DNA of 64,000 bases. Origin: Craspedostauros australis. Its lineage: Eukaryota; Bacillariophyta; Bacillariophyceae; Mastogloiales; Achnanthaceae. Positions 1 through 64,000 of the stretch are shown piece by piece. The notes beneath the pieces are model-generated. The model saw nothing but the letters and a program-made list of their open reading frames with translations. It made no database searches and had not been told where the DNA came from. Position numbers and translations under genes: made by a program. The stretch spans positions 186,001 to 250,000 of the forward strand of contig JAMXDE010000006.1 in assembly GCA_026770025.1 (NCBI GenBank), given 5' to 3'. Positions within the stretch are counted from its first letter, which is position 1, and each line of letters begins with the position of its first letter.

Positions 1-1
1 A

Positions 2-1225
2 CAAATGCAGCAAGTACACAAGCGGAACGACGTCGATGCGTCGATGGGACGGGCCGCACCAATCAACGGAGTTGATTTCGAGGATCCCATGCAGAGCATT
101 CTGCAACAGAACAAACCAGCAGTCGCAAACGCCTTCGGCAATTCTCCGAGCATGAACGCGACCACGAATCCGTCCATTCGCAGCAACAACAGCAACAGGA
201 ATCCTCACAGTTTTCAAGCACCAGATTCGCAATTCAATCAAGGTCAAGGTCAAGGTCAAGGCCAAGGCCAACAGGGAGGAAATCTCATTCCAAACAGACT
301 TGCAGGTGTGCAGTTACCACAGGAAGATACGCCTGCGAACCAGCGATTCACCCCGCCCATGACATCACAACAGCGTCCAACTCAGCAACAGCAGCAACTA
401 CAACAACTCCAGCAGCAGCGGCGCCCACCATCCATCACCCAAATGGAGCTTGAACCAAAACCTTTGAACAATGCGAACGAGCTGAATGATGCATTGCGCA
501 AGACGGGCCTTGGCAACCTGCTGGATGGGCAATTCGGGTTGCAAAATCAAAACGGAGCAATGACAAGTCTGTCAGGTTCTGCTTCTCGAACTGGGATTTC
601 ACCCACTCCACCGCAGAATGCCGATCAACAGCTTCTCTCCCAGTTGCGCGACAGACTATCCCCTGCGTTTGCATCCCAGCTTGGACGTGCCATGGGTGGA
701 GTCCAGCGCCAACAAGCACAAAATAGTGCGTTGCTCTCCGGTCTAGCCCACGATCAGATATTGAGGACTGCCTTGCTGCAGCAACAACAATCGCAACAAC
801 AACAACAGCAGCGTCAACAGCAGCAGACACAACAGCAACATCACCAATATTTTCAGCAGCAGCAACGGCAGCGGCCACAACAGCAGCAGCAGCAACAACA
901 ACAGCTGCAGAACTTGTGGCCGATGGGCAACTCTTTGCTCCCACAGACATCTACTCCTTCAGCGGCAAATTTCGCCTTTGATCAAATGCAAGCCCCCAAT
1001 CAGCAACAGCTGTTCATGCAGCAGCAACAGCAGCAGCAACAACAACAACAAATTCTGGCACAGCAAGCACCGCCGGCATCACAGCAGCTACAGTTTCAAA
1101 ACCGCCAATTCCAGCAGCAGCAGCAACAACAACAACAACAGTCATCCCAACAACGGCAGCATCAACAACAGCAACAGATGAACTTTCCGTTTCAAAACTT
1201 GAATGGGCAAAACTTCTGGAACTAA
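2..1225 (+). CDS. Glutamine-rich protein, 5' partial
   Basis: An open frame runs in from the window edge and ends at TAA 1223-1225; the first ATG is at 5 but nothing upstream shows it is the true start, so the gene is treated as 5'-partial. The visible ~406 residues are low complexity: a QG dipeptide run near residues 78-90, then long polyglutamine tracts encoded by mixed CAG and CAA, with N, S, P and M between them. No catalytic motif or membrane segment is visible. Such composition is common in transcriptional coactivators and RNA-granule proteins of stramenopiles, but that role is only inference. It converges on the kinase gene, with about 160 bp between the two stop codons. The Ala/Val-rich frame on the opposite strand is the antisense shadow of the CAG/CAA repeats. 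Confidence 0.7.
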   Translation, partial: QMQQVHKRNDVDASMGRAAPINGVDFEDPMQSILQQNKPAVANAFGNSPSMNATTNPSIRSNNSNRNPHSFQAPDSQFNQGQGQGQGQGQQGGNLIPNRLAGVQLPQEDTPANQRFTPPMTSQQRPTQQQQQLQQLQQQRRPPSITQMELEPKPLNNANELNDALRKTGLGNLLDGQFGLQNQNGAMTSLSGSASRTGISPTPPQNADQQLLSQLRDRLSPAFASQLGRAMGGVQRQQAQNSALLSGLAHDQILRTALLQQQQSQQQQQQRQQQQTQQQHHQYFQQQQRQRPQQQQQQQQQLQNLWPMGNSLLPQTSTPSAANFAFDQMQAPNQQQLFMQQQQQQQQQQQILAQQAPPASQQLQFQNRQFQQQQQQQQQQSSQQRQHQQQQQMNFPFQNLNGQNFWN

Positions 1226-1385
1226 AGAGATGAGCATGACCACGGTGGTGATACAGCATTGTGTGGAGGGTCTTGCGGACCACTTCGTCACTTAAAGGAA
1301 ATAAGGGAAACAGTTTCCAAGAAAGGTTACATACTCCGACTCAACGAGTGTCCTGCTGTCAATGCACAAGTGAAGGACAGGCGCG

Positions 1386-2883
1386 CTACGAGCATTGCTC
1401 ATCCGACTTCGGAATGGCTTTGGTCCACGCGGATTGTTTCAGAAAGTTTCTTCGATTTGTTGCAACTTGAATGGCTTTGTGTTTGGCCAGGGCGATCTCG
1501 CATTTGTGTTTGTCGTCGCAGTCGTTGATTTGCGATGATAGCAACATCAACGGCGATCGCAACTGGTCCGGGATGAGTTCATCTCTGATCTGTCTGCGGA
1601 TGGATGTCTCAGGTTCCATGACGGCAAATGCTTCATGCTCTATCGCCTGCGTGCACGATATACGTTGTTTGGGATCCAGGCGGATCATGGTATTCAATAG
1701 ACGAAGCATCCGCGCATCTTCCACGACTCTAGGGACGATGGATTCCAAGGATTGCGGTGATTTGTTCGCAAACTGGAATTTGGTGTAATCCGGCGTGACT
1801 GTGGCGACATCGGGCCACGTTGCATCGGTGGGTGTGCCCAGCACATCGAACACCAACGATAGCTGATCCAGCACGGATGCGTTGCTGGCGTAGATGCATC
1901 TGCTGGCGATGACCTCCAGCAGGATCCATCCAAGCCCAAACACGTCCATGGCGGGCGTCTTGTGATGGCTCCCCAACAGCATTTCGGGCGATCGGTACTG
2001 TACCGCGCACATGGCCTTGGACGGTTCGGCGTCGTGTGGGACGTCATGGCCATTACTGTTGCCGTCGCTGTTGTGAGCGTTGTAAGGTCTTGCCAACCCA
2101 AAATCGCAGAGCTGTATGGTGCCATTGGCCGCAACCAGGAAGTTGTTCGGCTTGATGTCGCAATGGATGATACCGGCTTGGTGGCAGAAAAGGGCAGCAG
2201 AAATCATGTCGTGCGCAATCTGGCGTATCACATTCCAAGGACAGTACAGGCGTGTACTGCTTACGCCCCTGATGCTGTCGCCCTTGCTGTCTCCATCGGA
2301 TGCTTTCGTACAAGTCGATGGGACAATATGGAAATACCATGGACAGTGCCGTTCCATTGTTGCCCGATGGTGCAGCTGCTGATGTTGATGATGCTGATGA
2401 TGACGGTACGAAGAGCCCGAGCAACGGGCTGATGGTATTGCAGCGTTTGCCCAGTCGACGCAATGCGCAAATCTCATGAAAGACGTCCGGATTCAACTTG
2501 GGCTTGGATGGAGATGCGGGAGAGGAAAAGGACCCCAGCCCACCAAAGGTCGATCGTTGCTGTTGCTGTGCTTGCGAGGCTTGTTCAATCGTCTTGACAG
2601 CAACCAGTTGGATGGACGGTGAAGAATCGGGAGTGCCCGATGACCGTATGGATAACGCGAGCTTGATCTCCCCAAACGTGCCGCGTGCAACTCTTGCGCT
2701 GCGCTTGGTGCTGGTGCTCTTGATGAATTCGATGGTCGTCGTACCGCCGTCATCCAGCTTGTTGCCGCTGCTTGCGTCAGTTGCTTCAAACCACGCTCCG
2801 ATTTGCGATTTCAGTGCGTCCTCCATCATGGGATTGTGATCGTGTCTTGCTCTCTTGATGCGTTGTTCCGCTGTTTCTGTCAT
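1386..2883 (-). CDS. CDK-like Ser/Thr protein kinase, frame broken by one base
   Basis: Phosphorylates Ser/Thr using ATP. From ATG 2883 (MTETAEQ) the first frame carries the glycine loop GTFG (about residues 68-71), the VAVK lysine (K97), a C-helix glutamate in FHEICALRR, and the hinge region SMVFPYCPIDLYESI. The second frame carries HCDIKPNN (D about 242, Cys replacing the usual Arg of HRD), CDFGLAR, YRSPEMLLGS, and a C-lobe with LGTPTDATWPDV and PDYTKF. The C-lobe pattern is nearest the CDK/CCRK (CDK20) group; no PSTAIRE helix is seen. The span is 1498 bases, one more than a whole number of codons. The shift lies between DLYESI and WNVIRQIAHD; the CCCC run at 2266-2269 is the simplest place. 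It could be a sequencing error, a disabling indel, or an unusual intron. An upstream ATG at 3006 would add a non-conserved leader. Confidence 0.75.
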
Positions 2884-3536
2884 TCGATGCACTTGGCTTA
2901 CAAGTACAATACAATAGAGCACCAATGGAATTGGATGAGATCGTGGTGGTGGTAGCGATAGTGATGGTGATAGTGCCGATGCTATTCCGAATGCTCTTGT
3001 TGTCACTGTTGCTGTTTGTGGTGTGAGCTATAATACGATACGATATGGTGTTGCCATCAGCCTCGCGGTGGCAGTGGTGGATGGAATGGATAGATCGTAT
3101 TCTATAATACCATACTACTACTATACTCTGGAGAGTGTGAGGCACAACAGGATTGTTCCAGAGAAAGATCCCAACAACTCGGAGGGGACCGATACGCGCA
3201 GCCCATCAAAGACACCACCGAAAGATCTCGGATCCATCCATTCACGCCAATGCGGGTCTCGTTGGAGGCGGCAAATCGGATAGATCGGTATGACTTGCCA
3301 CCACCACAGAAGTCTGAGCCAACAATGGCAGAGCAGACCATCACACACTTCATGGATGCACTCCGACCCCCGGTTACGTATTATTCTACAATACGAGCTA
3401 TTATAGAATTTGAAGTGTAGAGAATGAGTAGCAGTAGCAGTAGTATTATGTAATATCATTTAGTAGCGTTTGTGCTCGCAGAACATGACTCTCCCTGCAA
3501 ATAGAGAGAGAGAGAGAGAGAGAGAGCGTACGGATG
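2884..3536. other. Intergenic: kinase promoter side and 3' flank of the lumen-protein gene
   Basis: No convincing gene. The stretch holds the presumed promoter of the minus-strand kinase and the downstream flank of the lumen-protein gene. Several short AT-rich palindromic words built on ATTCTA/TAGAAT occur near 3095-3120 and 3380-3410, and an AG microsatellite lies at its left-hand-gene end. Confidence 0.6.
3503..3526. repeat. (AG)12 microsatellite
   Basis: Uninterrupted AG dinucleotide run of about 24 bases, just beyond the 3' end of the lumen-protein gene. Confidence 0.95.
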
Positions 3537-4802
3537 TCACTTTTTCCGCAAAGTGATTTGGAGCAGCTTTTCGTTGGGAAAGTAATCCTTGGGATTGGGA
3601 CGATACTCAGGGTCAATGAAGAAGGTCTCCCAAGATGACGCGATGCGGCATCCGTTGGCGCGGCCCACCATCTCCCAGTAGGCCGCCAGCGTGGTCCCGA
3701 TGTATTCCGGACTGAATCTGGATTGCTCGCCGGTGATTTGCAGGCAGGCACCCAGCGTGGCGGGTTCGTAGATGCTGACGAGGCAATCGACGGTTGTGCC
3801 GCTCAGCAGGCTGTCATCGTCAAGCTCGTCAAAGACGACATCGCTCGTGCCGTCGCTGTCCTTCGTTGCTTCTCCTGCGATCTTGAAGCCCTTGCAGTAT
3901 CCGCAGGTCTGGAAGGCATTCAAGATTTGGAACAACCCAGGTACCGTGCCTTGCAGTATCCTGGATTTGTCTGCCGAGGCCTTGCTGATGGACCCGTTGC
4001 CGAGCAGGGATTGCAACGCCAGCTGTCCGATGCGTCGAGCAAAGACATCGCGGTCGGTGTAGTTGGGCAGCAGGTCTGCTGCTGTCCTCCACAGCGCGTA
4101 CGACGTCAAGTCGAAGTAGTACTGATCGGACACGTCCTCGACGCTCCATGGCGCGCGGGCGTAGAAGCTCTTGGCGACCCTATCGCGGTATTGCTTCATG
4201 CCAACGGCAATGGTATTGGCAGTCTCTGCTCTCAACGCTGCTGATGCTGCTACATCGGACCCATCCTGCTCCTTCGAGGCAACCAGCACAGACAGCAAGG
4301 CCTGCGTCGCCACGCAGTTGGCAGAGCAATCGTTGTCCAACAGCAACGTCGTTCCCAATGGCCGGATCGTTCGCGGCGATGGCATCACCGGCAATGCCGA
4401 AGATCGGATGTTGCCCTCCTTCTTGTTGCCACCGATCAGATCTCGCATGTAGAACTCAAAATCCAATTCGGCCGCACCCTTTGCAGCGTTGGCGGCTTGC
4501 GGTGGGACGAAGAGGAGGGACGACGTCGATGCCGCAGTTGCAGTCGTTGCAATTGACAGCAGTCGTCGGCGTGACCACTCATGGTTGTTCTTCTTGTTGC
4601 TGTTGTCATCGAGTTGGAGTGCTGCGCATGTCGGAAAAAATGAGAGGCGTGGCTGCCATCGTCGATCGTGGATGTTGTGGAGACGGCTGCCATTCCGCCT
4701 CACCTCCGAAAAGGCGAAGGCGCAGATCAAGAACAACAGAAGCGGCGGCGACGGCAGAAGCCGATTGACGCGTGTCCCAGTCTCCTTGGTCCCCAACCGC
4801 AT
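3537..4802 (-). CDS. Predicted thylakoid-lumen protein with bipartite plastid plus Tat-like targeting
   Basis: Function not recognised, but the targeting is readable. From the ATG at 4802 (MRLGTKET) a short basic stretch leads into a hydrophobic core (LLPSPPLLLFLICAFAF, residues 13-30) that looks like an ER signal peptide. ICA/FAF near residue 27 resembles the A/F cleavage motif of diatom plastid preproteins. A basic, Ser/Asn-rich transit region follows, then RRRLLSIATT at about 78 with an Ala/Ser-rich hydrophobic stretch ending AANA at about 106, which looks like a twin-arginine lumen signal. The mature part, about 315 residues, contains a CGYC pair and an aromatic region. In-frame ATGs at 4826 and 4886 would lengthen the protein, but 4886 puts the hydrophobic core about 42 residues in, which suits a signal peptide poorly. 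Divergent from the membrane-hairpin gene. Confidence 0.75.
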   Translation of the reverse strand: MRLGTKETGTRVNRLLPSPPLLLFLICAFAFSEVRRNGSRLHNIHDRRWQPRLSFFPTCAALQLDDNSNKKNNHEWSRRRLLSIATTATAASTSSLLFVPPQAANAAKGAAELDFEFYMRDLIGGNKKEGNIRSSALPVMPSPRTIRPLGTTLLLDNDCSANCVATQALLSVLVASKEQDGSDVAASAALRAETANTIAVGMKQYRDRVAKSFYARAPWSVEDVSDQYYFDLTSYALWRTAADLLPNYTDRDVFARRIGQLALQSLLGNGSISKASADKSRILQGTVPGLFQILNAFQTCGYCKGFKIAGEATKDSDGTSDVVFDELDDDSLLSGTTVDCLVSIYEPATLGACLQITGEQSRFSPEYIGTTLAAYWEMVGRANGCRIASSWETFFIDPEYRPNPKDYFPNEKLLQITLRKK

Positions 4803-6433
4803 GTTCTTCGTCTCTGCGAGTGACATTCTGTATCTTGTGTGATCCGAAGGCCGGCGCCGCAGCATCACAGCCGTCATCGTCGCCATCCAAAGTTGATACC
4901 CCCGACACGCTGCCTTCTCTCCTTTCCGTTGCTCTCTGTGCTGCGCAGGTACTCTGCTTCAGAGTATTCTATTGCTGCCAGCACCAGTGACAGGTCCCTT
5001 GGTGAGCTCTCCCTTGTTGGTGTTGTTTTCGCTTTCGTTTCGCCAAGGCGCCAAACTGTCCCGCGACTGAGACCTCTTGAAGAGCGCCGCAGAGAGGCTG
5101 AGAGAGAGGGTGTGTGATTCTTCGCTCCACTCTACTATTAATCGTAGGCTACGCGAGGGGCTCAGCCACCACCACTCTCCTTGCGTCAAGGTCGAAGAAC
5201 GGAAAAGGTGGTGTCGGAACGGCGCCATCTCCATGGTTGACATTTCGTTGAAGAAGGCATCGGCGATGGGTGTCAACGTCTTGACATCCCAAACCGTGAA
5301 ATCGGTTGCGAATTGGCATCAACGTGGCTCTTGATGGGTGGTTGATGTGCGAAACCGTCAAGATACCATTTTTTGGAGTGCTTCTCACTTCGTGACCATG
5401 TGCGACACGCCGATTGACGAAAGTATGGTGGCCGTCATTCTGACGGAGGCTAAATCATTCGAGAACGGATGCAGTGCGAAGTTTTAGGCCAATCACAACG
5501 TCGAAAGCAGAGAATAGATGAGTCATCTTCATGTCCCACCGATGCCGTGTTGCGAACTTACGAAAGTTGCGAAACACCGCAGCCACAGCGTGGAACCACG
5601 AAGTTACGTTGCGCAGAACACCACATCAGGACTGTTTTTCGCCAACGCACAAAGAAACCTTCGAGAATCTCGTGGTGGTTCCAACACAACAGCGCAATTG
5701 CAGGTTCCACACGAAGGAGCGGAGCTTGTGACCACCAGCTGCCCAACAGGAACACGAGGGTGTTCGATTGTTGGGAAGGGGCACAGCAAGAAAAACGTCG
5801 CCAGCAAGGTCCCGAACAACAACGACGCCAACAAAAAGGGTCTGTTGCAACAGCGTTCTGTCGCAGAAATGGCAACAAGAGAGGCGGTTCTGCACCCAAA
5901 ACCGAAAAATTCAAACCCGATACTTTACGAGTGCGAAAAGACGCGCAAAGCAGCGCGCGGATTGCGGGAGCGGGTGAAGAAACAGCGCAGTATTCACACG
6001 TGAATGCGAGGTACGCACTCGTGCTCAGACGCACTGAGGAGAGATCCATCTCCTTCTTTGGAACCAGCTCGCTGCAGATCGGTTGGAGATTCCCAGCTTC
6101 ATCATTTCTGATGGCGCTGCTGTTGGTGTTCCTGTCGCCACCCACACAAACAACGCAGAGCCGACATCTCATTCAAGCCACCTTTCCACATCCTTGGTCA
6201 GACTCACATCAACATCCACATCTTCGTTCTCGTTCCCATCACATGCACATACTCCAACGAATACACACTTGCGGACTCCGACATTCCCATTGTCATACTT
6301 TCTGACAAGTGACCAACCACACCATCATCTGTCTATTGCGCGCCATCCTTCCAACAAGTCTCAACAGCAGCCTCAACCTCCGCACGAACACCACCACCAC
6401 GAAGTCTCAACAGCAGCAACAAGAACAAGAACA
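4803..6433. other. Intergenic between divergent genes; no convincing gene
   Basis: About 1.6 kb between two divergent genes. Overlapping open frames exist on both strands between 5469 and 6305, but none has a recognisable domain, the frames overlap one another, and their composition is arbitrary. The last few hundred bases before 6434 are CA-rich and probably act as the 5' UTR of the downstream gene. Confidence 0.55.
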
Positions 6434-7582
6434 ATGGCGTTCCTGAAGCACCTTCGACGTCCACTCCGCAGCTCCAACCACAGCAGGAAGCTCAGCAGGA
6501 GGAACCGCGATGGCAAGCACAAGAATCAGAACCAGAAGGGCAACAGCCATGTCGATGCCACAGCCCTCACAACGCTGAAGAGCAGCAGCACCATCCTGAC
6601 AGCCAACACCTTGGCCGCCAGCAGCAGCAGCATGCCCATGACGCCCATCCACCTCCGCTCGGACGGCGGCAGCAACGACGATGTCGAGATGGGTCTGGGA
6701 AAGGCTCCGCAGAACCCCCTGGCTGCTCCCTGCACGGACGGCAGCAAGACCGCCAGATCCGACGGAAGCGGCGGCACCGCTCCGGCCGACTCCTCCACCG
6801 AGGGCTCCTCCAACGTGTCGCCGCACCGCTTCATCGTCCGCAACCTCGACCACGACTACGCCTGCTTGAACAGCAGCGAGCTGCTCTCCGCCTCCTTCGA
6901 CACCGACAGCCGCGGTCGCGGTCGCAGCCAGAAGCAGAGGATCAGCGCCTCCGCCTCGTCCATCCACACGGACGGGAACCTCGATGCCAGCGACCCCGAA
7001 CTCGGACTGGCCTCCAGAAGCCGCAGCACGGCCACCCACAGCCACGCCTCGGAATCGGGAAGGACCACTGAAGAAGCCTTCACCTCCAAGACCCTGCCGT
7101 CCACCCCGCTGCAGGACTTCAGCTTCTCAGGTCCGCACAAGTACTACCTCAACCAGCCTGACGGAACCCAGCAGCGCGACAACTCGCAGATACCCAAGGA
7201 GGTCCTGGTCATCGGCGAGACGCTGGCCTGCGGTCAGCTCCCCAACAACGATGTCTACGCCGCCCTCGAGGCTGCGCAAATGGACAACGACGCCTGCAAG
7301 ATCCGCATCCAGCAGCTCGAGAAGCATGCCGACAGCCTGCAGACCTACCTCGGCAGGACGCAGGTCTTCTGCGAGACCCTCCTCACGGATCGCAAGATGC
7401 TGGCCGACGAAGTCCAGACCCTCGAGGGGGACCGAGCCGCGCACCATCTCTACGCCACCTTCCTCAAGGGCTGCATGGCTTTCGGCCTCCTCATCTACGT
7501 CACGACGGGGTCGCCGTCCTTCCTCGGCTTCGCTGCCATGCTCTACCTCATGACCGACGCTTTCTTCACCTACCTCGGTTAG
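6434..7582 (+). CDS. Low-complexity protein with coiled coil and C-terminal membrane hairpin
   Basis: Not recognised. The ATG at 6434 (MAFLKHLRR) is preferred; the frame is open upstream, but that part is His/Ser/Thr-rich and starts without an ATG. The 382-residue protein begins with a basic stretch (RRPLRSSNHSRKLSRRNRDGKHK), followed by a long Ser/Asp-rich disordered region. A predicted coiled coil (ALEAAQMDNDACKIRIQQLE to MLADEVQTLEGDRAA) covers roughly residues 283-340. Two hydrophobic segments close the protein (YATFLKGCMAFGLLIYV, then FLGFAAMLYLMTDAFFTYL), and translation stops one residue later. This is the layout of a tail-anchored or hairpin protein with a cytosolic coiled coil, for instance a tether or trafficking factor. 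That role is inference from architecture only. Confidence 0.7.
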   Translation: MAFLKHLRRPLRSSNHSRKLSRRNRDGKHKNQNQKGNSHVDATALTTLKSSSTILTANTLAASSSSMPMTPIHLRSDGGSNDDVEMGLGKAPQNPLAAPCTDGSKTARSDGSGGTAPADSSTEGSSNVSPHRFIVRNLDHDYACLNSSELLSASFDTDSRGRGRSQKQRISASASSIHTDGNLDASDPELGLASRSRSTATHSHASESGRTTEEAFTSKTLPSTPLQDFSFSGPHKYYLNQPDGTQQRDNSQIPKEVLVIGETLACGQLPNNDVYAALEAAQMDNDACKIRIQQLEKHADSLQTYLGRTQVFCETLLTDRKMLADEVQTLEGDRAAHHLYATFLKGCMAFGLLIYVTTGSPSFLGFAAMLYLMTDAFFTYLG

Positions 7583-8399
7583 AGAGTGGCCGCGCACAGC
7601 ATCAGGACTGGACACAACGCAAGAGCGCCTTACTCGTGAAGGCCTCACATCCATGCCATCGCTGCTGCGACACCACACAACGCTAGCAGCAAGGCACAGC
7701 ACCGCTAACCACAATCACAAGAGTCGCATACGCGCGAGAACGATGTGCTGTGCACTGGTATCCACACTTCGTCTCTCTTCCACCTACCAACCATCAGATC
7801 ATTCGGATCTCATGCTACATGAAGGGTCCGCACGCTGCACCGACTGCAACATCACACGCGACCCGCCATCACCACCAGAAGTTACATCTTGCTTCATCAC
7901 CCACAACACTCCATGATGCTCAATCGGAGCACCATGCGAGGAGCGCAGGGACCCACAAGAGAGCTTCGCACCGTCCCCAGCGGACGATCCTGCGATTCGG
8001 CCAACCACAACGCGTACCGAACCACGCCATCACTCGTGAGATGGTGTGCCGCAGCGAAGCCCCACCAACACAAGCATCACGTTCTATCCTCCACTCGCAC
8101 GAGCAGCAGCAACTGTGAGCTGGGTCGACAACAGATCGCACACACTCCCAACGTCCCGCGCACTTATTCATTTTGCACATGTTCACAATTCACTGTTCCA
8201 CAAGAAACGGAAGCGCAAGCTCCATTGTATCAATCAACCCCATTTCATCATCTAAGCAACAAGTAGAGTACTCTTTGTTTACTGTTACCAAAACGTTCTA
8301 TACAAAAGTATACTGTACCATACATGCGCTTCGCAGCGGTCTTTTGGATCAGTGGATAAATGCATTGCGTCCAAGTGCTTTTAGACGGCAATGCCTTCG
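7583..8399. other. Intergenic between convergent genes
   Basis: 817 bp holding the 3' flanks of the membrane-hairpin gene (plus) and the UBZ gene (minus). CA-rich; short open frames on both strands have no recognisable features. Nothing else seen. Confidence 0.6.
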
Positions 8400-10190
8400 C
8401 TAACGTGCCAACCTCTCCTCGACGAACCGCTTCGAAAGACTGGTTATCCTCTGAGCCAGAACTTCATTCCAGAGACTCTTGAGCTTTGCGGCAGCGTCGT
8501 TCTCATCCGCTGCTCGTTCCTTGACCTCATCAAGCAGAGGTTGACGGTGGTTCACGCCAGCGCTGTACGTCCACATCAGCTTCCGTATCACTGATACCAC
8601 GTACTCTTGATCCACTTCCTGATCTTCGTCCGAAGTCGCTTCCGACTTTGGCTCGGTTCCTTCTCGCATCGCGACAGCCGACTGCAGGATCCGATCCCGA
8701 CACACGCGCATCAGCTCACCATCCCCGCGCAGCATGCCCAGGATGGAACTGCAATGAAAGTCGATCCCTTGCAACGCCACGTCCGTGCGGCCAAGTTTGG
8801 GAATGCACTCCGGAATCCATCGACCGCGCGAACGTCGATGCGCCACGCACGGCACGTCGTGCCACAGCAACGCAATCTCGATGCCGCTCTGTGCTGGAGG
8901 CAGCTCCGCGTGCAATACTTGCGGCACGGCGGCGGTGGTGCGTTCTTGCCACGTCTGCACGAACCGTCGCATCATGCTGAGATCATGCGCCATGCCGCCG
9001 TACTCGACGCGCACCAGGCAGGCGTACAGATTGATGTGCGATGGTGCGATCGTCAGCAGCGTGGGGGTATCGTTGTCGCCGTTGCTGCCTTGTGAACAAG
9101 AATCTTGCCACGGACACGACGCCACGTCGTAGACGATCTGCAGCATCTTGCGCTGCAATCGCGGTTGCGACGTCGTGAAGTAGCCTTTGGAATGCGCCAT
9201 CATGCACCACACGAGGATGGCCATGTCAGGATGCAGCGTGCTGTCCTCCAGAATGATGATGGGCAGCCGTCGGTACAGTTGTTCGGGTTGGCGATCCAGC
9301 AGTTCCATGGCAACGCGGACGGATGGCAAGGGACGGCGGCGACGGATGTTCTTTTGCAGGATGGACTTGAGGGCTGGGATGGAGAAGCGGGAGTGCCGCT
9401 GCACCAACCGTCGTTGCTGCGGCGACGGTTTGTGTGGCATGGAGGATGTCATCCAGAGATGGATGTTGGCAGTCGGGAGACGCAACGTGACGCAGTCCCT
9501 CCAGACGCAGTCCGTTGGTTCCAAGGAAAGCTCCGTACCAGTGGTTGTCAATGTGACTTCGCAGTCAGCATTGAGATGCAGACGATGGAAGACGCGCCTC
9601 TTCTGCGGTGGTGGAGCGAAGGCGTGCTTGGCTTGTTTCATCATGATTGCAAACGCGGATTTTGTGGGCGCAGCTGCATCCTTTTCGGTACTCGTAGCAC
9701 CAGTAGGCGCTGTTGATGATGTGATGGGCGTTGTTGCCGCGGTATCGTTTGTTGCGGATTGCGAGTCCTTGTCGCCATCCTCATTGCCACTGTCCTTGAT
9801 GTCGATGGTGACTGCCTCTTCGCGCTCGCTGCTGCTTGGTGGAGGCGTTGACGGCTGGCGTTGTTCTTCCACATCCACATCCGCTTGGGCAGCGTTCGTT
9901 GCCTCGTTTTGCCTCCGGAAGCACGCATCCAGATGGCTGTTCATGGCACGCTCCAACACATGCTTGCCGCAACCAGCCGGGCAAAGAACGAACTGGCTCT
10001 TGCCGCTTGTTTTCCGACTGCTACGGCTGCTGTTGACAGCGATGTTGCTTGGTTTGGGACGCTTGCCGTGGCTCATCAGCAAAGCAAATGCATCGCCGTT
10101 CGCCTGTCCAGGCCGTCTTTTCATGGTTTCGTCACGACGAACAGTCCTCTCCTTGCTGCGTTCTTGCCTCAGCGATTGTCTTGCAGGCAT
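8400..10190 (-). CDS. UBZ4-type ubiquitin-binding zinc-finger protein
   Basis: A probable DNA-repair or ubiquitin-signalling factor. The ATG at 10190 (MPARQSL) is chosen over one at 10325, which would add a hydrophobic, non-conserved leader. Of about 596 residues, the N-terminus holds DAFALLMSHGKR (33-44). A zinc finger with C70, C74, H86 and C90 follows, reading FVLCPAGCGK then MNSHLDAC. This matches the Rad18/FAN1/SNM1 UBZ pattern except for three rather than two residues between the first cysteines. An acidic Ser/Thr linker leads to SAFAIMMKQAKHAF, a second copy of the N-terminal motif. The remaining ~370 residues look folded (KSILQKNIRRRR, YRRLPIIILEDSTLHPDMAILVW), but I cannot assign them. 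The UBZ call is established family knowledge; repair function is inference. Confidence 0.75.
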   Translation of the reverse strand: MPARQSLRQERSKERTVRRDETMKRRPGQANGDAFALLMSHGKRPKPSNIAVNSSRSSRKTSGKSQFVLCPAGCGKHVLERAMNSHLDACFRRQNEATNAAQADVDVEEQRQPSTPPPSSSEREEAVTIDIKDSGNEDGDKDSQSATNDTAATTPITSSTAPTGATSTEKDAAAPTKSAFAIMMKQAKHAFAPPPQKRRVFHRLHLNADCEVTLTTTGTELSLEPTDCVWRDCVTLRLPTANIHLWMTSSMPHKPSPQQRRLVQRHSRFSIPALKSILQKNIRRRRPLPSVRVAMELLDRQPEQLYRRLPIIILEDSTLHPDMAILVWCMMAHSKGYFTTSQPRLQRKMLQIVYDVASCPWQDSCSQGSNGDNDTPTLLTIAPSHINLYACLVRVEYGGMAHDLSMMRRFVQTWQERTTAAVPQVLHAELPPAQSGIEIALLWHDVPCVAHRRSRGRWIPECIPKLGRTDVALQGIDFHCSSILGMLRGDGELMRVCRDRILQSAVAMREGTEPKSEATSDEDQEVDQEYVVSVIRKLMWTYSAGVNHRQPLLDEVKERAADENDAAAKLKSLWNEVLAQRITSLSKRFVEERLAR

Positions 10191-10558
10191 GCTGATGATT
10201 GTGAACGGCACGGAATGGTAACGCAGGTGGTGCGCGAAGAATGGCAAGAACATGATGCCGAATATTACAACACAACGCAACACAACGCAACAACCAGGCG
10301 AAGAAATGGCGCGAACGACGAGCATATTAAGTCACGAATATCAGTCACGAACGAATGATTAATGTGCATCCGAATCGCTAAAATTGACAGAGCAGATCAA
10401 TGGTCCGGCTTCTGGTGGAGCAATGCCACACCATGGATCGTACTCGTCTGGTATTATACATACCAGTGCTCTAACGGGGCGTCCTGTATATGCATTGCAT
10501 ACATTGTATGCATGGTGCTCCACAGATCCCAACTCGCTTGATTGTGTCAAGAGGGGGA
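10191..10558. other. Intergenic between two minus-strand genes
   Basis: 368 bp. Contains ACAACGCAAC-type direct repeats near 10268-10290 in the probable 5' UTR of the UBZ gene. Nothing else recognised. Confidence 0.55.
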
Positions 10559-11875
10559 TCATCCCTCCATGTCCGCAGGCATGTGGTCCTTCCAGGCCTC
10601 GATGGCATCATGGATCTTGCGACGTGTGGCACCGAGCTTCTTTTTGGCAGCCTCCATGTTCGACTCTATCCTCTCGGTCGGTGAGCGTGCCTTGCCGTTG
10701 CCATCTTCGTCGTCAGCGTTTTCGCTAGTGAGAAGTTCCAACTCAGTCTCCTCAGCGTTTTCAATCTCCTTCACCGCTTCGTCCAAGTACGCGAACAGCT
10801 CCGTCAGCTTCGTCTGCGCCTTTGCCGCCGCGAAACGCACCTTCTTGATGGCGAACAGCCGATCATCGATCTCGGCCTCCATCTCGAGCATCTCGCGTTC
10901 CTCTTCCGCCTCCTCCTTGTCCTCTTCGTCGCTGTCCTCGGCCATGTCGTCATCATCGAATCCATCCTCGAAGGTCATCCCCGACGACACGCCCTTGGCC
11001 GCACCTGCCGCTCCGTTTCCGTCGCTGCTCCGACTCATCGCAGCGGCTGTTGCTTCCTCTTCGCGCTTCATGAAATCGGCCTCATCCGTGGCCTGCGCGA
11101 TGATGTCGTCGACCTGCTCATCCTCCGACTTGGGTGTTTCGTCCATGAATCGTGCAAAGGGCGGTTTCGGATCGCACAAGGAGAGACCCAAGCTCCTCAA
11201 GCCTTTGTTGATCTCGCCCATGCGTTCCTCCGACGTCTTCAAGCCGCTCGGCAGGGACCTGTTCAATTCTTCCAGCCGCTCCTCCAAGGACCATTGCTGA
11301 TCCACGGCATTCGCGGCCACAACGGATGTCGGCGTCTTGGAGAACAGGGTCCAGAAGATCTCGTTGCGCAGCGCGGCATCGTCATCCGAAATCTCATCCG
11401 CAGGCGTCGTGGCGCGCTTTCGTTCGTCGATATCATTTTGCATGGCCTGACAAAGACATTGGAATGTCTTGTCCATGTACTCCTTCCACTTCTCGTCGTA
11501 CAGCTTGGCGATGCGCTGCTCGTCCTCGTTGGCGCTATTGGCCGATGTCCTGGCCAGATCCTGCAGCAAGACGACGGCCTTGGTGTACTTGCTGGTTGCC
11601 TGCCACAACTCCGCCTTGGCGGTCTCGTGCTGCTTGGCCTGTTTCAACAGCTCGAACGCCTTTTCGATGTCACCATTGTCGTTGCCACCGCTTGGCTGCG
11701 GCCTGTTGCTGCTGCTGTCATCTTCCGCCTTCTGCTTGCCATCGTCCTTGTTTTCGTTGTTGCTCTCATTGTTGCTCTCATTGTTGCTCTCATTGCTGTC
11801 CTCGACATTGCTGTCCTCGCCATTGCTTCCGTCGCCAGTTGGCTCTGGCTTGTTGCCATCATCTTCATTCGACAT
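10559..11875 (-). CDS. Acidic coiled-coil protein with possible MIT-like domain
   Basis: ATG 11875 (MSNEDDG) is chosen over 11968, whose extra 31 residues are basic and lack conservation cues. About 438 residues. The N-terminal 60 are Asn/Glu/Ser-rich, including a tandem SNNE repeat. IEKAFELLKQAKQHETAKAELWQATSKYTKAV with the following LYDEKWKEYMDKTFQCLCQAM looks like a helical hairpin of MIT type, the module that binds ESCRT-III tails and microtubule-associated factors. A central acidic block (DGFDDDDMAEDSDEEDKEEAEEE) leads into a long coiled coil (EMEAEIDDRLFAIKKVRFAAAKAQTKL). The C-terminal KKKLGATRRKIHDAIEAWKDHM is amphipathic. The MIT assignment is a composition-based guess; the protein is otherwise unrecognised. 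Confidence 0.65.
   Translation of the reverse strand: MSNEDDGNKPEPTGDGSNGEDSNVEDSNESNNESNNESNNENKDDGKQKAEDDSSSNRPQPSGGNDNGDIEKAFELLKQAKQHETAKAELWQATSKYTKAVVLLQDLARTSANSANEDEQRIAKLYDEKWKEYMDKTFQCLCQAMQNDIDERKRATTPADEISDDDAALRNEIFWTLFSKTPTSVVAANAVDQQWSLEERLEELNRSLPSGLKTSEERMGEINKGLRSLGLSLCDPKPPFARFMDETPKSEDEQVDDIIAQATDEADFMKREEEATAAAMSRSSDGNGAAGAAKGVSSGMTFEDGFDDDDMAEDSDEEDKEEAEEEREMLEMEAEIDDRLFAIKKVRFAAAKAQTKLTELFAYLDEAVKEIENAEETELELLTSENADDEDGNGKARSPTERIESNMEAAKKKLGATRRKIHDAIEAWKDHMPADMEG
11757..11804 (-). repeat. 12-bp coding tandem repeat
   Basis: Three perfect copies of TTGTTGCTCTCA plus a degenerate fourth, encoding SNNE units in the acidic protein. The repeat length is a multiple of three, so copy-number change keeps the frame. 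Confidence 0.85.
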
Positions 11876-12440
11876 GGTTGAAAGATCTCTGCCTCTGATG
11901 GTGCTCCGAAGTATGCTGTTGCGGGTCCTGCTCTCTTGAGTATGTCTGCGTGCTTCAGTTGATCGCACGATCGATGGTTGGTGCTATCGCTGAGCAAGTG
12001 TTCGTCTTGGCACCGTATCCCATCATACACGATCACATGACCGTCGTGGGCATGGCCGCAGAAGAAGCACGATCCGACGACCTCTTGTCTGTCTGTGCCG
12101 TGTTGCGTTGGTATCTTCACGATTCAGAGCTTGGTCAAGAGAAGAAGCGAACAAGGATGACGCCCCACCGTCTGTCCGCAGATGCGGTTGGAGTGCGCCG
12201 TCGACATTCGTACGTGTATGAACTGTACGACTACGAGTAGGGACTCCCTCTGCTATTGGGACGAGCAGCGTGTTGAGGCTACTCTGCTACCGTTGTCATC
12301 AACGACATCATCAAGGCGATGGCCTTGCACTGCCACGCGCATGAATACCCAAAGCGAAGGAGGGAGCTGACCTTATCCGTTCTTGTTGAGTATTACGAAA
12401 GTAGAATGGAATCTAGAGCTGTGCGAGTACGATGTCGAGT
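11876..12440. other. Intergenic between acidic-protein gene and MATE copy 1
   Basis: 565 bp on the 5' side of the acidic-protein gene and the 3' side of the MATE gene. Short open frames only; no recognisable element. Confidence 0.55.
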
Positions 12441-14060
12441 CTATGCCATCAGCAGTGGAGCATGTTTGTTGCGTTGTTCATCCTCCTGTGTTTCCAGGAA
12501 GGTATCTCCATCGCTATCGCTATCTCCATGGCTATCGCCACCGTCATCATCATCCATGCCCTCCCTCTGCTGGATCTTCAAACTCAGCTCATCCCAATCC
12601 TTCCTCACGAATGCAGCGAACAGCGACACGAGGATACTGAAGTATGGCACCACGATCCAGGTCCATGTCGCACTTAGACCCTGACCTCGGACGATCGTCT
12701 CGTAGTATGTGACCGGGAGACCAATCACCCACAAGAAGAAGAAATTGATCGCACCCAACGTCCATTGCAAACCCAGACCGTTGGCAACGCCCGTGGAGGA
12801 TGAAAAGACTGTCAGGAAGAAGTTGTAGATGCACACCTTCACCCAGATCTCGTCCGCGCCATCGATGACTTCCTGTTCTGTTGTGAAGATGGAGAACAGC
12901 TGGAACCGGAAGGTATAGACCAGCACTGACGTGATGAAGTAGCAGACGGTTGCAATCGTCATGGTGACAGCCACCAACAGCTTTGCCCGCTGTGCGTTGA
13001 CAGGAAGCAGAATGCCCATCCGGATGGAGAGGGCGACGCCTGTGCCGAATGGGCACATGAAAAGTGCCATGATGATCTGTGTCGGGATGGTGTGGACGCT
13101 GAGCGGAATGACTCCCAACATGCCCACGATCAGACCCAGCGCCTCCCAGTACACCCATTCGGATTGTGCCAGCATACCTCCAGCCCCCAATGACACATAC
13201 TCAACGAAACGTTCGTAGTTCAGCACTTCTCTCCAGCATCGCAGCCCCGGCCATGTTCTGAGTTCGTGTGGCTGTTTCCACCACACGATGAAAACCAAAA
13301 TCATTGCCTGTGATATCTGAAACACGAGGAATGCATACGCCGATCCGATGAAACCGTACCACTCAGTGAAAAAGATCAGAGTGATCGGAAGAATGACCAA
13401 ACATGAGATGAGGCATGAACACAGCGTCGGCATCATGATGTTCTGGGCTGCGAGGAACTTCCAGATCGCATTGTACAGGGAGAAGAACGGCAGGGAGATT
13501 GCGAATATGCTGTACCATTGGGACGCGTACATGGCGGTATCATGGTCCTGCCCGAGCGTCTCCAACAGCGGTCTCATGTGAAAGACTAATGGAACGTTGA
13601 TAATGGTGAGAATGACCAAGCTGGCGAGGAAACCTCGGATACTGAGCAGCCCAACCTCCTTGTAGTTGCCTGCACCGAAGGCCTGGGGCGCGAGCGTGTC
13701 AGATGCGCTGTAAAGGCCAACGAGAAGACTCAAAGAACAGAGGTTGCCGGTGAGGTTGGCCAACGTGAAGCCGCTGAGGTAGGCAGAGCCGAATCTCCGT
13801 CCAATGCAGCTGGCGGTTGCGAATGGGGTGACGACGAAGCCGATTTGCAGCAGCATGCTTGGGATGGCCACTTCGAGAAAGGGGCGCAGCTCATGTCGCA
13901 ACAGATCTTTGATGGATTCCATGGTGATGATGTTCTTTTGACTGGATTTGGTGGTGCCCGTCCTCATGATGCCGTCTCGTTCCCCTTCTCGTTCTTGTCC
14001 GGCCAAAGGATCATCGATGCCGTCGGCTGGGAGATCGTTGATACCATCGGTTGGGCACAT
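12441..14060 (-). CDS. MATE family efflux transporter, copy 1
   Basis: Multidrug and toxic-compound extrusion transporter that exports organic cations or metabolites in exchange for H+ or Na+ across the plasma or vacuolar membrane. ATG 14060, stop TAG 12441-12443, 539 residues, close to the usual eukaryotic MATE length. After a ~45-residue hydrophilic N-terminus, about 12 hydrophobic segments follow. GLYSASDTLAPQAFGAG (115-131) is the family hallmark, and QSEWVYWEALGLIVGMLG with TGVALSIRMG matches the equivalent region of the second half. The C-terminus is a hydrophilic Asp/Ser/Gly-rich tail. A near-identical paralogue in the same orientation lies 11 kb away, indicating a tandem duplication later separated by a retrotransposon. 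Substrate cannot be inferred. Confidence 0.93.
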   Translation of the reverse strand: MCPTDGINDLPADGIDDPLAGQEREGERDGIMRTGTTKSSQKNIITMESIKDLLRHELRPFLEVAIPSMLLQIGFVVTPFATASCIGRRFGSAYLSGFTLANLTGNLCSLSLLVGLYSASDTLAPQAFGAGNYKEVGLLSIRGFLASLVILTIINVPLVFHMRPLLETLGQDHDTAMYASQWYSIFAISLPFFSLYNAIWKFLAAQNIMMPTLCSCLISCLVILPITLIFFTEWYGFIGSAYAFLVFQISQAMILVFIVWWKQPHELRTWPGLRCWREVLNYERFVEYVSLGAGGMLAQSEWVYWEALGLIVGMLGVIPLSVHTIPTQIIMALFMCPFGTGVALSIRMGILLPVNAQRAKLLVAVTMTIATVCYFITSVLVYTFRFQLFSIFTTEQEVIDGADEIWVKVCIYNFFLTVFSSSTGVANGLGLQWTLGAINFFFLWVIGLPVTYYETIVRGQGLSATWTWIVVPYFSILVSLFAAFVRKDWDELSLKIQQREGMDDDDGGDSHGDSDSDGDTFLETQEDEQRNKHAPLLMA

Positions 14061-15502
14061 TTTGTACTTGTGAATTGATTTGCTCCGAGACCTGTGCGTA
14101 GATTTATGACGTAGAGTATGGTGTGATATCCGAAAAAGAGGAAGACACCTGGTTGCTTGCCAGATGTATTCGTACTCGTATTGATGGCCTCCCCGCGTCG
14201 AAGCTGTTCTTACAGTACGCGTACGGCAGGTCGTACTTCAACTCAACCTACAACGAGTGCACTCTTGTCCTGTTTCAATCACAACCAACAGCGACGGCGA
14301 TACGTTCACTCCTGCTGTCGATCTCAGATGGCTGCGAGCGGTTGAGAGTGACGGGGTGGGTAAATCGTTCGGTGCGACGTCTTTCGGTTGCGATGGACGA
14401 TCGTACCACAGCATCGTCTTCAACCACCGTGGGTCGACATTGTCGTTCACCGTCTCCGTTGCCGCTCTCTCCAGCATCGCCCGTGGTGTCTGTCGTCATC
14501 GTGGTGGGAAAAGAGCGAACCGGATGGAAACCATTGTTTCGAGAATCCGCATTGGTGACTGACTTCAAACAAGACCCACAACAACCCTAAAAAATGCATG
14601 CGGCTGTTGACAAATCACAAACAGTCAAGAAGCAATCAGAAATACTGACATTCACCTGACATGACGAGCAGACATACATCCGAGGACATTCACGAACCAA
14701 CTGGACCAGAGTACTACTGCGCTCAGCAATAATTTACACCACAGTAACGCTGGTTGTTAACCTCCAACACGGGAATTGTCGTGTTTCGTAGCCCAGTCTA
14801 GAGCAAAATTGCAAAAAGTGCTGATGATGCTATATCGCAACACCATATCATTTATAAGTAAAGATAAGTGTACCACGTGAACAAATCACTTGCGAAGTAG
14901 AGGAATATTGAACTTCGATTTAAATTAACTTTAAACTTAACATCATTTTTGTCGATGATGTGTGATTGTGTGCGGCACAAAACTCTGGATAGCGCCATGG
15001 TGCCATCACTTTGACATCCAAGATGATGCCATAACCGTCTCGTTTCGTCCACCTGCGCACCTCATTGTCTCCATACACTCCATATGTATCCGTCCCTGAC
15101 AAGCATGCTCAGATCGACCCCCCTTCAATGCACCTTGTGAGCCCATTGCTGAAAACCAACATTTTCGAAAATGAAGAACAGTCCAGAAGCGGCCGCTTTG
15201 TCCCATCATATCTCCTGTTCACAACCATCTCTGTTCCCCCACACAGCACACCTCGATCCCTGATTCGTTGGGGACATGTTGATGCATCCCAAATTGCCTC
15301 AAGATGGATCTCCACATTTATCAACATCTAGATCGAAACTAGGTAATATCTCCCATGACTGAAACGTGATTCGACTTGATTTGAGAAGCATAGTCGGATG
15401 AGTCTTGATGATGCGAACAGTGCTCAGGTTCTGCAGTCATCCGAACTGACATAGGCACTGACATCATCGAGTGACATCAGAGGATCAGTCATTGTGATCC
15501 GA
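14061..15502. other. Intergenic upstream of MATE copy 1
   Basis: 1.44 kb up to the LINE-1a target duplication. Short open frames on both strands (for example 14123-14590) have no recognisable features. AT-rich around 14820-14950. No gene supported. Confidence 0.6.
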
Positions 15503-15517
15503 GGAATCGAGATTATA
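15503..15517. repeat. Target-site duplication of LINE-1a, left copy
   Basis: GGAATCGAGATTATA, a perfect 15-bp match to 24063-24077, flanks the element exactly. Confidence 0.93.
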
Positions 15518-15623
15518 ATAATAATAACTCAAGGATTACATTAGGAATGTGCTCTGTAGGCTTTACCCTCGCCTCCGCCGGCCCCGTGGGACCGGGCTTC
15601 GAACGAGCTGTCGAATACCTCCG

Positions 15624-18600
15624 TCATGTCAGGCCGAGCCAACTACTCATAAGCCGCCTCTCATTCTGCATGGTGCGTGCCCGTCGCCGGGCCGCCACCT
15701 TGATTTGAACCTCCTGCACGTTGAGTATCCATTGTTGCATTTGCATCTCTGTGGCGTACTCCATCTGGTACCCCTCACGGAGGAGTACCGCTTCGGACTC
15801 CGTCATATCCTGGCTTACACCGCCGGTCATCCGTCTCACTTGCCTCCGTAAATCCGCAAGCGCCGGGTGTTGATCAGCGTCGTGTACTTTCTCGTTGCGT
15901 GCCCTCCACACGCCCCACGGAACCTTCCAGACCCACCGTACCACCTCTTTCATCCATGCGAGGTCGTCAGGAAACCTGCATTCGTGCTGCTCCATCCATT
16001 GAGCTTGCTGCTTTCGCCAGTCCTTGTGCATGAACCCCAACATCAGCGGGTACCAGCCGACACCTTTCTGGATGCCAGGCGCCTCTTGACACCGTCTCCA
16101 CTTGACGAGACCGATGCGCATGTTGGCCACCAGCCTGGGCGCGGTTCCAATGTACACCATTCTGTCGATCAGTTCGTCTGCCGCAGTAGTCCACGCGGTC
16201 GCGTGTTCTTTACACCTCAGAACATGCCTTGTAGTTTCGGTTGCCCCACAGAACGCACACTGCTCGCTTTCCTGCTGGCCCATTTGCTTCATTTTTCGGC
16301 CCACGCCGACAAACCCGGACGACCACTTGGTAACGAATTTTGCCGCGTCGCGATTCTTCTTGGCACCTCGTGCACCTTGGTACCCCTCCCAGTCCACACT
16401 TCGAGCAGTCTCCATGTTCCACTCAAATTTCTTGGCCCAATAGGCCAAGGTGGCTGCGGCTTGGAGGGTCTTGTACACTTCTTGCTGCCCCACATGAGAA
16501 TAATGCTCCCCATTGACGACGACAGTCCATCGGTTTGTCACCGACCGCCACCGTCTCACTCGTCGTCGGGAAGCAGTTATCGCCCAGAAGGCTTTGGCGC
16601 GCTTGTCCCATTCCACGTTCAGTTTCTCGAGCATGGAGAGACTCTTCCCCGTGCTGTCCTGGTGCCCTCGCACCCACTCCCATGTCAGGCTGGCCCGGAT
16701 GCGCCCTCGCAAACGATGTATCTCCACAAGAATATCCCAGTCCCGTTGTCCGGGGCGTGCGAAGTCTTCTTGAGCTCGTCGAAGGGCCTGAGATCCGTCC
16801 AGGGCCAATGTGACAGAGCACGTCTCGTCCAGATCTGGAACCATATCCAACATCTCGAGTGAGGCCCATATGCCTGCCAGCTCGCTCCGATAGGAGCTAT
16901 GGACTGAAGGTGGTCCTGGGACGAAGGTGTTGCATGCCACGTGTCGCTGCGTAGCCTCGTCGAACATAATTGAACACGAAGTACCGCGTGCTGACTTGAA
17001 CGACCCGTCACTCACCAGTAGGAGCGTATGGTTTCGCGCCGCTATCGACATGAGTTCCCAGGTAGCATCCCCGCCCAGGTCCTCCACCGGATCGTACGGT
17101 TGCTCGGACTGCTCAGGCTCTCGGTCGAGCCCAATGCGTCCATTCCAGGTAATCCCTCGCTCCGTAGTCGCCACGACCACTCGATGTATGTTAGCGGGGA
17201 GCAACCCTACTGACCCCTGCGGCCGGTACGACACTGATCGTGTCCTGCCTCGCCGTAGCGGCACGAACACTCGTATTGGGTTGGCATGCGAATCGTAGAT
17301 CTTGTTCGACAGCGCCGACTTCCACCACCGCCATGTACCGTCGTTCCTGTGCCATTTCCCAAGGGGAGCTTGGAGCGACCGACCTCGGTAACACAGACTC
17401 CTGCACCACCTTTGCCATTCCCTCCACCACCCACTGGGAAGATTTTCCGGACTACGAGCCCATGAGCGCCCTCTAGACGGGGCATCCCTACCTTCCATGA
17501 CACCGATTGCCAGTGACGTCCCGGCTGCCTCGACAATGTCCGACATTCGGGAAACCCCGAGTTTCATCCTGCACATGTTCAGGTGATATAGCATAGCACC
17601 TTTCACGCCGTCGCGGACCCATCGGGTCATAAGGAACTCGTCCCCGTCTCGTTGAAGCTCTGAAGCCTCCGTGGTCTCCACTATATTCACTCCCGTGTCA
17701 TACAACTGCCTCCATAGGCCTTTCACCCAACAGGGAGTCACACAGTGGTGAAGCTCCTCGTACGAATGATCGAACAAAGAGCCGCCAATACCCAGCTCTG
17801 TTTTGACGGCTTGTATCGAACACCGTAACATCCGACCCGTGGGGGTGTCCCCATGGACTTCGTCAAACACCAGCTGAATCTGTTGAATTAGTTGCCGGTG
17901 GACTGGGTTGGGCACCCCTAGCCCGCCAAGCGAGACAGGAGCATAAACCAGATCTCTCGGAAATGTTCTTGAACACCCCATCATCGGCAACGCTGCGAGC
18001 AGTGCTGGCGCCATGATCCTTCTCCACTGGGCTGCGGTAAGTTGGGTGATCCCCATCACGTACTCGACCGACTTGATAAAACGGAGAGTTAGGGCACACT
18101 TCGCGTCTTCTGGGGACAGCTGTGACCTTCGCATTTTTCCGGCGAAGTCCTCGGCTTTCGACCTGAGTGCCTTTACCTGTTGCTCCTCGTTTCCGTCGAA
18201 CGACAGGAACACCCCGAGCGTGAATAGAGGCTGGTCCAGGGGCCGTCGCGGTATTGCACTTCGTGCCCCATCCCCATCGACAATGACGATCTCTTCTTCC
18301 AGGTCGCCATCTGTCCACTGCCAGTGGCCGTCTTCAAACCGTGGGCTCAGAGACCACCACGCAGACTTGTTAGGGACGATGGCGCCTCCTGTGACACGCA
18401 GCAACCCGCTCCAGTCTTGGACCATGTTTGCGAACTGCTCCGCCGAAACCCTGGTATCCCTTCCGAGCATGACCAGGTCCGTATCATCGACAAACGCGGA
18501 CCCGAGGACATCGAAGCTTCCGTTGCCATTTGGGAAAGCCACCGTCTGCTTGTGCCCCCTTTGCTCCATAGCCTTGAACATGACCGAGCTAATTACAGCC

Positions 18601-21104
18601 CAGATGGCCGGGCCTGCTCCGTTACCCTGTCCGATGCCGTGCATACTGCAGTCTTGCCCACTTCCGTACGACCGTTTCGATACTCCATACGCCGTGCTGA
18701 TGCAATGTCGAGCGTCCCGGAGCGTACGGAACATGCACCTCGTCGCCGAAGGGTTCGCCCCTGCTGACATCATCACCGTCGCCGCGAAATTGGGAACAAT
18801 CCGGTCGTAACACGACTTCGCGTCATTTGAACAGAACCAGATGGGCACCTTCTTCTGTTTGCCAACGTCGATGCTCACTCGCTTGTTAAGCGCAGCGCTG
18901 ATGGCCGACCGACCTTTTCTGCTACCGAACTGGAACTCTGAGAGCCACTGCCGCTTTTCTGCTGTGACCATCATTTGCCTCCCCAGGCGCTTGTTGTTGA
19001 GGTTAAACTGAGCGTCCATCAGTTGGATGGTCCGCATTTTCTCAATGTTGAAGACTTGCGCTTTTTTCAGGATCTCCACATCGGTGATGCGTTGCCATTC
19101 CTGTGGAGAATGTCCGGTCTGATATGGTATCTCGCGTAGTGCCATGTCAACTTCCGCAAGAACTTCGTCTGCTGTCGCCGCCTTGTAGTGACCGAAGTGA
19201 GGGTTGCTGGGTTCTGAGTTTGTAAGCTCCGTCTGCTTCTTCCACGCTTTCACGTGTTCTTCTACCGTGAGCTCGTCAATGTCGCACTCCACGGGTTCAA
19301 GGACTTGCATAAGCTGCCGCCAGAGGGGGTGGCCGAAAGTGTTCGGGTGTCCGCCAGCTTGAAGCAGATCTTGTGCGGTTTGCGGACGCCAGATTTTGTC
19401 CATCGTCCTTCTTCCCTGTCCCGACATGCACGGTGTATCTTTTGCTTGTGAGAACCGTCGTTTGTTCTCCACTATGCATGCATCCACAATGTCCCCTTGT
19501 TCGGTGCACTCATGAACCACTCCGTCTGCGTCTGTGTAGAGCACTTTGGTGGTCATAGCTTTCCCTTTGCCGAAGACAGTGCGGAGTCTCACCGCTTGCT
19601 CTCTTTGCCGCTCCCGATTCAGGAGAGTTTTGATAGCTGTCTCGTAGTCCTGTTCTTGGCTGTCGTGACGTTGCCGTGCCAGTGTGACGAGGTGTTCTTG
19701 CCGTGCCTTCCGGTGCTCTTTCTTGACATCGTAGTAGGCCTGGTACGCTTCGGACTGTGCCGCCGTCGCTTCTTCCAGGGACGTGGCCGCTGGACAACCT
19801 GACTGGGCTCGCAATCGTTTCCTTAGCGACGAGCTGGTCTTCACTCCTTTCCAGTGCTTGACTTCGATGCTCCAGTACTTCACTTGATTACGCGCCTGCT
19901 GCACTTCCGGGGACCATGATACTTCTCCCATGGCTAGCTTCCGGCTCTTTTTCTCCGCAAACTTCCGGATTTGATACACCTGTGTAAGCAGTCCGTCGTA
20001 CGCTCTTCGCTGCGCCGCGTTGATCTCCCATCCTTGTGCTTTCGCCCTTTTGAACAGGTTCATGGCCCGTTGGTGTATTCGATGTTTCCCGTACTCTCCG
20101 AGTATGGCGTCGTTGTATCTTTGGACCACTTTTGGATTGCTAAGGACCAGTCGCCTTGGCTGAGAGGACTTCACTCGCTGCACTCCAGCTCCTAAGATCT
20201 GACTGAACCCGAGATCGATCCACACCGCCCTATGGTCGGACGGGATAGCATCTCCGAACGCCGTATACCCTGCCCGGATCACCTCCAGTCCCTCCGAAAC
20301 GTAGATTGCGTCGATAGGGATGTTCGTTCTGTTCCTTTGCTGTGTGGATCTCCGTGCGTCGTCGCCGATTCGATCAGAGATTGCGTTTTTCAAACCCACG
20401 GCTTTTAGTGCATGAGCGGTCTGTCCGTGATCTGTGTCTTCGTTCAAGTCGACACCGACCACGATCGCTTCCCCATCCTCCTTCCATCGTCGCACAAGGT
20501 CTTGAAGATCTTTGACCCAAGCTTCGTGAGGGTCCTCTTGCCTTCCTTGGGTAGTGAGTACTCGCACCTGTTGGCTCCACACAGTGGTGTCGCCTTCCGT
20601 GGATTTGCACGGCCGGTATGCCGCCACCACTCTCACAGACTTGTTCCTCTTTCCCTCGATCTTGCACCAGGACCATCTCCCCATGCCACTGTCGTCAACT
20701 CCATATTGAAACGCTCGCGCCGCCATTTGTTCTGTAAGGACGACTCCGGTTCCTCCATAGAGTCTTGGCTCTCTCCCGGGCTCGTGTACGTTGTACGAGA
20801 ACACGTGCTTGGAACGCTTGACCTTGCCCCGTACGCGTTCTTCCCATTGATCTCTGGGACTGATGTGGTCCCACCTCACGTTGGTCTCCGCAAGCGCAAG
20901 AACGTCGAGTCTGGACCTTCGGATGAAGTCCATGATTTCGTCATTCTTTTGCTGATACGCGTAAAGCGGGATCTGGGCTGCATTCTGGAACACCACTCTC
21001 ACTTCTTCGTTGGTCTTCGACTCCATGACGTCGCCGCAAGCATCGTTTAGCCTACTTGCTTCCTCCTCTCCTTCTACCGGGTCGCCGGCTGCCGGTGCAC
21101 TCAT
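15624..21104 (-). CDS. LINE-1a ORF2: endonuclease, reverse transcriptase, RNase H, zinc finger
   Basis: Nicks target DNA and reverse-transcribes the element RNA. 1826 residues from ATG 21104. Endonuclease (about 35-300): AETNVRW (72-78), YGGTGVVL, VVGVDLNED (215-223), IPIDAIYVS (262-270), SDHRAVWIDL (289-298), giving the Glu, Asp/Asn and terminal SDH signature of the exonuclease/endonuclease/phosphatase fold. RT: NDAKSCYDRI with catalytic Asp near 761, GIGQGNGAGPAIW, and FVDD (871-874). The thumb region follows. RNase H: VSDGSFKS with Asp near 1366, YRSELAGIWASLEM, LALDGSQALR and WEWVRGHQDS. A CAFC...HVLRC zinc finger (about 1615-1633) matches the reverse-transcriptase zinc-finger module. No stop or frame break. 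Confidence 0.95.
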   Translation of the reverse strand: MSAPAAGDPVEGEEEASRLNDACGDVMESKTNEEVRVVFQNAAQIPLYAYQQKNDEIMDFIRRSRLDVLALAETNVRWDHISPRDQWEERVRGKVKRSKHVFSYNVHEPGREPRLYGGTGVVLTEQMAARAFQYGVDDSGMGRWSWCKIEGKRNKSVRVVAAYRPCKSTEGDTTVWSQQVRVLTTQGRQEDPHEAWVKDLQDLVRRWKEDGEAIVVGVDLNEDTDHGQTAHALKAVGLKNAISDRIGDDARRSTQQRNRTNIPIDAIYVSEGLEVIRAGYTAFGDAIPSDHRAVWIDLGFSQILGAGVQRVKSSQPRRLVLSNPKVVQRYNDAILGEYGKHRIHQRAMNLFKRAKAQGWEINAAQRRAYDGLLTQVYQIRKFAEKKSRKLAMGEVSWSPEVQQARNQVKYWSIEVKHWKGVKTSSSLRKRLRAQSGCPAATSLEEATAAQSEAYQAYYDVKKEHRKARQEHLVTLARQRHDSQEQDYETAIKTLLNRERQREQAVRLRTVFGKGKAMTTKVLYTDADGVVHECTEQGDIVDACIVENKRRFSQAKDTPCMSGQGRRTMDKIWRPQTAQDLLQAGGHPNTFGHPLWRQLMQVLEPVECDIDELTVEEHVKAWKKQTELTNSEPSNPHFGHYKAATADEVLAEVDMALREIPYQTGHSPQEWQRITDVEILKKAQVFNIEKMRTIQLMDAQFNLNNKRLGRQMMVTAEKRQWLSEFQFGSRKGRSAISAALNKRVSIDVGKQKKVPIWFCSNDAKSCYDRIVPNFAATVMMSAGANPSATRCMFRTLRDARHCISTAYGVSKRSYGSGQDCSMHGIGQGNGAGPAIWAVISSVMFKAMEQRGHKQTVAFPNGNGSFDVLGSAFVDDTDLVMLGRDTRVSAEQFANMVQDWSGLLRVTGGAIVPNKSAWWSLSPRFEDGHWQWTDGDLEEEIVIVDGDGARSAIPRRPLDQPLFTLGVFLSFDGNEEQQVKALRSKAEDFAGKMRRSQLSPEDAKCALTLRFIKSVEYVMGITQLTAAQWRRIMAPALLAALPMMGCSRTFPRDLVYAPVSLGGLGVPNPVHRQLIQQIQLVFDEVHGDTPTGRMLRCSIQAVKTELGIGGSLFDHSYEELHHCVTPCWVKGLWRQLYDTGVNIVETTEASELQRDGDEFLMTRWVRDGVKGAMLYHLNMCRMKLGVSRMSDIVEAAGTSLAIGVMEGRDAPSRGRSWARSPENLPSGWWREWQRWCRSLCYRGRSLQAPLGKWHRNDGTWRWWKSALSNKIYDSHANPIRVFVPLRRGRTRSVSYRPQGSVGLLPANIHRVVVATTERGITWNGRIGLDREPEQSEQPYDPVEDLGGDATWELMSIAARNHTLLLVSDGSFKSARGTSCSIMFDEATQRHVACNTFVPGPPSVHSSYRSELAGIWASLEMLDMVPDLDETCSVTLALDGSQALRRAQEDFARPGQRDWDILVEIHRLRGRIRASLTWEWVRGHQDSTGKSLSMLEKLNVEWDKRAKAFWAITASRRRVRRWRSVTNRWTVVVNGEHYSHVGQQEVYKTLQAAATLAYWAKKFEWNMETARSVDWEGYQGARGAKKNRDAAKFVTKWSSGFVGVGRKMKQMGQQESEQCAFCGATETTRHVLRCKEHATAWTTAADELIDRMVYIGTAPRLVANMRIGLVKWRRCQEAPGIQKGVGWYPLMLGFMHKDWRKQQAQWMEQHECRFPDDLAWMKEVVRWVWKVPWGVWRARNEKVHDADQHPALADLRRQVRRMTGGVSQDMTESEAVLLREGYQMEYATEMQMQQWILNVQEVQIKVAARRRARTMQNERRLMSSWLGLT

Positions 21105-21621
21105 GCGGACTGTGTCTCCGCTCCTTTCGGACCGTCGTCTTCTCTGAGTACCTGGCCTTGCACTGATGTGCTGGGGTTTTGTCTGTGCAATACCCCGCCT
21201 GTTGTTACCGCGGTGTTTGCTCTTGTTGTTGTCACCGCTGTTATTGTTCTTTTCGTAGTTGTTGTTGCTGTTGTTGTTGTTCTTGTTCTGATTATTGTTA
21301 TTGTTATTGTTGTGGTCTCTTGTAGTTACCGTCTTGATTGCTGATGATGTCGCTTGCTTCGCGATTCTCGCTCTTTCTCGTCGTTGCTTGACCTGCGTGT
21401 GTAACCGTCTCTTGTCGTACGGTGGTCGCTGTTTCGTTGACCCGGCGTTCCGGTGTAATTGCTAAGGCTGTGGCTGACGCAGTTCTTACCGCTGCGCGTT
21501 TCCCGAGGTCGTGTTCGTTCTTGTCCTCTTTTTTTTTTTTTTTTTTTTTGAACTCTTGTTGTCCTGCCCGAATCCTACGGAGTGGCCGCTTACGCGGCTG
21601 GTCCTATGGCGTTCCTGGCGA
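21105..21621 (-). other. LINE-1a inter-ORF spacer with A21 tract and CAA-rich leader
   Basis: 517 nt separate the two frames. On the transcript strand the spacer contains an uninterrupted run of 21 A (T run at 21529-21549) about 70 nt after the ORF1 stop. Roughly 100 nt of AAC/CAA/AAT repeats (21215-21316) follow, nearer the ORF2 start. Such unstructured A- and CAA-rich leaders favour ribosome recruitment in some systems; that role here is inference. Confidence 0.7.
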
Positions 21622-23961
21622 TTACGCTTGCACTGTGGCCTCTTCGCCACCGTCGGATTTGTCGGAACTTGTGTCCATGTTGACGATCTTATCGTCGGCC
21701 GGTTCATCTTCTGTGACCGACCCGTTGCTGCTTGAGCTGTCCTCTTCGTCGTCATCTCCTTCATTCTCTGCGATGGTTTCGGGTTGATCCACATCGAAGT
21801 CCGTCTTGGCCCGCGGGTCGGACGCGAAAGCACCCGGGTTGTTGGCCTTGTTGGAGGCTGCGTTGGTGATTGAGTACGCGACGTGGCTGGCCTGTTGTGC
21901 CGGTGAGGCTGTCGCGAGCGTGCCTACCGTGTAGTTGTCCCCATTCTGCGTCTTCGGGTTGGATGTTAATTCCACCTCGAACTGCAGCAGAGGAACCGGC
22001 TTCATATTGCCGTGCTCGTCCACGTACCCTTCCCATCCCATTTCTGCTGGGGTCATACCCATTGCCTCTTGTTCGTCCAGATTCAGGAATCGAGGACCTG
22101 CTTGCACCATCTGCCCCATTTCTTGCTCCTCTCTGCTGAGGACCAGGCCGGACTCCCAATCCACGTCGTAGTGCTCATTCTGCGCCCACGCGTGCGGAGT
22201 GAACCACCCTTGGCACCTGTAGTCCAATTTCTTGTAACAGAAAAATGGGAGCTTCGAAATGAGCTCGTGTGCCTCCACTCTCCTCTTTGGATGGAACACA
22301 AAGTGAGTCTGAGTCCAGTCACTCCTATCGGTGTCGACCGATACGAACAGTGAGTAGTCCGGGTCCTCGAAAGACCTGAGATTCATCACAACCTCGCGCA
22401 AGGTCAATCTCCAAATGGGAATCTCGACGTCCAACTGTAGGATTGAATGGACCCCTTGCACCTTCATCACCTTTTCGAACTCTCGTTGGTGAGCCGCCAT
22501 TTTACTCAGATTTGCCAGCTCTGACGGAGGGTGTTCGAATCTGGAATCCAATGCATCGGGCATGAACCTCATTTGTTTTCCCAACAGACGAATTGTGTCG
22601 GACCGGTTGTTGAAAAGGTCCTTCATGGCCACTCTGCACATGAGGGTCTTCGATTCTCCGCACATCACATGTGTGGCTCTGGGCCGGTTTCGAAAGTCGC
22701 TGGTGTCCTTGGGTCGGTTCTTCTTGCTGACCAGTTGGATCTCCTTCGTCCGGAGCTGGACGGCAAATTTCCCTTTCACAACCTCTGTTTCGTTGATGGC
22801 TTCGGTTAGGTCGTTGTTGTTGGTGGTACTGTGACTACCAAACAACCACCCTGCTGTCACGATGTTGTGCTCTTGGATGTCAGACTTGGAAAAGGATATC
22901 GCTGATGCTCGGAGTGTACCGTCGTCGTCGAATGCTTCGATGTCTGCTTTGTGGGCTACCCAGATCCTCGTGTAGGTGTTGAATCCTGTACGGGCGTACA
23001 GGCTCTCAACGAACTGCTTGATTGTCTCGCGGGATGTCCACGGAACGTCGGATGCCGTCCATGGTTTCATGTCTTTGCTTCTTCTCCATGCCACGATCTG
23101 GGCCTTCGAATCAGCGCTGAAAATGAAGGCTCTGACTTCGTTGAGGCTCGCGATGACCTGATTGATGAGCGGGTCATTGGATTCTCTCGCCATGGGCAGG
23201 CGGACGTCGAAGAAGGTTTTGTTGAAATCACTCAGCACATCGTTCACGCTGGGTAGATCTGCCTGTCTCGCCGACTTCCTTGGGAATGCCACTACCTTGC
23301 GTTTGGGTTTACGAGGCTTCTTCTTCTTCTTCGGGTTTGGTGAGGTTGTGGTCTCTTCTTCGTCCTCAAACTCGATTCCTTTGGACTGCATGAAGACGAT
23401 TCGTGCAGCTACCCAAGCGGAGGTTTCGTGTGTGGCCTTGATCCTTCCGGCGTCCCACATGTTGGGGAAGATGTTGGGGGTCGCAACCAGCCGAATCATG
23501 AGCTCCACCAGATTGATGTTTTGTTCAGGCTGAAGCTTGTTGTCGTAAGCGCGTTGAAATGCCTCCATCCACTCCTCCAGTGATTTTTCGATGTCCCCTT
23601 CCTTTGTGTTCGCCTTGATGTGCGCAACCGTTTCGTCGAGTGCGCCCTCCGCCCCTGTGGCGGCAGTGAAGGGTTGCGCATCTCGCGTCAGCAAATTGCG
23701 TTCGCGAAGGATGTCACCCCAAGATTTCTCATGGTCGTGACTCCAGATCCAACGGCCGTTGCTCGTCGTGTTGTCGCTTTTTGACGCTTTTTTCCGTGCG
23801 CCTTCCCGGGCTTGTTTTCGCCCCCCTCCTCCTCGTCCTCCCTCGCCGTCATCACCATTGTGACGGCCTCCTCTCCCTTGACGTCCTGATGCCCTCTGCT
23901 GAGTGCGGGGTGGCCTTGGGTTAGCTCTGCCAGAGCCGTTTGCTGCGTCGGTGCGCGCCAT
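21622..23961 (-). CDS. LINE-1a ORF1 protein
   Basis: Presumed nucleic-acid-binding partner of ORF2. The frame is open back to 23967, but the first ATG is at 23961 (MARTDAANG), giving 779 residues. The N-terminus is Arg/Gly-rich (RASGRQGRGGRHNG, RGGGGRKQ), an RNA-binding composition. A Lys-rich block (KKKKKPRKPKRK) follows, then a long folded part and an acidic Ser/Asp C-terminus. No zinc knuckle or RRM is visible. Four short stretches occur in the same order in the ORF1 of LINE-2: RFMPDALDS, MAAHQ...GVHSI, WRLTLREVV, and LDYRCQGWFTPHAW. Together with position and length this supports a shared ORF1 family with unknown fold. Confidence 0.82.
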   Translation of the reverse strand: MARTDAANGSGRANPRPPRTQQRASGRQGRGGRHNGDDGEGGRGGGGRKQAREGARKKASKSDNTTSNGRWIWSHDHEKSWGDILRERNLLTRDAQPFTAATGAEGALDETVAHIKANTKEGDIEKSLEEWMEAFQRAYDNKLQPEQNINLVELMIRLVATPNIFPNMWDAGRIKATHETSAWVAARIVFMQSKGIEFEDEEETTTSPNPKKKKKPRKPKRKVVAFPRKSARQADLPSVNDVLSDFNKTFFDVRLPMARESNDPLINQVIASLNEVRAFIFSADSKAQIVAWRRSKDMKPWTASDVPWTSRETIKQFVESLYARTGFNTYTRIWVAHKADIEAFDDDGTLRASAISFSKSDIQEHNIVTAGWLFGSHSTTNNNDLTEAINETEVVKGKFAVQLRTKEIQLVSKKNRPKDTSDFRNRPRATHVMCGESKTLMCRVAMKDLFNNRSDTIRLLGKQMRFMPDALDSRFEHPPSELANLSKMAAHQREFEKVMKVQGVHSILQLDVEIPIWRLTLREVVMNLRSFEDPDYSLFVSVDTDRSDWTQTHFVFHPKRRVEAHELISKLPFFCYKKLDYRCQGWFTPHAWAQNEHYDVDWESGLVLSREEQEMGQMVQAGPRFLNLDEQEAMGMTPAEMGWEGYVDEHGNMKPVPLLQFEVELTSNPKTQNGDNYTVGTLATASPAQQASHVAYSITNAASNKANNPGAFASDPRAKTDFDVDQPETIAENEGDDDEEDSSSSNGSVTEDEPADDKIVNMDTSSDKSDGGEEATVQA

Positions 23962-24062
23962 TGTCAAGTTTTTTGTTCTGGTAGTAATTGTACGTGTTCT
24001 ACGTAAGATTTTTAGTACTGGTCCTACATACGTCTTCTCGGTGGAAGGGTCACGCGGACTAT

Positions 24063-24077
24063 GGAATCGAGATTATA
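24063..24077. repeat. Target-site duplication of LINE-1a, right copy
   Basis: GGAATCGAGATTATA, identical to 15503-15517. Confidence 0.93.
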
Positions 24078-24404
24078 TCTTAGTCATGGTATGCTGACTT
24101 GTCTAGTGACGCCAGGCGCATCAGTGAGCACGTGGCAACAACAGTTAGAATACAGATCGCCGTCGTCAGAGATGATGCATGCATCTTGTCGACATCGACG
24201 GATCATGTTGGCAAGTTCCGTTCGCGGATACCTTGCGATCATGCTAGACGGTGTTGTTGTTTGGTATTCTGTTTGCTATTTCATTACGTAGACACTCCAA
24301 TCCTCTCGGTGTCTCTTCTGCTCTTGCCCGATGCTCTTGGCGCGTCTCTTCAGTTGGTACAACTATGAGTTGGTACACAAGATGCTCTCTTGCTGTTGCT
24401 CGTA

Positions 24405-24425
24405 CTCTCTCTCTCTCTCTCTCTC
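24405..24425. repeat. (CT)n microsatellite
   Basis: CT dinucleotide run of about 21 bases in the spacer between LINE-1a and MATE copy 2. Confidence 0.93.
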
Positions 24426-25120
24426 AATGTTGCATGTTCACTCCACGCAACATTCCGTACTTGACGCGTACTCCGCATGCAGTACATACTCCGTCATACC
24501 ATTCTCTATTGGCCCACTACTCCACGAGTAATCACCAATGCTCCCACACTGCTCTCCTCCTTGCATACTTACAATCTCGATGTCCCTTGGTCATCGAATC
24601 TTCGCCTCTTTGATCTGATATTGAGACAGATGTCGACTTGGTGACACCTTGACATCTTGTCAACGTCAGCTGTTGGTTCCATGGTCCTTCTGATTCCACA
24701 TTCCATCGATGATGCAATGGTCTGGCAGATGATATTGTCATTTGAGGTTTAGTTGGGAGGTACATCGAGTTTTGCTCGATACCATACGTTTCCATTGATG
24801 CATGGACGGACGATGTTCCTGATTCTCTCAGAAATGATTGTTCACAAATGTCCTTCTGAAATTCTGTTTTTTGTGTGTTCCATTTCTACTGTAATTCTGA
24901 CGAATCACAGCATACTATCGACACGAATGTAGTTTTACCGTCCAAGCACGTATTAGAGAATAATGGGTGAATGATGCACATATACACGTACATCTCGACA
25001 GACATAGCTTGCGGACCAGAGTAGAACAACAAACACACTCAGACAACGTCAAGTGCAGCATGGCCATGTTGCAGCGCCATCACTACACAAGCACACCGCA
25101 TGTGTTTATCACGCTCTCGG

Positions 25121-25145
25121 ACACACACACACACTCTCTCTCTCT
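25121..25145. repeat. (AC)n(TC)n compound microsatellite
   Basis: AC run that changes directly to a CT run, about 25 bases in all. Confidence 0.93.
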
Positions 25146-25473
25146 AGAAAGATTAACAATCTATCCTCGCGATACATACGAGTGTGATAGTTGGGGAGTA
25201 AGACACGTAGAGTAGAATACCTTGACTCGCCGCATCAATTAGCACTGGATTCAAACGCCAATGTTTCCGTATGTACATAGTACAAGTGAAGGTGAAGGGC
25301 AAGCCGATCGAAGGCAATGTTACGAGTACCCTGACACCCATACTCGTACTATTGAAAGAGGTTAATCAACAATCAACGTTCATATTGTGGCGATCTTGCT
25401 CTACTCTATCCGCATTTATTATTTGGTTGGTATTCTATTATGTATTTGTATTAGGTTTAGTACGATATAGAAT

Positions 25474-27000
25474 TTATGCCATCAGCAAATGAGTTCGTTC
25501 GTTGCATTCTCCATCGTCCTGTTTTGCCTCGGACGCATCGTCACCAACAGCGCCAACACTATCATCGGCATCAGCATCGCCTCCTTCCATGCCCTCCCTC
25601 TGCTGGATCTCCAAGCTGAACGCATCCCAATCCTTCCTCATGAATGCAGCGAACAGCGACACGAGGATGCCGAAGTATGGCACCACGATCCAGGTCCATG
25701 TCGCGCTGAGACCATGACCTTGGATGATCGTCTCGTAGTATGTGACCGGGAGACCAATCACCCACAGGAAGAAGAAATTGATCGCACCCAACGTCCATTG
25801 CAAACCCAGACCGTTGGCGATTCCGTTGGAGCAGAGGAACACCATCAGGAAGAAGCCGTAGCCGCACACCTTCACCCAGATCTCGTCCGCGCCATCGATG
25901 ACTTCCTGTTCTGTTGTGAAGATGGAGAACAGCTCGAACCGGAAGATATAGACCAGCACTGACGTGATGAAGTAGCAGACGGTTGCAATCGTCATGGTGA
26001 CAGCCACCAACAGCTTTGCCCGCTGTACGTTGATTGGAAGCAAGACGCCCATGCGGATGGACAAAGCCGTGCTGGTGCCAGATGGACCCATGGAGAGTGC
26101 CATGATGATCTGTGTCGGGATGGTATGGACGCTGAGTGGAATGACTCCCAACATGCCCACGATCAGACCCAGCGCCTCCCAGTACACCCATTCGGATTGT
26201 GCCAGCATACCTCCAGCTCCCAATGACACATACTCGACGAAACGTTCGTAGTTCAGCACTTCTCGCCAACACTGCAGTCCCGGCCATGTCCTTGGCTCGT
26301 GTGGCTGTTTCCACCACACGATGAAAACCAAAATCATTGCCTGTGATATCTGAAACACGAGGAATGCATACGCCGATCCGATGAAACCGTACCACTCAGT
26401 GAAAAGGATCAGAGTGATCGGAAGAATGATCAAACATGAGATGAGGCATGAACACAGCGCCGGCATCATGATGTTCTGGGCTGCGAGGAACTTCCAGATC
26501 GCACTGTACAGGGAGAAGAACGGCAGCGAGATCGCGAGGATGTTGTACCATTGGGATGCGTACATGGCGGCTTCAGGGTCCTGCCCGAGCGCTTCCAACA
26601 GCGGTCTCATGTGAAAGACTAATGGAACGTTGACGATGGCGAGCAGCACGATGCTTGCAAGGAAACCTCTCATGCAGAGCAATCCAACCTCCTTGTAGTT
26701 GCCTGCACCGAAGGCCTGGGGCGCGAGCGTGTCAGATGCGCTGTAGAGGCCAACGAGAAGACTCAAAGAACAGAGGTTGCCTGTGAGGTTGGCCAACGTG
26801 AAGCCGCTGAGGTAGACGGAGCCGAATCTCCGTCCAATGCAACTGGCGGTTGCGAATGGGGTGAAGACGGGACCGATTTGCAGCAGCATGCTTGGGATGG
26901 CCACTTCGAGAAAGGGGCGCAGCTCATGTCGCAACAGATCTTTGATGGATTCCATGGTGATGATGTTTGTTTGGCTGGATTTGGTGGTGTCCGTCCCCAT
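25474..27000 (-). CDS. MATE family efflux transporter, copy 2
   Basis: Paralogue of the gene at 12441-14060 with nearly the same protein from MESIKDLLRHELRPF to the last hydrophobic segment, including SASDTLAPQAFGAG and the second-half QSEWVYWEALGL region. Same transporter role. Differences cluster in the N-terminal ~25 residues, in the penultimate hydrophobic segment (VCGYGFFLMVFLCSNGIANG against VCIYNFFLTVFSSSTGVANG), and in the tail, where the SHGDSDSDGD stretch is replaced by DADADDSVGA. The ATG equivalent to the start of copy 1 is present near 27063, but a one-base deletion puts it out of frame. The first in-frame ATG is at 27000 (MGTDTTKSS), giving 508 residues and keeping all membrane segments. 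Stop TAA 25474-25476. Confidence 0.9.
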   Translation of the reverse strand: MGTDTTKSSQTNIITMESIKDLLRHELRPFLEVAIPSMLLQIGPVFTPFATASCIGRRFGSVYLSGFTLANLTGNLCSLSLLVGLYSASDTLAPQAFGAGNYKEVGLLCMRGFLASIVLLAIVNVPLVFHMRPLLEALGQDPEAAMYASQWYNILAISLPFFSLYSAIWKFLAAQNIMMPALCSCLISCLIILPITLILFTEWYGFIGSAYAFLVFQISQAMILVFIVWWKQPHEPRTWPGLQCWREVLNYERFVEYVSLGAGGMLAQSEWVYWEALGLIVGMLGVIPLSVHTIPTQIIMALSMGPSGTSTALSIRMGVLLPINVQRAKLLVAVTMTIATVCYFITSVLVYIFRFELFSIFTTEQEVIDGADEIWVKVCGYGFFLMVFLCSNGIANGLGLQWTLGAINFFFLWVIGLPVTYYETIIQGHGLSATWTWIVVPYFGILVSLFAAFMRKDWDAFSLEIQQREGMEGGDADADDSVGAVGDDASEAKQDDGECNERTHLLMA

Positions 27001-27512
27001 GATGCCGTCTCGTCCTCCTTCTCGTTGGACTGTGCGATCGTTGATACCATCGGTGGACACATGCTGGATGCGTGCTGTTCCAAGGGCTTTGCGCTGTCAG
27101 CTCGAACGAATGGACTCCAGTTGTGGAAGGAATTCCACCAGGGCAGTATACTTTATTTTGACCCCATTCAGGATACGATTGTACGTTTCTGCCAATGTTG
27201 AAGACGAGGACCTGTATCATCCTTGTATGGTGTAGAGAGTATATCCCTAATGAGTGTTTTCGTGCCTCGCAACGCATGGCCAAGGGACCATGCCTCAGGA
27301 CGCATGAACCTACCCCCATGCGTTGTGACGCATGTGCGGGCCAAACCACGGGAGCGGACGCGAACCCCTCCGAGATTTGGGATTCCTGTTTTGTTTTTCT
27401 TCGTTTCCTCATCCCTTCTCATCCTTTTGTTCATCTGCGATTGTTTCCCGTGCTCATCGTTGCCAGCGCCAAACATCGTCTTGCGCACAGCCTCCAACTA
27501 TCTTAAAATAAA
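27001..27512. other. Intergenic upstream of MATE copy 2
   Basis: 512 bp from the MATE copy 2 start to the outer end of the piggyBac-like element; presumed promoter. Homology to the upstream of copy 1 stops within a few bases of the ancestral start codon. No other feature seen. Confidence 0.55.
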
Positions 27513-27550
27513 TTATCCCTTAACGACCCAACGCCCAATAATTGGGCAAT
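27513..27550 (+). repeat. piggyBac-like left terminal inverted repeat
   Basis: Starts TTATCCCTTAACGACC and contains a near-palindrome, GCCCAATAATTGGGC (27533-27547). The reverse complement aligns with the right end through TTATCCCTTTACGACC and GCCCATATTATGGGC after a 6-nt gap. Confidence 0.82.
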
Positions 27551-27680
27551 AAAATTTTATAATCGGCTATTCCAACTTTCGACCCCAACGCCTACAAGTG
27601 GGAACCTCGTTTCTTTACATATTCTTAATCCTCTCGAGCTCCTCTTTCCAACCATGCTATCACATTTATATGTCTGTTAC

Positions 27681-27685
27681 TGTCT
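27681..27685. repeat. Copia A target-site duplication, left
   Basis: TGTCT, matching 44368-44372 directly outside the other LTR. Confidence 0.9.
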
Positions 27686-28446
27686 AGCGAGAATAGAGGG
27701 CAAATGAAGTCCGGTTGTGTCCGGCTTTGCCTTCCAGTGTCGGACTTTGGCAGGTCAAAAGGGGAAGTGAAACTGCCAACGTCAGCGCGGTTAAACGTAG
27801 TGTGACCACGAACGTAGATGAGACGATTGAGAATGTGTTTTGAGTTGATTTGGTGGTTGTAAAGCTTGAGTTTTTGTAAGATTGTTGTTTTTATGAGATT
27901 GTTTTGGTTGAAGGTTGGAGAGGAAAACGAGATGGGCTGGTCATCACACTGCTCTGCTGTTGGTTGTCGCTGTTCATGGTCTTGTACATTTGAAAAATTG
28001 CTCCACAATCCCCAGGCGATGAAACCACGATGCTTCATCGCTCTTGGCAGGTTTGAGAGCTGATTCTCCAATTGTTGGGGTGAAGGTGCGAGTGTTCCAT
28101 GTCTTAGTCTTGTTCCAATTTTGCAGGATAGTCTTGCTTTTGATCCAAGACCGGCACATCCTGCATGGAAGATGTCAGTTTCATACATATGTAATCTTGG
28201 AACACATGGCAAAGAGGCAAGTGAGAAGCATCAACTGTGCATGCAGGATGAGCCATGCACTTGTATTCTTGCAGACAGATGCCTTCACATATGTAATCTC
28301 TTTTGGAGGTAGAGTGCCTGTCCATTTGTTGCTCAATCGTGTGTACTGGTGGTAGTACAGACAATTCGGTCACCGGTCAATGGGGGCATGAAGGGAAAAT
28401 ACCAATTTTCAGCAATTTTTCAGTGACATCATGGTATATTGCAACT
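27686..28446 (-). repeat. Copia A 3' LTR
   Basis: 761 bp, same as 43607-44367. On the element strand the LTR begins AGTTGCAATATACC and ends TATTCTCGCT, so its ends are AG...CT rather than TG...CA. Confidence 0.95.
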
Positions 28447-28455
28447 CTCCCTCTC
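28447..28455 (-). other. Copia A polypurine tract
   Basis: GAGAGGGAG on the element strand, directly abutting the 3' LTR; expected plus-strand primer, and independent support for the LTR edge. Confidence 0.75.
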
Positions 28456-28513
28456 GACAAGCAATGGGACCCGTATCGTGAAAAACCTCTTCTTCTTCAA
28501 ACCATCTCACCGT

Positions 28514-31500
28514 TTACCATCCCATGAGCAATTTGCGAAGAGACTCAAATATCTCCCGCACTGAGCCCTTGGTAAAGATGTCGGCGATTTGTTCTGCGGA
28601 TGCCACGCGCTGGATCTTGATGAAGCCCTCCTTCACCCAGTACCAGAAGAAATGCCACTTCACAAGAAAGTGCTTGGTGCGATTTGTGATGTGATGCTTC
28701 GTTGCGAGTGAGATACACGCGTTGTTGTCTTCAAACACGGTGCACTGGAGATGCGTGAGCAACTCCTGCTTGAGTCCGGTGCGGGCGGCGACCTCCCGAA
28801 TGAGCTGTTGTAGTGGAATGAGGGCTCGCATTGCCATTGATAGCGCAGCATATTCGGCCTCAGTTGTAGAGAGAGCTATCTCGGTCTGCAGCTTGGACCG
28901 CCAGATTAGAGGACATCCTCCAAGGATAATGATGTATCCAGTACGCGACTTGACTGATGTAGGATTATCGTCGGGCTCTCGATGATGTAGCCCAGCAAAA
29001 TCAGCATCGACGTAGCATTGCAGGTCCAGCTTGCCAGATGGCCGGATGATGGTGCCTTGTGCCTTGGTTCGCGCAAGGTACCGCACGATGGTCTTAAGCG
29101 CCCTGGCGTGGGATTGCTTGGGAGAGTGGCTGAAGCGTGCTGCTTGGGACACAGCAAACGCAATGTCTGGCCTTGTGTTGGTTGCCAAGTACAGCAGCAT
29201 ACCGATGATAGACCGATAGTTCCAAGATTCCTTCATCGCTTCTCCATCCGGATCACTACCGAGAGCTGCTTTGGTAGCAGGAATCCAGTTTGGGTTGCAC
29301 GCTTCCATTCCAGTTGCCGCGATGATCTTATCGATCAGTCCTTGCTGAGACATGTGGATCGATCCGTCGCGGTTCTTATCCAGTTTGATTCCAAGGAACT
29401 CGTTGAACGTTCCTTCCTTGGTCAGCTCGAAGCCGCGTCTGGTCATTGACTGGATGAAATCGTCGATGTCCTTCTCGTGTGGTGCTGCAATGCCTGCGTC
29501 GTCCACATATAGTGCCAGCATCATCCCAGGGCGCAAGAACAGACAGGGGTCCTGCTCGCTGGCCTTGAACCCTTCAGCTGTTAGTGCTCGCAGTAGGTGC
29601 TCATGCCAGAGCCGAGGGGCCACTGTCAAGCCATATAGGCTCTTTCGGAGCTTGAGACATACATTGGGTCCATTGGTTGACCAAAAGCCCCGAGGTAGGT
29701 GGATGTAGATGTCTCGATGGATGGCGGCTTGGACGAAGGCGCTCACAAAGTCGATTGACACAGTGACCCATCCAAGGAGAATTGCGGTGATTAGGAAGAC
29801 GCGGACCGACGGCCAAGCGACCACAGGAGCAAGAGTGGATTCCGTTTCGTCCACAAGGCCACCTCGAACGCAGAACCTGGCCTTGTGCTTCTTGATGGAT
29901 CCGTCAGGTCGGCGCTTGCGACGGAACACCCAGGTACCCGGTGCAATCTTGCCAACTGCTTCGGCCTTGCTGACCTCGACCCATGTGCCCTTGGAGACCA
30001 AGTCTGTGACTTCTTTCTTGGCTGCTTCCATCCATTTCTCTCTGTCTTCGTCCTTCATAGCTTCATCAAAGGAAAGGGTGTCGGGGTCTGTTGGTGATGC
30101 TTTGAAGCTGCTCGGTCCCTCGCTCAGCTCCAGGTGGCCGTTAGACATCAGGAAGACGGCTTCGGATCCTGAGATGGATCTGCCAGATGGGTCGGATTCG
30201 CCGTCCTCATTCATCGTCAGAAACGCATATTCCTCTGCTCCGTTGGTGTCGCAGGCGGTCATGGATGGATCTGCGAGCTGCGGGATGGAGTTGATCCACA
30301 GGCATTGCTCAACGTCATCTGGATCATGGTCGCTGGTGTCTTGTTCAGCGGAATCGGGCATGTTGCTGTCGGGGTTGTCACTGGACCTGGAGGCATTGGA
30401 TTGGGAGTTCTCTTCGCCATTGGGAGAGACTCGAGGCAGCCCTTCCGGAGGATCTATATTGTGGCCTGCAGCTACCTGAGTCCACCAGTCTCTGAGCTCA
30501 TCAAAGTCAAAGTTGGTTGAGTATGCGTCAAGTCCGTAGTGCTCAATGATGTGAAGCGCGGTGAGGAGATTTGCGAGTTGATCGATCTCATTTTGCAAGT
30601 CCTGAGGCAGAGCGAACTCCTCTTCCTGTTGGTCGTCTCTCCTGTCTGGATCTCTCCCATCGTCTTGTACAGCCATGTGCACCATGATTCGATCTCCTCC
30701 TTCATCGATATCATCATTGTCGCTCCAGTCTTGCTGCAGCAAGCGACCATGTACTGCGTAGATGGTTTCAGACATGTCTGCGATCTGCCAGCGAAAGTGG
30801 TTGTCCGGCGAGTCGTAGAGAGCCAAAGTGGAGAGTGCAGTCCTGATCATATCGCAGGCAGCTTCTTCAGCGGCAGTCAAGCGGGCTCTGGCATTGCTGT
30901 CCACTTGTGCGATGTGTGGATTGATACGTCCACAGGAGTCCTGTTTGAGTTTTTCAAGCTCGGACATGGAAGTTGTCATGTGGATTGCTGCTTCCTCAAT
31001 GCTGTGCAGTGGTTCAGTGATTGGGCTGTTGCTTCCGTTGGCTCCTTTCAGGAGTTCAATCGCTGAGAGAATCGAGCTTGACAAGTGGGCGGCCGTCACA
31101 GCATCAATGGATGGTGAGGTCTGGTGAATTGGTTGGCAGACGAAGGCCTGAGCCATGCCACCCATCTGGCTGTATTCAAGGCGTTGTGGAGGAGCTCTCT
31201 TTCTGGGGTTGGATCGTCTTGCTTCAATCCGTGCCGATCGACGGACTGGTTGCTGCTGTCGATTTCGTCTGCGACGCTCCCTCTGTTGAGGTGCTGGGTT
31301 CGATGCAATTGGAGATGTTTCTGGCTGAGCCTTCGCTGAGCTAGCATCAGGTGTCTCCACGCTGGGTCTGTCATGGTCCATGGTGTCCTGATCGTCAGAT
31401 GGGAGTGGTATGTTGTCGTTGTCGTCACCCTTGTCGTCATGAGCAGCCTCCCTGCGCGATGGTGGGACTGAGTCTCGCAAGTTGGCCTTCTCCATATTGT

Positions 31501-34500
31501 TCTGGCCTTCTCTTGGTGCATCAGTTGCAGCACTTGTTGGTTGAGCTGTTGGTGGTGCAGAGACTTCATCCGGCACTGGTGCAGTATCTGATGGTGATGG
31601 TGGGAGCTCCGGTCCAAGTTCCACAGGAAGCGGCTCTGATGGTCGATGATCCGCATTTGCTTGCTCTGCGAGTTGGCGATTCAGATCCTGGTCATGGCTG
31701 TCTTGCTCCTCTGTTTCCTGATCCTGCTGCTCGAGGCGTTCCAAATCTTCTTCATCAAAAGGGAACTTGTACTCGGTATCTCCAAACAGATTCCTCCATT
31801 GATCCGAGTTATAGTTGGGAAGGTTGGATGGATCCGAAGGCACTGTGGCAAACCAGTCGTCAAACACCACATGAAATTGAGGTGTGATGCTTCCAGTCTT
31901 GAGATTCAGAACCAGTGGGACGGTAGAGGAGTGCTTCTCGGAGAGGCCGACGTGCACAAAACGATCGCTCCGGGCCTTCCATTTTGGAATCTTCTTCCCA
32001 TCTCCAACTCTGTGATCCAGCACATAAGTGGGGCATCCCCAGACGTGTAGGTTGTGAACATGTTTCTGTGGGAAGCGAATTCGGGCAAGGATGTCGAAGG
32101 GAGAGAGGCCGTTCGCGAGGTTTGGCAGCCGATTGAAGATGAATGCGGAATGACGAATTGCCATGGGCCAGAGTGGCACGACGTCCAGTTCGGGCCAGTG
32201 CAGAGTGGCATGGAGCATCATGGTTCGAGCGCTTGACACAACGGTACGAATGCTTCGTTCGGCGATGCCGTTGTGGTGATGCGCTCCGCGTCCTGCATAT
32301 CGATGGGATTGATGGAAGTGTCGAAGGTGGTCAGCATAGTCTGATGAGGTGAATGCCCTTCCATTGTCGCTTTGGTATTGTTGGACAACAATGCCGAGAT
32401 CTCGACACATGCTCTCGAACTTCTCCTTTGCTCTGATCATGTCTTGAGAAGATGTAGACAGGACTGGCTCAGCGAAGATGAATCCTGAAGCATGGTCGAC
32501 GAATACGATGCCGGCTCCGTACATTTCGTCATCGCTCCCTTTTCCATATCCCGAGAAGAGTCGTCCCTTTCCACCCCCTTCAAAATGATCCACAGAGACG
32601 AGTTGGCCAGGCCGAAGAATACCGAACTTGATGGCTCCCTCTCGATCACGTACTGGTCGGTGCAGATGGCCCGGGCTTGAGCGACAGACTTGTTTCCCAA
32701 ACTGGCATGCTGCGCACTTTGGAAGTGTGGCGAGGCGGGAGGCGCTTGCTTGTAGCTTGCGTGCGGCTTCGGTGTGCGCCAGGGTTCCCGAACGAAAAAG
32801 GTGCTGGATCTTCCGCATGTCATTGTGGCCCAGGCGTTGGTGCCAACGCAGCAGCTCCTTCTGTGGTTCGGACAGGTTGCGGTTGGCAGAGGAAACAGTA
32901 GTGATGGTTGCATTGAGGGCATGTGGAATGTGCTCGGTCAATGACTTCATGTTGTATGCCTTGGAAGTTGGAAGCTTGTTCTTGGGATTGATCTCGATGT
33001 TGATCTCTCCCTCTCTTCCTTGGACCTTCCACCTGCCATTCACATACTGCAGCTCGCCTGGATACATTCTTTCGAACACAGAGGTGCTGATGATCTTGGC
33101 GTTGCTTCTTGGCACATAGTATGCCGGGAATTTGAGACGGCGAATGTTTCCTCTCGTGTCTTGGATGCCCCATTCCACGGTTCCCACCAAGTGGTCAGAT
33201 CGTCCTCCAAACAGCCCTGTCAGTTTCTTGGCTTGGTTTCCAATTGGCCTTCTGGGTTCGGAGACGAAGTCGGACTTGTCATGTGAGATACAGACGGTGG
33301 ATCCGCTGTCCCAAATGACATCACATATCATCTTGGCTGGAAGGACGTTGGCGAGCTCGTCTGAGCTGTGACGGACAGCCGAGAAACTCGTGATAGAGGA
33401 TGGTCCATCGTGTGTGCACACAGAATTTGACGGAGGCGCGTCCTCAGGCTTGAAGTAGGTGCTGAGGATCTGGGCCAGTCTGCTGGTTTGTTTCTCGGTG
33501 AGTCGCTGTCGCTGAGCAGGAGCAGGAGCATCAAATACCATCATTCGCTGACGCTGATTGCGATGTTTCTTCTTGGATGGTCCTTGCACTTCATGTCGAC
33601 GAATAGGAACGGCTCTGGTTCCGAACCTGGCACCATGGCTGATGGAATTGGCTCTTGGCCGTGGGTTGGAGAAAGCCGTGCTTCTGAATCTGTGCTTGTT
33701 CGGGTTGTTCTCAAGACCGATCACACGATGACTGCGTCGCCTCAACCCAGCTGCTCTTGCTCTGGGATGCATGTTGGTTGATGCATGCATTGCAGATACT
33801 GGAGGGTCGAAGCGAGAGCGGTGGTGGCGGAGACGAATCGGAGCACGACGATGAAAGTTGATCCAATCCTTGGGTTGGGCTCGGTCACGACGGCGATCTT
33901 TCTTTTCCCAATAGGCTTCGCAGCGGCGTTGCCAACGAGGCTTGGGAACTGGACCATCAGGGTGGCGAGGCATGTCATGGTGCTTGCGTGCCAGGTATGT
34001 TGCAGTGACCATCCATGCTGCAATCGAGGCTGTCTCCCACCCATGCATGACTGCAAAGATGAGGACCTGGATGAGCAGTGGAATGAAAAGAGGAAAGGCA
34101 CCAATGAGGAGAGCCAATGGACCAAGGTAGGCCTGGATGATTTGGAACCACCCAGATGGACTTTCTTCCATCACCTTGTAGACGTGCCATTTGGTGGAAT
34201 CGAATGTGACTGTGTTGGCAGCGGTCTCGCTCTTGTTCTTGTTCTTGTCCTTGTCCTTGAAGTCGCTTCTGTGCTCGCTGGTGCCATGGGAGGTGAGCCA
34301 ACGCTTGCACTTGGCACACCACTTGAAAGTGGAGCTCCTGACAACCTTCTGGTGCGGTTCACCCTTGGAAGGGGGAACAGAACGCCAACTGGTGTTGGAA
34401 GAACCCTTTTTCGCGTTGTTGGAACCCTTCTTGCCTTTGCTGCTGTGGTTGAAGCCTGCACCTTTCTTCAGATTGGGGCAGTTGGCCTTGACATGACCAG

Positions 34501-35890
34501 GTTCTCCGCAGTTGTGGCAGATGATGGGCGTCTTTCCACCATTCTGCATCAGGGCCAGCGCCGTGCTTTCGTCGATCTCGATGCCTCCATTTTCTCCAGA
34601 GAGGAAATACCCAGCGTTGCTGTTCTTGCGATTGCGCAAGTAGGAGGCTGCATGCCATTGTCCAGCATGAAGCTCTTGCTTGTACAGGTCGGTGGCAAGA
34701 TTGCAGACATCACGCCAGTGAAGGCGATCCTTCAAGATGCGTCGGTCCTTCTCGGCCTTGGTGCAGCACCCGATTTGGATCAGCACTTCTTTGAGGTTGC
34801 CGAGTTTGCTGTGGAGACCAAAGCGGTAGCGCTCCCCGGATGTGCCAGAGCCACCAGCAGAGAGAAACTTGGTGAGGATGTCCGCAGTGAGGGCGTGGTC
34901 ATATTGGCCAGCATCTTCGAGAACTTGGGCGTCCTTGCGGGTGTCATCAGCAAACTTCTTGATGTTCTCACCGGCGTAGGTCTTGGGAGTGCGACGGCGG
35001 ATGTTCTGCTTGATGCGATCATACTTGTCGAAAGTGGTGGTTCGTAAGTCCTCGATCAGCTCCATCCAAAGAATGACAAAATCCTCGCGTTGATCCGGAT
35101 GGACCCGCGCCAAGATGTCGTCCTTCAGGCTTGGCTGGAGAGAGTTGAGGAGAAAGCGGCAGGCAGTGACGTTGTTGCGGCGGTCGTACTCATCAAAATG
35201 GCTTGCCATTTCGGTTGCTTCTTCCATGATGGTCTTTTGGTTGAAGCGGTACGGATGGGCAACGACACTGGTCGTGTCTTCGGGGTCGGATGGCTCCTTG
35301 AGGTAGGAGATGGTGTCGAGCCCTCTGGCTTTGAGTTCGGACATGAAGTCGCGCTGGAAGGCTTGGAGATCGCTCTGGCGGTGGAACTTGGGTTCAAGGC
35401 CCTTCTCCATGTCGGGTTGGCTCTTGACATCGGCTCCGCTTGCAGTGGAGCGCTTCTGGAGAACGTAGAGGTAGGTGTTGGGCTCGTCAACAAGCCCAGA
35501 CCAGTCAGCTTTGGGCTTTCCCCCGGTGAAGGGGAACCAGTTCTTTCCCACCTTGACGATGTTGCCCATCACCGGCTTGGTTGGGCGATTGGCGAGTTCA
35601 CGTTCCGTCTCGGCTGCGGTGCGGCCCAGTTCGAAGATTTCCTGGGAGGTGTTGACACCAGATACCTCGGTTTGAAGGAGACGCTCGTGGGCTTCCTCCC
35701 TCTTAGTCAGATTCGCGAGTCGTTCTTGAAGGACTTGGCTCGCTTCGTTCAGTTGTTGTTGCTGGGCCAGAAGGCGGGCCTGCATCTGGCTGAGTTGTTC
35801 CAAGGTTGCTGCTTGAGTGGCAGCTACCTCAGCTTGAGTTGTGGTGGCTCCACCTTGGGTGACGGTGGCCTCCGGTTGATCATCCGCCAT
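28514..35890 (-). CDS. Copia A Gag-Pol polyprotein
   Basis: A single 2458-residue frame from ATG 35890. Gag: Gln-rich coiled-coil N-terminus, capsid-like region, and a CCHC knuckle, CHNCGEPGHVKANC (458-471). A hydrophobic segment (YLGPLALLIGAFPLFIPLLI, about 582-601, and following residues) sits before the protease, which is unusual. Protease: VIWDSGSTVC with Asp 861. Integrase: HQRLGH...CAACQFG zinc motif, then VDH (D1101), SDNGRAF (D1175) and NGIAERS. A Pro/Ser/Asp-rich linker precedes the RT. RT: FDEAMKDEDREKW, DFVSAFVQA and YVDD (2128-2131). RNase H: YVDADFAG, STTEAEYAALS, DNNACI and ADIFTKG. All catalytic residues are present without frame breaks. It should be processed by its own protease into capsid and enzymes that make cDNA in cytoplasmic particles and integrate it. 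Confidence 0.96.
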   Translation of the reverse strand: MADDQPEATVTQGGATTTQAEVAATQAATLEQLSQMQARLLAQQQQLNEASQVLQERLANLTKREEAHERLLQTEVSGVNTSQEIFELGRTAAETERELANRPTKPVMGNIVKVGKNWFPFTGGKPKADWSGLVDEPNTYLYVLQKRSTASGADVKSQPDMEKGLEPKFHRQSDLQAFQRDFMSELKARGLDTISYLKEPSDPEDTTSVVAHPYRFNQKTIMEEATEMASHFDEYDRRNNVTACRFLLNSLQPSLKDDILARVHPDQREDFVILWMELIEDLRTTTFDKYDRIKQNIRRRTPKTYAGENIKKFADDTRKDAQVLEDAGQYDHALTADILTKFLSAGGSGTSGERYRFGLHSKLGNLKEVLIQIGCCTKAEKDRRILKDRLHWRDVCNLATDLYKQELHAGQWHAASYLRNRKNSNAGYFLSGENGGIEIDESTALALMQNGGKTPIICHNCGEPGHVKANCPNLKKGAGFNHSSKGKKGSNNAKKGSSNTSWRSVPPSKGEPHQKVVRSSTFKWCAKCKRWLTSHGTSEHRSDFKDKDKNKNKSETAANTVTFDSTKWHVYKVMEESPSGWFQIIQAYLGPLALLIGAFPLFIPLLIQVLIFAVMHGWETASIAAWMVTATYLARKHHDMPRHPDGPVPKPRWQRRCEAYWEKKDRRRDRAQPKDWINFHRRAPIRLRHHRSRFDPPVSAMHASTNMHPRARAAGLRRRSHRVIGLENNPNKHRFRSTAFSNPRPRANSISHGARFGTRAVPIRRHEVQGPSKKKHRNQRQRMMVFDAPAPAQRQRLTEKQTSRLAQILSTYFKPEDAPPSNSVCTHDGPSSITSFSAVRHSSDELANVLPAKMICDVIWDSGSTVCISHDKSDFVSEPRRPIGNQAKKLTGLFGGRSDHLVGTVEWGIQDTRGNIRRLKFPAYYVPRSNAKIISTSVFERMYPGELQYVNGRWKVQGREGEINIEINPKNKLPTSKAYNMKSLTEHIPHALNATITTVSSANRNLSEPQKELLRWHQRLGHNDMRKIQHLFRSGTLAHTEAARKLQASASRLATLPKCAACQFGKQVCRSSPGHLHRPVRDREGAIKFGILRPGQLVSVDHFEGGGKGRLFSGYGKGSDDEMYGAGIVFVDHASGFIFAEPVLSTSSQDMIRAKEKFESMCRDLGIVVQQYQSDNGRAFTSSDYADHLRHFHQSHRYAGRGAHHHNGIAERSIRTVVSSARTMMLHATLHWPELDVVPLWPMAIRHSAFIFNRLPNLANGLSPFDILARIRFPQKHVHNLHVWGCPTYVLDHRVGDGKKIPKWKARSDRFVHVGLSEKHSSTVPLVLNLKTGSITPQFHVVFDDWFATVPSDPSNLPNYNSDQWRNLFGDTEYKFPFDEEDLERLEQQDQETEEQDSHDQDLNRQLAEQANADHRPSEPLPVELGPELPPSPSDTAPVPDEVSAPPTAQPTSAATDAPREGQNNMEKANLRDSVPPSRREAAHDDKGDDNDNIPLPSDDQDTMDHDRPSVETPDASSAKAQPETSPIASNPAPQQRERRRRNRQQQPVRRSARIEARRSNPRKRAPPQRLEYSQMGGMAQAFVCQPIHQTSPSIDAVTAAHLSSSILSAIELLKGANGSNSPITEPLHSIEEAAIHMTTSMSELEKLKQDSCGRINPHIAQVDSNARARLTAAEEAACDMIRTALSTLALYDSPDNHFRWQIADMSETIYAVHGRLLQQDWSDNDDIDEGGDRIMVHMAVQDDGRDPDRRDDQQEEEFALPQDLQNEIDQLANLLTALHIIEHYGLDAYSTNFDFDELRDWWTQVAAGHNIDPPEGLPRVSPNGEENSQSNASRSSDNPDSNMPDSAEQDTSDHDPDDVEQCLWINSIPQLADPSMTACDTNGAEEYAFLTMNEDGESDPSGRSISGSEAVFLMSNGHLELSEGPSSFKASPTDPDTLSFDEAMKDEDREKWMEAAKKEVTDLVSKGTWVEVSKAEAVGKIAPGTWVFRRKRRPDGSIKKHKARFCVRGGLVDETESTLAPVVAWPSVRVFLITAILLGWVTVSIDFVSAFVQAAIHRDIYIHLPRGFWSTNGPNVCLKLRKSLYGLTVAPRLWHEHLLRALTAEGFKASEQDPCLFLRPGMMLALYVDDAGIAAPHEKDIDDFIQSMTRRGFELTKEGTFNEFLGIKLDKNRDGSIHMSQQGLIDKIIAATGMEACNPNWIPATKAALGSDPDGEAMKESWNYRSIIGMLLYLATNTRPDIAFAVSQAARFSHSPKQSHARALKTIVRYLARTKAQGTIIRPSGKLDLQCYVDADFAGLHHREPDDNPTSVKSRTGYIIILGGCPLIWRSKLQTEIALSTTEAEYAALSMAMRALIPLQQLIREVAARTGLKQELLTHLQCTVFEDNNACISLATKHHITNRTKHFLVKWHFFWYWVKEGFIKIQRVASAEQIADIFTKGSVREIFESLRKLLMGW

Positions 35891-36043
35891 CCTTCAAAAG
35901 CTGCGCTTGAAGAGGTTGCGGATTTCCTGATGAGCAGCTGAGCTGCTGGTTCGCAGATGTTCTGCTGGAGTATCGATCGATGGTCGCAACTGCGTTGCGA
36001 GTTGTGATTGCTGAGCTTCAATCAGCAGGTGTCTGGGAGTGAG

Positions 36044-36153
36044 GCAACTGTGTTGCGGGCAGTCAGCTGCACTGCTGCGGGTAGATCAGTGGGTGCCTGT
36101 GGCAGGAGCAACTGTGTTGCAAGCAGTCAGCTGCGCTGCTGCGGGTAGATCAG
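36044..36153 (-). repeat. Tandem repeat in copia A leader
   Basis: Two 46-bp copies (36044-36089 and 36108-36153, 64-bp period) differ at about three positions, with a weaker third copy near 36178. Each contains short self-complementary words (CAACTGTGTTG, GCAGTCAGCTGC). Lies between primer site and gag, where packaging signals occur. Confidence 0.8.
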
Positions 36154-36207
36154 CAGATGATCGGCTGATTATCGTCGGAGCAACTGCGTTGCTGGCGTTC
36201 GGACAGC

Positions 36208-36212
36208 TGAAC
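36208..36212. repeat. Copia B target-site duplication, left
   Basis: TGAAC, repeated at 43416-43420. Confidence 0.9.
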
Positions 36213-36844
36213 TGTTAGAACGTAATCGTAGATGGGTGTGAAGGATACCGCACCGAGAACGTAGAGTGATCAAGTCGTTGTTGTTGGTGAGGAGAGTGTT
36301 TGTTTACTGTGTTATTCGTATGGTAGTATGAAGGCAGGCGAGCTCACAAGATGGATTCTTGAGAACTGTGAGCATGAGAGAGACATGACAGGTCTCATGC
36401 AATTTGCAAGTGAAATTAACACGGAGACAACACGGCAAATGTGCGTGTTACTGCGTGAAGATGAGGTGCAAAAGGTCAATGAACAAAACACCGCGATAGC
36501 CCGTGTTGTGAATTACATCTTCTCACGATGTTGCTAGTAGTACGATCACACGATTGATCGTATTCACTTGAGAAGGTCTTGGTAAGATTCGCACATGTCG
36601 CACCCAAGATCCAAGTCTGTCCTGATTGGGCAGATTGGTTCATCTTGGCAAGAAATCAATTTCCGCGACATTTTGGAACTGTGTTTGACGGGAAAACGAT
36701 TCCTGCGACGCGAAATGCGACACAAATTGGACACAACGGATTTTCGACCAAAATTTCCGTTCGGAACGGAAAAGGTAAGAAAAGTGGATATTTCTGATTG
36801 GTCGACGGGTGTCGCTATTGTTAGAGATTTAGCGTGCGCTAATA
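36213..36844 (-). repeat. Copia B 3' LTR
   Basis: 632 bp, matching 42784-43415. On the element strand it begins TATTAG and ends CTAACA, so only the last dinucleotide is canonical. Confidence 0.95.
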
Positions 36845-36853
36845 CTCCCCAAA
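36845..36853 (-). other. Copia B polypurine tract
   Basis: TTTGGGGAG on the element strand abuts the 3' LTR; short but in the expected place. Confidence 0.6.
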
Positions 36854-36868
36854 GCGTGTCCCGGACAT

Positions 36869-39800
36869 TCAGGTCTTGTAGGTCGAGGAAGAAGACTCAG
36901 TGTGCCCTTTCCAGAAGAGGATGGGCTTCACGAGGGGCCAGAAGACAGCCCACGGAAGGAACTTCGTCATCACGTCGGCGACGTTCTGCGTGCCGGGGAT
37001 CTTGATGAAGTAGAGGATGCCAGCGGCGACAGCGGACCGGACGCGATGGTAGGCCAGTGCGTTATGGCGCTTGGAGAGCATGCTCTTGGGGACCGTGGAG
37101 GAGGTGATGACGGACTGGTTGTCACCCAGCATCCAGCTGGGGCCGTCGATTGGAATGCCCATCTCGCGGAGAGCGAGACGAAGGGAGATGATCTGCTCCG
37201 TAGCTTGACGGGCAGCGACGAACTCGGACCCGTAGGTGGCGGTCTCAACCGTGCCTTGACGCTTGGAGAACCATTCGATGGGGGTCTGGTTTACCAGATG
37301 GAGAACACCGGTAGCGGATCTGCCAGTGACTTGGCAGTGGAGAAGGTTGGCGTCGACGAACGTGGTGGTTCGGACGGGCTTGCCTTTCGGCTCGGGGATG
37401 TCATCCGGAATCTCCTCGGAGGTCTTCCCGTAGACGGAGTAGATCCAGTCATGATTAGGAACCTCATAGTGAAGATCGAAGCGGGGAACGCAGGTGCGGA
37501 AGCGGATGGCAGCATCAGGGTGCTTGCGAAGGTATCCGTACACGCGCTTGGCGCGGTCCAGATGACCTTGGCGGGGCGCTGAGCGGAAGCGTGCTAGCGT
37601 CATGACGGCGACAGAGATGTCAAACCGTCCGAGGGAGATACACCACTGGAGTGCACCGATGAGCGACATGAACTTGCGCTTGTCGGTTTCGCTGAGTTCG
37701 GAAGAGGTGTCAAGCTCGGGGCTGTCGGCCTTGTCGAGGGGGCAGCTGATCTTGCGGGGAAGTTCGCCGAACATGCGCTCGTAGTTCTCCATCATCCGCT
37801 TGATGTAGGATTGCGGGGAGAGCTTGAGGGTGCCGTCTGGATCACGGCCGAAGTCAGCACCGAGATGGTACTTGATGGGACCAACTCCCTTGAGCTGGTA
37901 CCCGTACTTCGAAGAGAGGGTGTCGAAGAAGGCCTTGGGGTCGGCCATCGTCGCGGTGAGATCATCAACGTAGACGCAGACGTACTCCCAATGGGAGTTG
38001 GCGTCACGCATCCAGACGTCGGGATCGGAGCGGCATTGGAGGAAACCCATGTCGCGAAGGGTGTCGGCGAGAGCCTCATGGAATCGGGCGCCCGATGTGC
38101 GCAGGCCGTAGAGTGCCTTGACTATCTGCATGGTATGACCAGCGAAGTCACCGAATTCGTCGCCAGCGACGAAGCAGATGCGTTCTTGAGTGAAGGCCTC
38201 AAGATACGCATTACCGATGTCTCCAACCCAGGTTGGGATGCCGTTGAGTTCGCCGGCGAGGAGGGAGAGGCGGAGAGAGCGAAGACTGACCACGCCTGCA
38301 TAGGATGCATCCTTGCAGGGGTCGGTGAGATGACCACCAGCGACGCAGCGCGCCTTGTGGCGGAGGTCATGCTTCACAGCGTAGACCCATTGGAGGCGGA
38401 TCTTCTGGAAGCCGGAGGGGACTGGGGCGCCTTTGCCGAGAGACTTGAAGGTATGGTACCCGAAGAGTTGGTCCATTTCCTTCTTCTCGGCATCGGCCCA
38501 GAGAGTGTTGCCGTTCTTGTCGTCGAGCCGCATCGCTTCCTTGTGGTTGCGAGGGACTTGGACACCGAACTGGAAGGTAGGAGCGAGGTTGAAGGTCTTC
38601 GATTTGTTGACCTGGCGCTCAAGACGGTTGGTTCGGATGGCGAGGCGCTTGAGGCGCTTCCAGCCAGGCTCGTCGAGCAGCTCATGGCGGCGACCGTAGG
38701 CAGCGCAAGAGACAGGATCATCCTGAATCATGATGGAGAGGGGTTCAGTGGAGGTGGAGCCGTCTCCCCATTTCACGATGACGTTGAAGCTCGATCCCTT
38801 GTAGGAGGGAGAGGAAGATGAGAGGGGGCCTTCGTGTCCGATGATGGAGTCGAACTCCCACTTGGCATCGGGGTCGTCGTTGTGCTCCTGTTGCCGTTCG
38901 ATGATGTCGGCGAGCTCAACGTAGGAGATGAGGTCATGCGTCTCCCCATCAGCCAGTGCGAGTAGCATCTTGATACGTTGGTGGTTGGCTGCATCAAGGT
39001 CATTGACCTTTTGCACCACCTCCGCTCTGACTTGCTGGCCATCCTTCTCATGGATGAAGGTCATCCCAACAAGATCCTCAGGAGAGAACTTCGGGATGTG
39101 GACCTTGGCATTCCCCACTGTTTCAGGGTCTGTGCCGCGGCGGTCAGCCAGGATGGAATCGGCGAGGGAGTGTACGATGGGATCGGAGTCAGGAGGGACG
39201 GAGATGTCGTCGTCTGGCTCCCCATTCGCCACATTCATGGCATCAGAGCCATCGTCCTCCCCAACAATGGGGAAGGGGAAGTCCGCACGAAGATTGCGGG
39301 TGGCAGAGTCGTCGGCAGGTCGGATGGCAGACCGAGGAAGAAGTCGCTGGGTCTCGTCGTCGAGGACCCAGAAGGTGAGGTCGTCGCCCTTGTGAAGGCA
39401 GGGACCGGCCCAGCGTCCACTGCGCTCCTTGGACTGGCTGGGGAAGGTGGGGTTGTCAACCCGGTAGTAGACAGGTTGCCACCATCGGTAGGATAGGAAC
39501 TTGGAGATGTCCGGTCGCTGTCCGAAGGCGGCTTGAAGGGGGGTGATGGAGCCAGCGGTGACCTGCGCGATGTGGTTGAAGAGATCAACCACATAGAGCG
39601 TGCAGATCAGCCAGAAGCGGTCGGGAGTACCCGTGCGATCCATCACACCGTTGGTTGTGCGTTTGATATCCTGGATCCGGCGTTCCGCGCCGTTCTGGTG
39701 TTGATGTTCCGGCTCACTCTGGTGATCACGGATGTGATACTGCCGGAGGATCTCCATAACCTTGTTACCGATCTGCGCCTTGGCGTTGTCGGACATCAGT

Positions 39801-42463
39801 AGGTCAGGAGCCCCGTGGCGTCGGATGAAGTCACGGAGAGTGTCGGAGATGCGGCTCTCGGATGGCATGGGAAAGCCGGCTGTGAACCGAGAGTCGAGGG
39901 CGACGTACACCTGAAGCATGGTGCAGCCGCCATGGCCTGGAACCCCGTCGTCGTGAGCAGGGGTATCGGAGAAGAGCGTATCCATCGCAACCGTCTCATG
40001 GAGACGGTCAACGTTGGCCGCTGGGAACCGAGACTTGAAATGCTTGCGCATGGAGAAGCGCTCGGCGGTACGGTACCATTGAGAGGTACACCGAAGAGTG
40101 TCGCGAACGCGACGAGCTGGAATCCAACCGAAGTGGGGTCGGAGAGCCTCGTAGTCGGCAGGCTTGCGAGTGGCAATGATGCTGCCCGGGTTGTCAGCGA
40201 TGTCGGCCTGGCGAGCACCAGTGTAGGCCGTGAGAACGGTAGAGTTGTTCTCGCGGCGCTGGAGTGCTGCGGCGTCATCATCGTCGACGTCGTCGAGGTT
40301 CATCTCCTGGTCGAGGGAAGAAGGGTCCCATTCGTCGTCCGCGGTGAAGTCGACATGTGGATACTTGTCGAGTTCGGAGCGGGTAGGCTTGGCCATGTCC
40401 ATGTAGGACAGGCCTTGCCGGACAGCCAGTGGGATGATGTGGCCTCCTGGTGTGATGATGGTCTGGCGACCTCCAGGGAGATTCCGTGGGCGTTCGTTGA
40501 CATCCATTCCGAAGGCACCAAGCTGGTTGGATGAATGGATGGTCTTGCCCTTTCCGTAGAGCGCGTATTGGTGGAATTTACCAATGATGGGCCCTTCGGT
40601 GGTCTGGATGAGACCGGCAACCGTACCGATGTCGAGGTTGGCAATGGCAGAGTCACCAATGCCACTGACGTCGGCGGTGTGTCCTGTCTTGCAGAGAACG
40701 AGGACGTCATCGCCAGCCAGGCCACCATTGGCACCGCTGTCGACGAGAGAGCCAGAGTGGTCCTTGACAAGCTTGTTGAAGCTGTACCGGACCACCGTGG
40801 AGTTGGCAAGGCGCCAGGTCTGGCCCTTGTAGACCAGTTGAGGAGTATCGTCAGACGAAGAGGTGGACTTGGTCTGAGCGAGAAGGCGATCGATGGCAGT
40901 GGACTGGTCACCAGCCTTGGAAGAGTCCGTGTTGCCAGCGGATGGAGTTGCGGAAGGAGTGTCGGTGGTGCCCGAAGATGTGGCAGCGTTGTTGGCAGCT
41001 CGGTGGGAGTCAGCCTTGCCCTTGCCCTTGTTCTTGCGCCACTTGCCCTTGGCCTCAAGGAAAGCCTTACGCTGATCCTTGGACATCTCACGCCATTCAT
41101 CATTGGGGATGGAACGGCGGTCGTCCTTGGCATAGTCCTTGCCATTGCCTTTGCCAGCAGAGCCGCTGGTCTTGGCGTTGTTGACCTTGCGCCGAGATGT
41201 GGTGCGAGGCTGGTTGGCATCAAGGGACTGAGCCTCATCGCGGACGAACTCGAGGAGGTCTTCGAAGGAGACACCAACCTTGATGAAGCCGCGAGATTGC
41301 TTGTGACGTTGGCGGGAGTTGGACTTGACGTTGGTGTAGGCCCGAGTCAGGTCGACATCGGGACCGATGGCGGTGCGCAGCCATTGCTGCTTGACCGCCT
41401 CGTCAACGCATGCATCATCGAGCTCCTCGATGTCGTCGAGCTTGGTTTCCCAAGCATCGAGGAATTGCTCGCGGGTCTTGGTCCAAGTCTGGTCCAGACG
41501 GAAGGCGACGATGGTGTCTCTGTATTTGATGGACAGAGTCTCGCCGACGACGCCACTGGTGTAGCTATCGACGAGATCGGCGTAGGCCGCACGCCCATCG
41601 CAAGACTTCTTGTAGGCACGGATGATGCGCCGACTCTTGGAAGTCTTGACATGCTCAGTGAGCACGGCGAAGAGGTAGCGATTCTGGCTCGCGAAGAAGG
41701 CCTCGTCCTTGGGTGCCGGCATGAAATCCATATCGAGATGGTGGTTGAGTCCATGGGAGAAGGAAAGAGTCTCGAAGGTCCGCATGAAGGTGAGGAAGTG
41801 CTTGTCGTCCTTCAGTGTTGGGAGCGACAGACTCTCCCGCTTGGTCGCCTTGCTGAACTCCTTGACGTAGTCAGCTGGAAGCTCCATGGCTTGGACACCT
41901 TGGAAGTTGGAAGTGGGTGCCATGGATGGAGTCACAGGCGGTTGCGGGAAGGCAGGATCAGGCACCGAAGCCGAAGGATCGAATCCGAAGTTCACATGCG
42001 GAGGTTCTTCGGCCACAGGACGGAATGCGGATGCCGGAGTGGTGTGGTTGCCCATGCCCATGCCCATGCCAATTGGAGATGGCACAGGTGTGCTTGCAGT
42101 CGAATGCGAGCGCGAAGAAGGAAGAGAAGGGTTGCTCTGCTCAGCCGTGAACGCCATGAAGGTAGCGCGATCAAGCTCGTTCCAGGTATCGTCATCCAGA
42201 ATGGACTGGGTGAGGTACCACTTGCCGAGGTTCAGGATCTTGCGGATGTGGTTGATGCCGAGGGATGCGGTGAAAGGCTCGCCATCATCGGTGTTGCCAC
42301 TGAGATGGAAGCTGCGAAGGTCATCCTCAGTGAGAGAGACGAGGTCGAGAGGGCTGATGATGTCCTCATGAGCGATGATATCGCGAGGAGTTGAGTCGGA
42401 AGGGATGCCAATGACACCGAGGATGTGATCCAAGGTGGCGAGGTCCGTCTCAGCAGTCGTCAT
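36869..42463 (-). CDS. Copia B Gag-Pol polyprotein
   Basis: A single 1864-residue frame from ATG 42463. The N-terminal ~500 residues are Gag-like: a Pro/Ser-rich stretch with MGMGMG, then a helical capsid-like region (FLTFMRTFETLSFSHGL). There is no CCHC knuckle; a basic Lys/Gly-rich patch (KAFLEAKGKWRKNKGKGK) sits in that position instead. Protease: LVDSGANGGLAG with Asp 575. Integrase: VAMDTLF, LMSDNAKAQ and HQNGAERRIQDIK for the DDE triad. RT: GDIGNAYLEAFTQERICF and YVDD (1498-1501). RNase H: TFVDANLLH, ATYGSEFVAARQA, MLGDNQSVI and NVADVMTKFLPW. No stop or frame break, so the protein could be functional. It would replicate through particles as described for copia A. Confidence 0.95.
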   Translation of the reverse strand: MTTAETDLATLDHILGVIGIPSDSTPRDIIAHEDIISPLDLVSLTEDDLRSFHLSGNTDDGEPFTASLGINHIRKILNLGKWYLTQSILDDDTWNELDRATFMAFTAEQSNPSLPSSRSHSTASTPVPSPIGMGMGMGNHTTPASAFRPVAEEPPHVNFGFDPSASVPDPAFPQPPVTPSMAPTSNFQGVQAMELPADYVKEFSKATKRESLSLPTLKDDKHFLTFMRTFETLSFSHGLNHHLDMDFMPAPKDEAFFASQNRYLFAVLTEHVKTSKSRRIIRAYKKSCDGRAAYADLVDSYTSGVVGETLSIKYRDTIVAFRLDQTWTKTREQFLDAWETKLDDIEELDDACVDEAVKQQWLRTAIGPDVDLTRAYTNVKSNSRQRHKQSRGFIKVGVSFEDLLEFVRDEAQSLDANQPRTTSRRKVNNAKTSGSAGKGNGKDYAKDDRRSIPNDEWREMSKDQRKAFLEAKGKWRKNKGKGKADSHRAANNAATSSGTTDTPSATPSAGNTDSSKAGDQSTAIDRLLAQTKSTSSSDDTPQLVYKGQTWRLANSTVVRYSFNKLVKDHSGSLVDSGANGGLAGDDVLVLCKTGHTADVSGIGDSAIANLDIGTVAGLIQTTEGPIIGKFHQYALYGKGKTIHSSNQLGAFGMDVNERPRNLPGGRQTIITPGGHIIPLAVRQGLSYMDMAKPTRSELDKYPHVDFTADDEWDPSSLDQEMNLDDVDDDDAAALQRRENNSTVLTAYTGARQADIADNPGSIIATRKPADYEALRPHFGWIPARRVRDTLRCTSQWYRTAERFSMRKHFKSRFPAANVDRLHETVAMDTLFSDTPAHDDGVPGHGGCTMLQVYVALDSRFTAGFPMPSESRISDTLRDFIRRHGAPDLLMSDNAKAQIGNKVMEILRQYHIRDHQSEPEHQHQNGAERRIQDIKRTTNGVMDRTGTPDRFWLICTLYVVDLFNHIAQVTAGSITPLQAAFGQRPDISKFLSYRWWQPVYYRVDNPTFPSQSKERSGRWAGPCLHKGDDLTFWVLDDETQRLLPRSAIRPADDSATRNLRADFPFPIVGEDDGSDAMNVANGEPDDDISVPPDSDPIVHSLADSILADRRGTDPETVGNAKVHIPKFSPEDLVGMTFIHEKDGQQVRAEVVQKVNDLDAANHQRIKMLLALADGETHDLISYVELADIIERQQEHNDDPDAKWEFDSIIGHEGPLSSSSPSYKGSSFNVIVKWGDGSTSTEPLSIMIQDDPVSCAAYGRRHELLDEPGWKRLKRLAIRTNRLERQVNKSKTFNLAPTFQFGVQVPRNHKEAMRLDDKNGNTLWADAEKKEMDQLFGYHTFKSLGKGAPVPSGFQKIRLQWVYAVKHDLRHKARCVAGGHLTDPCKDASYAGVVSLRSLRLSLLAGELNGIPTWVGDIGNAYLEAFTQERICFVAGDEFGDFAGHTMQIVKALYGLRTSGARFHEALADTLRDMGFLQCRSDPDVWMRDANSHWEYVCVYVDDLTATMADPKAFFDTLSSKYGYQLKGVGPIKYHLGADFGRDPDGTLKLSPQSYIKRMMENYERMFGELPRKISCPLDKADSPELDTSSELSETDKRKFMSLIGALQWCISLGRFDISVAVMTLARFRSAPRQGHLDRAKRVYGYLRKHPDAAIRFRTCVPRFDLHYEVPNHDWIYSVYGKTSEEIPDDIPEPKGKPVRTTTFVDANLLHCQVTGRSATGVLHLVNQTPIEWFSKRQGTVETATYGSEFVAARQATEQIISLRLALREMGIPIDGPSWMLGDNQSVITSSTVPKSMLSKRHNALAYHRVRSAVAAGILYFIKIPGTQNVADVMTKFLPWAVFWPLVKPILFWKGHTESSSSTYKT

Positions 42464-42783
42464 GATGAGCGATGGATGGATGGAGAGAGCGGATGCGGAT
42501 GCTGGAGGCTGAAGGATAGCTGAGGCTGGGGTGCACTGACTGAATCGTCTTCTGGTGCGGGAGGGTGCTGCAGGAAGTCTTGGATGGCTGAGTGGGAAGG
42601 CCCGAACTCAGCAGAGGAACCGAAAGGAGGGCGTTCTGCGGATGCGAGAAAGCCGAAGGAAAGCCGAAATCACGTCGTCACGTGATGGAAGGTGAAGGGA
42701 TCGCTCGTGGATGAACGAGGGATGAAGGATGGATGGATTGTCACGCAATCAATTCAGTAGGTGAAAGCTTGCGACTGTTAATC
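42464..42783 (-). other. Copia B leader between 5' LTR and gag
   Basis: 320 nt, purine-rich on the plus strand with GATGGATGGA words near 42470 and 42725. It holds the primer-binding site at its LTR end; no open frame of note. Confidence 0.65.
42767..42783 (-). other. Copia B primer-binding site matching tRNA-Asn(GTT) anticodon arm
   Basis: The plus strand reads GCTTGCGACTGTTAATC and ends exactly at the LTR edge. TGCGACTGTTAATC matches the anticodon arm of yeast tRNA-Asn as I recall it (loop CTGTTAA, anticodon GTT), ending at tRNA position 40. This implies priming by a 5' tRNA half, as established for Drosophila copia. Confidence 0.7.
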
Positions 42784-43415
42784 TGTTAGAACGTAATCGT
42801 AGATGGGTGTGAAGGATACCGCACCGAGAACGTAGAGTGATCAAGTCGTTGTTGTTGGTGAGGAGAGTGTTTGTTTACTGTGTTATTCGTATGGTAGTAT
42901 GAAGGCAGGCGAGCTCACAAGATGGATTCTTGAGAACTGTGAGCATGAGAGAGACATGACAGGTCTCATGCAATTTGCAAGTGAAATTAACACGGAGACA
43001 ACACGGCAAATGTGCGTGTTACTGCGTGAAGATGAGGTGCAAAAGGTCAATGAACAAAACACCGCGATAGCCCGTGTTGTGAATTACATCTTCTCACGAT
43101 GTTGCTAGTAGTACGATCACACGATTGATCGTATTCACTTGAGAAGGTCTTGGTAAGATTCGCACATGTCGCACCCAAGATCCAAGTCTGTCCTGATTGG
43201 GCAGATTGGTTCATCTTGGCAAGAAATCAATTTCCGCGACATTTTGGAACTGTGTTTGACGGGAAAACGATTCCTGCGACGCGAAATGCGACACAAATTG
43301 GACACAACGGATTTTCGACCAAAATTTCCGTTCGGAACGGAAAAGGTAAGAAAAGTGGATATTTCTGATTGGTCGACGGGTGTCGCTATTGTTAGAGATT
43401 TAGCGTGCGCTAATA
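42784..43415 (-). repeat. Copia B 5' LTR
   Basis: 632 bp, matching 36213-36844 by eye over the full length. Confidence 0.95.
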
Positions 43416-43420
43416 TGAAC
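43416..43420. repeat. Copia B target-site duplication, right
   Basis: TGAAC, matching 36208-36212. The sequence from 43421 to 43606 resumes the copia A leader. Confidence 0.9.
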
Positions 43421-43590
43421 TGTCAGTGGGCGGCTTGACTCTTGCTTCCTGCAGTGAAGCTCACAGGGTCCAAGCCACGGATGCGGGTCGCTGTGGCAGC
43501 GACTTGGTTGGATGAGGAAGTCTGAGACTTCGTGGGATCGGTTCTTGCGCTATTGATGAGGCTCTCTGTCGAATCTTGACTTCAGCGTAA

Positions 43591-43606
43591 GACCAGGCTC
43601 ATAACC
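43591..43606 (-). other. Copia A primer-binding site matching initiator tRNA-Met anticodon arm
   Basis: The plus strand reads GACCAGGCTCATAACC and abuts the LTR exactly. GGCTCATAACC is the anticodon loop and flanking stem of yeast-type initiator tRNA-Met (loop CTCATAA, anticodon CAT), again ending at tRNA position 40. Drosophila copia is known to prime from the 5' half of the same tRNA. Confidence 0.75.
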
Positions 43607-44367
43607 AGCGAGAATAGAGGGCAAATGAAGTCCGGTTGTGTCCGGCTTTGCCTTCCAGTGTCGGACTTTGGCAGGTCAAAAGGGGAAGTGAAACTGCCAA
43701 CGTCAGCGCGGTTAAACGTAGTGTGACCACGAACGTAGATGAGACGATTGAGAATGTGTTTTGAGTTGATTTGGTGGTTGTAAAGCTTGAGTTTTTGTAA
43801 GATTGTTGTTTTTATGAGATTGTTTTGGTTGAAGGTTGGAGAGGAAAACGAGATGGGCTGGTCATCACACTGCTCTGCTGTTGGTTGTCGCTGTTCATGG
43901 TCTTGTACATTTGAAAAATTGCTCCACAATCCCCAGGCGATGAAACCACGATGCTTCATCGCTCTTGGCAGGTTTGAGAGCTGATTCTCCAATTGTTGGG
44001 GTGAAGGTGCGAGTGTTCCATGTCTTAGTCTTGTTCCAATTTTGCAGGATAGTCTTGCTTTTGATCCAAGACCGGCACATCCTGCATGGAAGATGTCAGT
44101 TTCATACATATGTAATCTTGGAACACATGGCAAAGAGGCAAGTGAGAAGCATCAACTGTGCATGCAGGATGAGCCATGCACTTGTATTCTTGCAGACAGA
44201 TGCCTTCACATATGTAATCTCTTTTGGAGGTAGAGTGCCTGTCCATTTGTTGCTCAATCGTGTGTACTGGTGGTAGTACAGACAATTCGGTCACCGGTCA
44301 ATGGGGGCATGAAGGGAAAATACCAATTTTCAGCAATTTTTCAGTGACATCATGGTATATTGCAACT
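43607..44367 (-). repeat. Copia A 5' LTR
   Basis: 761 bp, matching 27686-28446 over the full length by eye. Confidence 0.95.
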
Positions 44368-44372
44368 TGTCT
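44368..44372. repeat. Copia A target-site duplication, right
   Basis: TGTCT, matching 27681-27685. Beyond it the piggyBac-like element resumes. Confidence 0.9.
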
Positions 44373-44886
44373 TTAGGTTGATATAGTTGCCTAAAGTACT
44401 TGTGAATCGATTTTTCGTGCGCGGGACTGTCGCTCATTCCATTGGCGAGACGCGAATCGCCAAATTGGCGAGGTCGCATTTTCGTTTTTCGAATTCGCTT
44501 CCTTGCCAACACCCACATGTCATGCCTTTGTTGTTACGTATCAGCATGCCTCTTGCTACCAATGTGCTGCTTGCGGGTTGTGGTGCCTGCTTCTCTTACC
44601 ATGAAACGAGCATTACAGCATGTGAGCATCGCATCATGTGAGCGTCACAGCATCACAGCATCGCGTCATCGCAAGATCACAGCATCACATCATCACAGCA
44701 TCGCAGCATTGCAAGATTGCAGCATCACAGCATCACAGCATTGCAGCATCCCAACATTGCGACATCACATCATCGCAGCATCATGACATCGCCCAATTCA
44801 ACAGCTTCATCATGGTTGATCCCTGAAAGAAGCCTTCCCAAAAGCCTGCACCCCCCACAGGCCCATCGCCCACCTCACCCTCACAC
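44373..44886 (+). other. piggyBac-like 5' region upstream of the transposase
   Basis: About 510 bp of the outer transposon between copia A and the first transposase ATG. It contains a CATCACAG minisatellite and otherwise only short open frames. Confidence 0.6.
44595..44795. repeat. Degenerate CATCACAG minisatellite
   Basis: Roughly 20 imperfect tandem copies of an 8-10-base unit built on CATCACAG or CATCGCAG. Units vary in length, so it is not a CRISPR-like array. Confidence 0.8.
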
Positions 44887-45453
44887 ATGCACCATGCATA
44901 TGACAGATCACCCTACAGCAGCTCACGGCCACACATCATATTCCTCAATGGAATGCCTTCCTCTGCCATCTTCTTTGCAGATAACAACAACACATCCAAT
45001 TCTGAGCGAAGTCTAACCTACAGAGACTTCCTTGGAAACAACAAATCCTGCAACAGCAGCAACATTTGGGGCAATCCCAATCTGCCTGCATTGGGTACCA
45101 CTGCCTCCTCATTGGACCATGACACAAATCATCAGTTTGGTCAGGAGAATGCCACAAATCGCAGCACTGTCAGCCCCATCCCTTCACCAACACACAAATC
45201 CTATACTGACAGCAGCAGCACGCAAGAGTTCTCCAGAGACACCACCACACAAGGTAGTTGCCATGGTTGTGCATTCTTCACTGGTGATGACAGCAACCAG
45301 AGAACCATTCCACAGCTGAACTTTCCTCCATTCCCAACACCAACAGATGGGCAATCCCAGCGCAACACTGTCTTCTTCTCCGACGAATCCACCAAGCCAC
45401 CCTGCGATTCCTGCCATACCTTTTCCCCAGCAGACAACATTGCCACTCCTCCG
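44887..45453 (+). pseudogene. piggyBac-like transposase, N-terminal part
   Basis: Open from ATG 44887 (MHHAYDRSPY) until LINE-2 begins at 45454. The ~189 residues are Ser/Thr/Asn/Pro-rich and probably disordered, as is common for piggyBac transposase N-termini, with SERSLTYRDFLGNN as the only structured-looking stretch. The frame at the 13-bp target duplication (GCC ACT CCT CCG) is the same as in the downstream transposase segment, so both were once one continuous frame. Read past the junction, the frame hits TAA within the LINE-2 AT tail at about 45463. Confidence 0.7.
45441..45453. repeat. LINE-2 target-site duplication, left
   Basis: TGCCACTCCTCCG, a perfect 13-bp match to 61987-61999. 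Confidence 0.92.
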
Positions 45454-45605
45454 ATATATATATAACACACGGATTATAACTGTTAGGTCATGCGCCGAGG
45501 GCGCTTTTATTCCGCCTCATTGATTCAACGTGTAGGCACGCAGCGGGAACGGATTGACACTTGGTGTCTGTGTGTGGAGGTGGTGGATCTGGGGTCAAGT
45601 CTGTG

Positions 45606-48489
45606 TCAGGCTAGGGTTGAGGGGTGGGTGGCTGGTGCTCGGTGGCGGCGTCGCTGGTTCTTCATCCAGTTGGTGAGCACGGTCGGGATGTTCGGTGCCG
45701 CGTGGCCGAGTCCTTGCTGCATCGCTTGGACCCATGGGATTAGGGCGGCGATTTGGGCTGTCGCTGGTGGGTTGGACCATAGCGGTCGCAGCATTTCTGG
45801 GATCGCTTTGGTGGGTGCTGTACGGAGGCGGTGAAGCTGTTGTTGAAGAAGAGCCGTCATGCCGTGCGACGTCTGCTCCGCCTTGGTTTCGTTGCGGTCG
45901 TGCCACTGCTGCAGGACGGTGTGCCACATGAAGTTTGTGACGCTCACTTGCCAGTCTCGGAGCAGCTTGGGAGCACGTCTTCTCTGGTGAGGAGCCATAG
46001 GAGGGGCCTGGTCTCGCCACGAGGTGGACCAACCGCCCCAAATTAGAGCGACCCAGCCAACGTTGGCCTGTCTCACCTGGATGTTCTGAGTCGGCGATGG
46101 TCGTATGCCCGAGGGAGGGATGCCTCTGGAGGTTATGCGTTTGATTGCCGTGCAGACGAGCTGAGCGACTTCGGGAGGGGTGGTAGGCGGTCTCACGATT
46201 GACCGAACTTTCTGGATGGCTTTGGCCCAGATGGACTGGCTCGCAGCGCTGGGACACATGAGGATGTGTGTGTTGTCTTCCGGCCTGCCGCACCTGGGGC
46301 ATTCTGCGGATTGCTCCTGCTGGCACTGTTGCATGTTCTTGCCACTGGCGCCGGTGCCCGTCATGAGCTTGAGCAACGTTCGCCGCTTGCCTCCGCTCCA
46401 TCTCCGGGAGACCGAGCGCATGGGCTCCCAATCCACGTTCGTCGGGCTGGAGGCTCCCCATCTCTCGCAACACTTCTGTTTGATGCCGCCATTGTCGATG
46501 AGAGACGACACCGTCCAGTAGTCGAGATCTGTGAGGGGTCCGGCCGCGGTGCTTAGGGTCCATCCTGCCGTAGGTATCACTGTTGCTGGGGCTCGGGGCC
46601 GGCCTGTATAGAACTGATCCCAGTGGTATCCGGCATAGCCATTGGCGAGGACGCTCAGTGACTCCCAGGCGGTGATGGGCTCGTCTGAGTCGTCTGCGTG
46701 CCCCTTGACTTCCTGGGGAGTGAATCTGACTCTGGCCTGGCGGAGGTTGCGGACCACTTCGGACCACAGGTCAAAGTCCTTTCTTCGTGGCTCTGGCCAC
46801 CTGTCAAAGTCTATCGCTTGCAGTGCCCTGTTGTTGTCGCAGGCGACGGTGGCGCTGCCATGGATGTCAGACCACTCTGCTACCGAGGTGATGAGCCAGA
46901 TGGATATCAGGACTCCTGCAAGCTCCGCTCTGTTGGAGTCGGTTGGATGAGAGCCCTCGGGAACGGCCGCTGTCGCCACGATCTGGTGCGCATCATCCTG
47001 CAAGCCGCTCTGGATGATGGCCGCCGCAGATCCTTTGTAGTCTTTGGCCGAGGCGTCGCTGCACGCCACACAGGTGCTGGCTGCGATGGACCGTACTATT
47101 GCATAGACATCGCCTCGGATGTGTATATTGGGGAGCATTGTCGCCGCTGCGGGGCCTTTCCGATGCAGCCATTCTCGTATGGTGGTGGGTGTTGGTGATC
47201 TGTCAATTCTCCCGCTGGATGTGATGGCCATGCCGGATCTGCAAAGAGCGCGGTCAACCACGAGGGCTGGGCGAGGGTCTGTGGCCGTCGTTGGAGCCGG
47301 TCGGTCGAAGGGGGAGATGGTGCCGTCCGGTAGTTGGGTGTCACGCCCTGCCGGTGCACCTTGCCATGGCCCGAGTCGGGTCCGTAGGTGCCATCCTGGC
47401 TGGTCCGGGGCCACCACTTTGACAGGACCGCTTCCCACGCCTCCCACGCCCGCTTGGTGACCTTGCCAACTCTGGGCCAGGTGATGCCTCTCGCCGGTAG
47501 TCTTTCGCGTTGTAGGATCATTGGCCGTATCTGGCTTCCGTCGGCCGTGGAGATGTCTGATAGCCAGAGCACTCGCAGGTGTAGTCGGGCAACGTTGGCG
47601 AGCGCTAGAGTCTGTCTGTGGAGGTCGGAAGTGATGGCGAGGTGCATGATGGGGCTGTCTCCGGTCCGGGGGATTGTGGATGGGTGGGATTGGTCCTTCA
47701 TCAGGATGCCCAGCTTGGACGCTGATTTGAATGTGTTTTGCCACCACCCGGAGCAGGTCCAGTTTCCCCACGCTTTCTCATGCTGTTGAAGTAGTCCCGG
47801 CAATCCCGTCCACAGCTCAAGATGATGCAGTGAAGTGCGTAGGAGTCGTCCTGTTTCTGTGGGGCGTTCAAAGTGCTTGAGAATCATTTCCAAGTGAGAC
47901 GTCACCTGGGCTGTGTACAGGTGCAGTACTCCCATTCCCATGGCGTCTTTGTGGCCGAACACGTACTGGCGTGCAATGGTGCGGGCGATTCCCATGGCCG
48001 GCAGTGCGGTCGTGAGTGCTGTGCTCATCACTTTGTTCCATTGGTCTGTGGACATTGTGGTCGCCGGAGACAAAAATTGCAGCGATGGCCATAGTACAGA
48101 TTTGATAGCCACCTCTGTGTCTTGTCAGGTGATGCGAGACGCTCGGATGCGTGCCGCCCAGGTGTGGGATTTCTGGAGCAGATATTGTGCGTGTTCGGAC
48201 TGCCGCCCGTCTCGCCGGGACACCATGCCTAGGTATTTGGAGGCCGACCGGGGGCCGGTGAGGGCGAGTTGGGTGCGTTCTCCGGACGGGGTGTTCATGC
48301 AGACGCTCGTGGTGGGCGTCTTGGTGTCGTAGACCCACTTCGTGCGCTGCCATTTGAACCGTATGAGTTGCCAGAAGCTCTTGGACGGCTCCAGTGCCCC
48401 GCCAGTGGCGGTGAGAAGGCCGTCCCAGTGGTCCACGGCTGCCTGGAAGGTTTGCGCTTGCTCGTTGGGCGTTGTAGAGGGCAGGCTTT
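45606..48489 (-). pseudogene. LINE-2 ORF2, C-terminal half (RT thumb, RNase H, zinc finger)
   Basis: Resumes ORF2 directly after the copia C target duplication, in frame with the N-terminal half. The first part (DHWDGLLTATGGALEPSKSFW, then SASKYLGM) is the region following the RT active site. A TGA at 48125-48127 interrupts it. The thumb follows (MSTDQWNKVMSTALTTALPAMG) and aligns with LINE-1a QWRRIMAPALLAALPMMG. A frame change between about 47330 and 47410 leads into the RNase H frame: CSDASAKDYKG, NRAELAGVLISIW, ACDNNRALQAID and VKGHADDSDEP, with the catalytic acids kept. CPRCGRPEDNTHILMC is the C-terminal zinc finger, and the stop is at 45606. The protein cannot be made in full. Confidence 0.85.
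48484..48489. repeat. Copia C target-site duplication, left
   Basis: GGCTTT, matching 56616-56621; 5 or 6 bp depending on how a shared T is assigned. Confidence 0.85.
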
Positions 48490-49170
48490 TGTTGGAAATC
48501 CGGGGTTAGTGTTAGTAAGAACTAATTGGTTGTTAGATCGTACTATTCAGAACTGTGAGCTCATTCTCTTCAGCTCCTTTGCCTTTCGTTTCTCATGTAG
48601 CATCTCCTGCAGCAGCATCGTGTTTGACTATTGCATTCATGCATCTCATCATCATGAATCAACGCTTGCATGCATGAGATCTCATCCGCAGGCATCCTTG
48701 TCATGCATATCGTCGTGCATATCCGTAGGCATTCTTTCCATGCACCTCGTCGTGCATATCCTTATTCTACATTCCCTGCGGTACGATTCCACAGTCTTGC
48801 GTTTCGCTCTTGATCTCCTGACACCAAACTTTACGATTGGCGTCATGGTTGATGTCATGGTTGATGCCCTTTCTGAGATGTTCTAGTCCGTGGCTGACAC
48901 GTGCCATGATCTCCAGATGGGGTGATCATCAATGTGTCGGTCATCATCTTCCTTCACATGATTTAGATGTCGTGGCCTTTTCTTGATTCATAGAGGACAG
49001 GCTTGTTTGCTTGGTAAGACTGAGGTCATTCCCGTGTGATTCGTGTCGTGGGTGGAATGGACAATATTCAATGGTGTGACGAATAATATCCAAAAGTGTG
49101 ACAAATAATGTTGGGAGTTGCAGCAATCATGGGTATCTTTCCGACAGAGTCGTACCCTCGATTCCTGACA
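48490..49170 (-). repeat. Copia C 3' LTR
   Basis: 681 bp, begins TGTCAGGAATCG and ends CCAACA on the element strand. Contains internal near-repeats such as GTGTGACGAATAATA/GTGTGACAAATAATG. Confidence 0.94.
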
Positions 49171-49177
49171 CCCTTCC
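49171..49177 (-). other. Copia C polypurine tract
   Basis: GGAAGGG on the element strand abuts the 3' LTR. Confidence 0.65.
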
Positions 49178-49246
49178 ATTGTTGCATCGACAACACATCA
49201 CTCACACTCTCACATTTTTCATAATTTTCGCGTCCTCTCCTTTCCG

Positions 49247-52200
49247 TCATTGATCCATTGTGGAACGCAGTTGGATGTAGTGATCCCTGTGTTTTTCATA
49301 GGTCTCCTTTTTGGTATTCTTCGTAAAGCCGTCTGCGATGTTGTCTTCAGAACGCACAAATTTGGTTCTGGCCTCTCCGTTTGTAATCAGTTCTCGAATG
49401 AAATGATGTCGGATGTCGATGTGCCGTGTCCTGGCGGATGTTGATGGATTGGACGCGATGAAGATCGCTCCAACATTATCGACCATCACATCTGCCGGCT
49501 TGTGCATCCTCAGTCCGATGTCGTTCATCAATTGTGTCACGAAGCGAATTTCTTTTCCTGCCTCCGACAGGGCGACGTACTCTGCTTCTGTCGAGCTGAG
49601 TGTTACACTTCGTTGTGCCTTTGATCTCCATATGATTGGCACTCCTTGTAGTAGGACGATGTGCCCTCCTACGCTGATGCGATTGTCCTTGTCACCTGCG
49701 AATTCGCTGTCGGTGTATATTGCAATTTTCCATGCATCTTGGGTCAGTGGACTTGGTTTCATCTTCAGTCCATACTCTCTCGTGTCCCATACAAACTTCA
49801 TGACTCGAAGCATTTCCTTGTATGCTGCGGCCGTTGGTCCATCCAACACCTTGGTCAATTCTCGCACTGCGTTGGCGATGTCGGGTCGAGAGTGTTTCAC
49901 CAGGTATAGCAGCATACCTACTCCGCTTCGGTATCTGCTGTGTCGCTGCTTGTCCACTTTGGGTGCATCGCTTTGCCTTTGGATGCCTTGCCCTGGTGTC
50001 CCAGGCGTTCCATATCGTTGCAGCTTCACCACATCGCATCCGAACGTATCGATGATGTTCTTCAGGATGTGTGGTTGGTTCACCCAACAGTTCGTCCTGT
50101 CGTGATTGAAGATGATCTTGCAGCTCAGGTAGTCTTCGAGATCTTCCTCCACTTTGACTCCGAATCGTTCCGCTCGGATATCCTTCACAAGCCTCTTCAG
50201 TTCCTGCTCCTCTCCGATGCAGAGGCAATCGTCCACATAGGTGCTGATCAGTAGCAGTCTCCCTTCCTGATTCCGAATCAGCAGGCATGGGTCCACCTCG
50301 CTCTGTCTGAACCCCAATTTGAATAGGATGTCGACGAGCTTCTTATTCCATTGTCTCGCGCTCTGCACGAGTCCGTAGATGGTTTTCTTGAGTAGCAGGC
50401 ATTCGTCGGCTTCGTGTCTCATACCCTTCGGGCATTGCATGTAGATCTCTTCATCGAGTTCTCCATGCAGGAATGCTGCCTCAAAGTCGATGATGATACT
50501 GTCCATATGTAATATCATCTTCATCGTGAGCATGATTCGATATGTAGCATCGTGTATCACTGGTGCGTGGTGTGCCGAGAAGTCGACTCCTGCGATCTGC
50601 GAGTATCCGCATGCCACGAGTCTGGCGCGGAATACCCCGTTTCTCTTTTCCTTGAAAACCCATTTGGTCTTCACACACCGCCAATCCTTCGGAATCTGGT
50701 CCTTCTTGATCTTCTCCCATACTTTCCTTCTGGCCATATCATAGAACTCTTTGTTGATAGCTTCGCGCCATTTCTTTCTTTTGTTGGGATCTGCATGGTC
50801 CCAGCAGTCTTCGAATGTGGTAGGGTCTAGCAGCATTGCGACATTCGCGTGTTCTGCTCCTCCCTCATTTCGTTCGTCTTTCAATGCTTGGTCCGCAGCG
50901 ATGATGTCATCTAATCTCATCATTCCATGAGGCGTGTTTATCATCGTACCTGCGATATCTCTGTTGAATATTGACCCGTCTGCGTGGAAGTCGGGTCCTC
51001 CTGTTTCCGGTGGAGTTGTGATGGCCTCTTCAGGCGTCACATATCCCTCGCTGTCATTAGGTTCTGACTCATCACTTGATCCGAGATCTCGCTCCTCCTC
51101 TGGGATTGGGTCGTTGTTGTACCCGGCGAGAGCGCTCAGCATCCTTGGTATGCGTGTTACAGGTTCTGCGACAGGGGTGTCTTTGGGCTCTTTCTCGGCC
51201 GCTTCATCTACTTTCCCCTCGTCGTCCCTTCCGAATTCATCGTCGTTCTCTTCGTTCGATTCATTTTCCCCTTGGGCAGGGAGCAAGCTATCTTGCCCTC
51301 GCGCAGCGTCATCCGTATCTTCTATTTCTTCGGCTCTGCTGCTGCGATCCGCGTCGTCAGCCTCCATGCTCTTGATGGTCTCCGATCGTCGCTCCCAAGT
51401 TGTTCTCGTAGCTCGGGTGTTCATACCCGACGTAGAGTCGTCATCTTCTAGATCTATCAGCACAGATCTGTTGGCATTCTCGATACCTCTGAATTGCCCG
51501 TATGACTGATTCATCCATGTCACGTCTCTCGTGATTAGGATCTTTGTTGTTGCGAGATTCAGCATTCGATATACTCCCTTAGCGTGCGACTGGCCGTAGC
51601 CGACGAACATGGCCGGTCTGGATCTATCGTCCAGCTTAGCCTTTATCGTACGACCGCCGATGTATACCATGCCTATTTCTCCGAATTTTCGTAATCCATC
51701 CACGAATGTTGGGATGCGGTTGTTGAAGAGAACACATGCTGGTTCTCTTGTTTTTGTCTCGATAATATTTTCGAGCTGAGTCGCGGTTCGGGCTGCCTCC
51801 GCCCACAATTTACCACGCACTGTTCTCGGCAGGTGCGTTTGGTTGAGCATGGAGCGGACTTTCCCGTACAACGTCGCGAATTTTCTTTCCACGCGACCGT
51901 TCTGTTGGGGAGTGGAGGCTGCAGTATATTCGAATGTTGGACCGAACCCTGCGTTTAGAAGCTGTTTTTCCGCGGCATAATTCTCTCCCGCGTTGTCACA
52001 TCTGATATTTTTCACATGTGCCTGTTGATTGGAGTGAAGCCATCGGAGGAGCGTGATCAGCTTTTCTCCGACTTCACTTTTTTCTTTCAAAAAGTAACTC
52101 CAGCAGTAATCACTGTAATCATCGATGACAAGGAGCCAATATTTTCCTTGTCTGTAGCTGTGCGTTTGAACACTCGATGTGTCAATGAACAACCGCTCAC

Positions 52201-54196
52201 CAATTTCTTTTGCTCGGCGCTGCAGGCGTTTTGTCATTGACTTCTGCTTCTGTTTTCCAATTGCGCAATCAATGCATGCATGCAACTTGCCTGTGACATT
52301 CCAACTGTATCGTCCCGCTGTGCGAGAGATCGTGTAAGTGTCAACATGGCCTAACATTTTATGAATTTGGTTGATGTCCACCGCGGACCTGGTGGACACG
52401 CCGACATTGGCTTGGTCTTCGTGGGGAGGGGCGCTGATCATGTTCACTCCACTCACGAAACCGCTATGGGTTGCCATGAGTCTGTCGAACGTGATGCGTT
52501 GCCCGCGCTTCTCCAAGCTCATCACAACACCTTGGTTGCTGATGTCGAAGCCGTTCTCGAGAGCTTTGTTGATGCTCAAGAGGTTCACCCACAGGTTGGG
52601 CACGAACTTCACTTGCTTGAGCACAATGGTAGCTTGGTTCCCGTTCTTCTGCATCGCGACCATGCGTTTATCGCCAACCTTCGTTGCCTTGAGGTATCGG
52701 CCGCTGCCGATCTTGATGGAGTGGTTAGCCACACGCACGTTAGTCATGCCTTCTTCGCTATTGGTGAGGTGGCATGAGGCACCGGAATCACCCAGCCATG
52801 TGTTTGTTTCGTGGTGGTCAGGGGCGATGGTGTGGCGGAGTGCGCTTGCATCGTCGAGGTCACCGATCACCATAGCCATGTCTGGTTGAACGTCTTCGAG
52901 GTCGCCGATCACCATGGCCATGTCCAGCTGTGCATCGGCCGCGCGGTAGATGGGGAGCTGATTGAATACCTCAGGGTCTCGGACTCCTTGGTCACTTGGA
53001 TGGTGCATCCACATCAGCATCTCTGCGGCGTGCTGAACCAGGCTGTCGATGAGCCCTCTGTGGATGGGTGGCAAGTTGAGCTCCTCAAGTCTTGCGTTGA
53101 TGTGTTGCACGGCTTGCACCAATTGCAGTGGCGTGAACACGTCGATGCGGTGCATCATGTAGTAGAGTGTGCGAGGGTTCAGGCTTTCTCCTCCTCCTTC
53201 GGTGTACGCATGCGCTGCGTCGCAGCACAGTAGGGCGAGCTCAGAGCGCACTTCATCAGCGACCATCATGTTGCTGAGAGAGTATCTCATTGCGACATGC
53301 AGAGGTCCTGCGGTCCAGAGCTTCTGGCGGCGCGTCATGATGTCTTGGATTGTAGTTGGCACCGCCCTGGCAGGGGGGTTTGCCAGTTGGATGAGGAACG
53401 GCGAGTTACGGCAGGTCTTGCACATGGCGTAGAGAGGGCCGCGCTGAAAGCACAGCGGGCACCATCCTGCGGTGCTCCCTCCGTTGCGGGACGACTCTTC
53501 GATCATTCGATCGACCAGAGTCCTTGGTTCGGTTCGAGAGTAGATGGTGGAGGTGACGCGATGGTCGACTCCAGGCATCGCTACTTCATTCTCCATGATG
53601 TCTCCGACGTTGAGGGGTTCATCCTCGTAGAAGATCCCTTCGAAGAGATTGTCCTCGTCGGTGTAATCGTCTTCATCGCTTGATGGGAATTGCTCGCGGT
53701 TGATAGTCTCAACTGCAGCAACTGGGGGCCCGTAGTATCCGTACACACTTGGGGTGTGGGCCTCTCGTTCTTCTTCAGAGTACTCGTTCTTTTCTTCGAG
53801 GTCGAGTCCGATCATATCTTCGTCGGTGGTTGCGAGGGCCATGTCGTTGATGAACGACTCGTAGTGCGCCATGCTGGTGGTGTTGATTGTTTGGTTTTTC
53901 TTGATGTTCGTGATTTCGTCGATTGTCACGATGCTTGGGTTGGTCACATTTTTTACCTCAACGGGGTCGTTTTCGAGCTCGTTGGTGGGGAAACACACCA
54001 ATTCTCCGTTGTTGACCGACTTGTCTTCGTCGGGTAACCACATTGATTCATCGGTCATCACGAGACCGATTTCGTCTTCTTCGTCGTTAGCGGGCATCCA
54101 CATGGGTTCATCTACTACGATGAACGCGGCGTTGTCTGCCGTGATAAAACGATAATGAAAACGAGGTGAACTTACTGAACGCCGAAGGGTGATCAA
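49247..54196 (-). CDS. Copia C Pol polyprotein with extra N-terminal module
   Basis: Open for 1649 codons. The upstream limit at 54196 has no ATG; the first in-frame ATG is at 54103. The first ~470 residues are not standard Pol: two PMWMP/SMWLP motifs, a long acidic part, a CPLC...CKTC zinc-ribbon-like motif (about 246-264), helical segments, and a DMAMVIGDL duplication. Protease: WLGDSGASCHLTN. Integrase: HVDTYTISRT...CIDCAIGKQ, FIDTSSVQT, RCDNAGENYA and NGRVERKFA. RT: DFEAAFLHGELDEEIYM and YVDD (1320-1323). RNase H: YTDSEFAGD, SSTEAEYVALSE, DNVGAI and ADGFTKN. All catalytic motifs are retained. Expression relative to gag must involve splicing, a subgenomic RNA or internal initiation, because the frames are 548 nt apart. 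Confidence 0.93.
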   Translation of the reverse strand: MITLRRSVSSPRFHYRFITADNAAFIVVDEPMWMPANDEEDEIGLVMTDESMWLPDEDKSVNNGELVCFPTNELENDPVEVKNVTNPSIVTIDEITNIKKNQTINTTSMAHYESFINDMALATTDEDMIGLDLEEKNEYSEEEREAHTPSVYGYYGPPVAAVETINREQFPSSDEDDYTDEDNLFEGIFYEDEPLNVGDIMENEVAMPGVDHRVTSTIYSRTEPRTLVDRMIEESSRNGGSTAGWCPLCFQRGPLYAMCKTCRNSPFLIQLANPPARAVPTTIQDIMTRRQKLWTAGPLHVAMRYSLSNMMVADEVRSELALLCCDAAHAYTEGGGESLNPRTLYYMMHRIDVFTPLQLVQAVQHINARLEELNLPPIHRGLIDSLVQHAAEMLMWMHHPSDQGVRDPEVFNQLPIYRAADAQLDMAMVIGDLEDVQPDMAMVIGDLDDASALRHTIAPDHHETNTWLGDSGASCHLTNSEEGMTNVRVANHSIKIGSGRYLKATKVGDKRMVAMQKNGNQATIVLKQVKFVPNLWVNLLSINKALENGFDISNQGVVMSLEKRGQRITFDRLMATHSGFVSGVNMISAPPHEDQANVGVSTRSAVDINQIHKMLGHVDTYTISRTAGRYSWNVTGKLHACIDCAIGKQKQKSMTKRLQRRAKEIGERLFIDTSSVQTHSYRQGKYWLLVIDDYSDYCWSYFLKEKSEVGEKLITLLRWLHSNQQAHVKNIRCDNAGENYAAEKQLLNAGFGPTFEYTAASTPQQNGRVERKFATLYGKVRSMLNQTHLPRTVRGKLWAEAARTATQLENIIETKTREPACVLFNNRIPTFVDGLRKFGEIGMVYIGGRTIKAKLDDRSRPAMFVGYGQSHAKGVYRMLNLATTKILITRDVTWMNQSYGQFRGIENANRSVLIDLEDDDSTSGMNTRATRTTWERRSETIKSMEADDADRSSRAEEIEDTDDAARGQDSLLPAQGENESNEENDDEFGRDDEGKVDEAAEKEPKDTPVAEPVTRIPRMLSALAGYNNDPIPEEERDLGSSDESEPNDSEGYVTPEEAITTPPETGGPDFHADGSIFNRDIAGTMINTPHGMMRLDDIIAADQALKDERNEGGAEHANVAMLLDPTTFEDCWDHADPNKRKKWREAINKEFYDMARRKVWEKIKKDQIPKDWRCVKTKWVFKEKRNGVFRARLVACGYSQIAGVDFSAHHAPVIHDATYRIMLTMKMILHMDSIIIDFEAAFLHGELDEEIYMQCPKGMRHEADECLLLKKTIYGLVQSARQWNKKLVDILFKLGFRQSEVDPCLLIRNQEGRLLLISTYVDDCLCIGEEQELKRLVKDIRAERFGVKVEEDLEDYLSCKIIFNHDRTNCWVNQPHILKNIIDTFGCDVVKLQRYGTPGTPGQGIQRQSDAPKVDKQRHSRYRSGVGMLLYLVKHSRPDIANAVRELTKVLDGPTAAAYKEMLRVMKFVWDTREYGLKMKPSPLTQDAWKIAIYTDSEFAGDKDNRISVGGHIVLLQGVPIIWRSKAQRSVTLSSTEAEYVALSEAGKEIRFVTQLMNDIGLRMHKPADVMVDNVGAIFIASNPSTSARTRHIDIRHHFIRELITNGEARTKFVRSEDNIADGFTKNTKKETYEKHRDHYIQLRSTMDQ

Positions 54197-54744
54197 TCCG
54201 TGGTAGTGCAGTAGGTTGGTGAGTTTGATTGCAAGAGTGTGTCTTAGTCTTTAGAGCTGTATGAATCCAAATGAGACTTTCAATTGGATTGTGAGCATGT
54301 GATGTGCAGCATCCATTATAGTTGGATCTGCAACATCTCTATTAGTAGTAACATAGTGGAGCGTTGAGTCTCCGTACGTGCAATCATCGCGGTGTCGATG
54401 TTGCCATTTCCGAGAGGAGACATCAATTTCGTGACGGTCGGAGAGAGAGTTTGTTGTTCACTCTCTTCCGATCAATTTGGGGGAACAAGGTTCATCCAAC
54501 GGTTTGACCCGATTGTCCGTTCAGGACAGGTCATGTCACGCCCATAAGTGGCGTGGGATGGCCCGATCGCCCAAACCCAAATTCAGCGGACACGCGACAT
54601 CGTCTTAAGTAGAGCACGATTCGAGGGTGGGACCCCATCCCACCGACATCGAGTCACGCTTCAATCCCGCTCAAACTCTGAGCAGTTGGTCATTTGATTA
54701 ACTCGACTAAATCTTAACACGACTAATAGGAATACTAGTTTGAG
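54197..54744 (-). other. Copia C gag-pol spacer
   Basis: 548 nt with no continuous frame. On the element strand there is a TACTAAT-like word followed by ...TTGCAG in mid-spacer (about 54350-54330), resembling a branch point and acceptor. A GTAAGT donor-like hexamer lies just inside the pol frame (54175-54170). No complete donor-acceptor pair can be assigned from sequence alone. Confidence 0.5.
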
Positions 54745-55854
54745 CTAATATGCCGCGGCGTCTTCGGGTAGCCACATTGGTTCCTCGACCATCACGAGGG
54801 CGACGTCATCTGTTCCGTCCATACCGTCGGTGGCCACGTTGGCGGCGTCGGCTGCTCTCATCGCTGCCTTCAACTTGAAGCACTCGAGGATCTTGTGTCC
54901 CTTCTTACCGCAGTACTTGCAGTTTCCGTTGAACTTAGTCTTGTCCTCAGTATCACTTCTCTTGTTCTTCTTCGTGGGCTTGCCACCTTTGTTCTTAGGC
55001 GCAGAGCGGCAGTCTGCCTTCTTGTGCCCGTAGGCGCCACAGTTGCGGCAGTGGCCCTTGAAGCCACCAGTGGCAGCGAGTGCCATTTCTTCCTTGCTAT
55101 TGTTCTCGCGCTTACTACCTCCTTGCTTGATGTGACGTGCGTCGTAGGTTGCACTCACTGCTTCGCGGATGTCTTCGATAGTCATCTGCTTTTCAATGTT
55201 CTCGAACTTGAGCTCGATGAGCTTCACATCCATTTTGTAGTCCCTTCCGAGAGCGTTGAGCACGAGCATGTGGTACTGCTCCATGTCCATGTTAACTCCC
55301 GCGTGCTTGAGGCGGTTACGGATCACCTCCATTTCGGTGAGGAAGGTATCCGGGTGTTCGCCTTTCTTCAATCGCATCCCGTTGAGTTGAGCCAACAACT
55401 TTGCCTTCATTGGCGCAGTGCGTTGCTCGTAGATGCGCTCGAGAGCTTTCCACGCCTTACGAGGGTCTCCTCCCTCGTAGATGTTGCTCTCGCATCCCAA
55501 CACAGCCATGAAGGCGACATCGCCTTCGGTGGTTTCATGGTTGATTGCCATGGTCAGTTCTTCAAACGCGTACTTGGCCAGAGCCTTCTTGTACTCCGCC
55601 TTCTCCTCGGGAGACATGGCAGATAATTTCGAGGCCTTCAGCTTCTTCTCTTCGCCTCCCACGATGGAGGCGAGAGGAGAGGGGTCAAAAGCCTTGGTCT
55701 TCACAATCACTTCACCCAAGTCCTTGAGATACAAGTCTCCGTAACCCTTGAGGTTGGCGCGGGCGAGGAACTTCGCACTCCAAGCTTTCCAGGAGGATTG
55801 CTTGCCGTCGAACATGATCATGTAACAATCGGTCTTACCGAGGAAGGACGTCAT
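54745..55854 (-). CDS. Copia C Gag protein
   Basis: Capsid and nucleocapsid precursor that packages element RNA. 369 residues from ATG 55854, stop TAG. The N-terminal domain (MTSFLGKTDCYMIMFDGKQSSWKAW, then KFLARANLKGYGDL) is typical of the copia capsid family; residues to about 240 match its helical layout (KAWKALERIYEQRT, LLAQLNGMRLKKGE). Two CCHC knuckles follow: CRNCGAYGHKKADC and CKYCGKKGHKILEC. The C-terminus ends VMVEEPMWLPEDAAAY; the PMWLP motif recurs twice at the start of the separate pol frame. No in-frame read-through joins the two. Confidence 0.92.
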   Translation of the reverse strand: MTSFLGKTDCYMIMFDGKQSSWKAWSAKFLARANLKGYGDLYLKDLGEVIVKTKAFDPSPLASIVGGEEKKLKASKLSAMSPEEKAEYKKALAKYAFEELTMAINHETTEGDVAFMAVLGCESNIYEGGDPRKAWKALERIYEQRTAPMKAKLLAQLNGMRLKKGEHPDTFLTEMEVIRNRLKHAGVNMDMEQYHMLVLNALGRDYKMDVKLIELKFENIEKQMTIEDIREAVSATYDARHIKQGGSKRENNSKEEMALAATGGFKGHCRNCGAYGHKKADCRSAPKNKGGKPTKKNKRSDTEDKTKFNGNCKYCGKKGHKILECFKLKAAMRAADAANVATDGMDGTDDVALVMVEEPMWLPEDAAAY

Positions 55855-55933
55855 GGTGATGATGGTGAGAGTCGTTTGTTGCTGTGTTGGTGATGATGGA
55901 AACGTAGGATTTCAATCGTAACGTTTCGAAACG
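55855..55933 (-). other. Copia C leader and presumed primer-binding region
   Basis: 79 nt. The sequence abutting the 5' LTR is the palindromic CGTTTCGAAACG. No 3'-end tRNA complement is seen. In the register used by copia A and B it would place TTCGAAA as an anticodon loop (Ser CGA), but the stem does not pair well, so the primer is left open. Confidence 0.4.
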
Positions 55934-56615
55934 TGTTGGAAATCCGGGGTTAGTGTTAGTAAGAACTAATTGGTTGTTAGATCGTACTATTCAGAACTGT
56001 GAGCTCATTCTCTTCAGATCCTTTGCCTTTCGTTTCTCCTGTAGCATCTCCTGCAGCAGCACCATGTCATACTGTTGCATTCATGCATCTTATCATCATG
56101 AATCATCGCTTGCATACATGAGATCGCATCCGCAGGCATCCTTTGTCATGCACATCGTCGTGCATATCCGTAGGCATTCTTTCCATGCACCTCGTCGTGC
56201 ATATCCTTATTCTACATTCCCTGCGGTACGATTCCACAGTCTTGCGTTTCGCTCTTGATCTCCTGACACCAAACTTTACGATTGGCGTCATGATTGATGT
56301 CATGGTTGATGCCCTTTCTGAGATGTTCTAGTCCGTGGCTGACACGTGCCATGATCTCCAGATGGGGTGATCATCAATGTGTCGGTCATCATCTTCCTTC
56401 ACATGATTTAGATGTCGTGGCCTTTTCTTGATTCATACAGGACGGGCTTGTTTGCTTGGTAAGACTGAGGTCATTCCCGTGTGATTCGTGTCGTGGGTGG
56501 AATGGACAATATTCAATGGTGTGACGAATAATATCCAAAGGTGTGACAAATAATGTTGGGAGTTGCGGCAATCATGGGTATCTTTCCGACAGAGTCGTAC
56601 CCTCGATTCCTGACA
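55934..56615 (-). repeat. Copia C 5' LTR
   Basis: 682 bp; partner of 48490-49170 with about 19 differences including a one-base indel. Confidence 0.94.
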
Positions 56616-56621
56616 GGCTTT
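56616..56621. repeat. Copia C target-site duplication, right
   Basis: GGCTTT, matching 48484-48489. Confidence 0.85.
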
Positions 56622-59295
56622 GCATGATGTTGTTGTCGTCGACGTACGCGGTGCCCATGATGGTATGGCCATTGCAGGTGATGGGGTCGGGGAGGTTGAG
56701 GCTGTAACCTTTGGCTCGCATGCTATCGATAATGGCGGAGCTGATGAGCAGCCATCCTGTTGGTGCGGATCCGAGCCCTTGGACCAGTCCTTGGAGGTAG
56801 TTGCGGCGCTGCTTGCCGGAGTAGGACGAGACTGATGTTCCGGCTGACGTGCGGATGCGGTGAGTCATCGACTGGAGGGTGCGAAGAGTGCTCGTGATGG
56901 GCGCTGTAGGCACACCCTGTTGTTGAAGGGCCAGGCTGAAGATGGGGTGGGCAATTCGGTCGTAGCACCCTTTTGCGTCGTTGGAGCATATGGCGTAGTG
57001 AGAGCCTGTGATTCTTGCGATGTCGTCGATGAGGACCGTGTTGAGCAGCACTTCTTGGGCTGTGTGTGCCTTGCGGCTGCCGAACTGTTCCGTTGCCAGG
57101 GTGAGATTGGATTCTGCATGCGACCTGGCTTGTTTGCCAAGGAGTCGGTTGTTCATGTTGAAGTCGCCTTCCATGAGCCTGATGGTCCTCGTCTTGGTCA
57201 CTGCTAGGTTGCCTGGCTTTTTCCGGAGTTGTATGTCGATGCACTGTTGCCATCGTTTGAGGCTGTATCCTGTGCGGTAGGGGATCTCTCTCATTATGGA
57301 GTCGATGGTTGCCAGGGCGGGGATGGTTGCGTTGACCTTCCAGCACCCGAAGTGCATTCCGGAAGGGCCCGATGACATGCTTTCCTTGATGCGTGCCCAT
57401 CCTCGCGAGTGGTCTTCCTGGCTGATATGGAGGAGGTCAGGGGGCCACGGTGTGGCTCGTCGGGGCCGCCGGAGTGAGCGAAGGGTGTCGCTGGTGTTGT
57501 TGTGCAGCTGCGATGGGACGATGCCGTTGAGTATGGCGGTGGCGGCTGGGCTGGATCCGAATCGCCCCAGGCTGCGTTTGAGCGGTTGTTGGCAGACTTC
57601 GGCTTGCCACGCTTGGCTGTACTTGTCAACGTTGGTCTTGCAGCACGCTCGGGTCACTTCTATGCCTGCTGTTAGCAGATTGTTCTCACCCCCTGGGCCA
57701 TCATCTATGGCCATGGACACTTGGGCGTCAGAACCATCTGCCTGCAGGGACCATCGGATTCTTCGGTAAGTTGCTTTGGTCTCTTCTCGTTGTAGCAGCT
57801 GGGCTCGGTATTTGGCTGTGTCGCCTCCGGTGTTGGTCACCTCGTCCTCGTCATCAGCTAAGAATGACCTCCGGTGTTCAGTGGCGTGCTTCTTCTCTTG
57901 TTGGTATGCCTTCCACGCCGCGTTGCGGTGCCGGTGCATCTCTGTCATTGTCATGTGTCTCGTGCATTGCTGGATGTGGGCCTTCTTCTTCGCCTTGTCG
58001 ATTATGCGTCCTTTGATGTTGTGGCCTTGTCTCCTCTTGATGCTGAGAGTCCAGAACTGGTGTTCCCACCTCAGCTTGGATACTATCGGTGAGAAGGGCA
58101 CCTTCCTGGCTTTGATCTTGCGGCACTTGCGTTCCGCTTGGAGTATGGCCTGTGTTCTGTCGTTGTCGATTTTCTCGAGTTCCTGAATCTGTAGCGGTGT
58201 CATCTGGTTGTTGTCGACTGCGTTGTTCAGGGATTGCGCCCGCTCTAGAAGATGTAACGAGTTCGCTTGGCTTTCGTATGCCTGTATGTATCTTCTGACT
58301 GTGGTGGGTTGGCTGAGTTGGAGTCGTCGCCCTCGGAACGGTGGGGTTGGCTGCTTGGTGGGCCCGAATAGGTGGTTCGTGCTGATGTCTAACCACACCA
58401 TGCGGTGGTCCCAACTGCCGTACGGTGTCAGCCCCATTTGATTGGGTTGGACGTCGTTCGTGGCCCAGATTCCGTCGATGGGGGTCCGTTGTCGGTTTCT
58501 GATCATGGTGGCGTACGGGTGTCGTATGTTGCTGGTGTGGTGTTCTTGGAGGCCTTCGGCAAGCAGCATATTGGTGATCTTGGACCGTCGCACGTCCATG
58601 TTGACGTCGCCTCCGATGATCACTGTCTCGCCTGCTTGTTGCCATTGTGCGATTTGTGTTTGCAGGTCGGTGATGAGTAAATCGATTGGGTCCAGTGTCG
58701 ACTGGCGCTGAGCGGCTTTAACGACTTGTTGGTTGTAGATGGTTCCAGAGGTTTGGGTGGATTTGGTGGGGACGTAGACTGAGGCGATTCGGACCTTGAT
58801 GCCCTGTCGTCCCTGGAGTAGTACACTTGCCCATCTGCCGCACTTTTCGGGGTTGTTGCTGCTGGAGAGGATGCGGCCTGCGATATTTCCGTGGGAAAGT
58901 ATGGCGGTGCCACCCCATTGTCGTGGGCTGTCGCTGTCTGTGTGACAGTGTGCTGTGGCAATCTTCGCCATGCGTAGCTGTCTGTCAGCTCTGCGGGCAA
59001 GCATGGAGTCCGATGGGGTCTTGCTCCAGTTGATGCCCACTTCCGTTATCATCAGTATGTCAATGTGGTGTTGGCGTATGGTCTGCCATAGGTCGTCGTT
59101 TTTGGGGTCCGTAGGGTCGGTTGGTAGGCTTCCTACGTTCAGGGTGGCGATCCTGATTTGGGTGTTGGCCTTTTGGTTGGTGGTTTGGCCGAGGTGTTGT
59201 CGTTGGAGATTCGATTCATCCGAACTCGAATTTCCGGGTGTGTTGGGTCCGTCGGTGTCCGGGCTGGACTGTGCCCGTCTGTGGCTGCCTATCAT
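56616..59295 (-). pseudogene. LINE-2 ORF2, N-terminal half (endonuclease and RT palm)
   Basis: Starts at ATG 59295, which overlaps the ORF1 stop. Endonuclease: IATLNVGSL, ITEVGINW, WGGTAILSH, VIIGGDVNMD, TPIDGIWATN and WDHRMVWLDI, preserving the Glu, Asp/Asn and terminal His of the AP-like nuclease. RT: ATEQFGSRKAHTAQEV, CSNDAKGCYDRI (catalytic Asp), GLVQGLGSAPTGW and GTAYVDDNNIM. After MQS the frame runs into the copia C LTR and stops near 56572. The half up to the insertion has no stop. Motif wording (NDAK-CYDRI, QG-G--P--W) is shared with LINE-1a, so the two are relatives. Confidence 0.88.
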
Positions 59296-61907
59296 GGCGA
59301 CTGGTCTCCATTGGGCTGCGGAGGGTCGCCGTCGGGTTTGCCAAGTTCTCGTCGGAGTGCTTGCACCTGTGCCAGTAGTTGTGCTTCCCTTGTCTGGGGT
59401 TGGTTGTATCTGGTGTTGGCGCCGGTACGCAGAATTCCTTCTGTGGTGTGGGAGGTTGTGTTGGGGAGGTTTGGTGTGTTGGATCCGCTGTCTGCTTGGT
59501 CTCCTGTGGTCAGATTGGGGGCAGCTGTGTACGCTGAGTCGATGGACCTGTTGGTGGTGCCGATCGTCGAGTTGGGATTGAACAGGCTTCGATTGTCGAG
59601 AGCTGCTGTCCTGTGACTGGTGGGCATCATATCGGGGATATTGGTGATGATCACGCTGGCGGGGAACTCTTCATCCGCGATGTCTTCCAGATTGTGCGTG
59701 TCTGGGGAGGTGTAGTCGTTGGTTGCCGGGTCGTACACTATGTTGAGGCTGGCAATCCATACCTCTGGACTGAACCACTTTTTGGCTTTGGGGCCTACTT
59801 TGTGTCTGGCAATCGCGGGCAGGAGGCTCATGAAGTGCTTCGCTGGTTCCAAGTATTCGGGGAATGAGTGCGCCACGACTTGGTCGTCGGTGCCGCGGGC
59901 TCTGTCCACACTGTGGAAGATCCGTTTGCCTTCGTTGGGTGTCTCTCGGAGTATGAGTTTGCGGAGAGTGATGGAGCGGTTGTCCTTGCCTTTGACTTTT
60001 TTGTCCAGGTGCAGTACTCCATCGGAGTCCAAGTACTCAATCACGGCGAGTATGGCTTGGTGTTTTGCCATGAGGCCGTCGCGGAACTCGCTTTTCTTTC
60101 GCGACATTTGCTCAAACTTCTTGTCTGGTAAGAAACGGAAGTTGGTGGCTCCTGGTCTTTCCTCTCGTGTGTTGAAGAGATTTGCGACTTCTTCGACCGC
60201 AGTGTATGCTTGGGACCTTTCAACTTCCAGCTTAACCGCTCTCCAAGGTTGGACGGTCCAGTGTCGTTTGCCTTCTCTGTACTTTTCTCTGGTTTCATCA
60301 CTGACCTGGATGATGTTCTTCATCTTTCCGCCCACTCTGATGTCGCTGTTTGTTCTTTGGAAGCTCCTGTTGATGATCTCCACTGTGCTGTCCACGTCTG
60401 TGAATCCTCCAGAGTATAGTAGGAAGCCGATCTCTTTCACCTCTTCTGCGTCTTGGAGCTGGGCTTTGTACAGTCCCTCATGCTCGTTGTAGTAGTATGG
60501 GTTGAGCTCCGCGTTGCGGTCGGCCGTGATGTCGAAGGGGTCATCCCTGGTGGTGATGCGGACTTTCGCGTACGTGATTCCTGTTGCCCCGGATGGCGCT
60601 CGCAGTCCTTGAAAGAAGGTTCTGAGGTCCTCCATTCTTTCTGGAATTTGTCCTGAGTGGGCAATGTGGGGACCTGTGTTGGCCGACTCTCTCCATGGGA
60701 GGATCACCGCTGTGGGATCGATTCTTCTGACCTGCTGGAACCACCGCTTGATATGTTCTCGCACTGCGGCTGTGGTGTCATCTTCGGTTCTGTCGACGTT
60801 GAGTTTGATGGTGAATCTGGTTGTGTGCTCGTGTCGTGGTGGTGCTATCTTTGCCTGGGATGTGTTGGATTCCTCGTCCGAGCTGACCGAGTTGTCGTCT
60901 GTGGACGGTCTGCGGTTGGCAGAGTTTCTTGGGCCATTTCTGTGTCTGGTTACTCCTGAGTCGGTTGACGAATCATTGCTGCTTGTCGTTCCTGAAGATT
61001 GCGAGTTTTTCGTGCTGTTCTGGCTGACTCGTGGCATGTCGGTTGTCTGTTTTGGAGATTTGAACCTAGTGCGTTTGGACGGCTGGCGGCTGGTGTATGA
61101 CTCGCTGTCTGTGCTGATGGATCCCGTGGTTGTGTTGATTGGCATGGCTGCGAATGCTTGGCTTGTGGGCATCCTGGCTGTTGCGCTCGTTCCTGTGCCT
61201 TCCGTCTGGAGTGTGAGGCCCTCCATGGCGTCGTTACGGATGTCGTTGTCTGCGAGAGGTGCTGTTCCCAGATCGTAGTTGGAGCCCATGAGTCGATTCG
61301 CAGCCTTCCATACTTTGACTGCTCTTGCCGTTCGTACCGTGCCGTCGTTGTTGAGATGGACTTTGAATACCTCGTGAGGATCGGTGGATGCAATGTTGAT
61401 GACGAATTGCAGGAGCCTCATTCTTGTGGGGTCTCTGTTGGGCAACGTGATGGGACCGAACGAGGTGACCCTTCCGTCCACGAGGTCTCTGAAGAAGTGC
61501 TCCCACTGCTTGATGGTCGGGTTTTCGCGGTCGGCTGTCGCCTCGTCTTTATTTTACCAGATTGCTCTGGCTCTCCATGCTGCTTTTGCTGATCTGTTGA
61601 TGGATCCTTCTCCTGTTGCTCGTGCGAATGGCGTGATGTCGATGCCAGTCTTGTTGGCCGCGGTCTTGAACGTGCTGGATCTTGGCTTGTAGGCGATGGA
61701 CACGTCGTCTGGGTCGTTCTCCTCGGTTCCTCCATCGTAGGGGATGGCTTTTTTTGCTTGTTGTCGGGCGCGATGATGGTTGCTTGTATTGTCCTCTCTT
61801 GGGGTCTCAGGTTTGTCGGGTTCCTTGGTGGGAGGTGGCAAGGTTGGGCCATCTTCTGCCTTCGTCTCTTCGCGGTGGCTCGTGTTGGGTTCGTCGTTCG
61901 AAGTCAT
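59292..61907 (-). pseudogene. LINE-2 ORF1 with one in-frame TAA
   Basis: ATG 61907 (MTSNDEPNTS) opens a 117-codon stretch ended by TAA at 61554-61556. The same frame then runs open for about 750 codons to TGA 59292-59294. The region after the stop (TIKQWEHFFRDLVDGRVTSFG) corresponds to HEKSWGDILRERNLLTRD in LINE-1a ORF1. Later shared stretches include TNFRFLPDKKFEQ, GLMAKHQAILAVIEYLDSDG, NRSITLRKLILRE and GPKAKKWFSPEVW. An Asp/Ser-rich middle and a Thr/Asn-rich C-terminus are otherwise featureless. It would make only a short peptide unless the stop is read through; decay is the simpler view. Confidence 0.82.
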
Positions 61908-61986
61908 TTTGTTCTGCTGTTGTTTGTGTTGTGTTAGGGTATTAATTAGTTTTTATTTGGTTTGGTTTGTCGGAGTTCCGAAACTA
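61908..61986 (-). other. LINE-2 5' UTR
   Basis: 79 nt from the element start to the ORF1 ATG; AT-rich with CAACACAA words. No other signal seen. Confidence 0.6.
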
Positions 61987-61999
61987 TGCCACTCCTCCG
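61987..61999. repeat. LINE-2 target-site duplication, right
   Basis: TGCCACTCCTCCG, identical to 45441-45453. Confidence 0.92.
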
Positions 62000-63823
62000 G
62001 TACCTCCTCTTCATCCAACAGTTCCTCCTCCATACTCTCCCCTACTAATTGGAAATCACAAACCAAGATTTTCTGGCATCTGGAATGTGAAGACAACAGT
62101 GGACAGCCTTCTGGAGATCATATTTCCATCTACATTGATGGATAGAATCCAACGGCATTCCAACAACCATCTACAGAAGAGCAGCAGCATGGCCCCTGCC
62201 ATCACAATTTCCAAGCTTTACATATTCCTGGCAATGTATTACTACATGGGAGTATGGACTGCACCATCCAAGAGGGACTCTTGGCATGCCACCCATGTAT
62301 CTGTCCCATCAAACACACTCATGACTCACCTGAGCAGGGACCGATACAACATCATCTTCTGCCACATCCACTTCACTGCAGAGCTTCCTGACTATGAAAA
62401 CGGATCAACAGCATCTTCTGCCACACCCATCCAGGTCAATGTTGATGAATATGACATGCAAGCATGTGCAGGCAGTACAACCATGGCATCAGGAAGTGAA
62501 TTGTCATCCATCAGCACAGCTTCATTGAACATCCACACTACAGAGTCAAACGATTCTGAAGCCTCGGATACAAAACCACCAGCACGAAAGAAGGCCAAAA
62601 CGGACAGTGACAGTGTTCAGTTGACCCGATCATGGTATCGGAAGGTGCAGCCACTCCTGAATCACACGAATCGAGTGTCGAAACGCATCTGTACAAGACC
62701 AGGAGCTGCATGTGCCATTGACGAAATGATGGTGCAGTTCAAAGGTCAATCAGCCCAGACACATCGGATGAAGCAGAAGCCAATCAAAGAAGGCTTCAAA
62801 TTCTTTGCATTGTGTTGTTCAAGCACTGGGTTCATGTACCATATCCTACCTGTAGCTTGACTTGACAAGACCACACGAATAAACAACACTGTGGAGGAGT
62901 TGATGAATGAACTTGACTGAAGCCATCATCATGTTGTCACCATGGACAACTTCTTCACCACCAAGACAGTTCTGCAGCGGTCGAGACAGATGGGCATTGG
63001 CATCTTGGGCACAGCACGCAATCGAAACGGATTCCCTCCAAAGGCAGTGAAGGAGGTGGAGGATGACAGGTTCAACAGTTTGTACATCTGGACCGAACCA
63101 AATGAGCATGTGGCGACTCGGTGGGTGGACAACAACGTCGTCCTGATGGTGAGCACGGTTCACTATGGAAATGAGGCGGTTGTTCATGATCGTCACAAGC
63201 CCAGAGAGACACGGATCAACAAGAAGCATCTGAAGACAGTGTGGGGAGATGATTGGAATGCGAGAATTCGCATTCCCAAAATGATTGATGACTACAATCA
63301 CTGGAAGGGCAGAGTTGACCGATGTGACCAGCTCATATCATATCATCGTCCAAACATGTGGTGCAGGAGGATATGGATGCCACTCATGTTCCCTTTCCTG
63401 GATATGCTCAGAGTGAACGCATGGATCAGTCATTGTCATCTGGCAGGCGAAGAGGAGAGGTTGCCCCAAAAAGAATTCACACTGGAGATGGTGGAATCCC
63501 TTGTGAGGAAGTTGTCCACATCGAGCTCAAGGGGCACAAAATCGTTTTTGCAGGTACCTAGACTCATAGTGACAAGGCACAGAATGAGCACAAATGCCCC
63601 AACCCTCCCAGAAGCGAGATTGATGGGAGAAGACAGAGAACATGAGCAAGTTATTGTGAAAGGAGATTGGGCAAAAACGTGCAGAAAATGTGCATTTCTG
63701 GCTGCAAATGCAAGACTTTCTGGCAAGGAGGGAACCAACCCTAAACGGGTTACCAGGATGTGTAGCTTCTGCCAAGTCTATGTCTTTAGGGATCATTGGG
63801 ATATATACCATGGAAAGAAGTGA
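62000..63823 (+). pseudogene. piggyBac-like transposase, DDE domain, two in-frame TGA codons
   Basis: Continues the transposase in the frame of 44887-45453. Resembles the DDE_Tnp_1_7 (piggyBac) domain: LYIFLAMYYYMGVW, then AIDEMMVQFKGQS (first Asp), VTMDNFFTTKTVL (second Asp) and NHWKGRVDRCDQLISYH (third Asp). The C-terminus has CRKC...CSFC...DHWDIYH, the Cys/His-rich zinc domain common in this family. TGA codons at 62858-62860 and near 62918-62920 lie in one unbroken frame between the first two catalytic regions. Both could come from CGA by a C-to-T change. The final stop is TGA 63821-63823. The enzyme once excised and reinserted the transposon at TTAA-like sites; this copy is inactive. Confidence 0.88.
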
Positions 63824-63861
63824 AACAGACACAAACAAAAAATCAGTTGTTTCCCACGATA

Positions 63862-63939
63862 ACACTAGTTGTGAGGGGTACAGGCTTAGGTTTCACGTAG
63901 GCCCTGGTAGGGAAAATTCGTTCAAAAAACAACTAGTGT
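63862..63939. repeat. Subterminal inverted repeat of piggyBac-like element
   Basis: ACACTAGTTG (63862-63871) and its reverse complement CAACTAGTGT (63930-63939), 58 bp apart, internal to the right end. A possible transposase-binding pair; no left-end counterpart was found. Confidence 0.65.
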
Positions 63940-63945
63940 CATTAT

Positions 63946-63989
63946 ATCGCCCATAATATGGGCGTTATGCTCCGGTCGTAAAGGGATAA
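63946..63989 (-). repeat. piggyBac-like right terminal inverted repeat
   Basis: Reverse complement begins TTATCCCTTTACGACC and includes the near-palindrome GCCCATATTATGGGC (63949-63963); pairs with the left end at 27513. Eleven bases remain to the window edge. Confidence 0.82.
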
Positions 63990-64000
63990 ACGCCATATGA

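Follow-up and report, generated by a model that had tools for sequence, protein, structure and literature searches.

How five transposable elements came to lie one inside another at a single locus of Craspedostauros australis, and which target the outermost of them used, are the questions raised by the stretch of DNA analysed here (the window), 64,000 nucleotides that make up C4:186001-250000 of a 74.8-Mb assembly in 90 contigs. A five-element nest had been claimed in the initial annotation of this sequence, and all five elements were found together with all four of the target duplications given for them. The outermost is a piggyBac-like DNA transposon on the plus strand (27517..63985), identified by its sister copies, its ends and a DDE_Tnp_1_7 domain. 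Within it lie copia A (27686..44367, minus strand), identified by its LTR pair and domains, and a LINE (45454..61986, minus strand), identified by its endonuclease, reverse transcriptase and 13-mer duplication. Copia A in turn contains copia B (36213..43415, minus strand; LTR pair and RVT_2) and the LINE contains copia C (48490..56615, minus strand; LTR pair and domains), so that the nest is three deep, with two branches. Protein searches placed RVT_2 in copia A, B and C, an endonuclease and RVT_1 in the LINE, and DDE_Tnp_1_7 in the outer element. Comparison of the window with itself, a check that had been proposed in the form of a dot plot, gave the same three LTR pairs (27686-28446/43607-44367, 36213-36844/42784-43415 and 48490-49170/55934-56615). 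Nested transposons are commonplace, and this nest is a routine one.

Each of the four inner insertions is bounded by its own exact duplication, as the initial annotation had it: TGTCT at copia A (27681..27685 and 44368-44372), TGAAC at copia B (36208..36212 and 43416-43420), the 13-mer TGCCACTCCTCCG at the LINE (45441..45453 and 61987-61999) and GGCTTT at copia C (48484..48489 and 56616-56621). A search of both strands of the window found no further occurrence of the 13-mer. Sister copies in the same assembly were used as empty sites for these junctions in place of raw reads, the set for the copia A and LINE sites being the 14 other piggyBac-like copies. All 14 are uninterrupted at the copia A site, 11 with an exact TGTCT, and all 14 are likewise uninterrupted at the LINE site, where one has the exact 13-mer and the others differ from it at 1 to 3 positions; a 3-base gap lies just past the site in sister copy C39. 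The copia B site is uninterrupted in the eight copia A copies examined, with TGGAC for TGAAC in each, and the copia C site in the five LINE copies examined, with a single GGCTTT (5/5). To judge by their sequences, the near matches to the duplicated words in sister copies fit with substitutions.

Because exact duplications and uninterrupted sisters were found at all four inner sites, sequential insertion is the sole reading found to fit, and the successive insertion at one locus that had been proposed is borne out. The nest, in whole or in part, might instead have arisen in assembly from repeats joined wrongly, and all five sequences (those of the three copia elements, the LINE and the piggyBac-like element) are indeed repeated in the genome, which invites misassembly. 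Wrong joins do not, however, yield four exact target duplications along with sister copies in which every site is read through without a break, and each of the three copia elements pairs its own LTRs, two of the pairs being identical. An artefact was rejected on the evidence of the uninterrupted sister copies and, judged from the sequence, is very unlikely. We are highly confident that the nest represents five ordinary transposition events at one locus, with the order across its branches taken from LTR divergence.

The order of insertion had been said to be readable without a clock. This holds within each branch, where nesting gives the piggyBac-like element, then copia A, then copia B, and the piggyBac-like element, then the LINE, then copia C; it does not hold for copia A against the LINE or copia B against copia C, which need the LTR clock because nesting gives two separate chains. 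The LTR pairs of copia A and copia B show no differences (0/761 and 0/632), while those of copia C show 18 in 681 with one gap (identity 663/681), a difference from both by Fisher test (A vs C, p = 1.2e-6; B vs C, p = 8.3e-6). Copia C would therefore be older than copia A and B if rates are equal and the LTRs free of conversion, as gene conversion between LTRs could give copia A and B a falsely young look, and the LINE is placed relative to copia A only through copia C. The insertions themselves, their limits and their order inside each branch are seen directly in the sequence. With DNA-level mechanisms drawn from knowledge of each family, the piggyBac-like element would have entered the DNA on the right of a MATE-bearing gene region by cut-and-paste transposition at a TATA site, doubling the central AT. 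The LINE would then have entered this element by target-primed reverse transcription, duplicating 13 bp and leaving an (AT)n tail, and copia C would have entered the LINE with a 6-bp duplication. Copia A would have followed at the left end of the piggyBac-like element and copia B within copia A, upstream of its long frame, each with a 5-bp duplication.

The LINE has its 3′ end at the left, with a short (AT)n tail, and is about 8.4 kb long without copia C. It carries Exo_endo_phos and RVT_1 domains, and the (AT)n end occurs with different flanks in all six other LINE copies examined. Endonuclease, reverse transcriptase, 3′ tail and 13-bp duplication are together those of an endonuclease-type LINE. 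The initial annotation called it 'LINE-2', apparently as its second LINE, the other being a frame with an endonuclease domain at 15624-21461, which is probably a LINE. That frame is flanked by two MATE transporter genes with MatE matches (12426-13993 and 25459-27026), which are 89.9% alike over 1574 bp. In the genome, 61 matches to the light-harvesting family PF00504 were recorded. For one such protein, the solved chains matched at E 1e-30 or better number five, four of them LHCI (9vfj), followed by the fucoxanthin chlorophyll a/c protein 8iwh. The many light-harvesting genes are those of a photosynthetic eukaryote and suggest an alga whose plastid is secondary, perhaps a diatom or relative.

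Copia A is unusual in its ends. Its identical LTRs (27686-28446 and 43607-44367) run AG...CT, not TG...CA, and these ends lie directly at perfect 5-bp duplications in 13/13 of the other copia A copies read on both sides, out of at least 18 others listed. The element has a frame of 2459 aa at 28514-35893, left unbroken by copia B, which lies upstream of it. RVT_2 scored above its curated cut-off, and an integrase core before RVT_2 scored below (25.6 vs 32.6 bits). The ends do not exclude copia A from copia, since non-TG/CA copia families are known. One copia A copy, on C16, is inserted beside a CGTTTCGAAACG sequence.

The identical LTRs of copia B (36213-36844 and 42784-43415) read TA...CA in the sense direction and enclose a frame of 1912 aa at 36869-42607, in which RVT_2, above its curated cut-off, was the sole domain reported. 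Eight of ten copies of the copia B family have a target duplication and two have none. Copia C has LTRs at 48490-49170 and 55934-56615 with TG...CA ends; RVT_2 and an SH3 domain before it were above cut-off, and an integrase core was not reported. The single other copy of the copia C family that was read at both ends had no duplication, and 9/10 right ends were not at the predicted place. In the window, the duplications of 5 bp for copia A and B and 6 bp for copia C fall within the 4-6 bp expected of copia. The copia C leader beside the LTR (55922-55933) is the palindrome CGTTTCGAAACG.

Drosophila copia primes from a tRNA fragment cut in the anticodon arm. The leader of copia A beside the LTR has CCAGGCTCATAACC and that of copia B has TGCGACTGTTAATC, both in plus-strand reading, and the primer binding sites, at 43593..43606 for copia A and 42770..42783 for copia B (both minus strand), are complementary to 14 nt of the anticodon arm of host tRNA-Met and tRNA-Asn, respectively. 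Completed 17-mers were predicted from the leaders, each on the expectation that it carries on as the anticodon stem of a tRNA, and the genome was searched with them at no more than one mismatch, with reversed controls. The copia A 17-mer occurred three times and the copia B 17-mer five times, exactly in every case, while both reversed controls gave 0. Two loci examined from each set were tRNA genes according to ARAGORN, tRNA-Met (cat) for two of the three and tRNA-Asn (gtt) for two of the five. With the completed 17-mers hitting these genes, the primers of copia A and B are probably tRNA fragments cleaved within the anticodon arm, as in Drosophila copia.

Ends other than TG...CA have precedents. 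The CoDi copia elements of diatoms, which we liken to those found here by description, are recently inserted with LTRs of 153-844 bp, and 3/26 families lack TG/CA ends according to the part of PMC2806351 consulted; AG...CT may or may not be among these three. Among plants, an excerpt of PMC5659011 gives the non-canonical copia ends TA-CA (TARE1), TG-GA (Tos17), TG-TA (AcCOPIA1), TGTT and AACA. The ends of TARE1 are thus those of copia B, while copia A alters both ends and falls outside the plant types given in that excerpt. Since non-TG/CA copia elements are known in diatoms and plants, the copia A ends are a variant and not a new kind; AG...CT was not found in the copia-end literature searched, which does not show it to be unreported.

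Three segments of the outer element's own sequence survive (27517-27685, 44373-45453 and 62000-63985). Its ends, CCCTTAACGACC and GGTCGTAAAGGG, agree at 11/12 positions, and the inverted repeats start with CCC, as in the piggyBac superfamily, with 11/12 bases identical between CCCTTAACGACC and CCCTTTACGACC. A transposase remnant on the plus strand (62000..63823) consists of two open stretches in one frame, which run from stop to stop at 61946-62860, starting inside the LINE, and at 62921-63823, with in-frame stops between them. The two pieces match DDE_Tnp_1_7 at E 1.8e-19 and 1.3e-19. This copy is broken by its in-frame stops, while 6/14 of the other piggyBac-like copies have long frames through the transposase, and the natural frame in L041 matches DDE_Tnp_1_7 at E 9.6e-44, the best stretch covering profile positions 101-349. 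A phmmer comparison matched the transposase to piggyBac (6x67/6x68) and piggyBat (9c0f) at E 5.5e-13 and 2.3e-9. The three catalytic aspartates of 6x67, which we take to be positions 268, 346 and 447, align to D positions in the piggyBac-like transposase. A local alignment, itself weak, puts arginine at the place of Y283 and has the Y439 and N440 positions kept. In the known piggyBac structure, Y283 stacks on the target (PMC7351741, seen in part), and the predicted arginine at this position is only a lead.

An 8/40-bp minisatellite at 44609..44783 belongs to the piggyBac-like element, as sister copies indicate; it varies in length between copies, and in several it falls inside the long open frame. 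It had been considered as a LINE tail, which was rejected for this reason. In another piggyBac-like copy, L049 (C39:537800-542700), a copia B-family solo LTR lies within the transposase and has the 5-bp duplication TCCTA. There is also a second piggyBac-like subfamily (L136-L145), about 70% alike, of which 9/10 right ends seen have a common flank and are not independent, and which may be carried within a larger repeat. L136, the one member in which a left end is likely, reads CTATCCGTTCATGACC...CATGAAGGGATAG, in agreement with TAT...ATA, and was left out of the counts.

The initial annotation had placed the outermost element at 27513-63989 and given it no duplication. An outermost piggyBac-like element does lie there, but the span takes in target bases, and sister copies and empty sites delimit the element to 27517-63985. 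No TTAA flanks it. Both ends were read in 12 piggyBac-like copies, that of the window among them, and all 12 have TAT-CCCTT...AAGGG-ATA at their junctions; they represent 11 independent sites, as C76 and C15b have common flanks, and copies with TAT-CCC...GGG-ATA differ by up to 13% from the window copy. On the best reading, the site in the window is T-TATA-A, with the duplicated AT at 27515..27516 on the left and 63986..63987 on the right.

Joined-flank searches gave relatives without the element at two sites; the spanning matches listed, all of them read, number 13 at the first site and three at the second. The filled copy of the first site reads GGAGC-ATAT-CCC...GGG-ATAG-TTCC. Ten of the 13 empty relatives there have ATATAG, with GAGC and GTT-type flanks and scattered substitutions further out, and they include the closest by sequence (L118-L121 and L159, all ATATAG); L160 agrees with them in length but not in its letters, and L124 and L161 fall 2 bp short of what a duplicated AT predicts. 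At the second site, filled as GAG-TAT-CCC...GGG-ATA-GT, each of the three empty relatives has the longer length; TATA stands in one of them and CATA in the other two. The length expected from an AT duplication was therefore found in 14/16 relatives, and TTAA was absent from the junction in 16/16. On the best reading of these sequences, the target is TATA and the 2 bp duplicated are AT, and the offset at which this family joins its ends to the target probably differs from that of known piggyBac. Because the TTAA target with its 4-bp duplication, which marks the superfamily, was not found, the element is named 'piggyBac-like'.

The same letters can be parsed in other ways. If the element ended TCCC...GGGA between TA and TA with no duplication at all, filled and empty sites would read just as they do for CCC...GGG with a 2-bp AT, and sequence cannot separate the two. 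Two points from sources seen in part stand against it: piggyBac inverted repeats are reported to be best conserved in their opening CCCTT (PMC10813416), and cut-and-paste DDE transposons are said to duplicate 2 to 15 bp (PMC3408717), which leaves an absent duplication improbable, though the least so of the alternatives. The same ends with TA doubled would give an NTAN pattern, as is kept at PiggyMac-cut ends, and would suit both the free variation of the bases outside TA between the two sides of copies and the shorter length of L124 and L161. These are 2/16 relatives, however, against 14/16 of the longer length (ATATAG in 10/13 and L160 at the first site, 3/3 at the second), and the closest first-site relatives (L118-L121, L159) all have ATATAG. 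Doubling of TA instead of AT was thus held less likely, at 2 against 14 of the 16, and we consider the NTAN pattern slightly more improbable again than the lack of a duplication. Occasional non-TTAA duplications of other piggyBac elements have been ascribed to mutation in the portions consulted of PMC10813416 and PMC10140906, and the junctions of the outer family could likewise have changed secondarily in a former TTAA user. Against this, TAT-CCC...GGG-ATA is present in 12/12 copies, including some that diverge from the window copy by as much as 13%, and TTAA stands at the junction in 0/16 of the empty-site relatives, so that we regard secondary change as very improbable. A TTAA duplication for the outer element was rejected on the sister-copy junctions and empty sites, and the readings with AT doubled, TA doubled or nothing doubled all exclude one of 4 bp.

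With TATA and a duplicated AT as the best reading, the family both resembles and departs from known systems. In common with piggyBac of Trichoplusia ni (6x67/6x68) and piggyBat (9c0f), it has DDE_Tnp_1_7, the aligned aspartates and CCCTT ends; it differs from them in lacking the 4-bp TTAA duplication, for which the best reading puts TATA with 2 bp, and in the arginine that a weak local alignment places at Y283. Excerpts were the source for the piggyBac literature searched, in which no case of a 2-bp duplication was found; this is no proof of absence. PiggyMac of Paramecium, a domesticated piggyBac transposase whose 4-base overhangs keep only the central TA (PMC3408717, in the part seen), is, compared by description, likewise a piggyBac relative that departs from TTAA. 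PiggyMac is a host gene that cuts eliminated sequences, while the family described here is mobile and, on the best reading, has an AT core in TATA.

The nest puts in sequence the activity of five families at this locus, and its by-products, the target rule and the copia A ends, matter more, the target rule of the outer family being the part worth specialist attention. We put at about even the chances that a mobile piggyBac-like family has moved from a 4-bp TTAA to TATA with a 2-bp offset and that a copia integrase of this genome acts on CT-3′ instead of CA-3′ ends. If true, this would mean that the joining offset of the superfamily, which in the moth enzyme is said to be dictated by where the active sites lie, can evolve in a mobile element, and the relaxed site use of PiggyMac would have a mobile counterpart. 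The AG...CT copia A family, with near-identical copies and exact duplications, would offer a natural case of what an integrase needs at the DNA end. PiggyBac is a genome tool known for its strict TTAA rule and seamless excision, and a natural family with another target, a shorter duplication and long transposase frames still present in the genome would give structural studies a means of asking which residues determine the target and the offset.
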